Positions 1 through 64,000 of a stretch of 64,000 nt of DNA are shown piece after piece. Source of the DNA: Chitinophagaceae bacterium UBA7600. Its GTDB lineage: Bacteria > Bacteroidota > Bacteroidia > Chitinophagales > Chitinophagaceae. The position numbers and the translations under genes are program-made. The stretch covers positions 62,001 through 126,000 of the forward strand of contig DLKC01000017.1 in the NCBI GenBank assembly GCA_002478885.1, read 5' to 3'. Position 1 is the first letter of the stretch, and each line of letters opens with the position of its first letter. The notes beneath the pieces were generated by a model. It was given only the letters and a program-made list of their open reading frames with translations. It had not been told where the DNA came from and ran no database searches.

Positions 1-1
1 A

Positions 2-163
2 TTGAATATGGCGCGCAAAGATGCAGGGCTTATGCTGGGTGCAGCAAAAGATGCTGGTGTTAATTTGGCCCTGATTCCTGCTATTGCTGCGGTGATGGAT
101 GAATGGATCAGCCGCGGCCACGGTACTGATGACTGGACCGTTATTGCCAAAAATAGTCTTTGA
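2..163 (+). CDS. NAD(P)-dependent beta-hydroxyacid dehydrogenase, C-terminal fragment
   Basis: The frame is open from the window edge and ends with TGA at 161-163, giving the last 53 residues of a protein whose start lies outside. The segment contains KDAGLMLGAAKDAGV followed by LIPAIAAVMDEWI, the substrate-binding helical end of the 3-hydroxyisobutyrate / 6-phosphogluconate dehydrogenase-like family: a lysine-aspartate pair followed by alternating helices and a short acidic tail. The Rossmann domain is not in the window, so the substrate and cofactor cannot be judged. A right repeat arm begins about 50 bp after the stop. Confidence 0.75.
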   Translation: MNMARKDAGLMLGAAKDAGVNLALIPAIAAVMDEWISRGHGTDDWTVIAKNSL

Positions 164-214
164 GTTTAAAAGATTTTTAGCCGATAATTTTATCTGCTGA
201 ATTACGAACTGAAA

Positions 215-270
215 GCACAAGAGTGCGACGCAAGAACCGATGCTACCTGCACAAAAGCCAGGTGCATAAA
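215..270 (+). repeat. Dispersed repeat, single right arm (E1)
   Basis: A GAGTGCGACGCAAG core near 221-234 is followed by a CGATGC block and an outer end AAAAGCCAGGTGCATAAAA at 252-270. No left arm is visible upstream within the window. It lies between the converging dehydrogenase and acyl-CoA synthetase genes. Confidence 0.8.
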
Positions 271-277
271 AGGCTTT

Positions 278-1969
278 CTAGAAAAAAAACTCAAACGCTC
301 CCTTTATTTCCTGCGAACACTTTTGTGCCTCAATGGCGCGTAATTCAATACGACGAATTTTACCGCTGATGGTTTTCGGCAACTCTTTTACAAACTCGAT
401 GATGCGTGGCGTTTTATAGGAAGCCAGGTTTTTTTTGGCAAACGCGAAAATTTCTTCGGCGATGGCAGCGCCGGGCTCATATGCGTTGCTTAAAACAATG
501 AAAGCCTTTACAACGAAGCCGCGGACCTCGTGCGGACTTGCTACAACAGCCGACTCTACTACAGACTCATGTTCCAATAAAATACTTTCCACTTCAAAAG
601 GGCCAACGCGGTAATCGGAAGTTTTAATAACGTCATCATCCCGGCCGACAAACCAGATGTAGCCATCAGCATCTTTGTATGCCTTGTCGCCGGTATAATA
701 GAGGTCGTGCTTAAACACATCATTCTTTTTTGCACGGTCGCCAAAGTATTCGGTAAAAATGCCATTGGGTTTTGTGCCGGCCGTTCTCACAGTAATATTT
801 CCTTCTTCATCGACCGGCATTTCATCACCATTATCATCAGCAATAACAATGTCGTAAAGAAAAGTAGGCTTTCCCATAGAACCTGGCTTTATTTTATGGC
901 CCGGAAGATTGGCAACCAGCAATGTACTTTCTGTTTGTCCATACCCATCGCGAATGGTTAGGCCTGTTCCTTTCCTCCATGCTTCAATGATCTCGGGATT
1001 CAAAGGTTCTCCGGCTGCCACGCACTCACGAAGATTGAATTTATACGATTTAAGATCTTCAAGTATAAGCATACGTAAGGCTGTTGGCGGCGAGCAAAAT
1101 GTGGTGACTTTATGTTGCTGAATCAAAGCCAGTTGTTCCGCAGCATTAAAACGCCCTTTCTGATAAAACGCGAATACTGTTGCCCCAACACTCCATGGCG
1201 CAAAAAAACTGCTCCACGCAAATTTTGCCCAACCCGGCTGCGATATGTTATAATGCACGTCGCCCTTTCGTAAACCAATCCATGATGCTGTTGTTAAATG
1301 TCCGAGCGGATAGCTCAGGTGTGTATGTGTAACAATTTTCGGCATTCCGGTAGTACCCGAAGTGAAGAATAAAAATAAGGGGTCGCCAGCATTGGTATCG
1401 GCGGCTTCGGCCTCATCGCTTTCCAAAACAATTTCATCAAAGGAAGTCCAACCTTGAGCCGACCCGTTAACAATAATCTTAGTTGTTACCGATTTTCCTA
1501 CGAGCACTTCAGCTTCGTCGATTTTTGCTGCGTTGTCGGCATCTGCAATTACGGCGTCGGGCATTAATTTGCCAAAGCGATAAACAATATCATGCACACT
1601 TAAAATAGTCGCTGCTGGTATTAACCGAAAGCCGCCCTTAACGGAAGTCATTACCGTAAGCCAGTTTTCTGGCAGCAATGGTATTTGTGAATATAAAACA
1701 TGGTTTTGCCGTAATCCTTTTCGGCGCAGCAAATTCAGGAAGCGGTTGCATAAAAGGCTAACCTCGCGAAATGAAAACTGCTTTGTTTGCTCAGCATCTG
1801 TCCACAAGAGCGCAGTCGCATCCGGGTCATCCTTCGCATTTATGTGTTCAAATATTTCCTTGGCCCAATTGAATTTTTTCGGCCTTTTAATTTCCGTTTC
1901 ATAAAGCGATTGAAAATCACCTTTGGCAATGAGATCGCGGCATTCCCTAAACAGTTGCTCCATACTCAT
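278..1969 (-). CDS. AMP-forming acyl-CoA synthetase (medium-chain / ACSM-like)
   Basis: This 563-residue member of the adenylate-forming superfamily should activate a carboxylic acid with ATP and CoA to acyl-CoA, AMP and pyrophosphate in the cytoplasm. The P-loop FFTSGTTGMPK is at residues 201-211, YGQTE at 343-347, TGD at 426-428, the hinge motif VGRDDDVIKTSDYRVGPFEVE at about 441-461, and the catalytic lysine of PKTISGKIRR is K537. Domain order and length fit medium-chain acyl-CoA or acetyl-CoA synthetase-like enzymes. The hinge reads SDYR where many relatives have SGYR. Acid specificity cannot be read from sequence. The start used is the first Met (MSMEQ); the Met two codons later is equally possible. 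It is a single-gene unit whose 3' end faces repeat arm E1. Confidence 0.9.
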   Translation of the reverse strand: MSMEQLFRECRDLIAKGDFQSLYETEIKRPKKFNWAKEIFEHINAKDDPDATALLWTDAEQTKQFSFREVSLLCNRFLNLLRRKGLRQNHVLYSQIPLLPENWLTVMTSVKGGFRLIPAATILSVHDIVYRFGKLMPDAVIADADNAAKIDEAEVLVGKSVTTKIIVNGSAQGWTSFDEIVLESDEAEAADTNAGDPLFLFFTSGTTGMPKIVTHTHLSYPLGHLTTASWIGLRKGDVHYNISQPGWAKFAWSSFFAPWSVGATVFAFYQKGRFNAAEQLALIQQHKVTTFCSPPTALRMLILEDLKSYKFNLRECVAAGEPLNPEIIEAWRKGTGLTIRDGYGQTESTLLVANLPGHKIKPGSMGKPTFLYDIVIADDNGDEMPVDEEGNITVRTAGTKPNGIFTEYFGDRAKKNDVFKHDLYYTGDKAYKDADGYIWFVGRDDDVIKTSDYRVGPFEVESILLEHESVVESAVVASPHEVRGFVVKAFIVLSNAYEPGAAIAEEIFAFAKKNLASYKTPRIIEFVKELPKTISGKIRRIELRAIEAQKCSQEIKGAFEFFF

Positions 1970-2057
1970 ACAACAAGCTTTTATTATTTATAAAAATACG
2001 AAGAACAGTAAATGAAAATATTTAAACGCTGCTTGTTACCATTTCGAATTTTTATTG

Positions 2058-2239
2058 TTTTTGAGCCCGGCAACAGAACATGTATTTAACTTTACTTGCG
2101 TCGCACTCTTCAGCGCCAATTTTTCTATTGAGCAATAGAACAACTGAAGGCATCGGTCACTTGCTGCACAGAATGTTGCGGTACAAGAGTGCGACGCAAC
2201 CAGGCTTAATGCTTTTACAAAAGCCTGTCACCAAAAAAA
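2058..2239. repeat. Dispersed repeat, full left-right pair (E2)
   Basis: The left outer end TTTTTGAGCCCGGC is at 2058-2071 and the left core TTGCGTCGCACTCTT at 2096-2110. The right core GTACAAGAGTGCGACGCAAC is at 2181-2200 and the outer end runs to the A-run ending at 2239. It is about 182 bp and stops five bases before the ATG of the GH95-like gene, so it forms that gene's whole immediate upstream region. Confidence 0.85.
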
Positions 2240-2244
2240 TTATA

Positions 2245-4491
2245 ATGAAAAAACTTTTTGTTCTGCTGCTCTTTCCCTGCATTGTGTTTTCGCAACCGGG
2301 ACCATCGCATAACCTCACCGGCGACACACTCGCCAAACGATGGGACGAAGCAATGCCAATAGGCAATGGCATGCTCGGCGCCTTGATCTGGCAAAAAGAA
2401 AACAAATTGCGTTTAAGTCTTGACTGCGCAGATATTTGGGATGAGCGTGATGCAATAGATCTTTCCAAATTCAATTACCGTTTTGTTCAGCAGCATGTAG
2501 CTACCAATGACTACGATACCGTTCACCAGCTTGGCGACTGGCCTTATGACAATATTGCCTATCCCACAAAACTGCCTGCCGGTGCATTGCAATTTGACTT
2601 AAACAAGCTCGGCAAAGTGCAGCATGTTTCACTGGACATAGCAACAGCTTTATGTAAAGTGGATTTCGAAGACGGAAAACGCATGAACATTTACATACAT
2701 GCAACAGATAATGTCGGCTATTTTGGCTTTGAACATTTTTCTATGGAGGCATTTAATCCAGAACTAATCATTCCAAATTATAATAGTGCTAATACAAAAG
2801 CCGATAACGGCAGTCATTCAGGCGAAGGCCTAGGGGTGCTTGGTTACTCAACAGGCACGGTAACGAAAACAATCAACAGTATCAGGTATCATCAACCAAC
2901 ATACAAAGGCCATTACTACGAAATATTTGTTCAGTGGAAAGCTTTCCCCAACAACAACATCATTGGCGAATGGACCATTACCACTGATAAAATCGCAAAG
3001 CTTCCCGCATTAAACACAACAGCTAAAGAGCCAACCAACTGGCCATCGCATGTGCAATGGTGGAAAAATTTCTGGTCGCAGTCATCGGTCTCCATACCAG
3101 ATGAGCAACTGATGAAGCAGTACTATCTTGAAATGTATAAGCTGGGTTGCGTTTCCCGCCAAGGCGCTCCAGCCATCACTTTGCAGGCCATATGGACTGC
3201 AGACAATGGCAGCCTTCCACCGTGGAAAGGAGATTTTCACCACGACCTTAATACACAGTTAAGTTATTGGCCATGTTATACGGGAAATCATTTGCAGGAA
3301 GCCGTTTCTTATACTGATTGGCTTTGGGCTACGAGCGCAGAAAACAAAAAATATACAAAACAATTTTTCGGTGTTAACGGGCTTGCCGTGCCCGGCGTTA
3401 CTACAATAAGCGGGAACGCAATGGGTGGATGGATACAATATTCTTTGTCTCCATCTGTTTCTTCATGGTTGGCGCAACATTTCTACTGGCAGTGGAAATA
3501 TTCCATGGATAAAAGTTTTCTCGCAGCAAAGGCTTATCCTTACCTGCACGTTGTGGCAAGCTTTATTGAAAAAATCACTTACCTGGAAAATGGTAAAAGA
3601 ATTATCGCGTTAAGTTCAAGCCCGGAGTATCATGATAACAACATCAATGCCTGGTTCACACAATATACCAACTACGATCTTTCTCTGTATAAGTTTGCTT
3701 TGTCGGCTGCAGCAGAAGCAGCAGCTGCGATGAGCAAACCGGAAGAAGCCAAACATTGGAATAGCATTTTAGGCCAGCTTCCCGCATTTGATATCAACGA
3801 AACAGGATTAACTATAGCGCCTGGGCAAAACCTTGATGAATCGCATCGCCACCACGCGCAACTAATGCCCATTTACCCATTGTGCGAACTGGATGCAAAC
3901 AATCAGGCAGACAAAAAAATTATCGATCTTTCCCTTGCATGGCTTAATCAAATGGGCACGAGAGAGTGGTGCGGCTATTCCTTCTCCTGGCTTGCCTGCA
4001 TTTATGCAAGAGCAAAACAGGCTGACAGCGCGGTGAAACAACTGAAAATATTTGCAACCAATTTTTGTTCGGTTAACAGCTTTCATTTAAACGGCGATCA
4101 GCACGGCGGCGAGTATTCCAATTTTACTTACAGGCCATTCACACTTGAAGGCAATTTTGCGTTTGCACAGGGTGTGCACGAAATGCTGCTGCAAAGCAAA
4201 AGCAATTATATTGAAGTGTTTCCCGCGGTGCCGCGAAGCTGGAAAAATGTTTCTTTTACAAACCTGCGCAGTGAAGGAGCTTTCCTAGTTAGCGCGAAAA
4301 AAGAAAACGGCGTACCAACAGAAGTAAAAGTATTCGCAGAACAGGGTGGGTTACTGCACATAAAGCTGCCTTTCAAAACCATGATCGTTGAGAAAGCAAA
4401 TCCGGAAATGATTAAGAGGGGGGGTGATGGAATGATTTCCGTGCAAATGAAAAGGAGCCAGGTGATCTTTTTCAAAAATGGTTATGAATAA
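2245..4491 (+). CDS. Secreted GH95-like glycoside hydrolase (probable alpha-L-fucosidase)
   Basis: The protein has 748 residues with a signal peptide MKKLFVLLLFPCIVFSQ. ATG 2245 is chosen because the 55 extra codons upstream are made of repeat E2. Family features are an N-terminal AMPIGNGMLGA motif (about residues 36-46), the (alpha/alpha)6-barrel motif HHDLNTQLSYW (about 332-342), and the GH95-type C-terminus EGNFAFAQGVHEMLLQS (about 635-651) followed by the FPAVPRSW segment and a beta-domain. GH95 enzymes remove alpha-1,2-linked L-fucose (or galactose) by inversion. A GH29 fucosidase lies 2.2 kb downstream on the other strand, which supports a fucoside-degrading role in the periplasm or outside the cell. 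Exact linkage specificity is unproven. Confidence 0.8.
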   Translation: MKKLFVLLLFPCIVFSQPGPSHNLTGDTLAKRWDEAMPIGNGMLGALIWQKENKLRLSLDCADIWDERDAIDLSKFNYRFVQQHVATNDYDTVHQLGDWPYDNIAYPTKLPAGALQFDLNKLGKVQHVSLDIATALCKVDFEDGKRMNIYIHATDNVGYFGFEHFSMEAFNPELIIPNYNSANTKADNGSHSGEGLGVLGYSTGTVTKTINSIRYHQPTYKGHYYEIFVQWKAFPNNNIIGEWTITTDKIAKLPALNTTAKEPTNWPSHVQWWKNFWSQSSVSIPDEQLMKQYYLEMYKLGCVSRQGAPAITLQAIWTADNGSLPPWKGDFHHDLNTQLSYWPCYTGNHLQEAVSYTDWLWATSAENKKYTKQFFGVNGLAVPGVTTISGNAMGGWIQYSLSPSVSSWLAQHFYWQWKYSMDKSFLAAKAYPYLHVVASFIEKITYLENGKRIIALSSSPEYHDNNINAWFTQYTNYDLSLYKFALSAAAEAAAAMSKPEEAKHWNSILGQLPAFDINETGLTIAPGQNLDESHRHHAQLMPIYPLCELDANNQADKKIIDLSLAWLNQMGTREWCGYSFSWLACIYARAKQADSAVKQLKIFATNFCSVNSFHLNGDQHGGEYSNFTYRPFTLEGNFAFAQGVHEMLLQSKSNYIEVFPAVPRSWKNVSFTNLRSEGAFLVSAKKENGVPTEVKVFAEQGGLLHIKLPFKTMIVEKANPEMIKRGGDGMISVQMKRSQVIFFKNGYE

Positions 4492-4495
4492 CTTT

Positions 4496-4547
4496 GTTAC
4501 CGGCAGCGGGATATATGGCATCGCCGGTTGTGTCACTCCCTTCAACA
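4496..4547 (+). repeat. Dispersed repeat, single left arm, variant dialect (E3)
   Basis: GTTACCGGC outer end at 4496-4504, then GGCATCGCC at 4518-4526, and the variant core TTGTGTCACTCCCTT at 4528-4542. A decayed right-arm-like stretch may follow to about 4582. Together with E4 it brackets the single gene 4625-5686. Confidence 0.7.
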
Positions 4548-4624
4548 TTCTGAAGTTCCATCGGCGACGGGCATTTGCCAATGCTCGTTTATTGATTTAA
4601 ATTTATGCGACCAAACTGGAATTC

Positions 4625-5686
4625 ATGAGATCATTTATCAGCCCTTTGATCATACTTCTGCTTTTATTTTACGTGCCTGCAAAGGCGCAGAGTTTTACAA
4701 AAATCAGCACCGCAGTATTATTACAAAAGGCCGCTACCGATGGCACAACATTTTTAAACAGCTCCCCGCAAAAGCAATTATATTATGCATTGCCGCTTAT
4801 TGATAGCACTGCAGCGGTAAAACTTGCACTGCAAAGTGCCGAGGGCAAAATTGATTTTGTTTCTATCGACAACTACCCCGATTATGTTTTTGCTATAGGA
4901 CTGCAATGCAGGAACTATGCGTTGAAAAATATTCTGCTGCATGAGATAGACAAATACGATAGCAAATGCACCGAAAATATTCTGCGTAGCCAAATGACAA
5001 TTGCCGACTACAGGGTTAGTCAAATGAATTATAGTTATGAATACGACCAAACATTGCGTGCCGCTATCTACAGGCAGGTTGATAAAAACGATACAGCACT
5101 ATTCAACAAAGCTATTGAAGAATATAAATATTGGGGACTTCTGAACCGTGGTTATAACGATACCATTCTTAACCCTAGCGGACAACCATTTTCCATCAAA
5201 AAAAAGGAATTTGATCCTTGCCTTCTCGCTTCTGAAATTAATGCTGGCTTCTGGCGAACTTGTATTTACTGGATGACCGGAAATGACACTTATAATTTTG
5301 ATAACGACAAACTGAATGAAAATTATAAAAGAACAGGGAGGCAGCCGGGCAACATTAAAAATCCTGCGGACCTAAAAGATTTTGTCAGGCCGGGCAAGAG
5401 AAAGAGCATTACCCTAAACGCCTCATATAACGATCTTGCATCAATCGATTTTGACAGCGAGCCAGAATTAAAGGCAAAGCTGGACGAATGCAGAACAAAA
5501 AAACTTTGGGAAATAATCATTTATACCAACGGTAGCAAAGGCTTGCTTTATATGAATTACATCGACCAGGTGAAGGTGCAGTTCAATGAACAACCTGTTG
5601 CCATCACTAATGTTTACCTGCTCGAACTTAAAGCTGATAAAACGATCAACATTTCTACAATTAACTACCGTGACCGATACTATTAA
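4625..5686 (+). CDS. Secreted protein of unknown function
   Basis: The protein has 353 residues with a clear signal peptide (MRSFISPLIILLLLFYVPAKAQ) predicting export; there is no lipobox. I do not recognise the family. Visible features are a mixed alpha/beta composition, about five cysteines spread through the chain (for example in GLQCRNYAL and KCTENIL), many Tyr/Asn residues, and no repeated units or transmembrane helix after the signal. It follows the GH95-like gene on the same strand after 133 bp, so co-expression is possible, but repeat arm E3 lies between them. It sits alone between a variant left arm and a variant right arm, the only place where two variant arms face each other. Confidence 0.75.
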   Translation: MRSFISPLIILLLLFYVPAKAQSFTKISTAVLLQKAATDGTTFLNSSPQKQLYYALPLIDSTAAVKLALQSAEGKIDFVSIDNYPDYVFAIGLQCRNYALKNILLHEIDKYDSKCTENILRSQMTIADYRVSQMNYSYEYDQTLRAAIYRQVDKNDTALFNKAIEEYKYWGLLNRGYNDTILNPSGQPFSIKKKEFDPCLLASEINAGFWRTCIYWMTGNDTYNFDNDKLNENYKRTGRQPGNIKNPADLKDFVRPGKRKSITLNASYNDLASIDFDSEPELKAKLDECRTKKLWEIIIYTNGSKGLLYMNYIDQVKVQFNEQPVAITNVYLLELKADKTINISTINYRDRYY

Positions 5687-5721
5687 GAACAGTATGTTTC
5701 CAAAGACGAGTAAAGTGCAAG

Positions 5722-5779
5722 GCGCACAAGTGAGTGACACAACGATGCTGATTGATGCACCAAAGCCGGTGACAAAAAG
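5722..5779 (+). repeat. Dispersed repeat, single right arm, variant dialect (E4)
   Basis: Variant core CAAGTGAGTGACACAA at 5727-5742, then two GATGC blocks, then the outer end AAAGCCGGTGACAAAAAG. It ends at the base before the stop codon of the following minus-strand lipoprotein gene. Confidence 0.8.
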
Positions 5780-6649
5780 TTACCGCATCACCGCCGTAAA
5801 TTCACCGTCTTTTATTTGGCTGACAATATTATTCCAGTCAACTGTTGTTCCGCTGAAATGGCCTTTAATAATTTTTGTTGTTTCGTCGTAACTATTAATG
5901 GTAAGGCTTACTGTCGCGCCGGTGGAGAGCGGGATCAATCCACCGCCGGCGCAGTTAAGACAGGCATCGCTAAAGGTTTTGAAGACGATACCAGTTGGCG
6001 CATCATCGGTACTGTAATTACCAGGTTTAATAACACCCGAAGGCAAGCCAATATTGATCATGAACGTGGAATCGCCGGGCTGTTGTGCAGGTTTGGTCGC
6101 AAGCACAAGTACTTTTAGCGTGCCGAGTTCAAGCAAATAATTATTTTCAAAAAGCCCCTTATAAGTAATACCTGAACGGCCGTCGGTAAATTTCCAGTTA
6201 TTGTTATCGATTGGCAACAGAGGGTGCAATTCAGCGCTGTCGTGAACACTGATACTGAATGCACATTCGCTGGTATCAAAATACACTGCAAAGCCTGTAA
6301 CTGCTTTATTCAGCGGAACACCTTTTGTGTGAAGTTTTACCGTATTAATACCGGTATTTACAAAAACTCCTGAGCCGGAAAAACTCAAGCCATTTTGTTC
6401 ATTTGTGGAAATGGTATATTGGCCGGGCTTGGTAACGTTTACTTTTACCTCAACATACGCGGTATCGGAACCCGGTACAATGCCATTGTAAAATGTTCCG
6501 TGCACAATTTCGTTAAAGCAAATTCCTGATGAATCTTTTAAAGTTCCTCTGGCTATACCGCCATCGGGCAACTCTTTCTGGCAGCCGGTATAACACAAAC
6601 TGGCAATAAGCAAAAACAACAACGCAACATATGCAACAGGCTTGATCAT
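5780..6649 (-). CDS. Putative lipoprotein of unknown function
   Basis: The protein has 289 residues. The N-terminus MIKPVAYVALLFLLIASLCYTGCQKE is a hydrophobic signal ending in YTGC, a plausible though imperfect lipobox, so attachment to a membrane is likely. The remainder is Gly/Thr/Ser-rich and looks all-beta, ending in a pattern (GHFSGTTVDWN, then IKDGEFTAVMR) often seen at the end of small Bacteroidota beta-barrel or calycin-like lipoproteins. I do not assign a named family. It lies directly downstream of the GH29 fucosidase (17 bp gap, same strand), so the two probably form one transcript and the lipoprotein may be a surface accessory. Its stop codon touches repeat arm E4. Confidence 0.75.
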   Translation of the reverse strand: MIKPVAYVALLFLLIASLCYTGCQKELPDGGIARGTLKDSSGICFNEIVHGTFYNGIVPGSDTAYVEVKVNVTKPGQYTISTNEQNGLSFSGSGVFVNTGINTVKLHTKGVPLNKAVTGFAVYFDTSECAFSISVHDSAELHPLLPIDNNNWKFTDGRSGITYKGLFENNYLLELGTLKVLVLATKPAQQPGDSTFMINIGLPSGVIKPGNYSTDDAPTGIVFKTFSDACLNCAGGGLIPLSTGATVSLTINSYDETTKIIKGHFSGTTVDWNNIVSQIKDGEFTAVMR

Positions 6650-6666
6650 CTTATATTGTTGGTTAT

Positions 6667-8094
6667 TCAGTTCTTTTCAACCAGTGCATCGTCAATTTTA
6701 TACACTTCTATTTCGCTGATCAATGGAGCAGCTTTAGCCTCGGTTATAGTAATGCGAACAGCGCTTACATGTTGAGAAGGGAAAGTGAGAATACGTTTTT
6801 TGCCGATCGTGGTTCCCTTTATTTCCTTTACCGTGTTAGAGCCATCAATTAATTCAACTCTAAACCCAGCCACACGCTGACCGTATGCGATGGCTTCTTT
6901 CAGCACGATACAGTTTACGTCTGCACCGTTGCTAAAACGCAGCCAGTAAGCAGTGCTTTTGATGTCGATGTTTTTCTCAAATGTTTTGTCATCGCCGTCG
7001 GCAAAATATTGCTTCTTAAACAGGGTGTTGTCGTAGAATGTTTCTTTTGTTGCTTTTGCTGCAAAATTGTTTCTAAAATTTTCATCGAGCAATTTGCGGA
7101 AGCCAACAAGCGAAGCGCTATCGTGCTCATTGAACAAACCTCTTCTGTCGGGGGGCACATTAAGTAACAGGTTTGAGCCACGACCAACACTCTTAAGGTA
7201 CAAATCAAATAACTGTTCAGCCGTTTTTACCTTTTCATCTTCAGCCGTGTGATAAAACCAACCGGGTCTTATGCTTACATCGCATTCTGAAGGGATCCAA
7301 TTTTTTCCATTCCTGTTGCCGCTGTTCAATGTATCGGTTGAGGGACCACCTGCGCCGCGGCTAAAGCCTGCGGTATCAAGCAGATTCCAGTTAGTTGTTC
7401 CTGCAAAACCGCTTTCATTTCCAACCCATCTTATATCGGGGCCAATATCACTGAACACAGGAGTATTTGGTGCTATGCTCCTCATTGTTTGCTCAAAACG
7501 GTGCCAATCGTATACTTGTCTTTTCCCGTTGGGTCCTTCGCCATTGGCGCCATCCCACCAAAATTCAAACAAAGGGCCGTAGCGGCTTACAACCTCCTTC
7601 ATCATGTTGATGAAAACATCGTTGTAAGCATCTGTACCATAATCCGGATGATTGCGATCCCACGGAGATAAATAAATGCCGAGTTCCAGTTTATATTCTT
7701 TGCTGGCATCACTTAATTCTTTCAGCACATCGCCCTTGCCATCTTTCCATTTGCTTTGGGCTACGGTATGTTTTGAGTATTGGCTTGGCCACAAACAAAA
7801 ACCATCATGATGTTTTGCGGTGATGATGATACCTTTTGCACCTGCCGCCTTTGCAATGCGGCACCATTGCCTGCAATCAAGGCCGGTAGGGTTGAACATG
7901 TCTTCTGTTTCGGTGCCTTTGCCCCATTCAAGGTCTGTAAATGTATTCGGGCCAAAATGTGTGAAGAGATAAAAGTCCAGTCCTTCCCATTTCATCTGGC
8001 GGGCTGATGGAACAGGTCCGTGCGGTTTTTCGGTTTGGGCGATCAGGTAATTAGTGCAGTTCAGTAAAACGATTAAGGTTAGAAGTTTTTTCAT
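6667..8094 (-). CDS. GH29 alpha-L-fucosidase
   Basis: The protein has 475 residues with a signal peptide (MKKLLTLIVLLNCTNYLIAQ). The catalytic TIM barrel shows FTHFGPNTF near residue 44, KHHDGFCLWPS at 94-104, and the family nucleophile region FEFWWDG with nucleophile candidate D181. A C-terminal F5/8-type discoidin-like beta-sandwich (about 360-470) may bind sugar. GH29 enzymes hydrolyse alpha-L-fucosides with retention. The WWDG form and length resemble the subgroup acting on branched alpha-1,3/1,4-fucosides, but that is inference. It is first in a two-gene unit with the lipoprotein and near the GH95-like enzyme. Confidence 0.9.
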   Translation of the reverse strand: MKKLLTLIVLLNCTNYLIAQTEKPHGPVPSARQMKWEGLDFYLFTHFGPNTFTDLEWGKGTETEDMFNPTGLDCRQWCRIAKAAGAKGIIITAKHHDGFCLWPSQYSKHTVAQSKWKDGKGDVLKELSDASKEYKLELGIYLSPWDRNHPDYGTDAYNDVFINMMKEVVSRYGPLFEFWWDGANGEGPNGKRQVYDWHRFEQTMRSIAPNTPVFSDIGPDIRWVGNESGFAGTTNWNLLDTAGFSRGAGGPSTDTLNSGNRNGKNWIPSECDVSIRPGWFYHTAEDEKVKTAEQLFDLYLKSVGRGSNLLLNVPPDRRGLFNEHDSASLVGFRKLLDENFRNNFAAKATKETFYDNTLFKKQYFADGDDKTFEKNIDIKSTAYWLRFSNGADVNCIVLKEAIAYGQRVAGFRVELIDGSNTVKEIKGTTIGKKRILTFPSQHVSAVRITITEAKAAPLISEIEVYKIDDALVEKN

Positions 8095-8140
8095 GCCCTA
8101 AATTTAACCTTAAGTTTTTACAGATTGATTGCACGGGAAT

Positions 8141-8199
8141 TTTTTTATGAGCCCTGCTACAATAAATATAGCATCGCCTGTTGCGTCGCACACTTCGGC
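8141..8199 (+). repeat. Dispersed repeat, single left arm (E5)
   Basis: Outer end TTTTTTATGAGCCCTGC from 8141, GCATCGCC at 8171-8178, core TTGCGTCGCACACTT at 8181-8195. It lies between the 5' end of the GH29 gene and the 3' end of the monooxygenase gene. Confidence 0.85.
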
Positions 8200-8205
8200 T
8201 TATGG

Positions 8206-9243
8206 TTAGTTGTTCGGCAAGGCTTTTCTCACCGCAGGTGCAACAACATTACCAAACAATTCTATTGCATGCATCATCTGGCCGTGTGGTAAAGTACCCA
8301 CGCTAAACTGCACCATAAACCTTGTGTTGCCAAAGAGCTCGTGCTCATATAAAATTTTATCGATCACCTGTTGCGGGCTGCCAACAAGCAACGCGCCTTT
8401 GGGATTGCGCATAAATTCAAATTGCTCTTTTGTTGTAGGCGGCCAGCCACGCTCACGACCAATTTTCGACATTACCGAAGCATACACCGGGAAGAATTCG
8501 TCTGCCGCCTGTTGTGAATTGTCCGCTATAAATGCATGCGAGTTTATGCATATTTCCAGTTTGGAAATGTCATGCCCTGCCTTTGCATATTCATCGCGGT
8601 AGAAATCGGTATAAGGGCCGAATTGTTCAGGCTTTCCTCCAATGATCGCAATGGTAAGGGGCAAACCAAGTCTGGCTGCACGCTGAACGGAAGCCGGAGT
8701 TCCCCCGATGGCGACCCAAATAGGCAGCTTTTCATGAAAAGGTCTTGGGTATATCCCCAAATCATTGATTGCTGCGCGATGTTTTCCTTTCCAGGTAACT
8801 TTTTCGCTTTCGTTGATTGCGACAAGCAGCCGAAGTTTCTCATCAAACAAGGTATCATAATCCTGTAGATCGTAACCAAACAATGGAAATGACTCTATAA
8901 AAGATCCGCGGCCCGCCATGATTTCAGCCCTCCCGCCCGATATAAGATCAAGTGTTGCGAATTGTTGAAATACTCTAACGGGATCATCTGAACTCAGCAC
9001 TGAAACAGCACTGGACAGCCTGATGTTTTTTGTTCTTGCCGCAGCTGCGGCCAATAAAGTTGCCGGAGAAGAAACAAGATAATCGGGACGGTGATGCTCA
9101 CCGATGGCGAACACATCGAGGCCAAGTTGGTCTGCGAGTTCAACCTCTTCAAGTAAATTCTGAAAGCGCTGGTAGGGGCTGATCATTTTCCCCGTTCTTG
9201 GATCGGGCGTTAGTTCTACGAAAGTGCTTATTCCTAGTTGCAT
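8206..9243 (-). CDS. Luciferase-like (LLM class) flavin-dependent oxidoreductase
   Basis: The protein has 345 residues. The start MQLGIST at 9243 is preferred over a 15-codon longer frame because an exact -7 box lies at 9252-9259, leaving almost no leader. Family features are an N-terminal LGISTFVEL strand, the [13 protein letters not shown] flavin-site region near residue 50, [16 protein letters not shown] near 100, and a C-terminal [18 protein letters not shown]. Such enzymes use FMNH2 or F420 to oxidise varied substrates; substrate and partner reductase cannot be told from the sequence. It is a single-gene unit: E5 lies at its 3' end and a decayed arm-like stretch upstream at 9314-9356. 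Confidence 0.85.
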
Positions 9244-9251
9244 AATGTGTG

Positions 9252-9259
9252 CAAAGGTA
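9252..9259 (-). promoter_or_regulatory. -7 box TACCTTTG of the monooxygenase gene
   Basis: An exact Bacteroidota -7 consensus (TAnnTTTG) on the minus strand, eight bases ahead of ATG 9243. The short spacing predicts a near-leaderless transcript and decides the start codon. Confidence 0.65.
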
Positions 9260-9269
9260 AGTGTGCGGC

Positions 9270-9302
9270 AAAAGCAAACGGCCAGCATGTGTATGCTGAC
9301 CG
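9270..9302 (-). terminator. Rho-independent terminator after the DUF885 gene
   Basis: A ten-base stem CGGTCAGCAT / ATGCTGGCCG (one G-T pair) with an ACAC loop, followed on the minus strand by a T-rich tail (TTTGCTTTT). It lies about 55 bp past the DUF885 stop. Confidence 0.7.
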
Positions 9303-9355
9303 CTATTTATAAAGTCTACGAGTGTGATCCCAGATCGTTCGTCCCGGACACCAAA

Positions 9356-11143
9356 TCAATCTGCTTCTTTTTGCTTTTCTTCCCAGTGATCCATTTTTGC
9401 TTCTAGCACACCGAGCGGCAGTGATCCATCTTTTAAAATTTCATCATGAAACGCTGCGAGGTTGAACTTTTTACCAAGGTCATTCTCATATTTCGTGCGC
9501 AACTCCCGAATCTTTAACGCACCAATTTTATAACCCAACGCTTGGCCGGGTATGGCCATATAACGTTCAATTTCGGCGGTAGCGCCCTGCTCGCTGATGG
9601 CTTCATTGTCCATCATATATTTAATTGCTTCCTCTCTCGTCATGCCTTTTGTATGAATGGCCACATCAACAACCAACCTTACAGCACGGTGCATTTCATC
9701 GCCAAGCGCGCCCATGTACTGGTAAGGGTCTGTATACAACCCAAGTTCTTTGCCAAGACTTTCACAATAAAGTGCCCAGCCTTCAACGTAGGCATTGTGC
9801 CCACCGAAGCGGCGGAACTTTGGCAGCAAGGTGTCTTCCTGCTGCAGAGAAATCTGGTAATGGTGGCCGGGAATGGCCTCATGCAAAAACAGAGATTCCA
9901 TACCCGAAGTTGTATTAAATTTCGAGGCATCGAGAATGGGAACATAAAAAATTCCGGGGCGGCTGCCATCGGCGGTGCCCTGTGTATATTCTGCGCTGGC
10001 ACTCGCCGCACGAAATGCTTCTGTTTGCCTTATTTCAAAGCCTGTTTTTGGTGTATGGTTAAACATTTTAGCCAGGTTTGGTTCCATACGCTGGTGAATG
10101 GCTTCAAAAGCATCGAGTACTTCTTTGGGTGTTTTGTAAGGCATAAAACGTTTATCTGTGCGCATAAATTCAAAGAAAGCCGGTATATCCCCAGCAAAGG
10201 CGGTCGACTTTTTTACGCTGTCCATGAGGCCGCGGATACGAGCCACCTCTTTTAACCCTGTTTGATAAATTTCTTCCGGAGACTTAGCGGTAGTGGTATT
10301 GAGTTTTACTTCGTAAGCGTAGTATTTGTCACCGCCGGGCAATGCACCAACACCAGAACTGAGCCTCGTTTTTGGCAGGTATTCATTCTTTAAAAAATCG
10401 CCGAGCCTTTTATAAGCTGGAATAATTTGTTCGCTGATAAGTTTTGCATAAGCGTCGGTTAGTCGCTGCCTGTCTGAATCGCTGAATGTTTTTGGTATTT
10501 TGTTTACAGGCCCGTAGAACAAACTTGTTTTTACATCCGCTACTTCCATCGATTGCATTTGGGGGATCATTTTTACTACGAGCGACTTTGGCAATACAAA
10601 CCCAGAGTCGATCCCCTTTTTGAAATAAATAATGGCGCTGTCTGCCCAGACTGAAAATGCAGTGGCGCGTTTTATCCAATCTTCATAATCTTTTACGCTA
10701 TTAAATGGCTGCATACCTTCTCCGCTGCCCATTTGCCCGAGAGAGAGTGGCAATGCATAAAACTGGTTAAATGGAAAATAATTATCGTGATAGGCCAAAC
10801 CTTCTATACTTACGCTTAGCTGATCGTTCAAATCATCGAAACTCAACTGATCATCTTCAGACAAAGTAGAACGGTCGTATGCAGCCAGCCTCGTCGTGTA
10901 ATCGTTATAATATGCCCTCAGTTTTTCGCGGTAGCTGTCGGTAAACTCTGCCGGAAGCAGATCGTTGTATCTACTATCGCCTGCCGCAGTTGCGCCAAGC
11001 GGCGATAATTTTAGACCATCTTCATAAAATGAATCAAGCATTGCGGCGAATGCTTTGTTGTGTTCAGGTGTTTGCTCTTGTACAGGTTCTGTGCAGGCAA
11101 AAACGGTTAAGCCAAAGAAAAGCGGTAGCAATATCTTCTTCAT
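9356..11143 (-). CDS. DUF885 family lipoprotein, putative metallopeptidase
   Basis: The protein has 595 residues starting at MKKILLP; a ten-codon extension exists but lacks signal-peptide character. The signal ends in VFAC, a plausible lipobox (C17), suggesting an outer-membrane or periplasmic lipoprotein. The DUF885 hallmark HEAIPGHHYQ is at residues 421-430 (an HExxxxHH zinc-type motif), followed by YVEGWALYCE about 25 residues later, which probably supplies a further metal ligand. The family is widespread and poorly characterised; peptidase activity is inferred. The gene stands alone with its own terminator and a full repeat (E6) upstream. Confidence 0.85.
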   Translation of the reverse strand: MKKILLPLFFGLTVFACTEPVQEQTPEHNKAFAAMLDSFYEDGLKLSPLGATAAGDSRYNDLLPAEFTDSYREKLRAYYNDYTTRLAAYDRSTLSEDDQLSFDDLNDQLSVSIEGLAYHDNYFPFNQFYALPLSLGQMGSGEGMQPFNSVKDYEDWIKRATAFSVWADSAIIYFKKGIDSGFVLPKSLVVKMIPQMQSMEVADVKTSLFYGPVNKIPKTFSDSDRQRLTDAYAKLISEQIIPAYKRLGDFLKNEYLPKTRLSSGVGALPGGDKYYAYEVKLNTTTAKSPEEIYQTGLKEVARIRGLMDSVKKSTAFAGDIPAFFEFMRTDKRFMPYKTPKEVLDAFEAIHQRMEPNLAKMFNHTPKTGFEIRQTEAFRAASASAEYTQGTADGSRPGIFYVPILDASKFNTTSGMESLFLHEAIPGHHYQISLQQEDTLLPKFRRFGGHNAYVEGWALYCESLGKELGLYTDPYQYMGALGDEMHRAVRLVVDVAIHTKGMTREEAIKYMMDNEAISEQGATAEIERYMAIPGQALGYKIGALKIRELRTKYENDLGKKFNLAAFHDEILKDGSLPLGVLEAKMDHWEEKQKEAD

Positions 11144-11210
11144 AAAGTATTCAATTAATAAAGCAATATACAACCTGAAGTTTGCGCGTTAATTAAAAAG
11201 GGATCAAGAA

Positions 11211-11385
11211 TTGTTTTGAGCCAGGCTTTTGTTGCTGGTGGCATCAGTTGTTGCGTCGCACACTTGATCGTTCGGTTCAATGATTATCAACAGCATTCCC
11301 AGTCACTTGCTGAAGTAAATTTTTGAAAGTACAAGAGTGCGACGCAACAGGTGATAAATAGTAGCTTAAAAGCCGGGTACAAAAA
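11211..11385. repeat. Dispersed repeat, full left-right pair (E6)
   Basis: Left outer end TTGTTTTGAGCCAGGCTTTT at 11211-11230, left core TTGCGTCGCACACTTG at 11251-11266, right core GTACAAGAGTGCGACGCAAC at 11329-11348, right outer end AAAAGCCGGGTACAAAAA ending 11385. About 175 bp, between the divergent DUF885 and feoB genes; nearly the whole 346-bp gap is this repeat plus the feoB promoter. Confidence 0.9.
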
Positions 11386-11463
11386 GATTTATATAACCAA
11401 TAAGCAGATTTTGCATAACCGTTAAATCTCCCGATCTCGTAATGTTATACTATTAGCGGCGGT

Positions 11464-11471
11464 TACATTTG
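11464..11471 (+). promoter_or_regulatory. -7 box TACATTTG of feoB
   Basis: Exact TAnnTTTG match 18 bases before the TTG start codon at 11490. An in-frame stop at 11481-11483 excludes any longer protein, so the box and the stop together fix the TTG start. Confidence 0.6.
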
Positions 11472-11489
11472 CAGGCTAAATAAACATTA

Positions 11490-13610
11490 TTGCCCGGGAC
11501 CAATGTACATATTGCGTTAGTAGGAAACCCAAACAGCGGAAAGACGTCATTATTCAACTCCTTAACAGGCCTGAACCAGAAGGTGGGTAATTTTCCGGGT
11601 GTTACCGTTGATAAAAAAACGGGCTCCTGCGAACTTGATGAAAACACTAATGCTGTTATAATAGACTTGCCTGGCACTTACAGTCTTTATCCAAGGCGGG
11701 CGGATGAATGGGTAGCTTATAAAGTGTTGATGGATGCAGACAAGGACATAAAGCCCGACATGATTCTTCTGGTTGCCGATGCAAGTAATCTAAAACGCAA
11801 CCTGCTTTTCTGCAGCCAGATTATAGACCTTAAAGTGCCCGTGGTAGTAGCTTTGACCATGATGGACCTCGCTCGGAAAAAAGGCATTGAAATAGATGTT
11901 TCCGGGCTTGAACGCGAATTGGGTGTTCCGGTAATACCGGTAAACCCGAGAAAGAATAAGGGAATGCCTCAGTTAAAAAAAGCATTGGCAAATACTTCAA
12001 AGTTCCAATATGTACCTGCAAAATGGGATTTTATTCCAAACCAGGAACTGGCACCTTTAGCGATCGAAGGCGTTAAATCGCACTATCCAAAATTGAGTGA
12101 TTATGCCGCGTTGCACTACCTTATAAACCATGAAAATTTTCCATTGCCTGATGTTATGCAGGAAACGATTGAACAGATTGAAATAGACAACAAGTTCAAC
12201 CCAACCAAAACGCAGGCTCAAGAGATTATGCAGCGGTATACGCGCATAAAACAGGTAATGAAACAAAATGTGGTAGAGCCTGATCCTTTACAGCGAAAAC
12301 TTTTTACCGAACAACTTGACAATATTTTACTGCACAGGATATGGGGTTACCTTATTTTATTGTCGGTGCTGTTTTTGTTGTTTCAAAGTATTTTTTGGAT
12401 TGCGCAATATCCTATGGATGGAATTGACTGGAGTTTTTCCCAGCTTACTGCTTGGATGAACAGTTCGCTGCCTAAAGCGTGGTGGAGCGACCTGCTTATT
12501 AATGGATTGATGGCAGGGCTTAACGGAATTCTTGTTTTTGTGCCGCAAATAATGATCTTGTTCGGGCTTATTACCTTGCTTGAAGATACAGGCTATATGG
12601 CCCGTATTAGTTTTCTGAGTGACAGGCTGATGCGTAAAGTTGGCTTAAACGGAAAAAGTGTTATGCCAATGATAAGCGGTTTTGCATGCGCTGTTCCAGC
12701 CATTATGAGCGCAAGGAATATTGAGAATAAAAAAGAAAGGCTGCTCACGATTTTAGTTACGCCGTTAATGAGCTGTAGTGCGCGATTACCGGTCTTTACG
12801 ATACTAATATCGCTCGTAGTTCCCAACACATATTATTTTAGTTTTCTCAGCCTGCAGGGACTGGTGATGATGGCACTTTACCTGCTTGGTATTGTTACAG
12901 CACTTATCGTAAGCTATGTTTTAAAATTTGTGGTAAAACTAAAAGAGAAAAGCTTTTTTATTTTGGAGTTACCCGTTTACCGGGCTCCGCGTTGGAAGAA
13001 TGTTGCGGTTACCATGATAGAGAAAGCAAAGATATTCGTGGTTGATGCTGGCCGGGTAATTTTAATGATTAGCCTCTTATTGTGGTTTCTCAGCAGCTAT
13101 GGCCCATCGTCCAGGATGAATGCAGTCGAAGTGAAGTATGCTACCGTTTTGGAGCAAACAGCATCAGCCCAAGACAAAGCAACAATTACCAAACAATACA
13201 ATTCTGAAAAGCTGCAAAATTCTTATGCCGGAATTCTTGGTAAGAGCATTGAGCCGGTAATAAAGCCGCTTGGCTATGATTGGAAAATTGGGATTGCGTT
13301 GATAACCTCATTTGCCGCAAGAGAAGTTTTTGTTGGCACGATGGCTACGATATATAGTGTTGAGGAAAGTGATAACAGCACCTTGAGGCAAAAAATGCAA
13401 GCGGCAGTAAAAGAAGATGGCACAAAGGTTTATAGCCTTGCTACCGCTTTGTCACTAATGGTCTTTTATGTTTTAGCGATGCAATGCATGAGCACGCTTG
13501 CTGTTGTTAAACGGGAAACCGGTTCGTGGAAATGGCCTGCCGTTCAACTTTTATATATGACAGGATTGGCTTACCTTCTGAGTTTTGTAGTTTACCACCT
13601 ATTCAATTAA
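11490..13610 (+). CDS. feoB: Ferrous iron transport protein B
   Basis: This 706-residue inner-membrane Fe(II) importer has an N-terminal G-protein domain. G1 GNPNSGKT is at residues 12-19, the G2 region VGNFPGVTV near 32-40, and G3 DLPGTYS near 59. The position usually holding the G4 NxxD reads TMMD, so the usual asparagine is threonine. Gate regions follow (MSCSARLPVF motif) in a multi-helix membrane domain, ending in a helix. Translation appears to start at TTG: an in-frame stop lies three codons upstream and no ATG precedes G1. Neither feoA nor feoC is adjacent, although a Fur-family gene lies 3 kb downstream. Confidence 0.95.
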   Translation: MPGTNVHIALVGNPNSGKTSLFNSLTGLNQKVGNFPGVTVDKKTGSCELDENTNAVIIDLPGTYSLYPRRADEWVAYKVLMDADKDIKPDMILLVADASNLKRNLLFCSQIIDLKVPVVVALTMMDLARKKGIEIDVSGLERELGVPVIPVNPRKNKGMPQLKKALANTSKFQYVPAKWDFIPNQELAPLAIEGVKSHYPKLSDYAALHYLINHENFPLPDVMQETIEQIEIDNKFNPTKTQAQEIMQRYTRIKQVMKQNVVEPDPLQRKLFTEQLDNILLHRIWGYLILLSVLFLLFQSIFWIAQYPMDGIDWSFSQLTAWMNSSLPKAWWSDLLINGLMAGLNGILVFVPQIMILFGLITLLEDTGYMARISFLSDRLMRKVGLNGKSVMPMISGFACAVPAIMSARNIENKKERLLTILVTPLMSCSARLPVFTILISLVVPNTYYFSFLSLQGLVMMALYLLGIVTALIVSYVLKFVVKLKEKSFFILELPVYRAPRWKNVAVTMIEKAKIFVVDAGRVILMISLLLWFLSSYGPSSRMNAVEVKYATVLEQTASAQDKATITKQYNSEKLQNSYAGILGKSIEPVIKPLGYDWKIGIALITSFAAREVFVGTMATIYSVEESDNSTLRQKMQAAVKEDGTKVYSLATALSLMVFYVLAMQCMSTLAVVKRETGSWKWPAVQLLYMTGLAYLLSFVVYHLFN

Positions 13611-13805
13611 TGCTTTCTTTTATTTAATCTCCTGCAACGTTATAAAATTGTTTCTGGAAACCGATGTGAAAAATCACGTGGCTTTATGTGGTTTTACCCA
13701 TTGTTGCAGGCAAAAAGAATATTCATCTTTACGGTGCTGTAATGCTAATTCACTCATGTGGCTCTACAGCGAATTTACCAAGGGGTTATATGCTGACACG
13801 ATTAC

Positions 13806-13833
13806 GCGGTGATTTTCTAGTCACCGCTTTTTT
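13806..13833 (+). terminator. Rho-independent terminator
   Basis: Perfect seven-base stem GCGGTGA / TCACCGC, eight-base loop, then six T. It lies nearly 200 bp past the feoB stop, far for a feoB terminator, which suggests a separate short transcript. Confidence 0.75.
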
Positions 13834-13911
13834 AAAAGAAGTTTTGCCGAAAGGCTATTATATACAATGTTTCAGGCCTCGACCCTATAAACAATCAACA
13901 TAAGCAGTGAA

Positions 13912-13942
13912 AGTCTCTGGATAAACCGGAGGCTTTTATTTT
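13912..13942 (+). terminator. Second terminator-like hairpin
   Basis: Nine-base stem AGTCTCTGG / CCGGAGGCT with two G-T pairs, loop ATAAA, then TTTATTTT. It faces the convergent helicase gene that ends at 13951. Confidence 0.5.
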
Positions 13943-13950
13943 AAAAGCCA

Positions 13951-15156
13951 TTACCGGTGCTTCTTGTATTTGCCATATCTTTTTTTAGATGGGCGTTCCT
14001 GGCGGGGAACATATTGAGGTCCTTTGCCAAACTTTTCCGGCAGATCAGCTTTATCAACAGGATGGCCAAGCAGGCGCTCTATTCGCGCAAATTTTCCCTG
14101 TTCCGATTCACTTATGAAAGTAAATGCTGATCCTGTATTCGAGGCTCTTGCAGTTCTACCTATGCGATGTACATAATCTTCACCGTCGTGAGGTACATCG
14201 TAATTAATAACAAGGTCAATGTCTTCTATGTCTATTCCACGGCTTAGAATATCTGTTGCCACCAATATTTTTAGCTTCCCATTTTTAAAGTCGAGTAAAA
14301 CTCTTTCTCGCTGATCCTGTAGAAGATCGGAATGAATTTCTTCTACCGGTAATGCAGCACGTTTTAATTCCCTGGCAAGTTGTTTTACATTTTGCTTTTT
14401 AGAACAAAATATAAGTACGCTTCCAAATTCTTTTTGTTGAAGAATTTCCTTTATTAAAGGGATTTTCTGAGGTTCGTAAACAACATAGGCAAGCTGAACG
14501 ATCTTTTCCGGCGGTTTGGAAATCGCGATATTTATTTCAACCGGGTCTTTTAAAATAGTTCTTGCGAGCTCTCTTATTCTAAATGGCATGGTTGCAGAGA
14601 AAAGCAGGTTCTGTCTTTGCTTTGGCAAGTAAGAGATAATACGCATAATGTCGTCTTTGAAGCCCATATCAAGCATGCGATCTGCCTCATCCAAAACCAG
14701 GTATTTTAACCCATCGAGTTTTACGTAGTTCATATTCAAATGCGCAATCATACGACCGGGGGTGCAAATAACCACATCAGCCCCAGTAGTGAGCGCTTTC
14801 TTTTCTATGGTAAAAAGAGCGCCGTCGCCACCGCCATAAACAGCAATGGAGCTTACCGAGGTAAAATAAGAGAGCCCTTCCATAGTTTGTGCAATTTGAA
14901 TCGCAAGCTCACGGGTTGGCACTATAATCAGCGCATTTATATGATGCTCTTCATGATGAGAGGTAATAAGTTTGTGGATGAGCGGAAGCAGGAATGCAGC
15001 AGTTTTTCCTGTGCCGGTTTGGGCAGAAGCAATGATATCTTTGCCGGCGATAATAGGTGGTATGACTTGTTCCTGGACCTCGGTGGCATTTTCGTAACCC
15101 ATGGCATCAATGCCTTCCAGTAAGCGTTCGTCAAGTCCAAATTCTTTAAATGTCAA
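13951..15156 (-). CDS. DEAD-box RNA helicase (RhlE-type)
   Basis: The protein has 401 residues. All helicase motifs are visible in order: Q-motif region EFGLDERLLEGI at the N-terminus, motif I SAQTGTGKTAA, Ia PTRELAIQI, II VLDEADRML, III LFSATMP, then IFCSKKQNVKQLA, ATDILSRGIDIEDIDLVINYD and HRIGRTAR, ending in a basic tail (RPSKKRYGKYKKHR). It should unwind structured RNA in ribosome assembly or RNA decay. The proper start is TTG at 15156 (MTFKEFGLD). The frame stays open 191 codons further upstream, but that stretch crosses repeat arm E7 and is antisense to the MerC gene, so it is rejected. It is a single-gene unit. Confidence 0.9.
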   Translation of the reverse strand: MTFKEFGLDERLLEGIDAMGYENATEVQEQVIPPIIAGKDIIASAQTGTGKTAAFLLPLIHKLITSHHEEHHINALIIVPTRELAIQIAQTMEGLSYFTSVSSIAVYGGGDGALFTIEKKALTTGADVVICTPGRMIAHLNMNYVKLDGLKYLVLDEADRMLDMGFKDDIMRIISYLPKQRQNLLFSATMPFRIRELARTILKDPVEINIAISKPPEKIVQLAYVVYEPQKIPLIKEILQQKEFGSVLIFCSKKQNVKQLARELKRAALPVEEIHSDLLQDQRERVLLDFKNGKLKILVATDILSRGIDIEDIDLVINYDVPHDGEDYVHRIGRTARASNTGSAFTFISESEQGKFARIERLLGHPVDKADLPEKFGKGPQYVPRQERPSKKRYGKYKKHR

Positions 15157-15276
15157 AATGGTAAGTATTTTATATTGGTAAGCAATAAAGATAATGTTTG
15201 TGGTGCATACGGCTTTGTTTGATCGTGGATACTGACCCAAAAGTACCCGAAATCGTTTGCTGACCAGCGTTATTAA

Positions 15277-15333
15277 GTACAAGAGTGCGACGCAACAGGT
15301 GTTGAGCTGAATTCGAATGCCGGGCTCAAAATT
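15277..15333 (+). repeat. Dispersed repeat, single right arm (E7)
   Basis: Core GTACAAGAGTGCGACGCAAC at 15277-15296 and outer end GCCGGGCTCAAAATT at 15319-15333. A decayed left partner may lie at about 15205-15245 but its core is not recognisable. It lies between the 3' end of the MerC gene and the 5' end of the helicase. Confidence 0.85.
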
Positions 15334-15350
15334 ATTTTCCTGGTTACACG

Positions 15351-15746
15351 TTACTGATGATCGCAATTTTTGTCGTGCACATGGTCGGCAACCCGACTGA
15401 GCCGAAAATTTATGAAGTGAGCGCCGACTATCAGTAACACTGCCGGCACGAGGAATATTACCTGCTTTTCGTGCCACACCTGTTTGGCTGAAAGCAATAC
15501 AAGGCCTATTAAAAAAAGAGTAAAGGGCACAATGTTGTGATGCTGATTTTTCCAGCCATGATAAAGCGACCAAACGCCGATGAGAGCTGTAAGTAAGATC
15601 ATGAACAATTCGAAAGCAAGGTTGTCTACTATGTTTATTCCAAACAATGGCAGGGATGAGATGATAAGTGGCAAAACCGCACAATGTATAGCACAAACCA
15701 CTGATGTGGCAATACCCAATGCGTCCCAATTAATATTCAGTTTCAT
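15351..15746 (-). CDS. MerC-domain membrane protein
   Basis: This 131-residue protein has four predicted membrane helices and the MerC signature CAIHC (C18, H21, C22) followed by LPLI in the first helix, ending in a His/Asp/Cys-rich tail (VADHVHDKNCDHQ) that could bind metal. MerC proteins were named for mercuric ion uptake, but chromosomal copies without other mer genes are common in Bacteroidota and their metal is unknown. It is divergent from the SCO-Fur pair, with 123 bp between them, which suggests a shared metal-related context. No merA or merR is in the window. Confidence 0.85.
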   Translation of the reverse strand: MKLNINWDALGIATSVVCAIHCAVLPLIISSLPLFGINIVDNLAFELFMILLTALIGVWSLYHGWKNQHHNIVPFTLFLIGLVLLSAKQVWHEKQVIFLVPAVLLIVGAHFINFRLSRVADHVHDKNCDHQ

Positions 15747-15839
15747 AATTACAGCACCGCAAAAATAATGTTTTGCAACAAAGTTGCAAAATAAAAACCA
15801 AAGCGTTTAACCGCATGCGTTTACGGAATTGAAGTACTG

Positions 15840-15847
15840 TAACTTTG
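15840..15847 (+). promoter_or_regulatory. -7 box TAACTTTG of the SCO-Fur unit
   Basis: Exact TAnnTTTG match 22 bases before ATG 15870, in the divergent intergenic region shared with the MerC gene. Confidence 0.6.
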
Positions 15848-15869
15848 CGTGTATTAAAACATTCTTGTA

Positions 15870-16520
15870 ATGAGTAAGCGGGTAATCGGGTATAGCATAT
15901 TTTTCTTGCTGCTGACGGGTTTCTTTTTTCTTTTTGTTTTTTGGGGAACCGACAACTGGAAAGCAAAGTCACCCGTTGTTAGTTCTGTTAAACCATTCAA
16001 TTTTCTTAACCAGGATGGAAAATATTTTACCGAGCGGGAAATGAAAGGAAAGGTGTGTGTTGTAAATTTCTTTTTTACAACATGCAAGGGCATTTGCCCG
16101 CGCATGAATGGCAATATGCACAATATTTACAACGAGTTTAAAAACGTGCCCGACTTTATGATCGTATCGCACACTTGTGATCCTGAAAGAGATTCTGCAG
16201 CAACTTTAAAAAGGTATGCTGACTCCTTAAACGTAGATGAACAAAAATGGGTTTTTCTCACGGGCCGCAAAGACAGTTTGTACCAGCAGGCACGGGTGAG
16301 CTACCTGCTCGACGACCCGGGCAATAGTGTAAAAGATATAAAAGACCAATTTTTGCATACACAGTTCTTTGCGCTGATCGATAAAAATGGAAACATGCGC
16401 GGCGGCGTTTATGATGGCCTAAAACAGGAAGATCTCGACAAATTGCGTACCGACATTAAAACACTGCTGGAAGAAAAGGCAGGCAATACAGGTTTCTCAA
16501 ACAATTTATTCGGACAATAA
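15870..16520 (+). CDS. SCO1/SenC family copper chaperone
   Basis: This 216-residue protein has an N-terminal membrane anchor (residues 7-25) and a thioredoxin-like periplasmic domain. The copper-binding triad is present: C72 and C76 in TCKGICPRM and H163 in FLHTQFF. SCO proteins deliver copper to the CuA site of cytochrome c oxidase or reduce its cysteines. No oxidase genes are in the window. A Fur-family gene follows after nine bases, so the two are likely co-transcribed and the pair may respond to a metal. Confidence 0.92.
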   Translation: MSKRVIGYSIFFLLLTGFFFLFVFWGTDNWKAKSPVVSSVKPFNFLNQDGKYFTEREMKGKVCVVNFFFTTCKGICPRMNGNMHNIYNEFKNVPDFMIVSHTCDPERDSAATLKRYADSLNVDEQKWVFLTGRKDSLYQQARVSYLLDDPGNSVKDIKDQFLHTQFFALIDKNGNMRGGVYDGLKQEDLDKLRTDIKTLLEEKAGNTGFSNNLFGQ

Positions 16521-16529
16521 AATTTTGCC

Positions 16530-16946
16530 ATGAATACCGATGTTTCCGAAATATTAAAACGAAACCAACTGAGCGTAACCGAAAGCCGGCGCAGAATTCT
16601 CGATCTTTTTAAAAACAATAACGGTGCACTTGCACATGCCGATATAGAAAAACATACGGGCGAACAGTTTGACCGCGTAACCATTTACCGCACTTTGCAA
16701 ACTTTTGTTGAAAAAGGTATTGTACACACCATACCAACAGCGGACAATTCCGTGTTATATGCATTGTGCAAAGACGATTGTGAACCCGGCCACCACCACG
16801 ACAACCACATTCATTTTATTTGCGACCAGTGTGGCACTACCTATTGCCTCGACCACTTAACTATTCCGCAGGTTTCGCTGCCGCATGGATTTAGAGAAAC
16901 GCGAACCGATCTTGTAGTAAGCGGTAAATGCGATAAATGCGCTTAG
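16530..16946 (+). CDS. Fur-family metal-dependent transcriptional regulator
   Basis: This 138-residue cytoplasmic DNA-binding protein has an N-terminal winged helix (residues 1-80, including VTIYRTLQTFVEKGIV) and a C-terminal metal-binding dimerisation domain with GHHHDNHIHF, CDQCG and a terminal CDKC. The CxxC pairs form the structural zinc site and the His cluster the sensory site. Fur, Zur and PerR cannot be separated by eye. It is the second gene of the SCO unit. FeoB 3 kb upstream is an obvious possible target, but no operator was identified. Confidence 0.9.
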   Translation: MNTDVSEILKRNQLSVTESRRRILDLFKNNNGALAHADIEKHTGEQFDRVTIYRTLQTFVEKGIVHTIPTADNSVLYALCKDDCEPGHHHDNHIHFICDQCGTTYCLDHLTIPQVSLPHGFRETRTDLVVSGKCDKCA

Positions 16947-16947
16947 A

Positions 16948-17005
16948 TTTTTTTTGAGCCTGACTTAACTGCCCATGGCAACTTCGTTGCGTCGCACACT
17001 TCAGG
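16948..17005 (+). repeat. Dispersed repeat, single left arm (E8)
   Basis: Outer end TTTTTTTTGAGCCTGAC from 16948, core TTGCGTCGCACACTTC at 16987-17002. It begins two bases after the Fur stop and lies just upstream of the comB promoter. With E9 it brackets comB alone. Confidence 0.85.
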
Positions 17006-17041
17006 GTTCTTTTCATTAATGGGCTTATCAACCGCAGCCTG

Positions 17042-17049
17042 TATCTTTG
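17042..17049 (+). promoter_or_regulatory. -7 box TATCTTTG of comB
   Basis: Exact TAnnTTTG match ten bases before ATG 17059. The in-frame TTG at 17047 lies within the box, so the ATG is the real start and the mRNA is nearly leaderless. Confidence 0.65.
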
Positions 17050-17058
17050 CGCCACTTT

Positions 17059-17790
17059 ATGAATACAAAGCCTTTTCTTCATACAATATTATCGCCGGGC
17101 TTACTCAATCTTTACGATGTTGAGAACAGTATCGTAGTTATTATAGATGTTTTCAGGGCAACCTCAACTATTGCTACTGCCTTGTATAACGGAGCAACAA
17201 AAGTGGTACCTGTTGCAAGCGTTGAAGATTGCATAAGCATTGGCAAAAAAATGAACGCAATAACGGCCGGCGAAAGAGATGGAAAAATTATTCAGGGGTT
17301 GCAGCATGGCAATTCCCCGGCCGAGTATCCCAGGGAATTTATTAACGACAAAACGCTTGTGTTAACAACAACCAACGGAACCAAGCTGCTTCACATGGCG
17401 CTGGAGAGTGGCGCATCACAGGTAGTTACGGGTTCATTTCCCAACCTTTCAGCTATTTGTGCGCATTTAAACAAAACCAATAAAAATGTCATTCTGGGTT
17501 GCTCTGCATGGAAGAACCGTTTTAACCTCGAAGACACTTTATTTGCGGGTGCGGTGATAGCGCAAATACGAGATAATTTTACCATTCACTGCGACAGCAG
17601 CCTAATGGCAGAAGATATGTACAGCCTGCACAAAAATAATATGTACCAGTTTATTCGTAAAACAACCCACTGGCACCGGCTCGCTTCTTATGGATTGGAG
17701 AAAGATCTTGAATATTGTGTTACGCCGGACATTGCCAATGTGCTTCCGGTATACAGGCATGGCGCCTTATTTACGGGTGAGCAACGCTAA
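17059..17790 (+). CDS. comB: 2-phosphosulfolactate phosphatase (ComB family)
   Basis: This 243-residue protein has the ComB signature VVIIDVFRATSTIATAL near residue 30, AGERDGKIIQGLQHGNSP near 75, TTTNGTKLL near 105 and GCSAWKNRFNLEDTLFAG near 150. ComB is an Mg-dependent phosphatase that releases sulfolactate; in methanogens it serves coenzyme M synthesis. Bacteria with this gene do not make coenzyme M, so here it more likely belongs to sulfonate metabolism; the link to sulfonolipids is speculation. It is a single-gene unit bracketed by repeat arms. Confidence 0.88.
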   Translation: MNTKPFLHTILSPGLLNLYDVENSIVVIIDVFRATSTIATALYNGATKVVPVASVEDCISIGKKMNAITAGERDGKIIQGLQHGNSPAEYPREFINDKTLVLTTTNGTKLLHMALESGASQVVTGSFPNLSAICAHLNKTNKNVILGCSAWKNRFNLEDTLFAGAVIAQIRDNFTIHCDSSLMAEDMYSLHKNNMYQFIRKTTHWHRLASYGLEKDLEYCVTPDIANVLPVYRHGALFTGEQR

Positions 17791-17869
17791 CTTATTCAAT
17801 CATTCTTTGTTTAACAAACTTTTCGTTTCCTACCATTCAGTTTGATTTCTCCGCTGCGGATAATTCCTT

Positions 17870-17877
17870 TACTTTTG
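17870..17877 (+). promoter_or_regulatory. -7 box TACTTTTG, probable promoter of the SNF2 gene
   Basis: Exact TAnnTTTG match with a TTTG at 17841-17844 upstream (25-bp spacing, a little long). It would give a leader of about 180 nt that includes repeat arm E9. Confidence 0.45.
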
Positions 17878-17955
17878 CAAATTGCCCTGTTCTCAACCAA
17901 CCGGACCAAAAAAATCTTTGAAAATCACTTACTCATTTTTCGAGTAAAGTTCGGA

Positions 17956-18019
17956 ACGCACAAGTGAGTGACACAACCGGCGATGAGCAGTGCTGCTTCG
18001 CCTGTACATAAGGGAAAAA
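17956..18019 (+). repeat. Dispersed repeat, single right arm, variant dialect (E9)
   Basis: Variant core CAAGTGAGTGACACAA at 17961-17976, GGCGATG block at 17979-17985, and a weak outer end to 18019. It lies between comB and the SNF2 gene, inside the probable leader of the latter. Confidence 0.75.
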
Positions 18020-18061
18020 TAAAAGGGCCGCATATTTTAAATAGTTTAAATATTAACTGAA

Positions 18062-21000
18062 TTGGCTTTACCGCATTTAGTAAAATACATATACAACAAC
18101 GGCACAGACGAAGTAATAAGGCGTGGAAAAAAAATTCATGTTTCAGGCGGCGTTGAATTGATAGAACACGATTCGTTGCTTGGTGCTGTGGTTTTTCGCG
18201 TAAAAGATGATGCATACTCAACTTATTACAAAGTTCACATCAGCAAATTCAGGGATGAGAAAACGCTTTCCATTCGTTGTGGCTGCCCCTACAATTTGGG
18301 GGAAATTTGCCGCCATGAGGCTGCCTCATTGTTTCAGCTGCAGGAAATGATCGACCGAAATATGCTCGGTGAAAAAGAACTTACGTATAACCAGAAGCAT
18401 ACGGTTATAAAAATGAAACAGCTTGATCTGAAACTGATAAGGCTGCTTACAAAACCCGAAACTTATGCCGAAGCGGAAGATTTCTTGCGTGGTTTCAAGG
18501 CTAATATACTTGAAGCAAAAGATGAAAGGGTAGTATCTGAACTAGAGTTTTACGGTATTAGCTACCGTGTGGTAATTCAGAAAAATGAAGAACGAAATTT
18601 CGACACAAGTTGCAATTGCGACAGCGAACATTCGCATCCTTTATGCATTCACAAGTGCATTGTTTTATTACAACTTTTACACAACTATGGGGCCGGGTAT
18701 TTTGACACGATCCGCAACCTCGATAAAGAAAAGAACAAATTGCTGTCGCTGTATGGCTACTCGCTTGATGATGACATTACCGGCAAGTTTGAATTCACGT
18801 ATAAAGATGGCAAACCATTTTTAAGAGTGCTGGATACCAGCATTAAGAGAGTGGTGCTTCCTGCTCAGTCGTTAAGACCACGACCTGTTGAAGAAACGGT
18901 GTTAGAAGTGGTTGAAGCGCCATTACTGCAAAAGCAATCAACGAAACTGGGTATTGTTTTTAGTTACAATGCGCACCAATACCCTTTTATACAGGTAGAT
19001 GCTATACAGGGAGAAAACAACGAAAGTAATACTGGGTTTATCGGTAAAGTTGAAAAACTTGATTTGAGTAAGTTTATTAATACCGATGCGCTTGAAGAAA
19101 ATGATAAGTTGCTGATTCAACAATTGCGAAAATTATTGCCGGGCGAAGTAAGCAGGTATCTCAACCGCAATTCTCCCTTCAGTGGCATTTGGGAAAATAT
19201 AATTCAGCAGCATGACGATGAATTACCGGAAGAAACGAGAGCGCTTATCAATGAGTACCTCCATCCAAAATTTAAAAAGCTTTTCGCAGATATCGAAGAA
19301 AGTAATTATGTTTTCTTTCTGCCACTTAGAAAAAGTTTTCATACGGCCAATCTTGTAAACATTAAATGTGTTGCATCGGGCATATCACCGGATTTTTCGA
19401 TTAAATTCCAGGAAGACTCTTACGAGATCACCTGTTCGGCAAAGCTTCCTGAAGGTCCATATGGGATTGAGGGAAACGAAATGTCGTCATCATTTGCTTT
19501 CAAATTCCATGATAATCTATACCTATGGAAAAAGGCGGAAGATGTGCTATTGGCAGAAAAATTTTTGCCTTCAGGCAAAATAAACATTTCCAAAGAGGAG
19601 TGGAGCAAAAAGCTTGTTGACTTTATTTTGCCACTGTCGAAAGAATATATTGTTCATTTTGGAAATGTGCGCAAAGATGAGTTGAAAGACGTTAAGCCGG
19701 AAGTAAAATTGATGCTGAGAGAACGCGGCGATTACTTGTTGTTTCAACCTGTTTTTAACTACAATGGTTACGACGTAAAATCGGGTGACCGGGAAAAAAT
19801 AATTCTTCCGCTGCAAGACAGGCTGCTGGTAATTCATCGCAATACGGAAGCCGAGAGCGAATTCATTGTTAAGCTGGAAAACTTACATTCTAATTTCATT
19901 CATACCGAAGAGGGTAACACGCTGGCTTTGAAAGGAACCGAAGTATTAAGAAATAACTGGTTCTTTCTGTTTGCAGATGCTGTTAAAGAAATGAATGTTC
20001 CTGTGTTTGGATTTGATGCGCTTAAAAACTTTCGCTTTAACACATCCAGGCCCAGCACGAAGATTTATATAAGCAGTAATACAGATTGGTTCGATGCAAA
20101 AGTTGATATTCATTTTGGGGACCAAAAGGTAACTGTCGCAGATGTAAAAAAAGCATTGGCTAACAAGCAGCAATTCGTTCAGCTGCAAGACGGCTCCCTC
20201 GGCATTTTACCCGAAGAGTGGATCAAAAAATATTCGTTGCTGTTTCGCGTTGGCGAAGGCAAAGCAAACGATATTAAACTTAGCAAATATCACTTTAGCG
20301 TTATCGAAGAATTATACGGTCAAAGGGATGAGGAAGAACTCTATGTTCAGCTGGAGGCAAAGTATGACAGGCTTCGGTACAACCATGCTATTGAAGAAAT
20401 CGAGCCTCCACAACATTTAAAACCTGTGCTGCGGCCATACCAGGCTTCCGGTTTTCAATGGCTCAATTACCTGAGCGATGTACATTGGGGCGGTATACTT
20501 GCAGATGACATGGGTCTTGGCAAAACAATCCAGGCCTTATCATTCCTGCACCACCTTAAACAAAAAAATGAAACGCTGAAAGCATTGGTAGTTTGTCCTA
20601 CAACATTGATGTATAACTGGGAGAATGAAATAAAAAAATTTACTCCAACCCTAACCTATTATATACATCATGGTGGAGCACGAACACACGAAACGATTGT
20701 TGACGAAAGCATAGACATCATTATTACCACTTATGGAACGCTGCGCAGCGATATAAAACAATTTGTAGACGTAGCTTTTGACTACGTCATTCTCGATGAA
20801 AGCCAGGCAATTAAAAACCCACAAAGTAAAGTTGCCAAAGCTGCAATCCTACTTAAAGCGCGAAGCAAGCTCTGCCTTAGTGGTACACCTTTACAGAATA
20901 ACACCTTCGACATATTTGCGCAGATGAATTTCTTAAACCCGGGCATGCTGGGTACTATGGAATTTTTCAGAAATGAATTTGCAATACCGATAGATAAGTT

Positions 21001-21817
21001 TGGGGAAAAAGAACAAAAAGAACACCTCAGAAAATTATTGTATCCGTTTATACTTCGTAGAACAAAGGAACAGGTTGCAAAAGATCTTCCGGAAAAATCT
21101 GAGATGATTCTCTTTTGCGAAATGAGCAAAGAGCAGCGGGAAATCTATGACGCATACCGTAACGATTTCCGCGATAAAATTCTCGGTGTGGTAGAAGAGC
21201 AAGGCGTTCAAAAATCGCAGCTTACCATTTTACAGGGCCTCATGAAACTTCGCCAGATCTGCGATAGCCCGGCCATTATGAAGAGTGACGAGAAATTCCC
21301 CAATGTTTCTGTAAAGCTCGAAGAACTTGGCAGGGAAATAACGGAAAACATAAGCGACCACAAGGCACTTGTATTCTCGCAGTTTCTGGGCATGCTTGCA
21401 TTGGTTAGGGCCAGGCTGGAAGAGCTTGGGGTTGATTATGAATACTTCGATGGAAGCACGTCGGCGCCAGATCGCGAAAAAGCCATACAGCGTTTTCAAA
21501 ACGAAGAAAAATGCCGTGTGTTTCTCATTTCGCTTAAAGCAGGCGGCGTAGGTCTTAACTTAACGGCGGCCGATTATGTTTACATTGTTGATCCATGGTG
21601 GAATCCCGCGGTGGAGCAGCAGGCCATCGACCGCACGCACCGCATAGGACAAACAAAAAACATATTTGCCTACCGCATGATTTGTAAAGACACTGTCGAA
21701 GACAAAATATTGCAACTACAGGAAAAGAAACGCTTGCTTGCAGCTGATCTTATAACCGACGACAGCGGCTTTGTAAAATCACTTACCCGGGAAGATATAG
21801 AATACCTGTTCAGTTAA
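18062..21817 (+). CDS. SNF2-family DEAD/DEAH helicase with SWIM zinc finger
   Basis: This 1251-residue protein has an N-terminal SWIM-type finger CGCPYNLGEICRHE (about 74-87), a second Cys/His cluster near 183-197 (SCNCDSEHSHPLCIH), and a long middle region of unknown fold. The SNF2 ATPase follows: motif I ADDMGLGKT (about 815), motif II DESQ (about 912), motif III LSGTPLQNN, and the C-terminal lobe with DPWWNPAVEQQAIDRTHRIGQ. Such bacterial Swi2/Snf2 proteins translocate on DNA or remodel protein-nucleic acid complexes. The start is TTG 18062: an in-frame TAA at 18047 excludes a longer form and the next Met is beyond the SWIM motif. Confidence 0.92.
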   Translation: MALPHLVKYIYNNGTDEVIRRGKKIHVSGGVELIEHDSLLGAVVFRVKDDAYSTYYKVHISKFRDEKTLSIRCGCPYNLGEICRHEAASLFQLQEMIDRNMLGEKELTYNQKHTVIKMKQLDLKLIRLLTKPETYAEAEDFLRGFKANILEAKDERVVSELEFYGISYRVVIQKNEERNFDTSCNCDSEHSHPLCIHKCIVLLQLLHNYGAGYFDTIRNLDKEKNKLLSLYGYSLDDDITGKFEFTYKDGKPFLRVLDTSIKRVVLPAQSLRPRPVEETVLEVVEAPLLQKQSTKLGIVFSYNAHQYPFIQVDAIQGENNESNTGFIGKVEKLDLSKFINTDALEENDKLLIQQLRKLLPGEVSRYLNRNSPFSGIWENIIQQHDDELPEETRALINEYLHPKFKKLFADIEESNYVFFLPLRKSFHTANLVNIKCVASGISPDFSIKFQEDSYEITCSAKLPEGPYGIEGNEMSSSFAFKFHDNLYLWKKAEDVLLAEKFLPSGKINISKEEWSKKLVDFILPLSKEYIVHFGNVRKDELKDVKPEVKLMLRERGDYLLFQPVFNYNGYDVKSGDREKIILPLQDRLLVIHRNTEAESEFIVKLENLHSNFIHTEEGNTLALKGTEVLRNNWFFLFADAVKEMNVPVFGFDALKNFRFNTSRPSTKIYISSNTDWFDAKVDIHFGDQKVTVADVKKALANKQQFVQLQDGSLGILPEEWIKKYSLLFRVGEGKANDIKLSKYHFSVIEELYGQRDEEELYVQLEAKYDRLRYNHAIEEIEPPQHLKPVLRPYQASGFQWLNYLSDVHWGGILADDMGLGKTIQALSFLHHLKQKNETLKALVVCPTTLMYNWENEIKKFTPTLTYYIHHGGARTHETIVDESIDIIITTYGTLRSDIKQFVDVAFDYVILDESQAIKNPQSKVAKAAILLKARSKLCLSGTPLQNNTFDIFAQMNFLNPGMLGTMEFFRNEFAIPIDKFGEKEQKEHLRKLLYPFILRRTKEQVAKDLPEKSEMILFCEMSKEQREIYDAYRNDFRDKILGVVEEQGVQKSQLTILQGLMKLRQICDSPAIMKSDEKFPNVSVKLEELGREITENISDHKALVFSQFLGMLALVRARLEELGVDYEYFDGSTSAPDREKAIQRFQNEEKCRVFLISLKAGGVGLNLTAADYVYIVDPWWNPAVEQQAIDRTHRIGQTKNIFAYRMICKDTVEDKILQLQEKKRLLAADLITDDSGFVKSLTREDIEYLFS

Positions 21818-21827
21818 AACTCAGCTA

Positions 21828-22057
21828 TTTTTTGATAGCACGCTGTGGCGCAGGTGGCATCGCCTTTTGCGTCGCACACTTATACAACATATCGCCTATG
21901 AGCGGTGTGCGTGCTTGTTGCGAAGCTATTTGGTACACAAGTCAACTCGGTCACAATCTCTAGAGTTTGCCGGCTTTGCTGCCTAACGTTACTGCAGTTG
22001 AAGTGTGCGACGCAAGTAAAGATAAATTCCAGTACTGCTGCCGGGCCCAAAAAAATT
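21828..22057. repeat. Dispersed repeat, full left-right pair (E10)
   Basis: Left outer end TTTTTTGATAGCACGC from 21828, GGCATCGCC at 21857-21865, left core TTGCGTCGCACACTT at 21867-21881, right core GAAGTGTGCGACGCAA at 22000-22015, outer end GCTGCCGGGCCCAAAAAAA to about 22057. About 230 bp with a long middle, between the converging SNF2 and esterase genes. Confidence 0.85.
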
Positions 22058-22078
22058 CCCGCCAGGTGGGAAGTCATT

Positions 22079-22810
22079 TTAAAATTTTGTGTCGATAATA
22101 TAAGGCAGCATCTGCCTCCAGGTAGGCCAATCGTGCTTAATGTCTGGCCCCCAGATGTCGAGGTCGTGCCAGATTCCCTTGTCCCAAAGTACCTGTGAGA
22201 AACGCCTGTTTGCTTCGGGGTCTTCGTAATCGCCACTTCCGGTATAAATATGGATGTGATGACTTGCTTTAATCTTATCGAGATAATAGGAGTCGGTCAG
22301 GTTTGGTACATAATGAATGGGGCTATTATAATACACCTGTTCGTCCCAGTATCCCTTGGTATATTCTGAAAGATCATAAACACCGCTCATGCTGATGGCG
22401 CCGTTTATAATATCGGGTCTTTTAAGAAAAAGGTTCATGGAATGTAACGCTCCAAAAGAGGCGCCGCTAACATATATATAAGTGTCGGCGCTCGTATTGT
22501 TACGAATAAATGGAATCACTTCGTTATAGATGTACGCGTTAAACTGGTTGTGCCTAATGGCCCGGTGCTCGCCGGCCATATCAGGATGAAGCCAGCTTTC
22601 TTTGTTCATGCTGTTAACGCTAAAGACTTTCAATTTGCCTGCTTCGATTAAAGGACTTAGGGATTCGATCATCCGGAATCGTTCGTATTCGAGAAAGTCG
22701 GCCGCGGCAGTGGGAACGAGCAACAATGCAAAACCATAATGTCCATATGATACGATAGGCATCTCTGTATTAAGTGCCGGACTATGCCATGATGTTATTT
22801 CTCTCTGCAT
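22079..22810 (-). CDS. Esterase-like alpha/beta hydrolase
   Basis: This 243-residue protein has a nucleophile elbow GASFGALHS (about residues 115-123) like that of esterase D / PHB depolymerase-like proteins, and a histidine near the end in KHDWPTW as the likely third member of the triad. There is no signal peptide, so it is cytoplasmic. It fits the family annotated as esterase or S-formylglutathione hydrolase-like; the substrate is unknown. The ParA gene ends 41 bp upstream on the same strand, so they may share a transcript. Confidence 0.85.
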   Translation of the reverse strand: MQREITSWHSPALNTEMPIVSYGHYGFALLLVPTAAADFLEYERFRMIESLSPLIEAGKLKVFSVNSMNKESWLHPDMAGEHRAIRHNQFNAYIYNEVIPFIRNNTSADTYIYVSGASFGALHSMNLFLKRPDIINGAISMSGVYDLSEYTKGYWDEQVYYNSPIHYVPNLTDSYYLDKIKASHHIHIYTGSGDYEDPEANRRFSQVLWDKGIWHDLDIWGPDIKHDWPTWRQMLPYIIDTKF

Positions 22811-22850
22811 AATGTCAGTTTTAATTTAAATAATGTTCACGTTTCGGGAT

Positions 22851-23588
22851 TTAAAGGCAGGTCTTTTTAATTTCCTGCCACAGATCGCGATAGCACTGTG
22901 CTGCATAGCTGCTGTTGGCGTACTCAAAAACAGGCTGTTGGTGAGTGCCCATCTTTTCTACATCACTCAGGTAAGGGATATAATTTTTAAAGAATATTTT
23001 ATCTCTGTAAAACTCCTGCATTACTTCATGGTGAAGATTTTTCCGGTGATCGACCATGCTAAAGAAGCATTTGATTTTGCCAGCATCCAGTTCATTCTCC
23101 TTAAAATAGTGCAATACTGTTTCGAAAGATCTTATTGATAGTGTTGTAGGAATGTTTGGCATCAACAGCCAATCGGCAGCATTAAAAATATTATCGTGCA
23201 ACAGAGAAATGCCCGGGGGGCAATCTAAAATTACCAGGTCAAAATTCCTGAGGCCTGAAAGAAGGCTTTTCAGCTTCTTTTTACTTTGTTTCATTTCATC
23301 CAATACTACGTCGGCATTTCGTGCTGACATGTCGGATGGAACAATCCAAAGGTTTTCAAAAGCCGAATCCTGCACCGCTTCTTTCAGTGTTATTTCGTTG
23401 CTGAGCAATTTCCTGCTTTCATTTTTTATGGACGGCTGCACATTAAGGTAAAAAGAAGAAGAGCCCTGTGGATCCAGGTCCCAGATCACCGTTTTTAGGC
23501 CATTGGCAGCAGCCAGGTAGGCGAGGTTTATGGCAGTTGCAGTTTTGCCAACGCCCCCTTTAAGATTATATAGAGCTATACATACCAT
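22851..23588 (-). CDS. ParA-family P-loop ATPase
   Basis: The protein has 245 residues, starting at MVCIALYNLKGG so that the deviant Walker A KGGVGKT (residues 10-16) sits at the N-terminus as in all ParA/Soj/MinD proteins; 23 upstream codons are rejected. Walker B-type strands read VIWDLDPQGSSSFY and LVILDCPPG. It has no adjacent parB, so it may act on plasmid-like or polar cargo positioning, or be an orphan. A Dabb gene and an esterase surround it. Chromosomal parABS would normally have parB next door, so this is probably not the main partition ATPase. Confidence 0.88.
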   Translation of the reverse strand: MVCIALYNLKGGVGKTATAINLAYLAAANGLKTVIWDLDPQGSSSFYLNVQPSIKNESRKLLSNEITLKEAVQDSAFENLWIVPSDMSARNADVVLDEMKQSKKKLKSLLSGLRNFDLVILDCPPGISLLHDNIFNAADWLLMPNIPTTLSIRSFETVLHYFKENELDAGKIKCFFSMVDHRKNLHHEVMQEFYRDKIFFKNYIPYLSDVEKMGTHQQPVFEYANSSYAAQCYRDLWQEIKKTCL

Positions 23589-23665
23589 AAAATAAATATA
23601 CAAAAGATTTGCGCTAATCAAGTCAAGCCAAAAAGCAGAAGTGATACTTACAGCCAAATCATTGT

Positions 23666-23989
23666 TTAGACAGCTGCATCAATGGCATCGTACACAAGCA
23701 CCCTGCTCCACAAGTGAGAACATTCACTAATAAACTCAAGATGAATCGGGTCAATCTGGTAGCTGTCCTGGTCAGCGGCGGTTTTAAATATTGCCAGCCA
23801 CGAAGCAGTATAACTGCTATCAATTACTTCTCGCCTTGTAGGGGCAGCAGTGCCTATGTGATATTGGTCAATTGTTGCCACAGTTGCCAGTTTTTCCAGC
23901 CCTCTTAGCAGTGCCTTTTTATCTTCTTCGCTGTCGGCGTTGTGAAGCCAGAAATAAACATGGTGAACAAAAATGTTTTTTAATTGCAT
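23666..23989 (-). CDS. Dabb (stress-responsive alpha/beta barrel) domain protein
   Basis: This 107-residue protein has a start at MQLKNIFVHHVYFWL, which places the family's first strand and His pair at residues 9-10; a 16-codon extension is less likely. The order strand HHVYFWL, helix KKALLRGLEKL, strand YHIGTAAP, DSYQIDPIHLEFI helix fits the ferredoxin-like Dabb fold, which dimerises into a barrel. Functions in the family are varied and often unknown. It may be co-transcribed with parA (77-bp gap). Confidence 0.8.
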   Translation of the reverse strand: MQLKNIFVHHVYFWLHNADSEEDKKALLRGLEKLATVATIDQYHIGTAAPTRREVIDSSYTASWLAIFKTAADQDSYQIDPIHLEFISECSHLWSRVLVYDAIDAAV

Positions 23990-24181
23990 GTTTTTTTTCT
24001 GCAAGTTATTCTTCAAAGGCCACTTCGTCAAAAGCAAACGGGCTAGCCAGAAATATTCTTAAGCCCAAACAGTAAAATCCTCGATTCATTGTCTTAACAA
24101 TTTATTAGCAGGCCTGCCAAAGCCCAGTTGAATAGGTACTCGTACTTGATGCATAAAATATTTAAAACCTTAAAAAAATTT

Positions 24182-24742
24182 ATGAAAAAGATTTTAAACA
24201 GCATTGGGTTAGTGGCAATGGCCGCCCTACTTTTTACTAACGTTTCGTATGCACAGGAGAAAAGTGTAATGGTGGGTGGAGCAGCCATGTTCCCTTCAAA
24301 GACCATTGTTGAGAATGCAATGAATTCAAAAGACCATACCACATTGGTTGCCGCGGTAAAAGCTGCCGGGTTGGTAGAAACCTTGCAAGGCGACGGACCG
24401 TTTACAGTATTTGCTCCAACAAATGAGGCTTTTGATAAATTACCTAAAGGCACTGTGGAGACTTTACTTAAGCCGGAAAATAAGCAAATGCTTAGCTCCA
24501 TTCTTACATATCATGTTGTTGCATCAAAGCTCGACAGCAAAACCTTAATGGAATGGATCAAAAAAAATGGCGGTTCGTATACAGTTAAAACTGTTCAGGG
24601 TGGCGAAATAAAATTTTCGATTATGGGCAAAACACTAATGCTTACCGACGAAAAAGGTAATATGGCGCACGTAACCATAAAGGATGTCTATCAAAAGAAC
24701 GGAGTTATTCATGTAATCGATACGGTGGTAATGCCCAAATAA
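24182..24742 (+). CDS. Secreted fasciclin (FAS1) domain protein
   Basis: This 186-residue protein has a signal peptide (MKKILNSIGLVAMAALLFTNVSYAQ) and a single FAS1 domain showing the TVFAPTNEAFDKLP motif (about 76-89), the ILTYHVVASK strand and the C-terminal GVIHVIDTVVMPK strand. FAS1 proteins mediate adhesion or ligand binding at the cell surface. The start at 24182 is chosen because the 18 codons upstream have no signal character. It is a single-gene unit followed by full repeat E11. Confidence 0.92.
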   Translation: MKKILNSIGLVAMAALLFTNVSYAQEKSVMVGGAAMFPSKTIVENAMNSKDHTTLVAAVKAAGLVETLQGDGPFTVFAPTNEAFDKLPKGTVETLLKPENKQMLSSILTYHVVASKLDSKTLMEWIKKNGGSYTVKTVQGGEIKFSIMGKTLMLTDEKGNMAHVTIKDVYQKNGVIHVIDTVVMPK

Positions 24743-24788
24743 AACATAGTCATGCGTTTTAGGTGAAGACCGTTCCCTCCCCGGGCAG

Positions 24789-24993
24789 TTTTTTTGGAGT
24801 GTGAACGGGCTGTTGGCACTTTGCCCGTCGCCTGTTGTGTCACTCACTTGTACGATATAACTTTGGGCGGCAAGCCGAAAAGTTTAATACAAGAGTTGAA
24901 TTTAAACGGCCAGCAGCTCATAGCTTTCTTCGGTACAAGTGCGCGACGCAACAGCTGCCGATATTTATTCTTAAGCTTGGCCCAAAAAAATTT
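24789..24993. repeat. Dispersed repeat, full pair with mixed dialects (E11)
   Basis: Left outer T-run and GGAGTGTGAACGGGC from 24789, left variant core TTGTGTCACTCACTTGTAC at 24835-24853, right standard-type core GTACAAGTGCGCGACGCAAC at 24933-24952, outer end AGCTTGGCCCAAAAAAA to 24993. The two arms belong to different dialects. With the rpmH promoter it fills most of the 377-bp gap. Confidence 0.85.
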
Positions 24994-25029
24994 CTTCACA
25001 TTCCTTAGCTTTCTTTTGGAATAAACCCC

Positions 25030-25037
25030 TACTTTTG
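25030..25037 (+). promoter_or_regulatory. -7 box TACTTTTG of rpmH
   Basis: Exact TAnnTTTG match 82 bases before the rpmH ATG, giving a leader of about 75 nt. No clear -33 TTTG is visible at the expected distance. Confidence 0.55.
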
Positions 25038-25119
25038 CCGTCCTTTCACCGGAAAGCGGTAATGGTAGCTGTTTTCCTGAATGTTGAAATAAAATTATCG
25101 GGCAAGTAAAATATTAATT

Positions 25120-25275
25120 ATGAAACGTACATTTCAACCACACAGGCGTCGTCGTAAAACCGTTCATGGTTTTCGTAAGCGTATGGAAACTGCTAACGGC
25201 CGTAAGGTTTTGGCAAGTCGCCGCAAGAAAGGCCGTAAGAAGCTTACAGTTTCTGACGAGTTAAGATTGAAGTAA
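25120..25275 (+). CDS. rpmH: Large ribosomal subunit protein bL34
   Basis: The protein has 51 residues, beginning [18 protein letters not shown] and containing [24 protein letters not shown], the strongly conserved bL34 sequence, with a slightly longer C-terminus as in Bacteroidota. It is very rich in Arg and Lys and binds 23S rRNA. It heads the classical rpmH-rnpA-yidD cluster. A hairpin with a T-run lies between it and rnpA, so rnpA expression may be attenuated or start separately. Confidence 0.97.
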
Positions 25276-25302
25276 TACCGAATCGCAGCGCAAAAAATAA
25301 AA

Positions 25303-25310
25303 TAACTTTG
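25303..25310 (+). promoter_or_regulatory. -7 box TAACTTTG, possible internal promoter for rnpA-yidD
   Basis: Exact TAnnTTTG match 37 bases before the rnpA ATG and immediately before the intercistronic hairpin, so a transcript from here would begin within or at the hairpin. Confidence 0.45.
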
Positions 25311-25341
25311 AAGCCTCATCTTATTTTGATGGGGCTTTTTT
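25311..25341 (+). terminator. Hairpin with T-run between rpmH and rnpA
   Basis: Ten-base stem AAGCCTCATC / GATGGGGCTT with one G-T pair, seven-base loop, and a run of six to seven T. It would terminate or attenuate rpmH transcripts before rnpA, giving more bL34 than RNase P protein. Confidence 0.7.
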
Positions 25342-25346
25342 ATTTC

Positions 25347-25754
25347 ATGGTAAAATATTCTTCATACGGAAAACACGAGAAACTGAAAGGCCACAAACTG
25401 ATAAATCAGCTTTTTGCAAAAGGCAGGTCATTCGCCATTCTTCCGTTTAAGGTATTTTATACGCAACCTAATGAAAAGCTCGATTCTAGGGTAAAGGCAG
25501 GTATGGGGGTGAGCAAAAAATATTTCAGAAGGGCAGTGCACCGCAACAGGGTAAAACGGTTAATGCGCGAAGTTTATCGCACAGAAAAAAAACCTCTTTA
25601 CGATTTTGCGGAACAGCAGGACAAACAACTGGTTTTATTCATTCTTTACATTGATAAAACCTTACCCGACCTTAACCAGCTTAAAAACAAAATGCCATTT
25701 GTTATTGCCAGGTTGATAAAACAATTGCATGAAACTGTTACTGAGGATACTTAG
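25347..25754 (+). CDS. rnpA: Ribonuclease P protein component
   Basis: The protein has 135 residues from ATG 25347 ([19 protein letters not shown]). A 13-codon longer frame starts inside the terminator hairpin and is rejected. Hallmarks are the N-terminal [50 protein letters not shown] basic helix ([10 protein letters not shown] at about 71-80), and a C-terminal helix. It binds RNase P RNA for 5' maturation of tRNA. It overlaps yidD by 26 bases. Confidence 0.95.
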
Positions 25755-25959
25755 TTATCCGTTTATATTGTTGATTAGAATTTACCAATACGTTATCTCT
25801 CCGGCAATTGGCCCGAAGTGCAGGTTTACACCTACCTGCTCGCAGTACGGTATAGAAGCACTAAAAAAATACGGGCCTTTTAAAGGTGTGTGGCTTACAT
25901 TAAAAAGAGTTGCACGGTGCCATCCTGCTGGAGGTAGTGGTTACGATCCTGTACCTTAG
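25729..25959 (+). CDS. yidD: Membrane protein insertion efficiency factor YidD
   Basis: This 76-residue protein has an N-terminal amphipathic segment and the family core [24 protein letters not shown] followed by [14 protein letters not shown] at the C-terminus, with all three conserved cysteines. It sits at the cytoplasmic face of the inner membrane and helps YidC insertion. The start overlaps the end of rnpA, implying translational coupling. yidC is not adjacent here. Confidence 0.95.
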
Positions 25960-26035
25960 GCCTTCCTTAAAAATAAAAGGAACATCAGTTTAACCCAAAT
26001 GTCCCTTACAATTCAAAAATAATTTTGCAAGCCTG

Positions 26036-26656
26036 TTACTGGTTTGGTGCCGGAGGGCCAACCGTAAGCTTCTCCAGTTTGCCAATTGTTTCCCTTACTT
26101 CACTAATACTGTAGAAGCGGTAAACTTCGGGATCTTCATCGCCAACTTTTGCGACAGAAGTCATACGGTGGTATGGCCCAACAATTTCAGCATTTATATT
26201 TGAAGTTATTTTAGAAGCTGTTCCGGGAAGAATAAAAAATGTTCTGTTGGCGGCACTGGTGTTTGCGCCGGTTACCATTTGCTTTAGAGAGTCGATATTA
26301 TGCTTTAGTTCGTCCTGTGTCATAATGCGATTGGCTTCCTGTGGCGTTGAGTATTTCTGGTACCCTCCAATTATGGTATCTCTTGCCTTGGTATTTACAA
26401 TATAGTAGCCGTCTTCAGGAATATCAACAGCCACCGTTTTGCCATCCATAAACGTTATATTGATGGTAACCTTGTCGCCGCTGTTGTAAGTAAATGTTTT
26501 GTCGATATGACCGGTATTATCTTTGTTCACAACAGTCTTCGCCTCTTCATTTATCGCAGCACTATTATTTGCATACACGATTACTTTTTTCGTGTGCCCG
26601 CTGCACGAAGCGAACAAAACAGCAATACCTAAAATGCCAAAAAAAACTGGTTTCAT
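26036..26656 (-). CDS. Putative lipoprotein of unknown function
   Basis: The protein has 206 residues from MKPVFFGILG; a ten-codon extension is not needed. The signal ends in the lipobox LFASC. The mature part has a short Thr/Lys-rich linker, a beta-rich segment (VTINITFMDGKTVAVDIPEDGYYIVNT-type) that resembles a small immunoglobulin-like or PEGA-like sheet, and a C-terminal helix. I do not recognise the family. It reads away from the sodA terminator and has no obvious partner. Confidence 0.7.
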   Translation of the reverse strand: MKPVFFGILGIAVLFASCSGHTKKVIVYANNSAAINEEAKTVVNKDNTGHIDKTFTYNSGDKVTINITFMDGKTVAVDIPEDGYYIVNTKARDTIIGGYQKYSTPQEANRIMTQDELKHNIDSLKQMVTGANTSAANRTFFILPGTASKITSNINAEIVGPYHRMTSVAKVGDEDPEVYRFYSISEVRETIGKLEKLTVGPPAPNQ

Positions 26657-26672
26657 ATGCAATTGTATTTGT

Positions 26673-26700
26673 AAAAAGCCCCGCAATTACTGCGGGGCTT
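26673..26700 (-). terminator. Rho-independent terminator after the SOD gene
   Basis: Eight-to-nine-base stem AGCCCCGCA / TGCGGGGCT around a short TAAT loop, with a T-run on the minus strand (plus-strand AAAAA at 26673-26677). Confidence 0.85.
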
Positions 26701-26727
26701 CAAGATAAGAAAGTTTACGAAAGAAAC

Positions 26728-27333
26728 TTATTTTGCAGCTGCATAACGTTCAGCAACCTTACTCCAATTTATCACGTCCCATATAGCACCAAGATAATCA
26801 GGTCTTCTATTTTGATATTTCAGGTAATACGCATGTTCCCAAACATCAACGCCAAGAATAGGGGCACCTTTTACTTCGGCAACATCCATCAGCGGGTTAT
26901 CCTGATTAGGCGTGGACGAAATTTCCAGTTTGCCATCTTTCACAATCAGCCATACCCAGCCACTGCCGAAACGGCCAACACCTGCTGCACCGAATTTTGT
27001 TTTAAAATCATTAAAACTTCCAAATGCCGCGCCGATCGCCTCTGCAAGCGCACCTGTTGGCTCACCGCCAGCATTGGGTGCAAGGCTCTCCCAAAAGAAA
27101 GTGTGGTTCCAATGGCCGCCACCATTGTTACGAACAGCCGGTGAAATAGCGCCTGCTGTTGCAACAAGCTCCTCCAGCGATTTGGTTTCGTTTGCTGTGC
27201 CGGCAATAGCATTGTTAAGGTTGGTAACATAAGCCTGGTGGTGTTTTCCATGGTGAATCTGCATGGTCAGCGTGTCAATATGCGGCTCCAGTGCATCATG
27301 TGCATAAGGAAGCTCTGGTAATGTAAATGCCAT
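26728..27333 (-). CDS. Superoxide dismutase (Fe/Mn type)
   Basis: This 201-residue cytoplasmic enzyme converts superoxide to hydrogen peroxide and oxygen. The metal ligands are H27 (in MQIHHGKHH), H77 ([11 protein letters not shown]), D163 and H167 ([10 protein letters not shown]). There is no signal peptide. Fe versus Mn preference cannot be set from these residues. It is a single-gene unit with an exact -7 box upstream and a strong terminator. Confidence 0.96.
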
Positions 27334-27373
27334 ACGATTTAAATTTTATTTGTTCAATTGTTAAGCAAGACAA

Positions 27374-27381
27374 CAAAATTA
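27374..27381 (-). promoter_or_regulatory. -7 box TAATTTTG of the SOD gene
   Basis: Exact TAnnTTTG match on the minus strand, 40 bases upstream of ATG 27333. Confidence 0.55.
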
Positions 27382-27443
27382 ATCATTCATGGTTCATAGC
27401 CGTCACCTGTCCTGTTATTTGTTTCTGAAGTCGAAAAGAAATT

Positions 27444-27587
27444 CTTTTATATACCCTGCTTTTGAACAAGCATGTAACACCAGTTGCGTCGCACTCTTGT
27501 ACTTAAAAACATTATGCACCAGTTAAGTTACTGCAGCTGAAGGGTGCGACGCAACAGTTGATGCCATTTTAAACCGCAGGCGGTAAG
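27444..27587. repeat. Dispersed repeat, full left-right pair (E12)
   Basis: Left outer end CTTTTATATACCCTGCTTTT at 27444-27463, left core TTGCGTCGCACTCTTGTAC at 27484-27502, right core GCTGAAGGGTGCGACGCAAC at 27536-27555, right outer end to 27587. About 144 bp, the most compact pair, between the SOD and modC genes. Confidence 0.85.
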
Positions 27588-27606
27588 CTTGTGTTGTGGC
27601 ATTAAG

Positions 27607-28482
27607 TTATCCTATTTTTTTAAATAAGGGATTAAAGGCTTTGGAAGAAAGTAATATTTTGTCGCCTGGCCCCAGGTTATCTACCTCATTTTCGGTGCCG
27701 ATAATTTTTACAATATTATTGCCTACCAACACAGAAACGACATATATGATGTCTTCTTTTTTTATACCAAGCACCTCGCCGGTGAATTGAAAACTGCCCG
27801 TGGCCGTGCTGTCGGAGAAAACATCTTCGGGCCTTCCCTTTCGTTGGATTGTTCCGTTTTCCAACACAAAAACTTTATCCGACACTTTGTATATCTCAGC
27901 AATATCGTGGCTAACTAACATGGTAGTAAGGTTGAATTTGCGGTGCATTTGCAAAAGCTCATCCTGCAGTCTTTGCTGCATCTTATGGTCGAGTGCCGAA
28001 AGTGGCTCATCGAGCAACAGCAGCGCCGGCTTGCGCACAAGGGCACGGGCCAATGCAACACGCTGCTTTTGCCCCCCGGAAAGTGTGTCGCTTTTTCGGT
28101 CGCGCAATTGTTGCAAATCAAGAATGTCAAGCCATTCCTCGACGATCGCTTTATCGTCTTTCTTATTTAACCCAAAGCCGATGTTTTGTGCAACGCTCAT
28201 GTTTGGGAACAATGCGTAGTCCTGGAACACAAAGCCGATGCTTCTTTTTTGAGGCGCAAGATCAATGCGCTGCTTTGCGTCGAACCAAATATTGTCGCCC
28301 ATTTTAATAAAGCCATCGTCTGGCTTAAGCAAGCCGGCGAGCATGCGTAGCAAAGTTGTTTTCCCTGCGCCAGAAGGCCCATAGATTGTTACAAAGCTCC
28401 CCGTTGTAAAACTGCATTCCACTTCCAGGCTTATTTTGCCCTGTGCACTTTGCAGCGTTTTATGTAAGCTAACCTGTATCAA
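27607..28482 (-). CDS. modC: Molybdate ABC transporter ATP-binding protein
   Basis: This 291-residue protein has Walker A GPSGAGKT at about 35-42, Q-loop GFVFQDYALFPNMSV, signature LSGGQKQRVALARAL, Walker B LLLLDEPLSALD, H-loop LVSHD, and a C-terminal TOBE-like region (about 225-290) that binds the oxyanion. It powers ModB. Its start overlaps the modB stop (ATGA), so the two are translationally coupled. The substrate call (molybdate rather than tungstate or sulfate) rests on the neighbouring Mop-type gene. Confidence 0.9.
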   Translation of the reverse strand: MIQVSLHKTLQSAQGKISLEVECSFTTGSFVTIYGPSGAGKTTLLRMLAGLLKPDDGFIKMGDNIWFDAKQRIDLAPQKRSIGFVFQDYALFPNMSVAQNIGFGLNKKDDKAIVEEWLDILDLQQLRDRKSDTLSGGQKQRVALARALVRKPALLLLDEPLSALDHKMQQRLQDELLQMHRKFNLTTMLVSHDIAEIYKVSDKVFVLENGTIQRKGRPEDVFSDSTATGSFQFTGEVLGIKKEDIIYVVSVLVGNNIVKIIGTENEVDNLGPGDKILLSSKAFNPLFKKIG

Positions 28483-29162
28483 ATGAAACGCGCTTTCCTG
28501 AAATTGTGATTGAATGTATATACCGCAAGCAATATCAAAAATGTAATGGAAAAAAGAATCATCGCATACATGTTTGCGTTGTCGTAATTCATCATTTCCA
28601 CTTCATCATAAATAGCGATGGATGCAACTTTTGTTTCGCCAGGAATATTCCCTCCTATCATCAGCACCACGCCAAACTCACCAACGGTATGCGCGAACGT
28701 GAGCACCAATGCTGTAAGTACCGAAGGCTTTATATTTGGCAACAAAACACTCATTAGTGTTTTAAATGTTGACTTGCCCAGAGAGAATGATGCTTCCCTC
28801 ATAGTTGGCGGAAGCGCTGAAAAACCCGATTGTAAAGGATAAACCATAAACGGCAAACTGTAAATAACCGATGAGATAACGAGACCGGCAAAAGAAAACA
28901 CCAAACGCACATCAAAATATTTATCAAGCAGGTTGCCGAATGCATGCGAAGGGCTAAATGCCAGCAGCAAATAAAAACCAAGCACCGAAGGTGGCAACAC
29001 CAGGGGCATGCTTACAATCGCTTCTATTATAGCTTTACCCTTCCACTTTGTATAGGCCAGCCAATGAGCAAGGGGCACAGAAACCACAAACAATATTGCA
29101 GTTGTTATGAGCGCAAGCCTTGCCGTAAGCCATATGGGTTCAAGATCGATCATGCGGAACAA
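28479..29162 (-). CDS. modB: Molybdate ABC transporter permease
   Basis: This 227-residue inner-membrane protein has five predicted helices and the permease EAA motif REASFSLGKSTFKTLMSVLLPNIKPS (about residues 123-148), plus the N-terminal EPIWLTARLALITT typical of ModB. It overlaps both neighbours by 4 and 23 bases in the mop-modB-modC unit. The usual periplasmic binding protein gene modA is not present next to it. Confidence 0.9.
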   Translation of the reverse strand: MFRMIDLEPIWLTARLALITTAILFVVSVPLAHWLAYTKWKGKAIIEAIVSMPLVLPPSVLGFYLLLAFSPSHAFGNLLDKYFDVRLVFSFAGLVISSVIYSLPFMVYPLQSGFSALPPTMREASFSLGKSTFKTLMSVLLPNIKPSVLTALVLTFAHTVGEFGVVLMIGGNIPGETKVASIAIYDEVEMMNYDNANMYAMILFSITFLILLAVYTFNHNFRKARFI

Positions 29163-29556
29163 TGCTTATTTCGTTTGTTTTCACAAGCCCGGTAACACTA
29201 TCGCCGGTCTTTATTTCAAGTGTATTTACTGCGTTTAAGGTAATGATAGAACTGATTTCAGCACCCGCATAATCGAGCAAAACTTTTGCAAGCAGCTTGC
29301 CTCTCTCAATCGCTTTCACAATGCAGCCGAATTTATTTTGAACGCTTATTTGTCCATGAAAATCTTTGGCAATAATCACCTCAGTTTCTTTAAACAGCAT
29401 ACTTACCTCACCCCCTTCAAATAAGAAAGCGGACGCCGGCGAATCGATAACGATGGCAGAAACAAGATCGCTTGGTTTTATCGTTGGCCGTATTCTGACC
29501 AGTGATAAATTACCTTCCGTGGCTATTGCTGCAATCGTTCCTGCAAGTGTATTCAT
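29140..29556 (-). CDS. Molybdenum-pterin binding (Mop / tandem TOBE) protein
   Basis: This 138-residue protein has two Mop repeats: residues about 1-65 (NTLAGTIAAIATEGNLSLVRI) and about 66-135 (NKFGCIVKAIERGKLLAKVLLDYAGAEISSIIT). Such di-Mop proteins bind molybdate or tungstate in the cytoplasm as a store, or sit upstream of the transporter as a sensor without a DNA-binding domain. It is the first gene of the operon and overlaps modB by 23 bases. The first repeat is more divergent than the second. Confidence 0.85.
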   Translation of the reverse strand: MNTLAGTIAAIATEGNLSLVRIRPTIKPSDLVSAIVIDSPASAFLFEGGEVSMLFKETEVIIAKDFHGQISVQNKFGCIVKAIERGKLLAKVLLDYAGAEISSIITLNAVNTLEIKTGDSVTGLVKTNEISIVPHDRS

Positions 29557-29629
29557 GCAATGTTTGTAAGGATAAATGTATTTGAAAAAAAATTTCTCTT
29601 CCCATTTTTAATTTGTTGATCACTGAAAA

Positions 29630-29797
29630 TTTTTGGTCCATACTTTTGTTCTTTGTGCAGCTGCCGTTGCGTCGCACTCTTGTGCATTGATAGCTTACGC
29701 AGCAATAAAAATACGTCAGGCTTTTTTGCCGATCTGTGTTGCAGGCGCACAAGAGTGCGACGCAAGAAAAGTTTATGAAAGTTTAAAAGCCTGGCCA
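29630..29797. repeat. Dispersed repeat, full left-right pair (E13)
   Basis: Left outer end TTTTTGGTCCATAC from 29630, left core TTGCGTCGCACTCTTGTGC at 29667-29685, right core GCACAAGAGTGCGACGCAAG at 29747-29766, outer end AAAAGCCTGGCCA to 29797. The last base of each core is matched (GTGC / GCAC instead of GTAC), so the two ends changed together. It fills most of the 319-bp divergent gap between mop and the crotonase gene. Confidence 0.9.
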
Positions 29798-29875
29798 ATG
29801 ACATTTATTATCACAAAATCTTTGCACAAATACGTATAGATAAAATTAACTTTATAAAGAACAATAATAAAACCT

Positions 29876-30658
29876 ATGGCAAACGACACGAAAGACCCCT
29901 ATGTAAAAGTTGAGCGGGAGCATGGCATTGCAACGATATCTTTTTTTCACCCACAAAGCAATTCGTTGCCCGCCGGTATTCTTGAAGAGTTGGCGCACGA
30001 AATACATACTGAAGGACTAAACCCTGCATCAAAACTGATTGTACTTCGCTCTTCGGGCGAGAAAGCTTTTTGTGCGGGTGCATCGTTCGATGAACTTGCC
30101 GCAATAGAAAACGAAGCGGAAGGTTTAAGGTTTTTCAGCGGTTTTGCAAATGTGATCAACGCCATGCGGAAGACACCAAAATTTGTTATTGCACGTATAC
30201 ACGGAAAGTGCATTGGCGGCGGCGTTGGCCTTGCAGCTGCTGCGGATTACGCTATAGCGGCAGAAGGCGCCGATATTAAACTTAGTGAACTCGCAGTGGG
30301 CATCGGCCCCTTTGTTGTTGGCCCCGCCGTAGAAAGAAAAATCGGCAGCTCAGCTTTCTCTCAACTATCGATAGACGCATCTATGTGGCGGCCTGCTGAC
30401 TGGGCGAGAAGAAAAGGTTTATACGCAGAATTACACAGCGATACAGAAGGCATGGATGATAGTATAGCAAGACTATCCACCTCCTTATCAAACACTAACC
30501 CCGATGCAATGCGGGAATTGAAAAAAGTTTTATGGCATGGCACCGAACATTGGGATGAATTGCTGAAAGAACGTGCAGCTATCAGCGGCAGACTTGTGCT
30601 GAGCAGTTATACAAAGGAATTTATCGCCAGGTTTAAAGACAAAGCAAAAGTGTCTTAA
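29876..30658 (+). CDS. Enoyl-CoA hydratase/isomerase (crotonase) family protein
   Basis: This 260-residue protein has the crotonase fold markers: oxyanion-hole segment EKAFCAGASFDEL (about 62-74) and GKCIGGGVGLAAAADYAIA (about 105-123). SELAVGIGP follows at the position where hydratases carry the second catalytic Glu. It acts on a CoA thioester, but hydratase, isomerase or lyase activity cannot be chosen. No beta-oxidation genes are adjacent. Its stop overlaps the convergent gene end by four bases. Confidence 0.88.
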   Translation: MANDTKDPYVKVEREHGIATISFFHPQSNSLPAGILEELAHEIHTEGLNPASKLIVLRSSGEKAFCAGASFDELAAIENEAEGLRFFSGFANVINAMRKTPKFVIARIHGKCIGGGVGLAAAADYAIAAEGADIKLSELAVGIGPFVVGPAVERKIGSSAFSQLSIDASMWRPADWARRKGLYAELHSDTEGMDDSIARLSTSLSNTNPDAMRELKKVLWHGTEHWDELLKERAAISGRLVLSSYTKEFIARFKDKAKVS

Positions 30659-31188
30659 TCATAACCCTCACTTATAGAAACACTCATGGATTCGATTTTG
30701 TTCATAAAAAGATGAAAGAGTATAGTGTTGCCTGAATTATCACCAAATAAAAAAATTGTTGTTCTTGTTTTACTCCTAACCGTATAATCATTCTCGTAAT
30801 CTGGAACAATCCAGATCGTATAGCCTTCGTAAGTGTTAATGATCTTGAGTTTGTCATCCCCGATTGTAATACCTGATTTGGTTTTTAAAGATGAATCAGA
30901 TGAACTCACCTCCCGTAGGGTGACATCATATTTTTTTTCATCGGCATAATCGCGACTGAATACGAGTTTAAAGTTGATGCCATTAATGCGTGTGGCGATT
31001 GTATCGAAATTCCAGTCGTCTTTTAGAATGTTATTCAATTTAAGAGGCGCTCCCGCAAGCTTTTCAACATCAACGAGCTTCATGCCTATTTTTAAGTTAC
31101 CAATGCCATTCATGGTTACGCCAACGCTGGTCTGCGATTTGGTGTGAAGCGAAATACAAAGCAAGAAAAGAAAGGAAAAAAGTTTCAT
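30655..31188 (-). CDS. Secreted protein of unknown function
   Basis: This 177-residue protein has a short signal peptide (MKLFSFLFLLCISLHTKSQ). After the signal it carries TSVGVTMNGIGNLKIGMKLVDVEKLAG, the pattern of small BLIP-like or SmpA/OmlA-type modules (strand, then helix that begins after GM), so a beta-lactamase-inhibitor-like fold is possible. Family assignment is tentative. It is divergent from the AlkA-type gene with only 27 bases between starts. Confidence 0.7.
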   Translation of the reverse strand: MKLFSFLFLLCISLHTKSQTSVGVTMNGIGNLKIGMKLVDVEKLAGAPLKLNNILKDDWNFDTIATRINGINFKLVFSRDYADEKKYDVTLREVSSSDSSLKTKSGITIGDDKLKIINTYEGYTIWIVPDYENDYTVRSKTRTTIFLFGDNSGNTILFHLFMNKIESMSVSISEGYD

Positions 31189-31215
31189 CTTTATTCGACT
31201 AGATTTATTGTTTGA

Positions 31216-31845
31216 ATGATCAACAGTTTTAACAAAGATAATTTTATTTACTACTGCGACTTGCTTGCAGAACGGGATAGCGACCTAAAGCAAATCATTA
31301 CCCACCATGGCTATCCTCCATTCTGGAGCAGAAGTGCAGAATTCGCAACCTTGGTTTATATCATCCTCGAGCAACAGGTTTCGCTTGCTTCTGCAAAAGC
31401 TGCTTACTTAAAACTGGAAGCTGCTCTTGGAAACATAACCCCTGAAAAAGTGTTGCAGCTAAGTGATGATGAAATGAAAGCATGCTATTTCAGCAGGCAG
31501 AAAATAATTTATGCAAGGCATCTTGCGCAAACAATCAGTCAAAATGAATTATCGCTTTATCATTTAGAAAGCCTGCCTGATGAAGATGTTGGCGTTTCAC
31601 TAAAAAAAATAAAGGGAATCGGCAGCTGGACCGTTGATGTTTATTTAATGATGGCGCTGCATCGCAGCGACTGCTTTCCAACCGGGGACATTGCTTTAAT
31701 CAAAAGTATAAAAGAAGTAAAAGCGTTGCCTGCAGGTGTATCCAAAGACGAGATATTGCTGGTAGCTGAAGCATGGCGCCCATACAGAACCATCGCTGCT
31801 TATTTATTGTGGCATGCTTACCTGAGCAAACGAAAAAAGGCCTGA
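31216..31845 (+). CDS. DNA-3-methyladenine glycosylase II (AlkA-like, HhH-GPD)
   Basis: This 209-residue protein removes alkylated purines from DNA. The helix-hairpin-helix KKIKGIGSWTVDVYLM lies at about 130-145 and the catalytic aspartate is D158 in FPTGDIAL. LEQQVSLASA near 51-60 contacts the DNA backbone. It lacks the N-terminal domain of E. coli AlkA and resembles the compact bacterial form. It is a single-gene unit followed by repeat arm E14. Confidence 0.9.
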   Translation: MINSFNKDNFIYYCDLLAERDSDLKQIITHHGYPPFWSRSAEFATLVYIILEQQVSLASAKAAYLKLEAALGNITPEKVLQLSDDEMKACYFSRQKIIYARHLAQTISQNELSLYHLESLPDEDVGVSLKKIKGIGSWTVDVYLMMALHRSDCFPTGDIALIKSIKEVKALPAGVSKDEILLVAEAWRPYRTIAAYLLWHAYLSKRKKA

Positions 31846-31859
31846 TGAATAAGGTTATG

Positions 31860-31914
31860 CTGTACAAGTGAGTGACACAACGAAGCTGAGTAAGTTTACA
31901 CAGCCGGCTTTATA
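31860..31914 (+). repeat. Dispersed repeat, single right arm, variant dialect (E14)
   Basis: Variant core GTACAAGTGAGTGACACAAC at 31862-31881 and outer end ACAGCCGGCTTTATA. It ends about four bases before the stop of the convergent TolC-family gene. Confidence 0.8.
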
Positions 31915-31917
31915 ATG

Positions 31918-33300
31918 TTATCTCAATAATCCGCCGGCCCATTGTGTGGCATAATATGCTTTCTGGTACTTAATGCGTAGCTCTACTAATTTCTGAGCGG
32001 TTTCAATCAATTTATTTTCACGGCTGTTAACCAAAAACAAGGAAGATTCGCCATTTTGAAATTTAAAATCTTCCTGTCGCAGCAAGGAGGTATAATTCGC
32101 AAACATCGATAACATGATTTTTAGCTGTGCCTGCATTTGTATAAATTGGTTATAATAAGAACGTATTTTATTTTCTACTTCCCAACGCTTGGCGGAAAGT
32201 GCATAATTCGTTTCCTCGATTTTTAGTTTGGCCTGCTTGTAATCGCCGCGCCCTTCGCGCAAAAACAATGGCACTTTTACATCGATACCCCATTTATAGT
32301 TGTTTTCGAGAAATGCGCCATCCACACCTTTAAAAACATTATAGCCTTTATTGAGCAAATTTGCTTTTGCATTTACCACTGGCAACAGGCTCTGAAATTT
32401 TAGTTTGCGTTCAACAGCCAGCGCGTCAAGTTTGTAAGAATAACTCTTCAATGCCGGGTTTTGATCGGATGCGGTTCTTATCAATTGATCAAGTTGCGGC
32501 GCTTGTTGTTCCATTGCAAATTGCAAGGTGTCGGGAACGAACGTGGACGGCAAGTCGTAAGCGCTATCGTTATCCTGCCACAGATAATTCGAAAGATCGA
32601 TCGCAGCATCATTCAGCTTCATTTTCGCATCTGACTGCAGCATCATAAAGCTCTGTACCTGCGTTAATGCTTCAAGCGTATCCATGGCGGCGCGATCGCC
32701 ATTCTCGTAGGCAATCTTCACAAGCCGGTAACGTTCTGCCGATGCCTGCAAATATTTTGTGTATAACGAATACAAACTGTATGTTCCCGCCCATTGCCAG
32801 TAGGCGGCGTACGCTTCAAACAAAAGATCGTTCATTGCATTCAGGCGATCCTGCTCGCTTTGATTTATCATAATTTTTGCCTGCTGCAATGCAGCCCTGC
32901 GCTTGTCCATTACAAGCCCTTTTGCCAAAGGCATTTCAACGCCCAAATAACTTGATTGCCCTTTGGTAACCTCAGGATTTAAATAGTTGCCACCATTGTT
33001 TTCAAGACCAGCCTTTACATTCAACCCGATCCATGTCGGAATTTTTAGTTCAGGGTTTGTATAGAAGTAGTAGTTTTTCCCATCAAAAGTTTTACGCGAT
33101 GCATCGAGCGTTAATGCCGGATCAAAATCGCCACGTGATGAAAGCAATGCATTTGCGGCTCTTTCCACCATAATGTTCGATTGCTTTGCAACCGGGTGAT
33201 ACAGTTTTACCTGTTGAATAAAAGCATCTGCAGTAAAAAGCTCCTGGGCATTTACCCGCAATGCTGCAAAACAAATTAAGATGAGTAATATTTTCTTCAT
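31918..33300 (-). CDS. TolC-family outer membrane channel (type I secretion-like trio)
   Basis: The protein has 460 residues with a signal peptide (MKKILLILICFAALRVNAQ). Long alternating helical segments with QSEQDRLNAMNDLLFEAYAAYWQW and RLVKIAYENGDRAAMDTLEA are typical of the outer membrane efflux (OEP) repeats. It should form a trimeric channel. It is the last gene of a unit ABC - HlyD - TolC on the minus strand, separated from hlyD by 102 bp that hold repeat arm E15. Its 3' end is next to arm E14, so this gene alone sits between R and L arms. Confidence 0.9.
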   Translation of the reverse strand: MKKILLILICFAALRVNAQELFTADAFIQQVKLYHPVAKQSNIMVERAANALLSSRGDFDPALTLDASRKTFDGKNYYFYTNPELKIPTWIGLNVKAGLENNGGNYLNPEVTKGQSSYLGVEMPLAKGLVMDKRRAALQQAKIMINQSEQDRLNAMNDLLFEAYAAYWQWAGTYSLYSLYTKYLQASAERYRLVKIAYENGDRAAMDTLEALTQVQSFMMLQSDAKMKLNDAAIDLSNYLWQDNDSAYDLPSTFVPDTLQFAMEQQAPQLDQLIRTASDQNPALKSYSYKLDALAVERKLKFQSLLPVVNAKANLLNKGYNVFKGVDGAFLENNYKWGIDVKVPLFLREGRGDYKQAKLKIEETNYALSAKRWEVENKIRSYYNQFIQMQAQLKIMLSMFANYTSLLRQEDFKFQNGESSLFLVNSRENKLIETAQKLVELRIKYQKAYYATQWAGGLLR

Positions 33301-33324
33301 TGCATTTACCCAGGATAATTTTTA

Positions 33325-33382
33325 TTTTTTTGAGCCTGGCTTTTTTACTCTATTGAACTGTTGTTGCGTCGCACTCTTGTAC
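33325..33382 (+). repeat. Dispersed repeat, single left arm (E15)
   Basis: Outer end TTTTTTTGAGCCTGGCTTTT from 33325, core TTGCGTCGCACTCTTGTAC at 33364-33382. It sits inside the putative operon between the hlyD-like and tolC-like genes. Confidence 0.88.
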
Positions 33383-33402
33383 TTCCTGTTTACGAGGCAG
33401 CA

Positions 33403-34749
33403 TTATTTTTTTGCAGCGGCATCTTTGGACGGCTGATAATAATCTGGCGGAAATCCATTGATGTTGCGCCACAATTCGTACCACACCGGAACGTCTTTGA
33501 GCAAAGCAATACCGCTTGCTGCTCCGCCAAGCCGTAATTGTTTCGGCCAAGGCTTATAGGTAGTATCTTCCTGTACCAGCACACGAAACTTACCATCGGC
33601 GCTTGTATTATTTTCCACCGCGGTAACAACACCTGCAAATGTTCCGTACGAAGCTTCAGGCCAGCCTGTGAAAACGATGGCTGGGAAACCATCAAAAACA
33701 AAACGCACTTTTTGGCCTTTGTTCATCAATGGCTGATCAACAGGGTCTATATACATTTCCACCGCGTAATCAAATTGGTCTGGTATAATCTCAACAATCA
33801 GATCTCCGTCTTTTAGAATCTCCCCGATACCTGCTTTCTTCGCCTGCACTATTTGCCCGCTTTGCGGTGCCAACACATAATAGAGTTGGTTGCGCATGTC
33901 GTAGCTGGCATAAATATTTTTTAGTTTGGCAATATCAGCTTCGGTGGTCGCTACGCTGGAAAGCGATGAAAATTTGTCCCCCTCAGTCTTTGATATTTTG
34001 TCGGTATAATCCTGTATGGTACTGTTTTTCTCTAAGCCTATATTCAGCATTTCCTGTTTCGACTGCAGCAATTTATTTTCCGCACTTAATTTTTTCGCCA
34101 TTGCATTTTGATAACTCACTTTTCTTTTTTCAAAATCCACTAACGACATAACGCCGCTGTCGAGCATAATCTTTGCTGCGTCAATTTGCCTTTTGGAGAC
34201 GGTCAATTCATTTATAACCGCGGCAAGATCCATACTATCAGTTTGCAGCTTTAAAGCTTGCTGTTTTTGTTTTATATCAAGTTGGTTTAGTTTAAGGTCG
34301 CGGCCCTGTTTTAACGCGCTTGTTTGGGTTTCAGCAGTTGCTGCTTTATTCTTATAGCCTTCAGCAGAAAGCGATTTTGCATTAAGCTGATCTTGTGTGC
34401 GCTGCAGCAAATCAGGATCCATATAATCGACCTTAACTTCGCCCAGTTGCAAAATCGTATCGCCTTTTTTCACAATATCACCTTCCTTTATATACCATTT
34501 AACCACCTTACCGGCAATAACATTGTTAACCTCCTGCGGTCGCTGCTCAGGCCGTAGCGTAGTTACTTTTCCTTTAGCTTTTATATTTTGTGTCCACGGA
34601 AGAAACAATGCAAGTATAAGTGTAACAAGTATCGCTATCAGCCATTTTTTAACTGAATTATTTTTATGCACACGGTAAATCGAATTGAAAGAATTATAAG
34701 GAGGCATTCCCCCGGATCCGTCGATTCTGCTATGTATAAAGTCAGTCAT
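33403..34749 (-). CDS. HlyD-family membrane fusion protein
   Basis: This 448-residue protein has one N-terminal membrane helix (about residues 35-51), then a biotinyl-lipoyl-like half with VNNVIAGKVVKWYIKEGDIVKKGDTILQ, a long coiled-coil hairpin (about 110-270) and the second lipoyl half (VLAPQSGQIVQAKKAGIGEILKDGDLIVEIIP) before a beta-barrel. It should bridge the inner-membrane ABC protein and the TolC channel. The gene begins 27 bases after the ABC gene stop. Confidence 0.9.
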   Translation of the reverse strand: MTDFIHSRIDGSGGMPPYNSFNSIYRVHKNNSVKKWLIAILVTLILALFLPWTQNIKAKGKVTTLRPEQRPQEVNNVIAGKVVKWYIKEGDIVKKGDTILQLGEVKVDYMDPDLLQRTQDQLNAKSLSAEGYKNKAATAETQTSALKQGRDLKLNQLDIKQKQQALKLQTDSMDLAAVINELTVSKRQIDAAKIMLDSGVMSLVDFEKRKVSYQNAMAKKLSAENKLLQSKQEMLNIGLEKNSTIQDYTDKISKTEGDKFSSLSSVATTEADIAKLKNIYASYDMRNQLYYVLAPQSGQIVQAKKAGIGEILKDGDLIVEIIPDQFDYAVEMYIDPVDQPLMNKGQKVRFVFDGFPAIVFTGWPEASYGTFAGVVTAVENNTSADGKFRVLVQEDTTYKPWPKQLRLGGAASGIALLKDVPVWYELWRNINGFPPDYYQPSKDAAAKK

Positions 34750-34776
34750 TGATACTTTGAATTTTTCGCTTGGGTT

Positions 34777-36444
34777 TTATGAAACAATCTTTCCTTCATT
34801 AATGTGAAGTGCCCGGTCAGCCACCTTTGCAAACTCCGGGTTGCTGGTTGTAAAAACGATAGTTGCATTAATATCTGTTTTGATGAAATTCTGTATTGCC
34901 GGAATATTTGCTTTATCAATAAAACTGTCGGGCTCTTCCAGCAATAACAACCGGTGTCTGCCAAGCAGTGCACGCATCAACAAAATGGTTTGCACGATTT
35001 TTTTAGGCTGCCGTTTACCAGCGGGATCGAGCATGGTATCGAAACCTTCTTTTAGTGACAGAATATAGCCATACAGGCCGGTAACTTTTGAAAGATGAAA
35101 GATTTCCTCATCGGAGATATTGTCATTTCCCATTGTTATATTATCCCGCACGGTGCCATGAAAAATGTCCTGGCTGCTCAGCATGATACCTGTTTGCGAT
35201 CGCAGCGAACGAAGGTCATAGTTAATGATTGGAACCTGGTCTATCAGTATATTTCCCTCAAAGTCTGTAAATGCACCGGTAAACATTCTTAGTATGGTTG
35301 TTTTACCCGAACCTGATTTGCCAAGCAGCGCAATGTGTTCCCCGGCCTTTACACTTAATGAAAAATCATTCAGCACTTTCACGCCGTCGGAATAACTAAA
35401 CTGCACATTAATAAGTTCCAGGGACACTCCTTTATTCAACGGTGGCAATACTGCAGAGCCATTTTTTTCTATTTCGCTGTTAACTACCTTGCCGAGTTTT
35501 TCCAGCGCGGTAAGCACATCGTATATATTGTCGAGGCTAACAATAAATTTCTCCACCGATGCGATTGTTAATAATATTACGATCTCCGCCGAAACAAATT
35601 GTCCGATATTTAACTGCTGATCAACCAGCAGCAGCGACCCTACTATTAACATGGCAGCAGTAATCACCAGCTTGAATGAAATAAGGCTCCAGTATTGTTT
35701 AAGTAAAATCTTAAAATGGCTTGTGCGTGAGTTGAGATAAGCGCTGGTTATTTTATCAGTCTCTGTAAGGTGCAGGGAGGTTCCTTTCGAATATTTAAAC
35801 GTCTTAACAGTGCGGGCCATTTCTTCGAACCAGGCTGCTGCTTTGTATTTGTAATCACTCTCCGTTAAACTGGTCTCGAGCCCTTTTGCAAACGTGACCT
35901 GCAGAATAATGGCCAGAATAATAAACAACAAAATACCAAAAACGATGAATACCGGATGATAAAACGACAAAAGTATCAGTCCGAAAATCATCTGTATCAT
36001 GGCAGCAGGAATATCCAGTAATAATTTAGCTATTCCTTTCTGCAACGACATGGTATCAAAAAACCTATTTACCAACTCGGGAAGGAAATAATTATCCATC
36101 TTCTGGATATTAATTTTTGGAATGCGGTCTGCAAACCCAAATGAATAACGCACAAATATTTTTTGCTGTATCTTTTCAGTAAGCTGCATTTGCCTTACCT
36201 GCAACAACCCGTTTACAAACACACCAGCAACAACCAATATAATAAGTACAATAATAGAAGTCGAAACCGATCCCGCCATTACAAAACTTATGATCGTTTG
36301 AATGCCAAGTGGTAATGAAAGCGCCACTAATCCGCCAAATGCCGCAAATACATAAATTGCTGATATTTCGCGTCTGTCAAGTACCAATAATTTATACAGT
36401 TTTGATAAAGCGCCGCGAAGCGCCATCGCCCCTTTTTCAGCCAT
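34777..36444 (-). CDS. ABC transporter (TMD-NBD fusion) with altered ATPase motifs
   Basis: This 555-residue protein has six predicted membrane helices in the first about 320 residues and an NBD after. Walker A GKSGSGKT is intact and the Q-loop region LRSQTGIMLSSQD is present. The signature LSGGQ position reads PAGKRQPKK, the Walker B end reads LLLLEEPDSF (Glu in place of the usual Asp), and the H-loop position reads FTTSNPEF with no histidine. Similar changes exist in Bacteroidota toxin-secretion-type ABC genes next to HlyD and TolC, so this may be a family trait. There is no N-terminal C39 peptidase domain. The substrate is unknown. Confidence 0.85.
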   Translation of the reverse strand: MAEKGAMALRGALSKLYKLLVLDRREISAIYVFAAFGGLVALSLPLGIQTIISFVMAGSVSTSIIVLIILVVAGVFVNGLLQVRQMQLTEKIQQKIFVRYSFGFADRIPKINIQKMDNYFLPELVNRFFDTMSLQKGIAKLLLDIPAAMIQMIFGLILLSFYHPVFIVFGILLFIILAIILQVTFAKGLETSLTESDYKYKAAAWFEEMARTVKTFKYSKGTSLHLTETDKITSAYLNSRTSHFKILLKQYWSLISFKLVITAAMLIVGSLLLVDQQLNIGQFVSAEIVILLTIASVEKFIVSLDNIYDVLTALEKLGKVVNSEIEKNGSAVLPPLNKGVSLELINVQFSYSDGVKVLNDFSLSVKAGEHIALLGKSGSGKTTILRMFTGAFTDFEGNILIDQVPIINYDLRSLRSQTGIMLSSQDIFHGTVRDNITMGNDNISDEEIFHLSKVTGLYGYILSLKEGFDTMLDPAGKRQPKKIVQTILLMRALLGRHRLLLLEEPDSFIDKANIPAIQNFIKTDINATIVFTTSNPEFAKVADRALHINEGKIVS

Positions 36445-36544
36445 TTGATTGCTTTTCGAAGAAAGTTAATCTAAATTTTTTACCGTCCTTTGCATAAATG
36501 GAAAAAGCTATTCCCACCCGGGTGCCGGCCAACGCGTGTAGTTA

Positions 36545-37177
36545 CTAAAGATCATCAAATTCATACAATGGATCAATATGCGTTTGGGGCTCCATTTCAA
36601 AAACAGGTTTTATTAGTCCATCTTTCAAACCATACACCCAACCATGTATGTGCGGACGTTTTTCGTATTGCCACGCCCTTTGAATAATAGCCGTCTTGGC
36701 AAGATTCATTACCTGTTCCTGTACATTTAATTCTGTAAGCCTGTCGGCTCTTTTTTCTTCATCTTCTATAGCGTCGATTTCGGTACGATGAAAACGATAT
36801 ACGTCTTTTATGTTGCGCAGCCACTTATTAATAATGCCAAAATCATGTTTTGTCATCGCCGCTTTAACCCCTCCGCAGCCATAATGCCCGCAGACAATGA
36901 TATGCCTCACTTTTAAATGGTTAACTGCATAGTCAAGTACACTTAAAAGGTTAAGATCGGTATTCACCACCATATTGGCAATGTTACGATGCACAAATAT
37001 TTCCCCGGGCTGCGTACCGGTAATTTCGTTTGCGGGTACACGACTGTCGCTACAACCTATCCACAAAAATTCAGGCGTTTGCAAATGCGCCAGGCGGTTA
37101 AAGTAATCCGGGTCGTCGTCTACCATTTCTTTTGCCCAGGCTTTGTTCATTAAAAGCAATTTGTCGTAGGAATGCAT
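36545..37177 (-). CDS. Beta-class carbonic anhydrase
   Basis: The protein has 210 residues from MHSYDKLL; a 12-codon extension is less likely. Zinc ligands are visible in GCSDSRVP (Cys and Asp), and in CGHYGCGG (His and Cys). It interconverts CO2 and bicarbonate. The next gene upstream on the same strand, after a full repeat, is a SulP/STAS transporter. Bacterial SulP proteins of this kind often carry bicarbonate, so the two may work together in inorganic carbon supply or pH control. Confidence 0.93.
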
Positions 37178-37283
37178 ATGATTAAATTTTAAGAATGGAT
37201 TTATTAAATACAAATATTCTCTCGGTTTGTTCCATAAAGATATTGCGGCGCAAGAATTTTTTACATTAATAAACGGAGTTTGC

Positions 37284-37446
37284 TTTTTTGTTCCATGCTC
37301 CGGTATTACTATGAAGCATTGTTGCGTCGCACTCTGCTACAACAGAATATAAGTCGGCAAGTTGAGCAAGTTCACCTGCGGACAAACACCTGAAGTGAGT
37401 GACACAACAGGCGATGCCATGAAAAGCAAATGCCGGCGACCAAATT
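37284..37446. repeat. Dispersed repeat, full pair with mixed dialects (E16)
   Basis: Left outer end TTTTTTGTTCCATGCTCCGG from 37284, standard left core TTGCGTCGCACTC at 37322-37334, right variant core CTGAAGTGAGTGACACAAC at 37390-37408, GGCGATGCC at 37410-37418, outer end TGCCGGCGACCAAA to 37446. The SulP gene's stop is at the next base. Confidence 0.85.
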
Positions 37447-37447
37447 C

Positions 37448-39022
37448 TTACATGGCTTCAGCAAATTGCATGCTGTGGTCTTTGAAAACTTTGTGGCCGG
37501 GTTTCCACGCACTTTTTTTCAGTTCAACTTTTATGTTTTTAAGACTTGCATGCTGCTGGAAATCGTTGATCACTTCTATTACATCTTTGTCGATAAAATC
37601 AGCACGGGTGGCATCGATCAATACAAAGCTGTTTGGTGGAACTTGTTCCAGCCTTCTTTTTAGTATTGGCTTGTTCAAAAAAGAAACATCTTTTCTAAGC
37701 CTTAGCAGGTACTTGTTGTGGTCGTTTACAATAAACACGGCAGATTTAAAATTGCTGCGCATTACAAAAAACAGCCCAACCACAATTCCGATAATAATGC
37801 CTACCAGCAAGTCGGTAAAAAGTATGGCGATAATGGTTATCACGAAAGGCAAAAACTGGTCGTACCCTTGTTTGAACAATGCTTTAAAAATCGATGGCTT
37901 TGCAAGTTTATACCCGGTATAGATGAGTACCGCGGCGAGTGAAGCCAGCGGAATTAAATTAAGCACTGATGGAATTAGCGCTACACAGAACAGCAATAAA
38001 AACCCATGGAGTATCGCCGACATTTTTGTTTTTGCGCCAGCATTTACATTGGCCGATGTTCTTACAATAACCGACGTTATCGGCAACCCGCCGATAAGCC
38101 CTGAAAAGATATTCCCCACCCCCTGTGCTTTTAATTCGCGGTTAGTTGGTGTTACTCTTTTATATGGGTCCAATGCATCGGCTGCTTCTATATTCAGCAG
38201 TGTTTCGAGGCTCGCTACTATTGCAAGTGTAAGGCCTGTTGTCCATACTTGCGGTAGAGACAGGTATTCAAATTTCGGCAAGCTAAAAAAAGATATAAAA
38301 TCGCTTATGCTTCCGGGCGAAGGCAGGCTTACGAGCTGTTCCTTTTGCAACAGGAAGGGTATTGTTCCATGAAGACTAAGTGTGTTTATAATAACTGCTA
38401 CTATAACAACAACCAATGGTGCGGGAACCAGTTTAAAGATCTTCGCTTTTTTCACAAGCACTTTATCCCAGGTAATTTGTATTGTCAGCGAAACGGCTCC
38501 TATGATTATTGCCAGTGTAGTAAGCTTGGTGAAGCCGCTAAAAATGCCAGAGAAAGTATTTTCACTGTCGTGCTGCAGAAAGGTTTCGTCGCCTTCAAAA
38601 TCGGCATCATAACCTACAAGGTGTGGAATCTGTTTAAGTATTAGAATAATGCCGATGGCAGAAAGCATTCCTTTAATAACGCTTGTAGGAACATAGTCGC
38701 CGAGAAATCCTGCCCTTGCAAAACCCATGATCAATTGCAAAACACCTGCGATAACTACAGACAAAAGAAAGGCTTCATATACCGGCATTTTGCCTATTCC
38801 TACAGCAACAATTGCTGTTAAACCTGCGGCGGGGCCACTTACGCTTAAATTGGAGCCGCTCAGAGAGCCTGTAATAATACCGCCGACGATACCCGCAATA
38901 AGACCAGAAAACAACGGGGCGCCGGAACCCAAGGCGATACCAAGACATAACGGCAATGCTACTAAAAATACTACCAGTGCCGCTGGAAAATCTGCAGCAG
39001 CATTCCTAAAAAAATTTTTCAT
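37448..39022 (-). CDS. SulP family anion transporter with STAS domain
   Basis: The protein has 524 residues from MKNFFRNAAADFPAAL; an extension of 70 codons is rejected because it lacks coding character. About 11-12 membrane helices include PAALVVFLVALPLCLGIALGSGAP, the GTITGSLSGSNLSVSGPAAGLTAI-type SulP motif and GLIGGLPITSVIVRTSANVNAGA. The STAS domain spans about 420-515 (SFVLIDATRADFIDKDVIEVINDFQ). Its neighbour is a carbonic anhydrase, so bicarbonate is the preferred guess over sulfate. Confidence 0.9.
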   Translation of the reverse strand: MKNFFRNAAADFPAALVVFLVALPLCLGIALGSGAPLFSGLIAGIVGGIITGSLSGSNLSVSGPAAGLTAIVAVGIGKMPVYEAFLLSVVIAGVLQLIMGFARAGFLGDYVPTSVIKGMLSAIGIILILKQIPHLVGYDADFEGDETFLQHDSENTFSGIFSGFTKLTTLAIIIGAVSLTIQITWDKVLVKKAKIFKLVPAPLVVVIVAVIINTLSLHGTIPFLLQKEQLVSLPSPGSISDFISFFSLPKFEYLSLPQVWTTGLTLAIVASLETLLNIEAADALDPYKRVTPTNRELKAQGVGNIFSGLIGGLPITSVIVRTSANVNAGAKTKMSAILHGFLLLFCVALIPSVLNLIPLASLAAVLIYTGYKLAKPSIFKALFKQGYDQFLPFVITIIAILFTDLLVGIIIGIVVGLFFVMRSNFKSAVFIVNDHNKYLLRLRKDVSFLNKPILKRRLEQVPPNSFVLIDATRADFIDKDVIEVINDFQQHASLKNIKVELKKSAWKPGHKVFKDHSMQFAEAM

Positions 39023-39105
39023 GCGTTGAAATTGTATAGTTGAAAAAACGATAAGACAGGCATTGTTCAAATGCCGCCGGGATCTCTTTAATACAAAAAA
39101 GCTAA

Positions 39106-39393
39106 CTATACAACGTTTGGAGGAGGTGTATGTATTTCTCCCTGGTGATTGTCGGGTATGGATGAAGCAAAATGGATATAAGCTTCCGATTGCGCTAGCG
39201 AACAAAAAAGAAGAACCGAGGAGATATCGCAACTGGTATTTTCAAACTTTAGATCGTCGGCCTTTTCAGTAAAGGAATTGTGGGGCAATTCCTCATTCAT
39301 AGTATTACTGCCAAGCAAATCGCCAATCTGTTCAACAGGTAAGACCTGAACAGATAAAACAACAAGGCATATAAGTGCTACGATCTTTTTCAT
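39106..39393 (-). CDS. Small secreted protein with C-terminal PPPN motif
   Basis: The protein has 95 residues starting MKKIVALICLVVLSVQVLPV (signal peptide or anchor). A TTG five codons upstream opens a longer frame, but ATG 39393 is preferred. The mature part holds DDLKFENTSCDISS and ends HTPPPNVV. Small proteins of this layout occur in Bacteroidota, often near heavy-metal efflux genes; that is memory of the pattern, not a database match. A -7-like TACTTTG lies at 39406-39412 on the same strand. Function unknown. Confidence 0.6.
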   Translation of the reverse strand: MKKIVALICLVVLSVQVLPVEQIGDLLGSNTMNEELPHNSFTEKADDLKFENTSCDISSVLLFCSLAQSEAYIHFASSIPDNHQGEIHTPPPNVV

Positions 39394-39490
39394 TTGTGAG
39401 GATTGCAAAGTAAGGGTTGCAACAATGAAAAATAAAATAAGATAAGATATTTAACAAAAAGATGACCGGGCGGGTTTAATAGAAATCATC

Positions 39491-39533
39491 AAAAATGGCG
39501 ATCTGCATTAACACGTTCAGTACAGATCGCCAT
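39491..39533 (-). terminator. Terminator after fabG
   Basis: Eleven-base perfect stem ATGGCGATCTG / CAGATCGCCAT around a 17-base loop, followed on the minus strand by five T. It lies 14 bp past the fabG stop. Confidence 0.75.
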
Positions 39534-39546
39534 AACTTCTAAAAAA

Positions 39547-40302
39547 TTAAATATTCAATCCACCGCAAACACTCAATACCTGCCCTGTAACATAAGAACC
39601 CATATCACTCGCAAGGAATAACGTGGTATTGGCAATTTCCTCTGCCTTACCAAAACGGCCAAGTGGTATACGCTTTAAATAATTTTCTGCTGCGCCGGCT
39701 TCGTTCAGATAGTGGGTCATATCGGTTTCAACAAAACCCGGGGCTATGGCATTGCAACGAATATTCCTGCTGCCTAATTCATGTGCTATTGATTGTGTAA
39801 ATGCAATTATGCCCGCTTTACTTGCCGCATAACTGCTTTGGCCTGCATTGCCGCGCATGCCTACCATAGAACTCATGTTTACGATACTTCCCGACCTGGC
39901 TTTCATCATTGGCCGCATGGCAAGCTTTGTCATATTATAAACGCTTTTAAGGTTCGTGGTCATAACCATGTCCCACTCTTCAGGGCTTATTCTAAGTAAA
40001 AGATTGTCTTTGCTTATACCAGCATTATTAACCAGCACATCAATTTTTCCAAATTCCTTCAATACATCGTTTACAAAAGTTTCGCATTGAACAAAATCAG
40101 CTGCATTGCTTTTGTATGCCCTGGCTTTAATATTAAACGCCTGCAGTTGCGTCTCAAGCGCAGCAGCTTTTTCCGCACTGCTGTCACTAACATATGTAAA
40201 GGCAATGTCTGCACCTTGCTCTGCAAACTTTAAAGCAATAGCAGCACCAATACCACGTGCAGCGCCCGTTACAATAGCAACCTTACCTTCGAGTAATTTC
40301 AT
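39547..40302 (-). CDS. fabG: 3-oxoacyl-ACP reductase (FabG-type SDR)
   Basis: This 251-residue NAD(P)H-dependent short-chain dehydrogenase has the cofactor motif TGAARGIG at residues 12-19, NNAG near 92, and the catalytic Ser/Tyr-xxx-Lys in VNMSSMVGM and YAASK. It ends in the tetramer-forming LSVCGGLNI tail. It fits FabG of fatty-acid elongation in length and motifs, but other SDRs of the same type cannot be excluded because no other fab genes adjoin. Its promoter -7 box lies within repeat arm E17. Confidence 0.88.
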   Translation of the reverse strand: MKLLEGKVAIVTGAARGIGAAIALKFAEQGADIAFTYVSDSSAEKAAALETQLQAFNIKARAYKSNAADFVQCETFVNDVLKEFGKIDVLVNNAGISKDNLLLRISPEEWDMVMTTNLKSVYNMTKLAMRPMMKARSGSIVNMSSMVGMRGNAGQSSYAASKAGIIAFTQSIAHELGSRNIRCNAIAPGFVETDMTHYLNEAGAAENYLKRIPLGRFGKAEEIANTTLFLASDMGSYVTGQVLSVCGGLNI

Positions 40303-40311
40303 ATTGTTGTA

Positions 40312-40367
40312 TTTTGGTTTTGAGCAAAAGTAATATTATTAAGCTTCGTTGCGTCGCACTCTTGTAC
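40312..40367 (+). repeat. Dispersed repeat, single left arm (E17)
   Basis: Outer end TTTTGGTTTTGAGC from 40312, core TTGCGTCGCACTCTTGTAC at 40349-40367. It covers the fabG -7 box and the place expected for the -33 box. With E18 it brackets mqnC alone. Confidence 0.85.
40325..40332 (-). promoter_or_regulatory. -7 box TACTTTTG of fabG, inside arm E17
   Basis: Exact TAnnTTTG match on the minus strand, 22 bases upstream of ATG 40302. The expected -33 position (about 40352-40355) lies within the repeat core. Confidence 0.6.
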
Positions 40368-40398
40368 GCTTTGTTCTTCCACCAGCCCAAACACAGAT

Positions 40399-41523
40399 TC
40401 AATAGTTGATAACCTGTTCTACTATCGCCGCAGGCAATTCTCTCCATTCATATTGCTGGTTGCGCAACTGAGGCACAAATCCTGCTTCTGTTATGGCGTC
40501 TTGCATGGTTTTGTACGTAAACCGGTGTGGAGCACCTGCCGCACTTACCACATTTTCTTCAATCATAATGCTGCCAAAATCATTTGCACCTGAGTGCAAA
40601 CAAAGCTGGGCTGTTTGTTTACCTACGGTCAACCAGCTTGCCTGGATGTTTTTTATGTTCGGCAGCATAATACGGCTTAAGGCAATCATGCGAATGTACT
40701 CATCAGGCGTGGTAAGGTTTTGAACACCCCTGATCCGCGCAAGCAGGGTATCAACATCCTGGAATGTCCATGGAATAAACGCCAGGAACCCCTTTGCATC
40801 ATCCGGCTTCCGCGATTGCACTTCCCTGATTCTTGTAAGGTGTATAAATCTTTCTTCAATGGTTTCAACATGCCCAAACATCATAGTTGCGCTGGTAGTA
40901 ATGTTAAGTTTGTGTGCTTCGTGCATAATGGCAAGCCATTCATCAGCACCACATTTGCCTTTGCTAATGAGCCTTCTTACACGATCCACCAGGATCTCCG
41001 CACCGGCGCCGGGTAATGAATCCATGCCTGCTTCTTTGAGTGCCGCCAACACACTATGATGGCTCATGTTTTCAAGTTTACAAATGTGCGCAACTTCGGG
41101 TGGCCCGAGCGTATGAAGCTTTAGAGAAGGATATTCCTGTTTTAATTGGCGGAATGTTTTCGTGTAAAAATCCAGGCCAAGTTCGGGATGGTGGCCGCCC
41201 TGTAACAATAACTGGTCGCCTCCATATTTAATAGTTTCTTCAATTTTCCTGCGATAGGTCGGCATATCAGTTATATATGCTTCGGAGTGACCTGGTATAC
41301 GGTAAAAGTTACAAAATTTGCAATTGGCTATACACACATTAGTGGTGTTCACATTTCGATCAATCTGCCAGGTTACTCTTCCATGCGGCACCTGTTTCTT
41401 TCGTAATTCGTCGGCTACCATCATTAATTCGGTTAAGGGTGCATAGTTATATAAATGCATGGCCTCTTCAACGCTAAGAAAGTCGAAGTTCAACGCCTTT
41501 TGATACAAATCTGCCAGGTTCAT
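40399..41523 (-). CDS. mqnC: Dehypoxanthine futalosine cyclase (cyclic dehypoxanthinyl futalosine synthase)
   Basis: This 374-residue radical SAM enzyme of the futalosine menaquinone pathway has the cluster motif CIANCKFC (C64, C68, C71) after DRNVNTTN, and the MqnC-type C-terminus LHSGANDFGSIMIEENVVSAAG. It closes the ring of dehypoxanthine futalosine. MqnE is the nearest alternative, but the C-terminal ANDFGS motif favours MqnC. It is a single gene bracketed by repeat arms E17 and E18, with an exact -7 box ahead of the start. Confidence 0.93.
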   Translation of the reverse strand: MNLADLYQKALNFDFLSVEEAMHLYNYAPLTELMMVADELRKKQVPHGRVTWQIDRNVNTTNVCIANCKFCNFYRIPGHSEAYITDMPTYRRKIEETIKYGGDQLLLQGGHHPELGLDFYTKTFRQLKQEYPSLKLHTLGPPEVAHICKLENMSHHSVLAALKEAGMDSLPGAGAEILVDRVRRLISKGKCGADEWLAIMHEAHKLNITTSATMMFGHVETIEERFIHLTRIREVQSRKPDDAKGFLAFIPWTFQDVDTLLARIRGVQNLTTPDEYIRMIALSRIMLPNIKNIQASWLTVGKQTAQLCLHSGANDFGSIMIEENVVSAAGAPHRFTYKTMQDAITEAGFVPQLRNQQYEWRELPAAIVEQVINY

Positions 41524-41545
41524 AATTGTGATTTGAAATGAGAAG

Positions 41546-41553
41546 CAAAATTA
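41546..41553 (-). promoter_or_regulatory. -7 box TAATTTTG of mqnC
   Basis: Exact TAnnTTTG match on the minus strand, 22 bases upstream of ATG 41523. Confidence 0.6.
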
Positions 41554-41677
41554 AGGCAAGCAACCTTTAATTTGTTTCAGCAGTTTTAAGTACAGGAAGC
41601 AAAATCATTTTATCAGCGGTTTGGGTTATCAATTAGTGTGTACTAACTTCATAGTTCTGACGAGTCGTTAACCAAGC

Positions 41678-41735
41678 GCTGAAGTGTGCGACGCAACAAA
41701 AGTTCAATAATGAGAAAAAAAGCCGGGTACATAAT
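41678..41735 (+). repeat. Dispersed repeat, single right arm overlapping a start codon (E18)
   Basis: Core GCTGAAGTGTGCGACGCAAC at 41678-41697 and outer end AAAAAAAGCCGGGTACATAA at 41715-41734. The outer end begins just inside the aspartyl protease coding region and supplies its codons 3-8. Confidence 0.88.
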
Positions 41736-42903
41736 TCTTCTCTTTCTATTGTGTTGCCATGTGCTGTTTGCACAGGAAGAATTTGTTCCACCTCCTGCAA
41801 AAAAAATTGCGACAGTTCCGTTTACCATGCTTACCGGGGGTATTATTATTGTGCATGCAACACTTGATAATTATAAAGACACGCTGAATTTTGTGTTGGA
41901 TACCGGTAGCGGCGGAATTTCGATCGATTCTACTACCAGCGTTTATCTTGGACTTACAAAAAAAATGTCTGACCGTACGGTTCGTGGTATTGCAGGTATG
42001 AAAACCGTTGAGTTTTCGTACAACCACACGCTCCATATGCCGGGCATAACCGTTGAAAACCTCGACTTTCACATCAACGATTACGACATACTTACCAGCG
42101 CATACGGCATGCGTATCGACGGCATTATAGGCTATAGCTTTTTACGTAGATATATAGTAGTAATTGACTACGATCAAATGATATTTGAAGTGCACACCCC
42201 GGGCATTTATAAATATCCGCGTGGCGGCTTTTTGTTGAGGCCGCAGTTTACCACGCTGCCCATGCAAATGGTTACTATTAAAGATAACACAAGTGTTACC
42301 GATAAATTTTATTTCGATTCAGGCGCCGGTCTTTGCATGCTGCTAAACGAAGATCTTGTACAGGATAGCAGCCTGCTTAAACCAAAACGAAAGAAATATT
42401 TAACAGAAGCGGAAGGGCTGGGTGGCAAAAAATCTATGGAACTTACTGTTATAAAAGAGGTGAGGCTTGGGCCATATAAATTCCGAAATGTTCCTGTTTA
42501 CATGTTTGATGATGAGTACAACATTACCTCATACCCCGTTCTGGGCGGATTGATCGGCAATGATGTGCTAAGAAGGTTTAACGTTGTGCTCAACTATCCT
42601 GAACAGCAGATTTACATTCGGCCCAATAAGCACTACCTCGATTCGTTCGATTATTCCTACACCGGGCTCCAGATGTACCTTATCGATGGTGTAATAACCA
42701 TCACTGACATAATGGACAAAAGCCCTGCGCAAGAAGCTGGCTTCATTCCCGGCGATATTGTAATCGGCGTTGAAAACAACCTTTCGGGAAACATCCAAGC
42801 TTACAAAACATTGTTACAAAATGCAGGTAGCAAAGTAAAAGTGATCATCAACAGGAAAGGAGTGTTGAAGATTGTTTACATAAAAGTCAAAAACATATTA
42901 TAG
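41710..42903 (+). CDS. Secreted retropepsin-like aspartyl protease with PDZ domain
   Basis: The protein has 397 residues from ATG 41710 (MRKKAGYIILLFLLC), a signal peptide. Two aspartyl-protease half sites are visible: FVLDTGSGGISID with D64 and a second FYFDSGAGLCM near residue 200, which fits a single-chain pepsin-like dimer of two retropepsin halves. A PDZ domain follows at about 320-397 (SPAQEAGFIPGDIVIGVENNL). Such proteins cleave periplasmic or surface substrates. The first eight residues (MRKKAGYI) include codons that belong to repeat arm E18, so the signal peptide start arose from, or is shared with, the repeat. Confidence 0.9.
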   Translation: MRKKAGYIILLFLLCCHVLFAQEEFVPPPAKKIATVPFTMLTGGIIIVHATLDNYKDTLNFVLDTGSGGISIDSTTSVYLGLTKKMSDRTVRGIAGMKTVEFSYNHTLHMPGITVENLDFHINDYDILTSAYGMRIDGIIGYSFLRRYIVVIDYDQMIFEVHTPGIYKYPRGGFLLRPQFTTLPMQMVTIKDNTSVTDKFYFDSGAGLCMLLNEDLVQDSSLLKPKRKKYLTEAEGLGGKKSMELTVIKEVRLGPYKFRNVPVYMFDDEYNITSYPVLGGLIGNDVLRRFNVVLNYPEQQIYIRPNKHYLDSFDYSYTGLQMYLIDGVITITDIMDKSPAQEAGFIPGDIVIGVENNLSGNIQAYKTLLQNAGSKVKVIINRKGVLKIVYIKVKNIL

Positions 42904-42912
42904 ACGGTTATA

Positions 42913-42975
42913 AAAAATGATGGTCCCGGCTTTTGAATAAGCATATGGCTTTTGTTGCGTCGCACTCTTCAAGGT
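42913..42975 (+). repeat. Dispersed repeat, single left arm (E19)
   Basis: Outer end GATGGTCCCGGCTTTT at 42919-42934, core TTGCGTCGCACTCTTC at 42955-42970. It lies between the aspartyl protease stop and the convergent gyrB terminator. No right partner follows. Confidence 0.85.
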
Positions 42976-42996
42976 TTGTTTCAACATTCAGCAAAC

Positions 42997-43036
42997 AAAA
43001 AGGCCGGTCATAGAAAAATGACTGGCCTTTCTTTAT
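42997..43036. terminator. Bidirectional terminator between the protease gene and gyrB
   Basis: Twelve-base stem AAGGCCGGTCAT / ATGACTGGCCTT (one G-T pair) with a six-base loop, T-rich on the plus side and A-rich before the stem, so it works on both strands between convergent genes. Confidence 0.85.
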
Positions 43037-43047
43037 TTGCAGAAAAT

Positions 43048-45036
<1,989 letters not shown>

Positions 45037-45183
45037 CTACCAGCTTTTTAATTAAAAAAACTCAAGTTGGCGAAGTTAAGGAAAAGCAGGTCTTACAAGG
45101 CATAAAGGGTAGCCTATTTTTCAGATATTTACAAAGCTTTTCCTCCACCGAAAAATGACTTTAATCACCGGTCTTTTAGAAAC

Positions 45184-45215
45184 AAAAAAGCCAGTCTTTG
45201 CAAACCGGCTTTTAA
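45184..45215 (-). terminator. Terminator after the Lrp-family gene
   Basis: Stem AAGCCGGT / ACTGGCTT around an eight-base loop, with six T on the minus strand. It lies five bases after the stop codon. Confidence 0.7.
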
Positions 45216-45219
45216 AATT

Positions 45220-45690
45220 TTATTCTCCGCTTACTATTACATTTCTGCAGAAACTCTCATCAAGAGATATGAAAGTTTCTGTACGCTCAATTCCTTTAAT
45301 TTTCTGCAATTCGTCATGCAAAACAAATCGCAACTGCTGAATATCTTTACAAACAACTTCCGCAAACATGCTATAATTACCTGTTGTATAATTTAACCGG
45401 ACAATTTCAGGAATCTTCCTTAAATCCTTTGCAACGGTATCGTACAACGAACTTTTTTCGAGGTAAATTCCTATGAATGCGATCACATCATATCCCAGAG
45501 ATTTGAGATCGACATTTAATCGCGTTCCTTTTACAATACCAATCTCCTCCAACTTTTTTATCCTGACGTGGATGGTTCCTCCTGACACAAAAAGTTTTTT
45601 ACCAAGGTCGGCATACGAAATTTCAGCGTTCTCCATCATTTCCTGGATGATCTGAAAGTCCAGTTTGTCTAAATTAAATTTCTGACTCAT
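45220..45690 (-). CDS. Lrp/AsnC-family transcriptional regulator
   Basis: This 156-residue protein has an N-terminal helix-turn-helix (LDFQIIQEMMENAEISYADLGKKLFVSGGTIHVRIKKLEEIG) and a C-terminal RAM ligand-binding ferredoxin-like domain (about 65-150, with FIGIYLEKSS and YTTGNYSMFAEVVCKD). It likely responds to an amino acid or related metabolite. The tRNA-like RNA promoter lies just upstream on the opposite strand, so the shared 150-bp region may be a target of its own regulation. No catabolic genes adjoin. Confidence 0.92.
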   Translation of the reverse strand: MSQKFNLDKLDFQIIQEMMENAEISYADLGKKLFVSGGTIHVRIKKLEEIGIVKGTRLNVDLKSLGYDVIAFIGIYLEKSSLYDTVAKDLRKIPEIVRLNYTTGNYSMFAEVVCKDIQQLRFVLHDELQKIKGIERTETFISLDESFCRNVIVSGE

Positions 45691-45774
45691 TTTTGCAAGA
45701 AATTTTGGATGTTTTCAAAAGATTACGCAATTTAGTTAAATAAATTCTATATCTATAAAAATAATGTTGAAATA

Positions 45775-45808
45775 TTTGCAACAAATAGCTGATATTTCAC
45801 TAACATTG
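45775..45808 (+). promoter_or_regulatory. Promoter of the tRNA-like RNA
   Basis: TTTG at 45775-45778 and TAACATTG at 45801-45808 (one mismatch from TAnnTTTG), 22 bases apart, give a transcript start near 45815. Confidence 0.5.
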
Positions 45809-45839
45809 CAGCCTCAAAGCAAAAGAAATTCTTTTTCAC

Positions 45840-46010
45840 TGTGGGGTGATGAAACTTTTTGGCAGACATGCCCTCTCGTCTCGGGGGTGGGGATTACAGT
45901 ATAAACGAAGTGTAGAGCCGACCGACCAATGGTAAGGCCGACCAGGGTTGACCACTATTCTTTGCACTTTGGCTAACTGCCCCGTGTAGGTTCGAATCCT
46001 ACCCCTACAG
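45840..46010 (+). ncRNA. tRNA-like RNA, class II form with a giant variable arm
   Basis: A cloverleaf can be drawn over 171 nt. Acceptor TGTGGGG (45840-45846) pairs with CCCTACA (46003-46009) through seven pairs including one G-T. T8-G9 is followed by a D-stem ATG/CAT (45849-45851 with 45867-45869) and a Leu-like TTGGCAGA loop. The anticodon stem is CCCTC/GGGGG (45871-45875, 45883-45887), loop TCGTCTC, which lacks U33 and has a pyrimidine at 37. The variable arm is GGGG (45889-45892) to CCCC (45980-45983) and CAGT/ACTG, then a 12-pair helix (45906-45917 with 45960-45971), about 95 nt in all. T arm GTAGG-TTCGAAT-CCTAC is perfect; the discriminator base is G and CCA is not encoded. A decoding role looks unlikely. 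A degenerate tRNA gene or a tRNA-derived regulatory RNA are the alternatives. Confidence 0.55.
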
Positions 46011-46024
46011 CACATTTTCTTGGA

Positions 46025-46059
46025 AGCCTCTGAACATCTTCAGGGGCTTTTTTGTTTTT
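46025..46059 (+). terminator. Terminator of the tRNA-like RNA
   Basis: Ten-base stem AGCCTCTGAA / TTCAGGGGCT with one G-T pair, four-base loop, then a T-run. It is 15 bases past the acceptor end, showing that the RNA is a short independent transcript. Confidence 0.85.
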
Positions 46060-46139
46060 GAGACTTTGCAATATCGTTCAATTTATTCGCTTTCAGTTAT
46101 TTACTTTGTAAAAAATTCACCCATCACCAAAACAGCTTT

Positions 46140-47063
46140 ATGAGAAAACTTATGCACGCTGTATTCTTGTTGATTACAGTAAACGCGATGGCGCAGGATC
46201 AAACTGTATCAACCCTTAAAACAGAAGCGGAAAAAACGATTGCCAAAGATCCAAACGATACTATTCCAAAAAAATGGAAAACCGGTGGAACCTTTAGCCT
46301 TAACCTTTCCCAAGGTTCTCTTAGTAATTGGGCAGCCGGCGGCGAAAAATTCTCCTTATCCGCAAATACTTTTGTAAATGGACATGCATATTACAAAAAT
46401 GGTAAAAACAGCTGGGACAATAACCTAGATTTTTATCTTGGCTATGTCAAAACAACATCCCAAGGGACCAGGAAGAACGACGATAGAATTGACGTTACTT
46501 CCAAATATGGCCGGCAGATTAGTCCCAAAGTAAGTTTATCTGGCCTGTTTAATTTCAGGTCGCAATTCTTTAAGGGATATGATTACCCAGACGAAAACAC
46601 TAAAACACTTATCTCGAATTTCCTAGCGCCTGCATACATATTACTCAGCCCTGGCTTTGATTATAAACCTGCTTCAAATTTTTCAATATTTGTTTCTCCT
46701 GCAACCGCAAGATGGGTAATTGTAAGAGATACATCGCTTTCCTCAAAGTACAGCCTGCCTGTAGGCGCAAAAAGCAGTTTCGAATTTGGTGCTTACGCGT
46801 CAATAAATTATTCGGCTAATCTTGGAAAGATTGTCACATACAAGGGAAAGCTGGACCTGTTTTCTAATTACAGGAATAACCCACAAAATGTCGATCTCTA
46901 CTTGACCAATCTCTTTGCAGCAAAAATTTCAAAAGTGCTTTCAGCAACCTATAGTCTCACCCTTATTTATGATGACGATGTAAGGCAGTTCGGCCCCAAC
47001 GGTACCTCTCCTGGTTTACAGTTACAATCATTGTTTGGCGTGGGTGTGCTTTACAAATTTTAA
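46140..47063 (+). CDS. DUF3078 family outer-membrane-type protein
   Basis: This 307-residue protein has a signal peptide (MRKLMHAVFLLITVNAMAQ) and the DUF3078 motif WKTGGTFSLNLSQGSLSNWAAGGEKFSLSAN (about 46-76). Alternating hydrophobic strands continue to a terminal VGVLYKF with a C-terminal Phe, as for outer-membrane beta-barrels. The family is confined to Bacteroidota and its function is unknown. It is a single-gene unit with a terminator. Confidence 0.92.
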   Translation: MRKLMHAVFLLITVNAMAQDQTVSTLKTEAEKTIAKDPNDTIPKKWKTGGTFSLNLSQGSLSNWAAGGEKFSLSANTFVNGHAYYKNGKNSWDNNLDFYLGYVKTTSQGTRKNDDRIDVTSKYGRQISPKVSLSGLFNFRSQFFKGYDYPDENTKTLISNFLAPAYILLSPGFDYKPASNFSIFVSPATARWVIVRDTSLSSKYSLPVGAKSSFEFGAYASINYSANLGKIVTYKGKLDLFSNYRNNPQNVDLYLTNLFAAKISKVLSATYSLTLIYDDDVRQFGPNGTSPGLQLQSLFGVGVLYKF

Positions 47064-47083
47064 AGCTAAGATCAAAAATCTGA

Positions 47084-47106
47084 AACCGGTCAAGGCCGGT
47101 TTTTTA
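47084..47106 (+). terminator. Terminator after the DUF3078 gene
   Basis: Stem AACCGG / CCGGTT with loop TCAAGG and a run of T, 20 bases past the stop. Confidence 0.75.
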
Positions 47107-47248
47107 TTTCAGCCCTGATATAAATCACAGGTAAGTTTTATTAACATTTACCTGTTTACAGCTCGTTACTGCCGATTAATCGCAACCGCTTTGCGGTTAC
47201 ATCGCAGATTTTTACCCGTTCATCTATAAATTTGTTGAAATATACTCA

Positions 47249-47266
47249 ACTGGCTATCATACCAGT
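47249..47266 (+). promoter_or_regulatory. Dyad ACTGG-N8-CCAGT upstream of the efflux genes
   Basis: An 18-bp dyad next to a TAAATTTA -7-like sequence (47266-47273), 38 bases before the start of the membrane fusion gene. It could be a repressor operator for the efflux unit; no regulator gene is adjacent. Confidence 0.3.
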
Positions 47267-47303
47267 AAATTTACATTTTCAAATTCCTTAAAGGCCTTTT
47301 GCT

Positions 47304-48353
47304 ATGAAGCCGCAGCATTATAAACCATACATATTATTTGTCTTATTGTTTTTTGTTGCGTGCAGTTCAAAAAAACAAGCGCCTGTTCAAAAGCCCAACG
47401 AAGCGGTAGTTGTCGATGTAATAATAGCCGGGTCGACAAGCATATCAAACACTATTGAAGTGAATGGAACTGTGTTGGCATTCGAGTCTGCTGAGTTGCA
47501 CCCTGAAGTTAATGGCCGCCTCGTTTACCTTAATGTACCCGAAGGAAAATTTATTCAGCAGGGTACCGTTATTGCACGCATCAACGATGCCGACCTCCAG
47601 GCTCAAAACCATAAAACAAAAGTTCAGCTTGAACTTGCTCAACAGAACGAAGAACGTATGCGAAAACTTATCGACATTAATGGCGTTAACCAGGCTGATT
47701 ATGATGCCGCTCTAAATTTGGTAAACAGTCTTAAAGCAGATATCGATTATACCCAGGCGTTGATAGATAAGACCGTAGTAAAAGCTCCCTTTAGTGGCGT
47801 AGCGGGTCTAAGGCAAGTTAGTCAAGGAGCATACGTAACGCCAACTTCCGTTATTGCAACCATGCAACAGACTAACAAAGTAAAAATAGATTTCACCCTG
47901 CCACAAGAATATAGCAACAGCATAAGAACAGGCGGAACGGTTGATGTGGTTGCAAACGATGGCAAAGAAAAAAAGCATAAAGCCGTTATAGTAGCAACTG
48001 AGCCACAGGTTGACGTAAATACACGTAATCTAAAAGTGCGTGCCCTCCTTGAAGACGCTACCATTGATCCCGGTGCGTTCGTAAAAGTGTACGTTTCGCT
48101 TGGAAAAGATAAAAACAGTGTGTTGGTGCCTACAAATGCTATAATACCCGATGCAATGAACAAGAAAATGGTGACCGTAAAAGATGGCAAAGCAGCATTC
48201 GTGAACATTGAAACAGGGGTAAGGCAAGAGCAATTGGTAGAGGTTACAAAAGGTCTTGAACCCGGAGACTCCATTGTCGTAAGCGGAGTTTTATTTGCCC
48301 GGCCCGGAGCATCGTTGAAAGTAAGAAGTGTAAAACAGCTGAAAGATTTTTAA
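47304..48353 (+). CDS. RND efflux periplasmic adaptor (membrane fusion protein)
   Basis: This 349-residue lipoprotein has a signal with lipobox FVACS (MKPQHYKPYILFVLLFFVAC). The lipoyl domain (VNGTVLAFESAELHPEVNGRLVYLNVPEGKFI, then KAPFSGVAGLRQVSQGAYVTP), a short coiled-coil hairpin and a beta-barrel are visible. It links the RND pump and the TolC channel. The pump gene follows after 265 bp, most of which is repeat E20, so the operon is split by the repeat. Confidence 0.92.
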   Translation: MKPQHYKPYILFVLLFFVACSSKKQAPVQKPNEAVVVDVIIAGSTSISNTIEVNGTVLAFESAELHPEVNGRLVYLNVPEGKFIQQGTVIARINDADLQAQNHKTKVQLELAQQNEERMRKLIDINGVNQADYDAALNLVNSLKADIDYTQALIDKTVVKAPFSGVAGLRQVSQGAYVTPTSVIATMQQTNKVKIDFTLPQEYSNSIRTGGTVDVVANDGKEKKHKAVIVATEPQVDVNTRNLKVRALLEDATIDPGAFVKVYVSLGKDKNSVLVPTNAIIPDAMNKKMVTVKDGKAAFVNIETGVRQEQLVEVTKGLEPGDSIVVSGVLFARPGASLKVRSVKQLKDF

Positions 48354-48373
48354 TCGCCTTTTGCTAAAAACTG

Positions 48374-48550
48374 TTTTGTTAACAGGCACCGGTGCATTCT
48401 TCAGGCTTTGGTTGTGTCACTCACTTGTACTTCATAACATAAGGCATCAGCAGTAAGACGTGCGAACCCGTGTTTGAGGAATATTTATTCGACTGCACAA
48501 GAGTGCGACGCAACAGCCGATGCCACAGCGAACAAAGGCCGGGAACATAG
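48374..48550. repeat. Dispersed repeat, full pair with mixed dialects (E20)
   Basis: Left outer part TTTTGTTAACAGGCACCGG from 48374, left variant core TTGTGTCACTCACTTGTAC at 48412-48430, right standard core GCACAAGAGTGCGACGCAAC at 48495-48514, outer end AAAGGCCGGGAACATAG to 48550. It lies between the adaptor and pump genes of one efflux system. Confidence 0.88.
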
Positions 48551-48618
48551 TTAAGATAACCATACAGAACGAAAAAGCAAACAGGGTAAAGTAACTTATT
48601 AATTCAGCCAGTTTAGAA

Positions 48619-51600
48619 ATGAATATATCGGAATTAGCTTTAAAACGACCGGTGCTTGCAACAGTGATGAACCTGCTGATCATTTTGTTTGGCGTGGTCG
48701 GCTACAACTTTCTTGCACTACGCGATTATCCTGCAATTGATCCTCCTATTGTAAACGTTCGCACATCGTATGTGGGAGCAAATGCTGACATTACGGAAAG
48801 CCAGATAACGGAGCCGCTTGAAAAAGAAATCAATGGTATTCCGGGCATACGTTCGATCAGTTCGACCAGCCAAATAGGATCAAGCAATATTACCGTTGAA
48901 TTTAACCTCGATGTAGATCTTGAAACTTCCGCAAGCGATGTGCGCGACAAAGTGGGGCAGGCAGTAAGAAGTCTTCCCCAGGATATTGATGCTCCACCCG
49001 TAGTAAGTAAGGCCGATGCCAACAGCGACTTTATTTTGTTGCTGGCTATTCAAAGTCCATCGAAAAGTTTGCTGGAACTTAGCGATTATGCAGAGAATGT
49101 GTTGCAGCAGAGTTTACAAACCATCAACGGTGTCAGCGCCATCAACGTTTTTGGTCAAAAGAGATATGCAATGCGCATTTGGCTTCAGCCAGATCAAATG
49201 AATGCGCATAATGTTTCTTTTTCTGATATCAACGATGCACTCAGTAAAGAGAACGTTGAATTACCCGCGGGAAAAATTTACGGCAACAATACAGAACTTA
49301 CCATTAGAACACTGGGAAGATTAACAACCGAAGACCAATTCAACAAACTCATCATTAAAGAAAATACTGAGGGGATAGTTCGTTTGGGCGACGTTTCCAA
49401 AGTTGAATTGGGTCCTGAAACACTTGAGCAAAGCTGGAAGTATAATGGGGTAAATGCGGTTGGTCTTGCCGTAATCCCGCAACCTGGTGCCAATTATGTA
49501 AAAATCTCCGATGAATTTAATAAGCGCCTGGAAGAAATAAAGCGGTCAAATAAATCAGACATTACTTTCAATGTTCTTGTTGACAACACAAGACTGGTAA
49601 GGCAATCCATATCTGAAGTAGAGGAAACCTTGCTTATATCTTTTAGCCTTGTTGTGCTGGTAATTCTTTTCTTTTTCAGAAATATTCTTATTGCATTAAG
49701 GCCACTCATTGATATCCCCATTTCACTTGTGGCAACATTTTTTATTATGTATGTGGCTGGCTTTACTATTAATATCTTAACGTTATTAGGCATTGTGCTG
49801 GCTACGGGGCTTGTGGTGGATGATGGTATTGTGGTAACCGAAAATATTTTCAGAAAACTGGAAGGTGGCTTGCCGATAAAAAAAGCGGCGTTGGAAGGGA
49901 GCAGGGAAATTTTCTTTGCAGTTATTTCAACATCAATAACGCTGGCGGTTGTATTTCTGCCGGTAATATTCTTACAGGGGTTTGTGGGAAGCCTCTTCCG
50001 TGAATTTGGGATTGTTGTTGCCGGCGCGGTATTGATATCTGCGTTTGTTTCTTTAACAATAACACCCGTTCTAAACGTTTACCTCAACAGAAAGAATGCA
50101 CAACATGGCTGGTTCTACCGCAAAACTGAACCATTTTTTACCGGGATGGAAAATGGTTATAAAAATTTGCTAAGTTCTTTTTTAAAGGTGCGCTGGTTAG
50201 CCTGGGCAATTGTTTTGATTTGTGGCTTCATTATTTGGTATACCTACAATAACCTGCAAAGCGAGCTTGCACCTATGGAAGACCGTAACTCAGTGAGGTT
50301 CAGTATGACTGCACCTGAAGGAACGAGCTACGATAAAATGCAGGATATATCGGATAAGGTCGTGGATTATTTATATGATTCTGTTCCCGAAAGAGACTTT
50401 GTTTTCGCAGCCACTCCTGGTTTTAGCGGAACAGGATCGAACAGCGGTTTTGGAAGAGTTGGACTTATACCTGCGCAAGACAGAGTAAGAAGCCAGAATG
50501 AAATTGCACAGGCCATTACTAAAAAATTGCCGCAGTTTAACGACGCAAGAATATTTGCCGTACAGGAACAAACGATATCTGTGGGAATTGGTTCAAGAGG
50601 TGCTTTGCCCGTTCAATTCATTTTGCAGAACCTTGACTTTCAGAAACTGCAGGATATTATTCCTAAGTTCATGGAAGAAGCAAGAAAGAACCCGATATTC
50701 CAAAATGTGGATGTGAATCTAAAATTCAATAAACCGGAATTGCAATTAACTATAGACCGAATTAAGGCAAAGGACCTTGGTTTATCCACAACCGATGTAG
50801 CGGCAGCAGTGCAGGCGGCGTTTAGCGGCAGAAGGCTGGCGTATTTCATCATGAATGGGAAGCAATATCAGGTAATCGGTCAGGTAGAAAGGCCCGACAG
50901 GAATAAGCCAACAGATATTTCAAAACTGTATGTTAGAAACAATCGTGGCGAAAATATTCCTTTGAGTGCAGTAATAAATCTTACGGAAAGCAGCAGCCCC
51001 CCAACGCTGTACCATTACAACCGTTATAAGAGCGCTACTATTTCGGCGTCTCTCGTAGAAGGTAAAACCATTGGTGACGGGGTTGCTGCGATGAGGGAAA
51101 TTTCTTCAAAATTACTGGACGAAAGTTTCCACACGTCGCTTAGCGGGCCATCAAGAGATTTCGAAGAAAGTTCTTCCAATACCTCTTTTGCGCTCGGCCT
51201 TGCTTTATTGTTAATTTATCTTGTGCTGGCTGGTCAATTTGAAAGCTTTGTAGATCCTTTTGTAATTATGCTCACCGTTCCACTTGCGTTCGCAGGAGCG
51301 TTATTAAGCCTGTATATATTTGATCAAACGATAAATATTTTTTCGGAGATAGGTATAATCATGCTTATTGGTCTTGTAACGAAAAATGGTATTTTGATTG
51401 TTGAATTTGCCAACCAAAAACGAAATCTTGGTGTACCAAAAATGCAGGCGATACTTGAAGCCTCTACTCAACGTTTAAGGCCAATTTTAATGACAAGCCT
51501 TGCAACTTCATTCGGTGCATTACCAATTGCCCTGAGTTTAGGCGCAGCAGCCACAAGCCGGATACCTTTGGGCATTGTTATTGTTGGGGGCATTTTATTT

Positions 51601-51690
51601 TCACTGATACTTACGTTGCTGGTAATTCCTGCTGTATATACATACCTGTCAGGAAAGCATAAGGCGCACACAACAGAAGTGAATGAATAA
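48619..51690 (+). CDS. RND multidrug efflux transporter, inner-membrane pump
   Basis: This 1023-residue AcrB-type pump begins with the first helix (MNISELALKRPVLATVMNLLIILFGVVGY), a large periplasmic loop, and helices with the proton-relay pair in GLVVDDGIVV (about residue 400), then the second repeat half with the LALLLIYLVLAGQFESF and IGLVTKNGILIVEF helices. Hydrophobe-amphiphile efflux is the family role; substrates unknown. It overlaps or abuts the TolC gene. Confidence 0.94.
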   Translation: MNISELALKRPVLATVMNLLIILFGVVGYNFLALRDYPAIDPPIVNVRTSYVGANADITESQITEPLEKEINGIPGIRSISSTSQIGSSNITVEFNLDVDLETSASDVRDKVGQAVRSLPQDIDAPPVVSKADANSDFILLLAIQSPSKSLLELSDYAENVLQQSLQTINGVSAINVFGQKRYAMRIWLQPDQMNAHNVSFSDINDALSKENVELPAGKIYGNNTELTIRTLGRLTTEDQFNKLIIKENTEGIVRLGDVSKVELGPETLEQSWKYNGVNAVGLAVIPQPGANYVKISDEFNKRLEEIKRSNKSDITFNVLVDNTRLVRQSISEVEETLLISFSLVVLVILFFFRNILIALRPLIDIPISLVATFFIMYVAGFTINILTLLGIVLATGLVVDDGIVVTENIFRKLEGGLPIKKAALEGSREIFFAVISTSITLAVVFLPVIFLQGFVGSLFREFGIVVAGAVLISAFVSLTITPVLNVYLNRKNAQHGWFYRKTEPFFTGMENGYKNLLSSFLKVRWLAWAIVLICGFIIWYTYNNLQSELAPMEDRNSVRFSMTAPEGTSYDKMQDISDKVVDYLYDSVPERDFVFAATPGFSGTGSNSGFGRVGLIPAQDRVRSQNEIAQAITKKLPQFNDARIFAVQEQTISVGIGSRGALPVQFILQNLDFQKLQDIIPKFMEEARKNPIFQNVDVNLKFNKPELQLTIDRIKAKDLGLSTTDVAAAVQAAFSGRRLAYFIMNGKQYQVIGQVERPDRNKPTDISKLYVRNNRGENIPLSAVINLTESSSPPTLYHYNRYKSATISASLVEGKTIGDGVAAMREISSKLLDESFHTSLSGPSRDFEESSSNTSFALGLALLLIYLVLAGQFESFVDPFVIMLTVPLAFAGALLSLYIFDQTINIFSEIGIIMLIGLVTKNGILIVEFANQKRNLGVPKMQAILEASTQRLRPILMTSLATSFGALPIALSLGAAATSRIPLGIVIVGGILFSLILTLLVIPAVYTYLSGKHKAHTTEVNE

Positions 51691-51694
51691 TTTT

Positions 51695-52999
51695 ATGAAG
51701 AAAGTCTTATTTGCTCTTGTACTTTTTACTGCCTGCCTTGCAAAAGCGCAGAACGTGCTAACATTGCAAACTGCGATAAACACGGCATTAAAAAATAACT
51801 TTGATATTCAGCTCGCAAAAAATAACGTTGAAATAAACAATATACTCAATAACTACGGCGTGGCCGGGGGATTGCCGTATGTAGCCGGTTCGGCATCAGA
51901 CGTTGAACAACTTTCGAGCCTTAATCAAAAATTCAGCACGGGCGATTCATCGAGAACCGTTAAAGCCAGTAACGTGGCAAGCAACAGCTTAAATCTTGGT
52001 GTTAGCGCGAATATGCTTTTGTATAACGGTATGCGGGTGGTAAGCACCAAAAAGAGATTGGAACAAATACAACTGCAGAGTGAGCAGGTTTTGAACTCAC
52101 AACTACAAAATACCATTGCCGAGGTAATGACCAGGTATTACGATGTTGTGCGCCAGCAGAGTTATTCCAAAACACTGGAACTTTCCATACAGGTCTCTAA
52201 ACTCCGTCTGCAGATTTTACAAACCAGGCAAGCTGCCGGCCTCGCCAACAACGCCGATATATTCCAGGCACAGATTGATTTAAACCAACTAGAACAACAA
52301 CTCGAAACACAGCAACTGACAATAGATGTTGCCAAGACAGAGTTACTTCGTTTAATGATCCTGAATCCATCCTCAAAGATTGAAATTAAAGACACGATAC
52401 TTGTGGATAAAGCTATACTCCTCGATTCTGTTTTAACAAGCCTTACAACAAACCCCGATATCATTGCAGCTGATCAGCAGGTTAAAATCAATGAGCTTGT
52501 TGCAAAAGAAACCGCTGCACAACGTTACCCATCGGTAAGTGTAAATGCCGGGTACACCTACGGCAGAAGCCAGAATGCAGCAGGCCAGTTATTACTGAAC
52601 CAGCGCTACGGTCCGCAAGCCGGCGTTACGGTTGCCATTCCTATTTATAGTGGTTCGGCATTAAGGCGGCAACAAAAAGTGGCAGAAACCGAAACAAAAA
52701 ATGCATCGCTACAAAAGGAGTCACTCATCAATGACTATAATGCCAACGCGGTTAAAACTTACCAGGCTTATGAAAACACATTGAACCAGCTGGAAAAAGA
52801 AAAGAAGAATTATGCACTTACTGCCGATCTTGTAAAGCTCGTTCTTCAGAAGTTCGAATTAAGACAGGCAACCATAATAGATCTGCGCGAAGCTCAGCAG
52901 AGTTTCGAAGAATCTGGTTATCGCCTGGTTAATTTAAGTTATGTTGCTAAGGCTGCCGAAATAGAATTGAAAAGAGTATCAAATCAGCTCAGCTTTTAG
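51695..52999 (+). CDS. TolC-family outer membrane channel of the RND system
   Basis: The protein has 434 residues starting MKKVLFALVLFTACLAKAQ (signal peptide). A start four codons earlier (MNNF, overlapping the pump stop) is possible. OEP-type helices with QTAINTALKNNFDIQLAKNNVEI and a second repeat half near LTTNPDIIAADQQVKINELVAKETAAQ are visible. It completes the adaptor - pump - channel unit, transcribed together. Confidence 0.92.
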   Translation: MKKVLFALVLFTACLAKAQNVLTLQTAINTALKNNFDIQLAKNNVEINNILNNYGVAGGLPYVAGSASDVEQLSSLNQKFSTGDSSRTVKASNVASNSLNLGVSANMLLYNGMRVVSTKKRLEQIQLQSEQVLNSQLQNTIAEVMTRYYDVVRQQSYSKTLELSIQVSKLRLQILQTRQAAGLANNADIFQAQIDLNQLEQQLETQQLTIDVAKTELLRLMILNPSSKIEIKDTILVDKAILLDSVLTSLTTNPDIIAADQQVKINELVAKETAAQRYPSVSVNAGYTYGRSQNAAGQLLLNQRYGPQAGVTVAIPIYSGSALRRQQKVAETETKNASLQKESLINDYNANAVKTYQAYENTLNQLEKEKKNYALTADLVKLVLQKFELRQATIIDLREAQQSFEESGYRLVNLSYVAKAAEIELKRVSNQLSF

Positions 53000-53029
53000 C
53001 TGTTGAATTACTTTGCATAAAATTGCTTT

Positions 53030-53755
53030 ATGAAAAAGTCTGCCTTTATTCCCGCACGATATGCAGCTACCCGCTTTCCTGCAAAACTCATGCAGCTGCT
53101 CGGCACCAAACCAGTCATAAGGCACACCTACGATAATACTGTGGCTACTGGCCTGTTCGATGAAGTGATTGTAGTTACCGACAGCGATATTATTTACCAG
53201 GAGATCACATCAAACGGGGGAAAGGCAACTATGAGTATTCGCGAACATGAAAGCGGAAGCGACCGTATCGCTGAAGCAGTTTCCAATATGCAAACGGATA
53301 TTGTTGTAAATGTGCAGGGCGATGAACCTTTTGTAAAAAAAGAACCGCTCCAAAAATTATTGCGCGTGTTCGATGGTGAGGATGGAGAAACAGTGCAGGT
53401 GGCCAGCCTGATGCAGGTTTTAAAAGAGCAAAAATTTATCGACGACCCCAACTACGTAAAAGTGGCAGTTGATAAAAACAGCAATGCGCTTTTTTTCAGC
53501 AGGTCTGTTATTCCTTACCCCCGCAACAAAGAAATATCAATTCCATATTACGAGCATATTGGTGTGTACGCATTCCGTAAACAAGCTTTGCTTAATTTCA
53601 CAAGCTGGCCGATGACGCCGCTCGAGGCTGCAGAAAAAATTGAGTGCCTTCGTTATCTTGAAAATGCAGTTCCAATAAAAATGATCATCACCGATTATAT
53701 GGGCGTCGAAATCGACACTCCGGAAGACCTTGAGCGCGCAGCTAAATTTTTATAA
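53030..53755 (+). CDS. kdsB: 3-deoxy-manno-octulosonate cytidylyltransferase
   Basis: This 241-residue enzyme makes CMP-Kdo for lipopolysaccharide inner core assembly. The N-terminal nucleotide motif [15 protein letters not shown], the VVTDSD segment, and NVQGDEPFV plus SRSVIPYPR are family signatures, with [13 protein letters not shown] at the C-terminus. It suggests an outer membrane with Kdo. It starts 31 bases past the tolC stop and could be read through from that operon; a TACTTTG box at 53009-53015 may supply its own promoter. Confidence 0.95.
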
Positions 53756-53762
53756 GAGATCT

Positions 53763-53967
53763 GTTGACCCGGCTTTAGTCTAAGCATTAAGCTTTCGTTG
53801 CGTCGCACACTTGTACTGTATCAAAAAAAGCAGCAATTAAAGGTTTAACAAGCATCGGCGTTTTACATTTTACTCAAATGCATTTTTGCCAATCGGTGTT
53901 CGGAACGATGAACGGATTGCGACGCAACAGCCGATGCCATAGAAGAGAAAAGCTGGTACCAAAAAAT
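53763..53967. repeat. Dispersed repeat, full left-right pair (E21)
   Basis: Left outer end GTTGACCCGGCTTT at 53763-53776, left core TTGCGTCGCACACTTGTAC at 53798-53816, right core with ATTGCGACGCAAC at 53916-53928 (partly decayed), CCGATGCC block, outer end AAAGCTGGTACCAAAAAA to 53967. It stops seven bases before the nitrilase ATG. Confidence 0.85.
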
Positions 53968-53974
53968 TAAGAAC

Positions 53975-54784
53975 ATGTCTTTACTAACAGTTACCATAAT
54001 ACAAACAGCGTTGCATTGGGAAGACAAGCAACGAAACCTTGCGATGCTGAAAGAAAAGATCGACAGCATTCAGGAATACACAGAAGTAGTGGTCTTACCT
54101 GAAATGTTTGCGACAGGCTTTAGCATGAAACCAGAATTGCATGCAGAAACAATGGATGGTGTGGTGTTTCATTGGATGAAGGATATTGCTGCGTCGAAAA
54201 AAATTATTGTTACAGGCAGTGTAATTATAGAAGAAGAAGGAAAGTATTATAACCGGCTTATTTGGATGTTACCGACCGGTGCTTATGGCTATTACGATAA
54301 ACGGCACTTGTTTGCATTTGGCCAGGAACACAAACACTATGCGCGGGGGAACAAAAGACTTATTGCATCGGTAAAAGGGTGGAAGATTAATTTGCAGGTT
54401 TGTTACGACCTTCGTTTTCCCGTTTGGGCAAGACAATCGAAAGTAACCTACCACGATGAAAATGTTTCAGCAGAATACGATGTGCTCATTTATGTTGCCA
54501 ACTGGCCCGAGCGCCGAAGTATTCCGTGGAGAACCCTGCTTCAGGCAAGAGCGATAGAAAACCAGACTTATGTGATTGGCGTTAATCGTGTAGGTAATGA
54601 TGGCAACGATATTTATCACAGCGGCGACAGTATGGTAATTAATCCGCTGGGCGAGATACTTTATCACAAAGTGCATGAGGAAGACGTATTCACCATTACT
54701 TTACAAAAAGAAGTACTTGAATCGGTAAGAAATAAATTTCCCTTTCTGCGCGATGCAGATCAATTCATAATTGCAGATGAATAA
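53975..54784 (+). CDS. Nitrilase-family amidohydrolase (omega-amidase-like)
   Basis: The protein has 269 residues with the catalytic triad Glu43 (LPEMFATGF), Lys109 (YYDKRHLF) and Cys143 (QVCYDLRFPVW). CN-hydrolase fold proteins of this form, YafV/NIT2-like, hydrolyse omega-amides such as 2-oxoglutaramate; that specificity is inferred from similarity in the CYDLRFP motif. The stop overlaps the nagA start (ATGAATAA), so they are coupled. Confidence 0.88.
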   Translation: MSLLTVTIIQTALHWEDKQRNLAMLKEKIDSIQEYTEVVVLPEMFATGFSMKPELHAETMDGVVFHWMKDIAASKKIIVTGSVIIEEEGKYYNRLIWMLPTGAYGYYDKRHLFAFGQEHKHYARGNKRLIASVKGWKINLQVCYDLRFPVWARQSKVTYHDENVSAEYDVLIYVANWPERRSIPWRTLLQARAIENQTYVIGVNRVGNDGNDIYHSGDSMVINPLGEILYHKVHEEDVFTITLQKEVLESVRNKFPFLRDADQFIIADE

Positions 54785-55880
54785 AAAATACTATAAAGCA
54801 AAAAAGATTTTCACTGGAAGTGAGCTATTGCAGCAGCATGCGATAGTTGTAAAAGACGGTATCGTTGAGTCGGTCATAAACGAGGCTGGCATTGAGGCGA
54901 ATGCTACAGTCACTGATTTTGGCGACAAGTTGCTCGCGCCGGCATTTATAGATCTGCAGTTATATGGCGCGAACAATAGATTGCTTGCTGTTTATCCTGA
55001 CGCGCAAACAGTGGCCGATATTGTTGAATACTGTGCCTCAGGCGGTGCTGCATATTGTCAGCCTACCGTTGCAACAAATCCTTATGACACAATATTCAAA
55101 TGTATAGACGCAGTTAGAGATTATAAAAACCAAGGCGGAGGCGGCGTGCTGGGTTTACATATTGAAGGACCATGGTTGAACAAATCAAAACGTGGCGCCC
55201 ACAGGGAAGAATGGATTTTTTCTCCGACCCTGAAACAGGCAGAGGAGTTGGTAAATTATGGAGAAGGCGTTATAAGCATGATCACATTAGCGCCGGAAAT
55301 CTGTTCCAGAGAAATAGTTGACTTTATACAATCCAAGGGCATCGTTGTCTCAGCGGGCCATACCAATGCCACTTACGAAGAAGCCATGCTTGCATTTGAT
55401 AAGGGCATTCATGCGGGAACACATTTATACAACGCCATGAGTGGATTGCAACATCGGGCGCCAGGTATGGTTGGTGCCCTATTCAGTCATAATACCGTGA
55501 TCAGCAGCATCGTGCCTGATGGCCATCATGTGGATTTCGCGGCGATTAAAATTGCAAAAAAGCAAATGGGCAACAGGTTATATGCAATCACCGACGCGGT
55601 AACAGAAACAGCCGAAGGTTATTATCAGCATAAATTTGAAGGAGATAAATACACGAGCAATGGCATACTCAGCGGATCTGCGCTCACTATGCACAAGTGT
55701 TTTCTCAATTTTGTTCATCAGTGCGCAATTGAAGAAGAAGAAGCTCTGCGAATGTGCAGTTTGTATCCTGCTCAGGTGATGGGCATGACGGAAAAGCTGG
55801 GTGTTATCAAGGCTGGTTCAATGGCTGATTTTGTAGTATTGAATGAGGATCTTGGATTTAATGAGTTGATAAGACATTAG
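54777..55880 (+). CDS. nagA: N-acetylglucosamine-6-phosphate deacetylase
   Basis: The protein has 367 residues from ATG 54777; an in-frame TTG two codons upstream is not needed. The metal ligand Glu130 lies in LHIEGPW; His residues lie in SAGHTNATY and AGTHLYNAM; the catalytic Asp lies in AITDAVTET. It deacetylates GlcNAc-6-phosphate for cell-wall amino-sugar recycling. It shares an 8-base overlap with the nitrilase gene. No nagB is adjacent. Confidence 0.93.
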   Translation: MNKKYYKAKKIFTGSELLQQHAIVVKDGIVESVINEAGIEANATVTDFGDKLLAPAFIDLQLYGANNRLLAVYPDAQTVADIVEYCASGGAAYCQPTVATNPYDTIFKCIDAVRDYKNQGGGGVLGLHIEGPWLNKSKRGAHREEWIFSPTLKQAEELVNYGEGVISMITLAPEICSREIVDFIQSKGIVVSAGHTNATYEEAMLAFDKGIHAGTHLYNAMSGLQHRAPGMVGALFSHNTVISSIVPDGHHVDFAAIKIAKKQMGNRLYAITDAVTETAEGYYQHKFEGDKYTSNGILSGSALTMHKCFLNFVHQCAIEEEEALRMCSLYPAQVMGMTEKLGVIKAGSMADFVVLNEDLGFNELIRH

Positions 55881-55900
55881 CATATACATTACCTAATGTA

Positions 55901-55936
55901 ACCGAAAAGCCGCAGACAAATCTGCGGCTTTTCGGT
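55901..55936. terminator. Bidirectional terminator between nagA and cysS
   Basis: Perfect 16-base stem ACCGAAAAGCCGCAGA / TCTGCGGCTTTTCGGT with a CAAA loop between convergent genes. Confidence 0.85.
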
Positions 55937-55948
55937 TATAGCAATAAG

Positions 55949-57454
55949 TTATGCCAAGGTATAGCTCATGCTGCCATCTTTTTCATCTTTTAACTGAACA
56001 CCTAAAGTGGCAAGTTCATTTCGAATTTTATCACTCGTAACATAGTCTTTTCTCCCTTTGGCTTCTTTGCGTAATGCTATCAGCACCTGGATTACACCGT
56101 CAAGTTTTCCATCGTCGCCTTTCTGATCATTTTTCAAACCAAGTATAGTGTCAATAAAAAACCCCAGTTTGCTTTTCATCAAATTGAGTGTTGTGGCGCT
56201 TATCGAATCTGCAGCAATGTGCCGGTCTTTTAAGCCGTTGATCACCGGCACGAGTTCAAACATGTTGGCCAGCACTTTTGCCGTGTTGAAATCATCATCC
56301 ATAAATTCGTTCAGTTCATTTAAAAGTCTAAGGCACTTTGCATCGAGTTCTGCATCCGCGGCGAGGCTGACCATTGATTCCAGCTTTTGAAGATTCTCAT
56401 ACGACTCCCATAAACGCTTCAATCCTTTCTCTGCAGCTTTTAATGCTTCATTTCCAAAATCGAGTGTTGAACGGTAATGTGTTTGCAAAATAAAAAAACG
56501 AACTGTCATGGGATGGTACGGCTGCTCAAGCATTGGATGGTCGCCAGTAAACAGTTCACTCAATTTAATCACGTTGTTATAACTCTTTCCCATCTTCTTC
56601 CCATTAATCGTGATCATATTATTGTGCAGCCAATAACGTGCGGGTGTTTTATGATTGCATACGGTACTCTGCGCTATTTCACATTCATGATGCGGGAATT
56701 GCAAATCCATTCCGCCACCATGAACATCAAATTGTTCGCCAAGATATTTTGTACTCATCGCAGAACACTCTATGTGCCATCCAGGAAAACCTTCACCCCA
56801 CGGACTTTGCCAGCGCTGAATATGTTCAGGTGGCGCTTTTTTCCAAAGTGCAAAATCTGCTTTGTTTCTTTTCTCTTCCTGGTTATCGAGCTCCCTGGTC
56901 GTCTCCAGCATATCTTCAAGGATTCGCCCACTTAACATGCCGTATGGCAATCCCTTTTTTGAATAAACATCGTTGTATTTCTCAACATCAAAATATACAG
57001 AGCCGTTTGAAACATAAGCATAGCCGTCGGCAATGATCTTTTCGATCATTACAATTTGTTCAATAATATGCCCGGTAGCCGTCGGTTCAATAGTTGGCTC
57101 AAGATTGTTGAATGATCGCATAGCCCAATGAAAGAGGTTAGTGTATTTCTGTACCAGTTCCATGGGCTCGAGCTTTTCAAGCACGGCTTTCTTCGCGATT
57201 TTATCTTCAGCTTCACGACCTTCTTCCTCAAAATGGCCAGCGTCCGTAATATTACGAACATAGCGCACCTTATAACCAAGATGCATAAAGTAGCGGTAAA
57301 CAATATCAAAAGTGATAAAAGGCCTCGCATGACCGAGATGACTTTCTCCGCTCACCGTTGGTCCGCAAACATACATGCCAACATGGCCTGGTACAAATGA
57401 CTCAAATACTTCCTTTGTCCTGGTAAGATTGTTATATACTTTTAACTGAGACAT
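55949..57454 (-). CDS. cysS: Cysteinyl-tRNA synthetase
   Basis: The protein has 501 residues from [10 protein letters not shown]; a 26-codon extension is rejected. The class I motifs are HLGH in [11 protein letters not shown] and KMGKS in [10 protein letters not shown]; the zinc ligands are visible at MYVCGPT, HIECSAM and FPHHECE. The C-terminal DALR-type anticodon domain contains [17 protein letters not shown]. It charges tRNA-Cys. Single-gene unit. Confidence 0.95.
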
Positions 57455-57581
57455 ATTTTCTATTATGAAAGATTGATAAAAAGCATAAGGTGTAGTAGCA
57501 ACAGGGCCGTTGCACAGTTTTAATAACAACAAAAACAGAAAGTGAAGCGAAGGCTATTTTTCATTATGGTGCGAAGATATT

Positions 57582-58703
57582 TTATTTTTTTAAACTAAGG
57601 TCAGACACTAGTAAATGGTGATCACTTAGTGCTTCATCTACCATTTGAAATTGGTTAACGTTAAAATGATTATCGGGCAAGATATAGTCGATCCGTAGAG
57701 TAGGGGCCAAAGCATCATAGCTTTTACCAATTCCAAATGACTTTGACAGGAAAACATCCTGCCGGTCGCCTTTTATTTTAAAATAGGTGTAAGAATTTGG
57801 CACCGCATTAAAATCACCGCAAATAACAGAAGGGTATGGACTTTCATCGATCTGCTTTCGCACGATCTCCGTTTGTTCCCCCTGTTTTTTAAACACATTA
57901 ATCATCTTTGAGTAAAGTGTTTCAGAAGCGTCAAGCGCTTCTGCATCTGGTTCTTTAAGTTTTTGTATCATCGCATAATCCGTATCGTTAAAGCGATACG
58001 ATTCTATGTGTGTAGTAAAAATCCGTACTGTGTCTTCGCCCTTTCTTATGTCGATTGCTAAAAGGCTCTCTGTATCCGGACCGGGATATTTTGTTTTAAT
58101 ACTATCAATGATCGGGTATTTTGAAAAAACAACTATTCCGGCAGCGTATTTTCCATCCAGCGTTCTATAGTCCCTTGAAAAAAAATAATATCTGTAATTA
58201 TCCGTAAAAAGGTCAATATTATTTCTTTGTTCGCCCTGGAATACCCTGTCGTTAAACTCCTGCATGCAAACAATGTCGGGATCAAGCCCATGAATCAACT
58301 TTGATATCTCGAGCCTGTTGCGTCTTTGAGTGTAGTTGCTATTGGTTATTCCATAAAAACCCCTCACATTCCATGTAACAACCCGAAGCGCTGAATCGCT
58401 TTTCAAATTACTAAAGCTGTTGTTTACATGCACAGCAAAAATTACCGAGAGTTGTTGCCAGCCAATCAGTAGCGTTATGATGGGAATAATGGCTATTACC
58501 GGTTTTGCCACAAGCCAGAAAAGTACAGAAAGCAAAAGCACAACCGCAACATAAGGAAATGCAAGGGAGAAAAACCCAATTATCGGCCATTTCGCCGGAC
58601 TAATAAAAGGAGAGAGGCAAGCAACCAGGAACACCAGTGAACAAATAATATTAATGCTTAGAAAAACCCATTTTATTATTTTCCTGAATATTCTGCCTGC
58701 CAT
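57582..58703 (-). CDS. Membrane-anchored endonuclease/exonuclease/phosphatase (EEP) family protein
   Basis: This 373-residue protein has three N-terminal membrane helices (about residues 10-90) and an EEP domain with VTWNVRGF, MQEFN, FTTHIES, ICGDFNAVPNS, RIDYIL and SDHHLLVSDL, the full DNase I-like catalytic set. It probably hydrolyses a phosphodiester or lipid phosphate at the membrane face; substrate unknown. It is a single-gene unit. Confidence 0.88.
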   Translation of the reverse strand: MAGRIFRKIIKWVFLSINIICSLVFLVACLSPFISPAKWPIIGFFSLAFPYVAVVLLLSVLFWLVAKPVIAIIPIITLLIGWQQLSVIFAVHVNNSFSNLKSDSALRVVTWNVRGFYGITNSNYTQRRNRLEISKLIHGLDPDIVCMQEFNDRVFQGEQRNNIDLFTDNYRYYFFSRDYRTLDGKYAAGIVVFSKYPIIDSIKTKYPGPDTESLLAIDIRKGEDTVRIFTTHIESYRFNDTDYAMIQKLKEPDAEALDASETLYSKMINVFKKQGEQTEIVRKQIDESPYPSVICGDFNAVPNSYTYFKIKGDRQDVFLSKSFGIGKSYDALAPTLRIDYILPDNHFNVNQFQMVDEALSDHHLLVSDLSLKK

Positions 58704-58836
58704 GAAGTAAAATTAATGATTAATCGTTTTTCTATTCCGCGCGATCTTTTGATTACGTTTTTATTAACGCCAATCAAAACTATTTTGCAGCATAGTGTTT
58801 TTTAAAACGAAAAATGGTTCAGTAATTCACTAAAAT

Positions 58837-58861
58837 AAAAAAGCCGGTTTTAAAGCCGGCT
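58837..58861 (-). terminator. Terminator after the small 68-residue protein gene
   Basis: Stem AGCCGG / CCGGCT with a TTTTAAAG-type loop, and a T-run on the minus strand. It is 21 bases past the stop. Confidence 0.75.
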
Positions 58862-58882
58862 GCTGAAAAAGTAATTATTTTA

Positions 58883-59089
58883 TCAGAATCCTTTTTTTGC
58901 AACTCCGTCTGCAATTGCCTGCATTGCTTTTGCCTCATTTAAGATTGCGGCCATTTTGTTGCCTTTGCCATCGTGGCCTGTCGCCATATAGCCACCCTTT
59001 GCTGTTTTTGTTACAACAGCATCCTGCATTGGAACATTTTTTTCCTTTGTTTTAAGGCAGTAAGCCTTTATCATTTTTGAGGTATCCAT
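58883..59089 (-). CDS. Small cytoplasmic protein, possibly related to DUF5679
   Basis: The protein has 68 residues, no signal peptide: MDTSKMIKAYCLKTKEKNVPM, then VTKTAKGGYMATGHDGKGNKM. The start AYCLKTKEK followed by a K/R-x-G-x-x-A-T-x-G pattern recalls the short DUF5679 fold (AYCVKC, then NGRPATQGTCPVCG), but the later paired cysteines are missing, so any zinc site is lost. It has its own terminator, which argues that it is a real gene. Confidence 0.6.
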   Translation of the reverse strand: MDTSKMIKAYCLKTKEKNVPMQDAVVTKTAKGGYMATGHDGKGNKMAAILNEAKAMQAIADGVAKKGF

Positions 59090-59150
59090 GTTAAAAAATT
59101 TAATGGTTTAAAATATAGTTAGTGAGCACAAGCTACGTTAAATATATAAT

Positions 59151-59405
59151 ATTTTATGTACCGGGCTTATTTTATCGTTCCACCCTGTTTGCTGCCAGCA
59201 TTTTTTGTAGCCGCACATGGTACAAGAATTCAGCTTCCATTGCGTCGCACCCTTGTACTCACTGTGTTGCCATGGCGTCAAATACAATTTACGCAGGACA
59301 ACTGCTTATAAGTGATAAATAGATATTGCTCATAAAAGACCTGAACGCTGAAGAGTGCAACGCAACGGGCGATGCCTCAAAAATAACAGGCTGGGCTCCA
59401 AAATT
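59151..59405. repeat. Dispersed repeat, full left-right pair (E22)
   Basis: Left outer end ATTTTATGTACCGGGCTTA from 59151, left core TTGCGTCGCACCCTTGTAC at 59240-59258, right core GCTGAAGAGTGCAACGCAAC at 59347-59366 (one base off the dyad), GGCGATGCC at 59368-59376, outer end CAGGCTGGGCTCCAAAA to 59405. The longest copy at about 255 bp, with extra sequence in the left arm. With 80 bp of promoter region it fills the 397-bp gap. Confidence 0.85.
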
Positions 59406-59486
59406 TTCTTCTGCTTATAACTCTTACGTGTTTTAACATACTGTAAATTTTTGTTGCTTAAATTGCACACGCTGAAAAAATAAAAG

Positions 59487-60725
59487 ATGATTACTTATAA
59501 CAGGTTTGTTTTAGATAACGGTTTAAGAGTGCTCGTGCATGAAGATGATTCTACACCTATGGCTGTTGTGAACGTAATGTATGATGTTGGTGCAAGAGAC
59601 GAAGATGCGAACAGAACGGGATTTGCTCATTTGTTTGAGCATCTTATGTTTGGTGGCAGCATTCATATTCCCGATTATGACGAGCCGTTGCAAAAAGCAG
59701 GCGGTGAGAACAATGCTTTTACCACGAATGATCTTACCAACTACTATTGTCAGCTGCCTGCACAAAATATAGAAACAGCTTTTTGGTTAGAAAGCGATCG
59801 CATGCTGAGCCTTGCTTTTAGTAAAAAAAGCCTGAACGTACAGAGAAAGGTTGTTTGCGAGGAATTCAAGGAACACTATATAAATCAGCCTTACGGTGAT
59901 GCATGGCATAAAATGAGGGAGCTCGCATATGAGGTACATCCTTACCGTTGGATGACGATTGGGAAAGAGTTAAGCCATATTGAAACAGCTGAACTTTCGG
60001 ATGTGAAATCCTTTTTCTTTAAACACTACAGACCTGTTAACGCCATAATTGTTGTTGCCGGTAACGTAAAAACCGAGGAAGTGAAAAGACTTTCCGAGAA
60101 ATGGTTTGGCAATATTCCAATGGGTGATAAATATATCCGCAACCTCCCTAAAGAGCCCGTGCAAGCTGCTGCAAGAATGTTGGATATTGAAGCCGACGTT
60201 CCGCTCGATGCATTCTATAAAACCTGGCACATGCCGGCAAGGCTCGAGAAAGGGTATTATGTAGCCGAGTTGATTACAGAAATTCTTGGCGGTGGTGCAT
60301 CCTCAAGACTTTATCACAGTCTCGTAAAAGAACAGCAACTGTTTAGCAATATTTCCTGCTACCAGTTTGGAAGCATCGATGAGGGGTTGCTTACGATTGA
60401 AGGAAAACTGGTGAAAGGAAAGAAACTTGAAGAGGCTGACGCTGCTGTTGAAGCGGTGCTCGAAAAAATAAAGCTTGACAAAGTTGTAGATACTGAACTA
60501 ATGAAAGTAAAGAACAAAACCGAAAGTCTTATTGCTTTTGAGGACATGAGCGTTATGAACAGAGCGGCGAGTCTGGCCAATTATGAGTTACTCGGCAACG
60601 CAAATCTTATGAACGAAGAAATGGAGCGTTTTCTTGATGTTAGCGCAGAAGATGTTTACACCTGGAGCAACAAAATATTTACCCGGGAGAACAGCAACAC
60701 ACTTTTCTACAGAAGTAAAAATTAA
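59487..60725 (+). CDS. M16-family zinc metallopeptidase
   Basis: The protein has 412 residues. The inverted zinc motif HLFEH (H48, E51, H52) is followed by a Glu in the later CEEFKEH segment that would complete the metal site. The C-terminal half matches the second inactive-like domain (VAELITEILGGGASSRLYHSLVKE). M16 enzymes of this kind (processing-peptidase-like) degrade peptides or process proteins. There is no signal peptide. A paired second M16 gene, often seen, is absent. Confidence 0.92.
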   Translation: MITYNRFVLDNGLRVLVHEDDSTPMAVVNVMYDVGARDEDANRTGFAHLFEHLMFGGSIHIPDYDEPLQKAGGENNAFTTNDLTNYYCQLPAQNIETAFWLESDRMLSLAFSKKSLNVQRKVVCEEFKEHYINQPYGDAWHKMRELAYEVHPYRWMTIGKELSHIETAELSDVKSFFFKHYRPVNAIIVVAGNVKTEEVKRLSEKWFGNIPMGDKYIRNLPKEPVQAAARMLDIEADVPLDAFYKTWHMPARLEKGYYVAELITEILGGGASSRLYHSLVKEQQLFSNISCYQFGSIDEGLLTIEGKLVKGKKLEEADAAVEAVLEKIKLDKVVDTELMKVKNKTESLIAFEDMSVMNRAASLANYELLGNANLMNEEMERFLDVSAEDVYTWSNKIFTRENSNTLFYRSKN

Positions 60726-60750
60726 ACCTGCATTTTATATATTTCAGATA

Positions 60751-60780
60751 GCAAAACAGCGCATTGTTGCGCTGTTTTGC
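60751..60780. terminator. Perfect hairpin between the M16 and corA genes
   Basis: Perfect 12-base stem GCAAAACAGCGC / GCGCTGTTTTGC around ATTGTT, without a long T-run outside the stem. Probable terminator of the M16 gene. Confidence 0.5.
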
Positions 60781-60886
60781 GTTTGTGTCTTTCCTACGCT
60801 TTATGGATGTTTGGCAGCAAAAAATATTCTTTTCCTCGCTGGTATTCAATAATTTCATAGCAAGCAATTCTAAAACGATTCTTACG

Positions 60887-61990
60887 ATGGCCTACCAAAA
60901 TCTAAAGCCTACAAAATATCTTCATTTTATTCTTCCGTTTTTTAATACAAAACGTACGAAAGAAATCTTTAATGTTAACCCAACCGTATTGCCGCCAAGA
61001 GAAGAAGCCGCAGAAATAGGTGTTTATGTTTACGACTATAATTCAACGGAACTAAAGGAATATGATCTTAGTGATGTACAGGATTGTTATCTCTTCCGCG
61101 ATAATAACAACAAAAGCTGGATAAATATCGATGGCATAAGAAAGGCAGATGTAGAAAATATTTGTAACCACTTTGGCATTCACCCATTAATTGCTGAAGA
61201 CATTCTTAGCGTTGGTCAGCGGCCAAAGATGGACGAAATGGATGATGTAATGTTCTGCGTAATGAATATGCTGTATTTTATGCCTTCCGGCGCAGTAGAG
61301 TCTGAACAGGTGAGTATTGTGTTGGGCAAAGATTTTGTAATAAGTTTCCAGGAAAATAATAAACGCGATGTGTTCAATTCACTTCGTGACAAGTTGAAAG
61401 TGGCCAACTCAAAACTGCGCCAAAACAAGGTTGACTATTTATGCTATATGCTTATAGATACCATCGTTGACCATTACTATCTGGTAATGGAAAAACTTGG
61501 TGAGCGCATCGAGCAACTGGAAGAAGAGATTATTCGTGTTGGTAACACTCGTTCTCTTGCCCGCATCAACAGTTTACGCAAAGAGTTGATCGTGCTGAAA
61601 AGAAACATTAATCCTGTTCGCGACCTTGTAAACGGCTTTATCCGTAGCGAAAGTGATTTGCTGGACGAGCGTACAACTAAATACTTTAAAGATGTATACG
61701 ATCACATTGTTCAGGCAAGTGACCTTGTAGAGAACTATCGCGACATGATGATCAACCTGCAGGATCTTTACATGAGCAAAGTAAATCTTCGCCTTAACGA
61801 AGTGATGAAAGTAATGACAATTGTTACTTGCCTACTCGCCCCGGCAACTGTTATTGGCGGCATCTTTGGAATGAACTTCGAGGTAATACCATTAACACAC
61901 CAGAAGGAAGGATTTTATGTTGCAGTGGGCATGATGCTGCTCATACCCGTGTGGATGATCGTTACATTCAAAAAAAGAGGGTGGTTTTAA
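60887..61990 (+). CDS. corA: Magnesium/cobalt transporter CorA
   Basis: The protein has 367 residues from MAYQNLKPTKYL; the 41 upstream codons are rejected because they cross the hairpin region. A large cytoplasmic funnel domain is followed by a long helix and two C-terminal membrane helices with the selectivity motif GMN in GGIFGMNFE (about residues 325-333). It imports Mg(II) as a pentamer. The end KKRGWF is the usual basic tail. Confidence 0.93.
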   Translation: MAYQNLKPTKYLHFILPFFNTKRTKEIFNVNPTVLPPREEAAEIGVYVYDYNSTELKEYDLSDVQDCYLFRDNNNKSWINIDGIRKADVENICNHFGIHPLIAEDILSVGQRPKMDEMDDVMFCVMNMLYFMPSGAVESEQVSIVLGKDFVISFQENNKRDVFNSLRDKLKVANSKLRQNKVDYLCYMLIDTIVDHYYLVMEKLGERIEQLEEEIIRVGNTRSLARINSLRKELIVLKRNINPVRDLVNGFIRSESDLLDERTTKYFKDVYDHIVQASDLVENYRDMMINLQDLYMSKVNLRLNEVMKVMTIVTCLLAPATVIGGIFGMNFEVIPLTHQKEGFYVAVGMMLLIPVWMIVTFKKRGWF

Positions 61991-61996
61991 AAGTTC

Positions 61997-62163
61997 TTTT
62001 TGGAGCTTGGCATTTTTGCATTACCCGGCTGCTGTCGCGTCGCACACATTTACAACATACTCCACAATCAGCGCTTATACATTTTGATGAGTAAGGTTCA
62101 ATACGTTGAAGTGTGCGACGCAACGAAGGCTGAAGCGAGAACAAAAAGCTGGGATCAAAAAAG
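61997..62163. repeat. Dispersed repeat, full left-right pair (E23)
   Basis: Left outer end TTTTTGGAGCTTGGC from 61997, left core GTCGCGTCGCACACATTTAC at 62034-62052, right core GTTGAAGTGTGCGACGCAAC at 62105-62124, outer end AAAAAGCTGGGATCAAAAAA to 62163. It starts seven bases after the corA stop and lies between converging corA and DUF2480 genes. Confidence 0.85.
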
Positions 62164-62186
62164 TAATAACAGCGTTTATATAATAA

Positions 62187-62693
62187 TTATTTCTTCTTGT
62201 AAATAGGAACTGTGCTACAGGGCTCGCCATACATGATGCTTTTTACAACAGGCCTTAATTTTTTAGTAATCTCAAGATAGGCAGATTCGTGGATCTCCGC
62301 ATTTCCACAGCCTTTAATAACAACACGTTTATCAGAAAAATCGTTCGCATTAATTGTTGCAATGCTTTTGAGTACCAAGGCCTTTTCAAGTTCGTCTTTA
62401 TTACCAAACACAATCTCGTTTGCAAATGGTTGAAGATAGCTCGCGACAAGCATGTAAGCCCATAGAGGAATAATAGCATCGGCCGAGCAGGTAACAGCTA
62501 TGTTTTTGTTTTCATACTGCTGCCAGTCTGTTTGCTGCAACGATGTACGAAAATCCTTTTCTTTAAGAACCAGGCTCATGAATAAAAATTCTTTGATATC
62601 GAAGATTTCCATTTCTTCTTTAGGCAAATATTCTTCAAGATTAATCGTGATTATACCGCTCTCCGTTACTTTATTCATAATTGCTTGCTTCAT
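62187..62693 (-). CDS. DUF2480 family protein
   Basis: This 168-residue protein begins with the family pattern NKVTESGIITINLEEYLP, followed by IFDIKEFLFMSLVLKEKDFR and the C-terminal VVIKGCGNAEIHESAYLEITKKLRPVVKSIMYGEPCSTVPIYKK, which fits DUF2480, a Bacteroidota protein of unknown role. The conserved GCG and GEPCSTVP segments suggest a Cys pair that may bind metal or react. The first of two possible starts (62693 versus 62678) is used. Single-gene unit. Confidence 0.88.
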   Translation of the reverse strand: MKQAIMNKVTESGIITINLEEYLPKEEMEIFDIKEFLFMSLVLKEKDFRTSLQQTDWQQYENKNIAVTCSADAIIPLWAYMLVASYLQPFANEIVFGNKDELEKALVLKSIATINANDFSDKRVVIKGCGNAEIHESAYLEITKKLRPVVKSIMYGEPCSTVPIYKKK

Positions 62694-62784
62694 AAAAAGC
62701 TTTTTACAAAGCTAACCAAGAATAATACAAATGAATTTTCCCATTTTCAATTGTTTACGTTTTAGAACCGAAAATTCCTGAAAG

Positions 62785-62811
62785 CGAAAAACCCGCATTG
62801 CTGCGGGTTTT
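62785..62811 (-). terminator. Terminator after the parvulin-type chaperone gene
   Basis: Ten-base perfect stem AAAACCCGCA / TGCGGGTTTT around an ATTGC-type loop, followed by T on the minus strand. It lies about 23 bp past the stop. Confidence 0.75.
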
Positions 62812-62833
62812 GAATTTTTTTATTTGTACACAA

Positions 62834-64000
62834 CTAATAAAAATCTGACCTGTAGTCTTTCACATCAGCCGCTTGTCTTACCGCATTTGCGGAACGGTAA
62901 CCAACCTGCGATTTAATTTGCGTTTCAAGGCTCTGCCGTACCATTTCTGGGGTGCCGCCAAGAGAAGAACCAGCATAAACATTTTCGCCTCTTATAACAA
63001 ATACGGCGGAGGTGCCGGCTATTGCTGCACTCACTTTCCCTTTTAGATCTTTATTAAACGCTGCGCCAATAACTTTTACTTCATTACCAATATTTGGCAC
63101 AACAAAAGCCTGAAAAGAAATGCTATCTGCTGTCATTACAGAACTCCCAGCATTTTTTGCAATTTCTTCCAGTGTTGATCCCTTAATTTTTACCGAGATT
63201 ATTTGTTGGGCCTTCTTTTCATTTCTTACAAGCGATTCAACTTGTGGTCTTGCTGCACTTGCGCTAAGTAGGCCGGCTTTGTTATCAGCCGTAATTACCG
63301 CAACGATATAGTTATTGTTAATTTCAAAAGGTTCGGATACATCACCAAGATCATTATCATAAGTCCAGCGAACAAGCGTTCTGCTATCTCCTAAAGATTG
63401 AATTGTAAAATCGTTTTCCTTTATCTGGTCGGCAATTAACGGTGTTTTATTCAATTTTGCTGCGTTTTTGTCAAATGCTGCTTTATCTCTGCTTGATGCA
63501 GCAAACTGAGTTGCCGCGGTGTTCGCAGCGTCCACAGTTTCCTGGCTGGCAACAATTGGCTTTGCGAGGTAGGCAATATTGTAACCGGTTTCTGATCCTT
63601 TCTGGCCGAGAATTTCTATATAGTGATATCCATATGATGTCTGAACTACTTTTTTGTCGCCCGGCTTTCCGGTAAAAACGAAATCGTTGAATTCTTCAAC
63701 CATTCTGCCCGAAGCGAAATATTCGTATACACCACCTTTAGCTGCGCTTGCTGGATCATCTGAATATTTTATACAAACAGAATCAAATCCAACACCCGCA
63801 TTGATCAATGCAACGGCGCTGTCAAGTCTTTTTCTAGCGGCACTATCTTCTCTAACCCTAAAACTCTGACCGCTGTTTTGATCGGATTGATGGGTAGCAA
63901 CAAGAATGTGCCTTACCCGAACAGAGTCAGGCATAGAAGTGGCACGAACGATTTTTGCCAACACATAATTGTTGTTATCAAGGTATGGACCGTATACGGT
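62834..64000 (-). CDS. Peptidyl-prolyl isomerase (parvulin, PpiD/SurA-like), C-terminal part
   Basis: The frame runs to the window edge, so the N-terminus and any membrane anchor are missing; 388 residues are visible and the GTG at 63964 is an internal codon. The parvulin PPIase domain starts at about residue 30 (VRVRHILVATHQ), continues SVCIKYSDDPASAAKGGVYEYF and ends near GYHYIEILGQ. A second, degenerate chaperone-like region and a C-terminal helical part follow. PpiD-type proteins fold outer-membrane precursors in the periplasm. A full PpiD would start outside with a SurA_N domain. Confidence 0.88.
   Translation of the reverse strand, partial: TVYGPYLDNNNYVLAKIVRATSMPDSVRVRHILVATHQSDQNSGQSFRVREDSAARKRLDSAVALINAGVGFDSVCIKYSDDPASAAKGGVYEYFASGRMVEEFNDFVFTGKPGDKKVVQTSYGYHYIEILGQKGSETGYNIAYLAKPIVASQETVDAANTAATQFAASSRDKAAFDKNAAKLNKTPLIADQIKENDFTIQSLGDSRTLVRWTYDNDLGDVSEPFEINNNYIVAVITADNKAGLLSASAARPQVESLVRNEKKAQQIISVKIKGSTLEEIAKNAGSSVMTADSISFQAFVVPNIGNEVKVIGAAFNKDLKGKVSAAIAGTSAVFVIRGENVYAGSSLGGTPEMVRQSLETQIKSQVGYRSANAVRQAADVKDYRSDFY

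Follow-up and report, generated by a model that had tools for sequence, protein, structure and literature searches.

The repeat arms that lie between the genes of some Chitinophagaceae could be polar DNA sites for a putative trans-acting protein, possibly one with a part in recombination or integration at the borders of genes, a reading that we infer with less than even confidence. Such a protein would bind the ~78 bp polar arm through its spaced word boxes and would recombine or integrate DNA there, so that a gene block plus the half-arm on its T-run side would be joined to new neighbours; the core classes may be alternative specificities. A trans-acting factor had been expected in the initial annotation of this DNA, and we count the expectation as supported, in the form of a probable, still putative protein. 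If the arms are recombination-active, they would explain gene-order change in Chitinophagaceae and supply a new site-specific system.

Each arm runs from a T-run at -38 through the end box CAGCAA at +39, with a CCGGC box, a CATC box and the core between them in this order. The word boxes are placed about two helical turns apart, at about -27, -8, +16 and +35 around the core. Three cores are interchangeable within the arm: class A is TTGCGTCGCAC[AT]CTT, class B is TTGTGTCACTCACTT and class C is TTGCCACGCTCG[GT]TTC. Class C is rare and absent from the window (the whole stretch of 64,000 nucleotides that was analysed), has the same outer boxes as A and B, and gave 0 matches in a reversed-sequence control. 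At core positions 3 and 7, the 438 arms examined have C-G at a frequency of 0.81, T-A at 0.18 and mixed combinations at ~0.01, and at one site with an in-place class switch the core positions 3, 7, 9, 11 and 12 differ while the flanks can still be aligned. The odd-length palindromes described earlier as building blocks of every arm are only partly general: the CCGGC box is variable, as is the CATC box, TGCG-T-CGCA is the class A form and class B keeps only GTG-T-CAC.

In the preferred reading the arm acts as DNA, not RNA. An RNA element is rejected in view of purely local couplings between arm positions, 0 Rfam matches at the gathering score in the 64-kb window, and the lack of a fold signal on either strand, the mean energies of 89 arms against one mononucleotide shuffle each being -17.8 vs -17.5 and -16.9 vs -16.0 with RNA parameters only. 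By the same comparison the arms do not form the hairpins of REP/REPIN or attC elements. A coding peptide was rejected by eye from the codon changes between the core classes.

Scanned with a whole-arm weight matrix that was trained on the same DNA, the window yields 34 arms, with 17 on each strand, exactly the number and the left-right balance counted in the initial annotation; 456 kb of reversed, uncomplemented sequence yield none above 9 bits, which confirms a real repeat family beyond chance. The mismatch search proposed at that time, run with a 19-mer and as many as 3 mismatches allowed, has 20 matches in the window vs 0.02 expected. Core class A is used by 27 arms and class B by 7. The eleven inverted pairs and twelve single arms are also recovered, as 11 close + - pairs of ~146-224 bp from T-run to T-run (145-255 bp in the initial annotation) and 12 solitary arms. 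In each pair the left arm is on the + and the right arm on the - strand, both of class A unless indicated: pair 1 at 2058..2135 and 2160..2237 (PWM scores 54.8 and 55.5 bits), pair 2 at 11213..11290 and 11308..11385 (53.1 and 55.5 bits), pair 3 at 21829..21906 and 21976..22053 (41.9 and 63.1 bits), pair 4 at 24797..24874 (class B) and 24912..24989 (44.4 and 40.4 bits), pair 5, the shortest, with overlapping end boxes, at 27446..27523 and 27515..27592 (48.2 and 35.3 bits), pair 6 at 29629..29706 and 29726..29803 (56.2 and 56.1 bits), pair 7 at 37284..37361 and 37368..37445 (class B; 48.3 and 47.9 bits), pair 8 at 48374..48451 (class B) and 48474..48551 (40.5 and 60.8 bits), pair 9 at 53760..53837 and, weak, 53888..53965 (60.3 and 16.4 bits), pair 10 at 59202..59279 and 59326..59403 (42.7 and 59.6 bits), and pair 11 at 61997..62074 and 62084..62161 (33.6 and 65.5 bits).

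Some solitary arms enclose a gene. The class B arms at 4490..4567 (+, 45.9 bits) and at position 5742 (5703..5780, -, 30.4 bits) lie around gene 4625-5686; the class A arm at 16949..17026 (+, 42.1 bits) and the class B arm at position 17976 (17937..18014, -, 43.4 bits) around gene 17059-17790 (2-phosphosulpholactate phosphatase family); and the class A arms at 40311..40388 (+, 47.3 bits) and at position 41696 (41657..41734, -, 46.1 bits) around gene 40399-41523 (radical SAM, CofH/MqnC family). The other solitary arms are those of class A at 194..271 (-, 62.7 bits), 8143..8220 (+, 59.7 bits), whose end box extends into the 3' end of gene 8206-9186, 15256..15333 (-, 59.9 bits), 33326..33403 (+, 68.1 bits) and 42917..42994 (+, 54.2 bits), beside the 3' end of gyrB (43048-45027), and that of class B at 31841..31918 (-, 28.2 bits).

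The 456,286 bp of this genome that were scanned contain 194 arms, and the whole genome carries about 1,800. A search of relatives, also suggested beforehand, found exact cores in 79 of 147 Chitinophagaceae genomes vs none of 381 other genomes of the phylum. Exact arms number 253 in G024 and 1,475 in G140, and among the low-copy loci 1 of 40 (L152) has an exact core without a full arm. Exact 15-mer counts diverge even within genera (344 in G102 and 0 in G003; 572 in G025 and 2 in G121); with hundreds of arms in one species and none in another of the same genus, the putative protein should be findable through gene-content comparison. The initial annotation knew of no described family with this core, and we likewise found none in Rfam for the window or in the literature searched, which left out most subscription journals and preprints; the consensus arm had no match in phage and plasmid records.

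The arms are kept out of genes, as had been noticed in the window. With genes called by our own simple gene caller, none of the 194 cores lies within a called gene, although 78.7% of the 456,286 bp is called coding, and 11 of the 194 arms overlap a gene end by 1-14 bp. It is the T-run side that faces or abuts genes: a stop codon lies 37-46 bp from the core in 48 of 106 arms with the T-run toward a 3' end vs 4 of 86 with the other side toward it. The arms could accordingly be thought of as transcription boundaries, at which the T-run and a bound protein array halt RNA polymerase or insulate neighbouring units with no role in recombination. The arms do begin in the T-tract of intrinsic terminators (G120, G102, G140/G058), inverted pairs fit two flanking genes, and terminator-like signals are fewer where 60 bp or less separate the stop codon from the start of an arm (12/55) than where there is no arm (29/88), the difference not being significant (p 0.18). 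However, arms face 5' ends (89) almost as frequently as 3' ends (106), divergent gaps are occupied about like convergent ones (24/46 and 26/43), arms at 61-250 bp coexist with terminators (18/32), and the avoidance of direct orientation described below is left unexplained. We consider such a boundary role unlikely, but it would reveal an abundant, family-specific chromosome protein. A role as promoter or terminator for one particular end of genes is rejected, since the orientation to genes is too even and terminators are not significantly lost.

The balanced orientation and frequent pairing reported for the window were confirmed and extend to a spacing rule. In six arm-rich genomes, neighbouring arms closer than 300 bp are oriented + - in 59 cases, - + in one and directly in none, so that arms sharing a gap run + then - and inverted dimers, as in REP/REPIN, make up 59 of 60. 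Direct orientation is found in 6 of 45 pairs at 300-1500 bp, 12 of 25 at 1500-2000 bp and a fraction of 0.42-0.52 above 2 kb. The 456 kb contain 16 further + - spacings of 413-1347 bp, 15 of them enclosing a called gene. In UBA4407, 15 arms alternate strictly across 22 kb. Solitary arms have a neighbour of the same orientation in 28 of 101 cases vs 50 expected; by our own arithmetic this long-range alternation is mostly explained by + gene - units together with the short-range avoidance of direct orientation. The rarity of direct arms across one gene may reflect loss of that gene when such arms recombine, an outcome that inverted arms would escape.

Inverted arms of this kind could also be the ends of a transposon. 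MITEs have inverted arms with a short spacer, are scattered between genes and vary in presence or absence among relatives, and the arms resemble them in all these respects, including the inverted cores of pair members expected of terminal inverted repeats. If the arms were the terminal inverted repeats of a non-autonomous, MITE-like element, sometimes with one passenger gene, the transposase would be encoded elsewhere and solitary arms would be remnants. The close + - pairs, the gene-enclosing spacings, the 15-mer differences within genera and arm pairs on a viral contig are consistent with this, but the arms do not look like copies. What they have in common is the boxes, and the sequence between these is random, even between pair partners. 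Pairwise identity is 0.45, and the best-partner median of 0.62 vs 0.58 in column-shuffled controls shows none of the likeness along the whole length expected of MITE copies. At variable positions the identity is 0.28 for pair partners vs 0.30 for all pairs, and the partners' variable parts are not complementary. Three pairs of arms exceed an identity of 0.75, two of these 1.6 kb apart at one place. Solitary arms are no weaker than paired ones either (median score 52.8, n=108, vs 50.2, n=86; p 0.49). We regard a transposon as somewhat unlikely.

Comparison of related genomes bears on both readings. In collinear blocks of G024 and G120, 10 of 16 arms are common to both genomes; the other 6, one of which exists in G024 split by a short insertion, would fit transposition, as does a pair that is cleanly present in one genome and absent from the other: in G120 it immediately follows a stop codon, and G024 has a 29-bp gap in its place. 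No target duplication was seen at this single clean empty site. In G060 and G070 an arm precedes the same 395-aa gene, identified by eye as tuf; its core is identical at 20 of 20 bases, and most of the non-coding flank is not.

It is partly shown that the ends of blocks with changed neighbours coincide with arms at a higher rate than control gaps contain them. Between two related genomes, 24 of 44 gene-block ends lie at arms, and 14 of 70 gaps within blocks have one (Fisher p 2e-4). Each event contributes two of the 44 ends, the control gaps are not size-matched to the block-end gaps, two of the three query pieces (L062 and L226) were picked for carrying five arms each, and most of the G120 contigs were taken because they matched these two pieces. 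Ends less than 400 bp from a piece edge and alignments below 400 bp or 74% identity were excluded, and 20 of the 44 ends have no arm within 100 bp. When the block is on the T-run side, 14 of 22 observations place its end between -15 and +22, inside the core or next to it; when the block is on the other side, none of 15 has its end closer than +26. In these 37 observations an end is entered once for each of the two genomes, and the asymmetry could simply mirror the T-run end lying nearer its gene. The crossover base is not constant among junctions. As a counterpoint to a recombination site, gene boundaries, where the arms sit, tolerate order changes anyway.

In integrons, attC sites abut the stop codon of their gene, the sequence between their boxes varies and genes change neighbours there; attC forms a hairpin and, within an array, follows the cassette genes on their 3' side. 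The arms are like attC in the abutted stop codon, the variable sequence between conserved boxes and the neighbour change at the site, and unlike it in that they do not fold, occur on either side of genes and are chromosome-wide. We speculate that a cassette system spanning the chromosome, a kind of dispersed integron that has no array, could use them for recombination; T-run halves would stay with their gene and a putative recombinase would re-join bracketed transcription units at exchangeable cores over much of the chromosome in some Chitinophagaceae, though so specific a system is rather doubtful.

The initial annotation had placed the arms among REP/REPIN or MITE-type elements, and this was not supported: they fold no better than shuffles, are not mutual copies, and partners share only the boxes. 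In PMC3733652, REPs with GTAG or CGTC tags are palindromes of 20-40 bp with stems of 5-13 bp and an unpaired tag, and CGTC REPs are given as having no dedicated transposase. The arms are like REP/REPIN, as described there, in being intergenic, abundant, favoured as inverted dimers and patchy among species, but they lack a stable hairpin, are at least twice as long, consist of separated boxes with random spacers, and no arm-flanked Y1_Tnp gene was found. From MITEs they differ in the missing family of near-identical copies and the partners that differ outside the boxes. A long, polar, uncopied-looking motif at up to about 2,600 arms per genome (the highest estimate, G140) exceeds what REP or MITE theory explains.

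The RAYT or IS200-type transposase with flanking arms that had been proposed was not found either, as none of the three Y1_Tnp genes in this genome has an arm on each side. Next to one of them lies a lone class C arm, 68 bp from the ORF, which would favour a transposon; a second has one class B arm, 1.07 kb away, and the third has none, where ~4 arms are expected across the 9.9 kb at this genome's density. Against a transposon, 8 of 9 class C arms in the DNA examined have no Y1_Tnp-like ORF within 2.5 kb, as searched with three query sequences. G024, with its 253 exact arms, is listed without Y1_Tnp, G140 is missing from the 105 genomes, out of 144, that are listed as having a match, and G115 has 15 Y1_Tnp and no arm. 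In view of the missing two-sided arms and the mismatched genome distribution we reject RAYT as the source. A link to small nuclease genes, seen by eye in low-copy genomes, was dropped without being disproved, the wider set, not systematically annotated, including ordinary neighbours.

Such a motif could also be enriched if uptake and recombination were biased toward it in a lineage capable of natural transformation. PMC2397512 and PMC3630211 describe Neisseriaceae uptake sequences (DUS) that resemble the arms in being a motif rather than a copy, with many sites on both strands, tight inverted pairs and dialects comparable to our classes, and hundreds to thousands of independent, non-copy sites would fit. 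But DUS are 10-12 bp and also found within genes (PMC2397512), whereas the arms are ~78 bp, polar toward genes and kept out of them, and follow the + - rule with short-range avoidance of direct orientation. Their information content is ~49 bits, where by our own arithmetic ~12 would be enough to single out some 2,000 sites, and arm pairs occur on a phage contig; we find an uptake sequence quite improbable. The arm pairs on this viral contig adjoin phage replication and neck genes. Separately, rpoC adjoins rpoB in only part of the 40 genomes surveyed.

The arms, intergenic repeats of ~78 bp running from a T-run to an end box CAGCAA, are abundant in this bacterium. The word TTGCGTCGCACTCTTGTAC, searched with up to three mismatches as the initial annotation had proposed, has 20 matches in the window against 0.02 expected. 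We built a weight matrix of the full arm from 456,286 bp of this genome, comprising the window and another 392 kb; it detects 194 arms there and none when the same DNA is read backwards. Thirty-four lie in the window, 17 per strand, as 11 close + - pairs (a left arm, +, followed by a right arm, -; 22 arms) and 12 solitary arms, the same numbers as in the initial annotation. Decayed copies are all but missing, since 190 of the 194 score above 20 bits and the lowest 13.2 bits. Cores never reach more than 60 bp into a called gene, though 78.7% of the 456 kb is called coding, in agreement with the earlier view that arms stay outside gene bodies.

The anatomy of the arm fits a predicted multi-part DNA binding site, judging by its box layout, its local couplings and a folding no better than that of shuffles on either strand. 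Counted from the first T of the core (position 0), the arm has a T-run at -38 to -33, a CCGGC-like box at about -29 to -25, a CATC/AAGC-like box at about -10 to -4, the core from 0, a GTAC or CAGC tetranucleotide at +15 to +18 and a CAGCAA-like end box at +34 to +39. It holds ~49 bits from -40 to +40, and beyond the T-run and end box the base composition equals the background. The strongest couplings among 438 arms join positions 3-7, 7-9, 15-16 and 20-22 and neighbours within boxes. Three interchangeable words can fill the core, the 194 arms comprising 150 of class A, 42 of class B and 2 others. Class C, TTGCCACGCTCG[GT]TTC with the same T-run and boxes (reversed control 0), occurs once in the 456 kb and not in the window, where the single match is at chance level. 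It is also present in G024, G120 and G069 (genomes of the same family), UBA4407 and others, and such arms lie at loci L069, L170, L171, L172, L207, L228, L240, L247 and L037. Our literature search found no description of the motif.

By sequence the arms do not resemble copies of each other. Their pairwise identity is 0.45, the best-partner identity has a median of 0.62 versus 0.58 with shuffled columns, and three pairings of arms exceed 0.75. Partners in close pairs are 0.28 identical in their variable parts versus 0.30 for any two arms, and solitary and paired arms have similar weight-matrix scores. Membership among MITEs, suggested initially, is rejected for this lack of copy similarity. The accompanying REP/REPIN proposal falls with the absent hairpin and the absent flanking of a RAYT (GTAG/CGTC REPs, PMC3733652, served as comparison): none of the three genes in this genome with Y1_Tnp, the RAYT/IS200-type transposase domain, is bracketed by arms. 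Beside one of them a class C arm lies 68 bp from the ORF, a second has a class B arm 1.07 kb away and the third has none, where chance would give ~4 arms for the same amount of DNA. The position of the class C arm (L051 position 1303, contig C91, - strand, upstream of the ORF) may be meaningful because this class has a single member in the 456 kb examined, and we keep this single case as a lead. Y1_Tnp is present in 105 of 144 genomes of the family; G024, with 253 arms, is listed without it, and G140, with 1,475 arms, is presumably absent from the Y1_Tnp matches too, judging by those listed. G115 has 15 Y1_Tnp matches, ten of those listed with equal score and length, and 0 arms.

That the arm is a polar DNA site for a putative trans-acting protein is well supported. 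Where the T-run points toward a gene's 3' end, a stop codon lies 37-46 bp from the core in 48 of 106 arms; with the other side toward the 3' end, in 4 of 86. At other sites the T-run doubles as the T-tract of an intrinsic terminator, as would suit a transcription boundary, which we consider unlikely; the gene ends faced by arms are 106 3' and 89 5'. In six arm-rich genomes, 59 of 60 neighbours less than 300 bp apart take the order + then -, and the direct orientation accounts for 6 of 45 pairs at 300-1500 bp, 12 of 25 at 1500-2000 bp and near one half farther apart. Wider + - spacings below 1.5 kb number 16 in the bacterium's own genome; 15 of them enclose a called gene, and these genes seem ordinary by eye (Pfam names two of three in the window).

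Individual sites keep their boxes, and arms are also acquired or lost, as genome comparisons show. Ahead of one gene, which we take by eye to be tuf, G060 and G070 have an identical core in a mostly different non-coding flank. G024 and G120, two members of one genus with ~81% DNA identity, have 10 arms in common and three apiece of their own across 133 kb of collinear blocks. One G120-only arm (L230 3430, contig C136) is present in G024 (contig C8, about 38744) but split by an insertion of ~22 bp inside the core; the other two form one pair behind a stop codon, opposite a 29-bp gap in G024. The core class was switched in place at one site common to both genomes compared. G140 and G058 share a terminator hairpin almost unchanged, while the arm that follows it differs between them in its spacer parts. 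The G120 pair that G024 lacks (L240, contig C151, 44156-44324) has a strong GC-rich, terminator-like hairpin within its spacer.

Gene order tends to change at arms. Comparing 469 kb of G024 with 371 kb of G120, we found an arm no farther than 100 bp from 24 of 44 collinear block ends, in one genome or both, versus 14 of 70 within-block gaps (Fisher p 2e-4); the ends occur in twos, the gaps are of unmatched size, and two of the query pieces, with the contigs added on their account, had been selected for arms or matches. The other 20 ends have no arm, and it counts against the association that gene boundaries are where arms lie anyway. The T-run side has 14 of 22 observed ends in or at the core and the other side 0 of 15, an asymmetry that may follow from distance. 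A 1.56-kb block of G024 with - and + arms at its flanks is on a different contig in G120, where both outer half-arms are recognisable and the cores are gone. In other differences G024 has a 1.3-kb gene plus an additional arm, and G120 has a 2.7-kb stretch that holds two-component genes together with an arm. Recombination or integration of DNA at the arms by the putative protein is the most economical account of the placement rules and these gene-order results, and we propose it tentatively. Arms could instead be the ends of a transposon, a reading that we find doubtful.

The arms are unevenly distributed among relatives. In its own genome (5.47 Mb) the class A 15-mer has 1,305 matches with at most one mismatch (backward control 1), and classes A and B together 1,805 (control 6). 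Exact matches occur in 79 of 147 genomes of the family, 1 to 1,526 per genome, and the counts differ within single genera (344/0, 143/0, 572/2 and 29/0); in low-copy genomes an exact core belongs to a complete arm at 39 of 40 loci. Across the phylum the exact 19-mer was found in 7 of 395 genomes, all among the 14 of the arm-bearing family, and in none of the remaining 381, in an exact search that diverged variants would escape. We take this family to be Chitinophagaceae because of the titles of the arm-bearing gyrB loci. Among the best 80 of 592 gyrB loci, all named, 78 have no arm above 15 bits; that of Pinibacter aurantiacus MAH-26 has one, and that of the Chitinophagaceae bacterium UBA4407 (L247) has 15 in 22 kb in strict + - alternation, with gyrB between a - arm and a + arm. 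High copy number would suit a DNA uptake sequence (compared with PMC2397512 and PMC3630211), a role that we regard as improbable.

The 19-mer also occurs in 20 stretches of viral contigs. One of these contigs (L091) has a weak phage signal, and another (L092, IMGVR_UViG_3300025896_003619) carries two arm pairs, at 2063/2124 and 6362/6452, with phage genes adjoining. One pair of L092 lies immediately upstream of a phage replication-initiation gene, which is followed by a neck/tail-completion gene.
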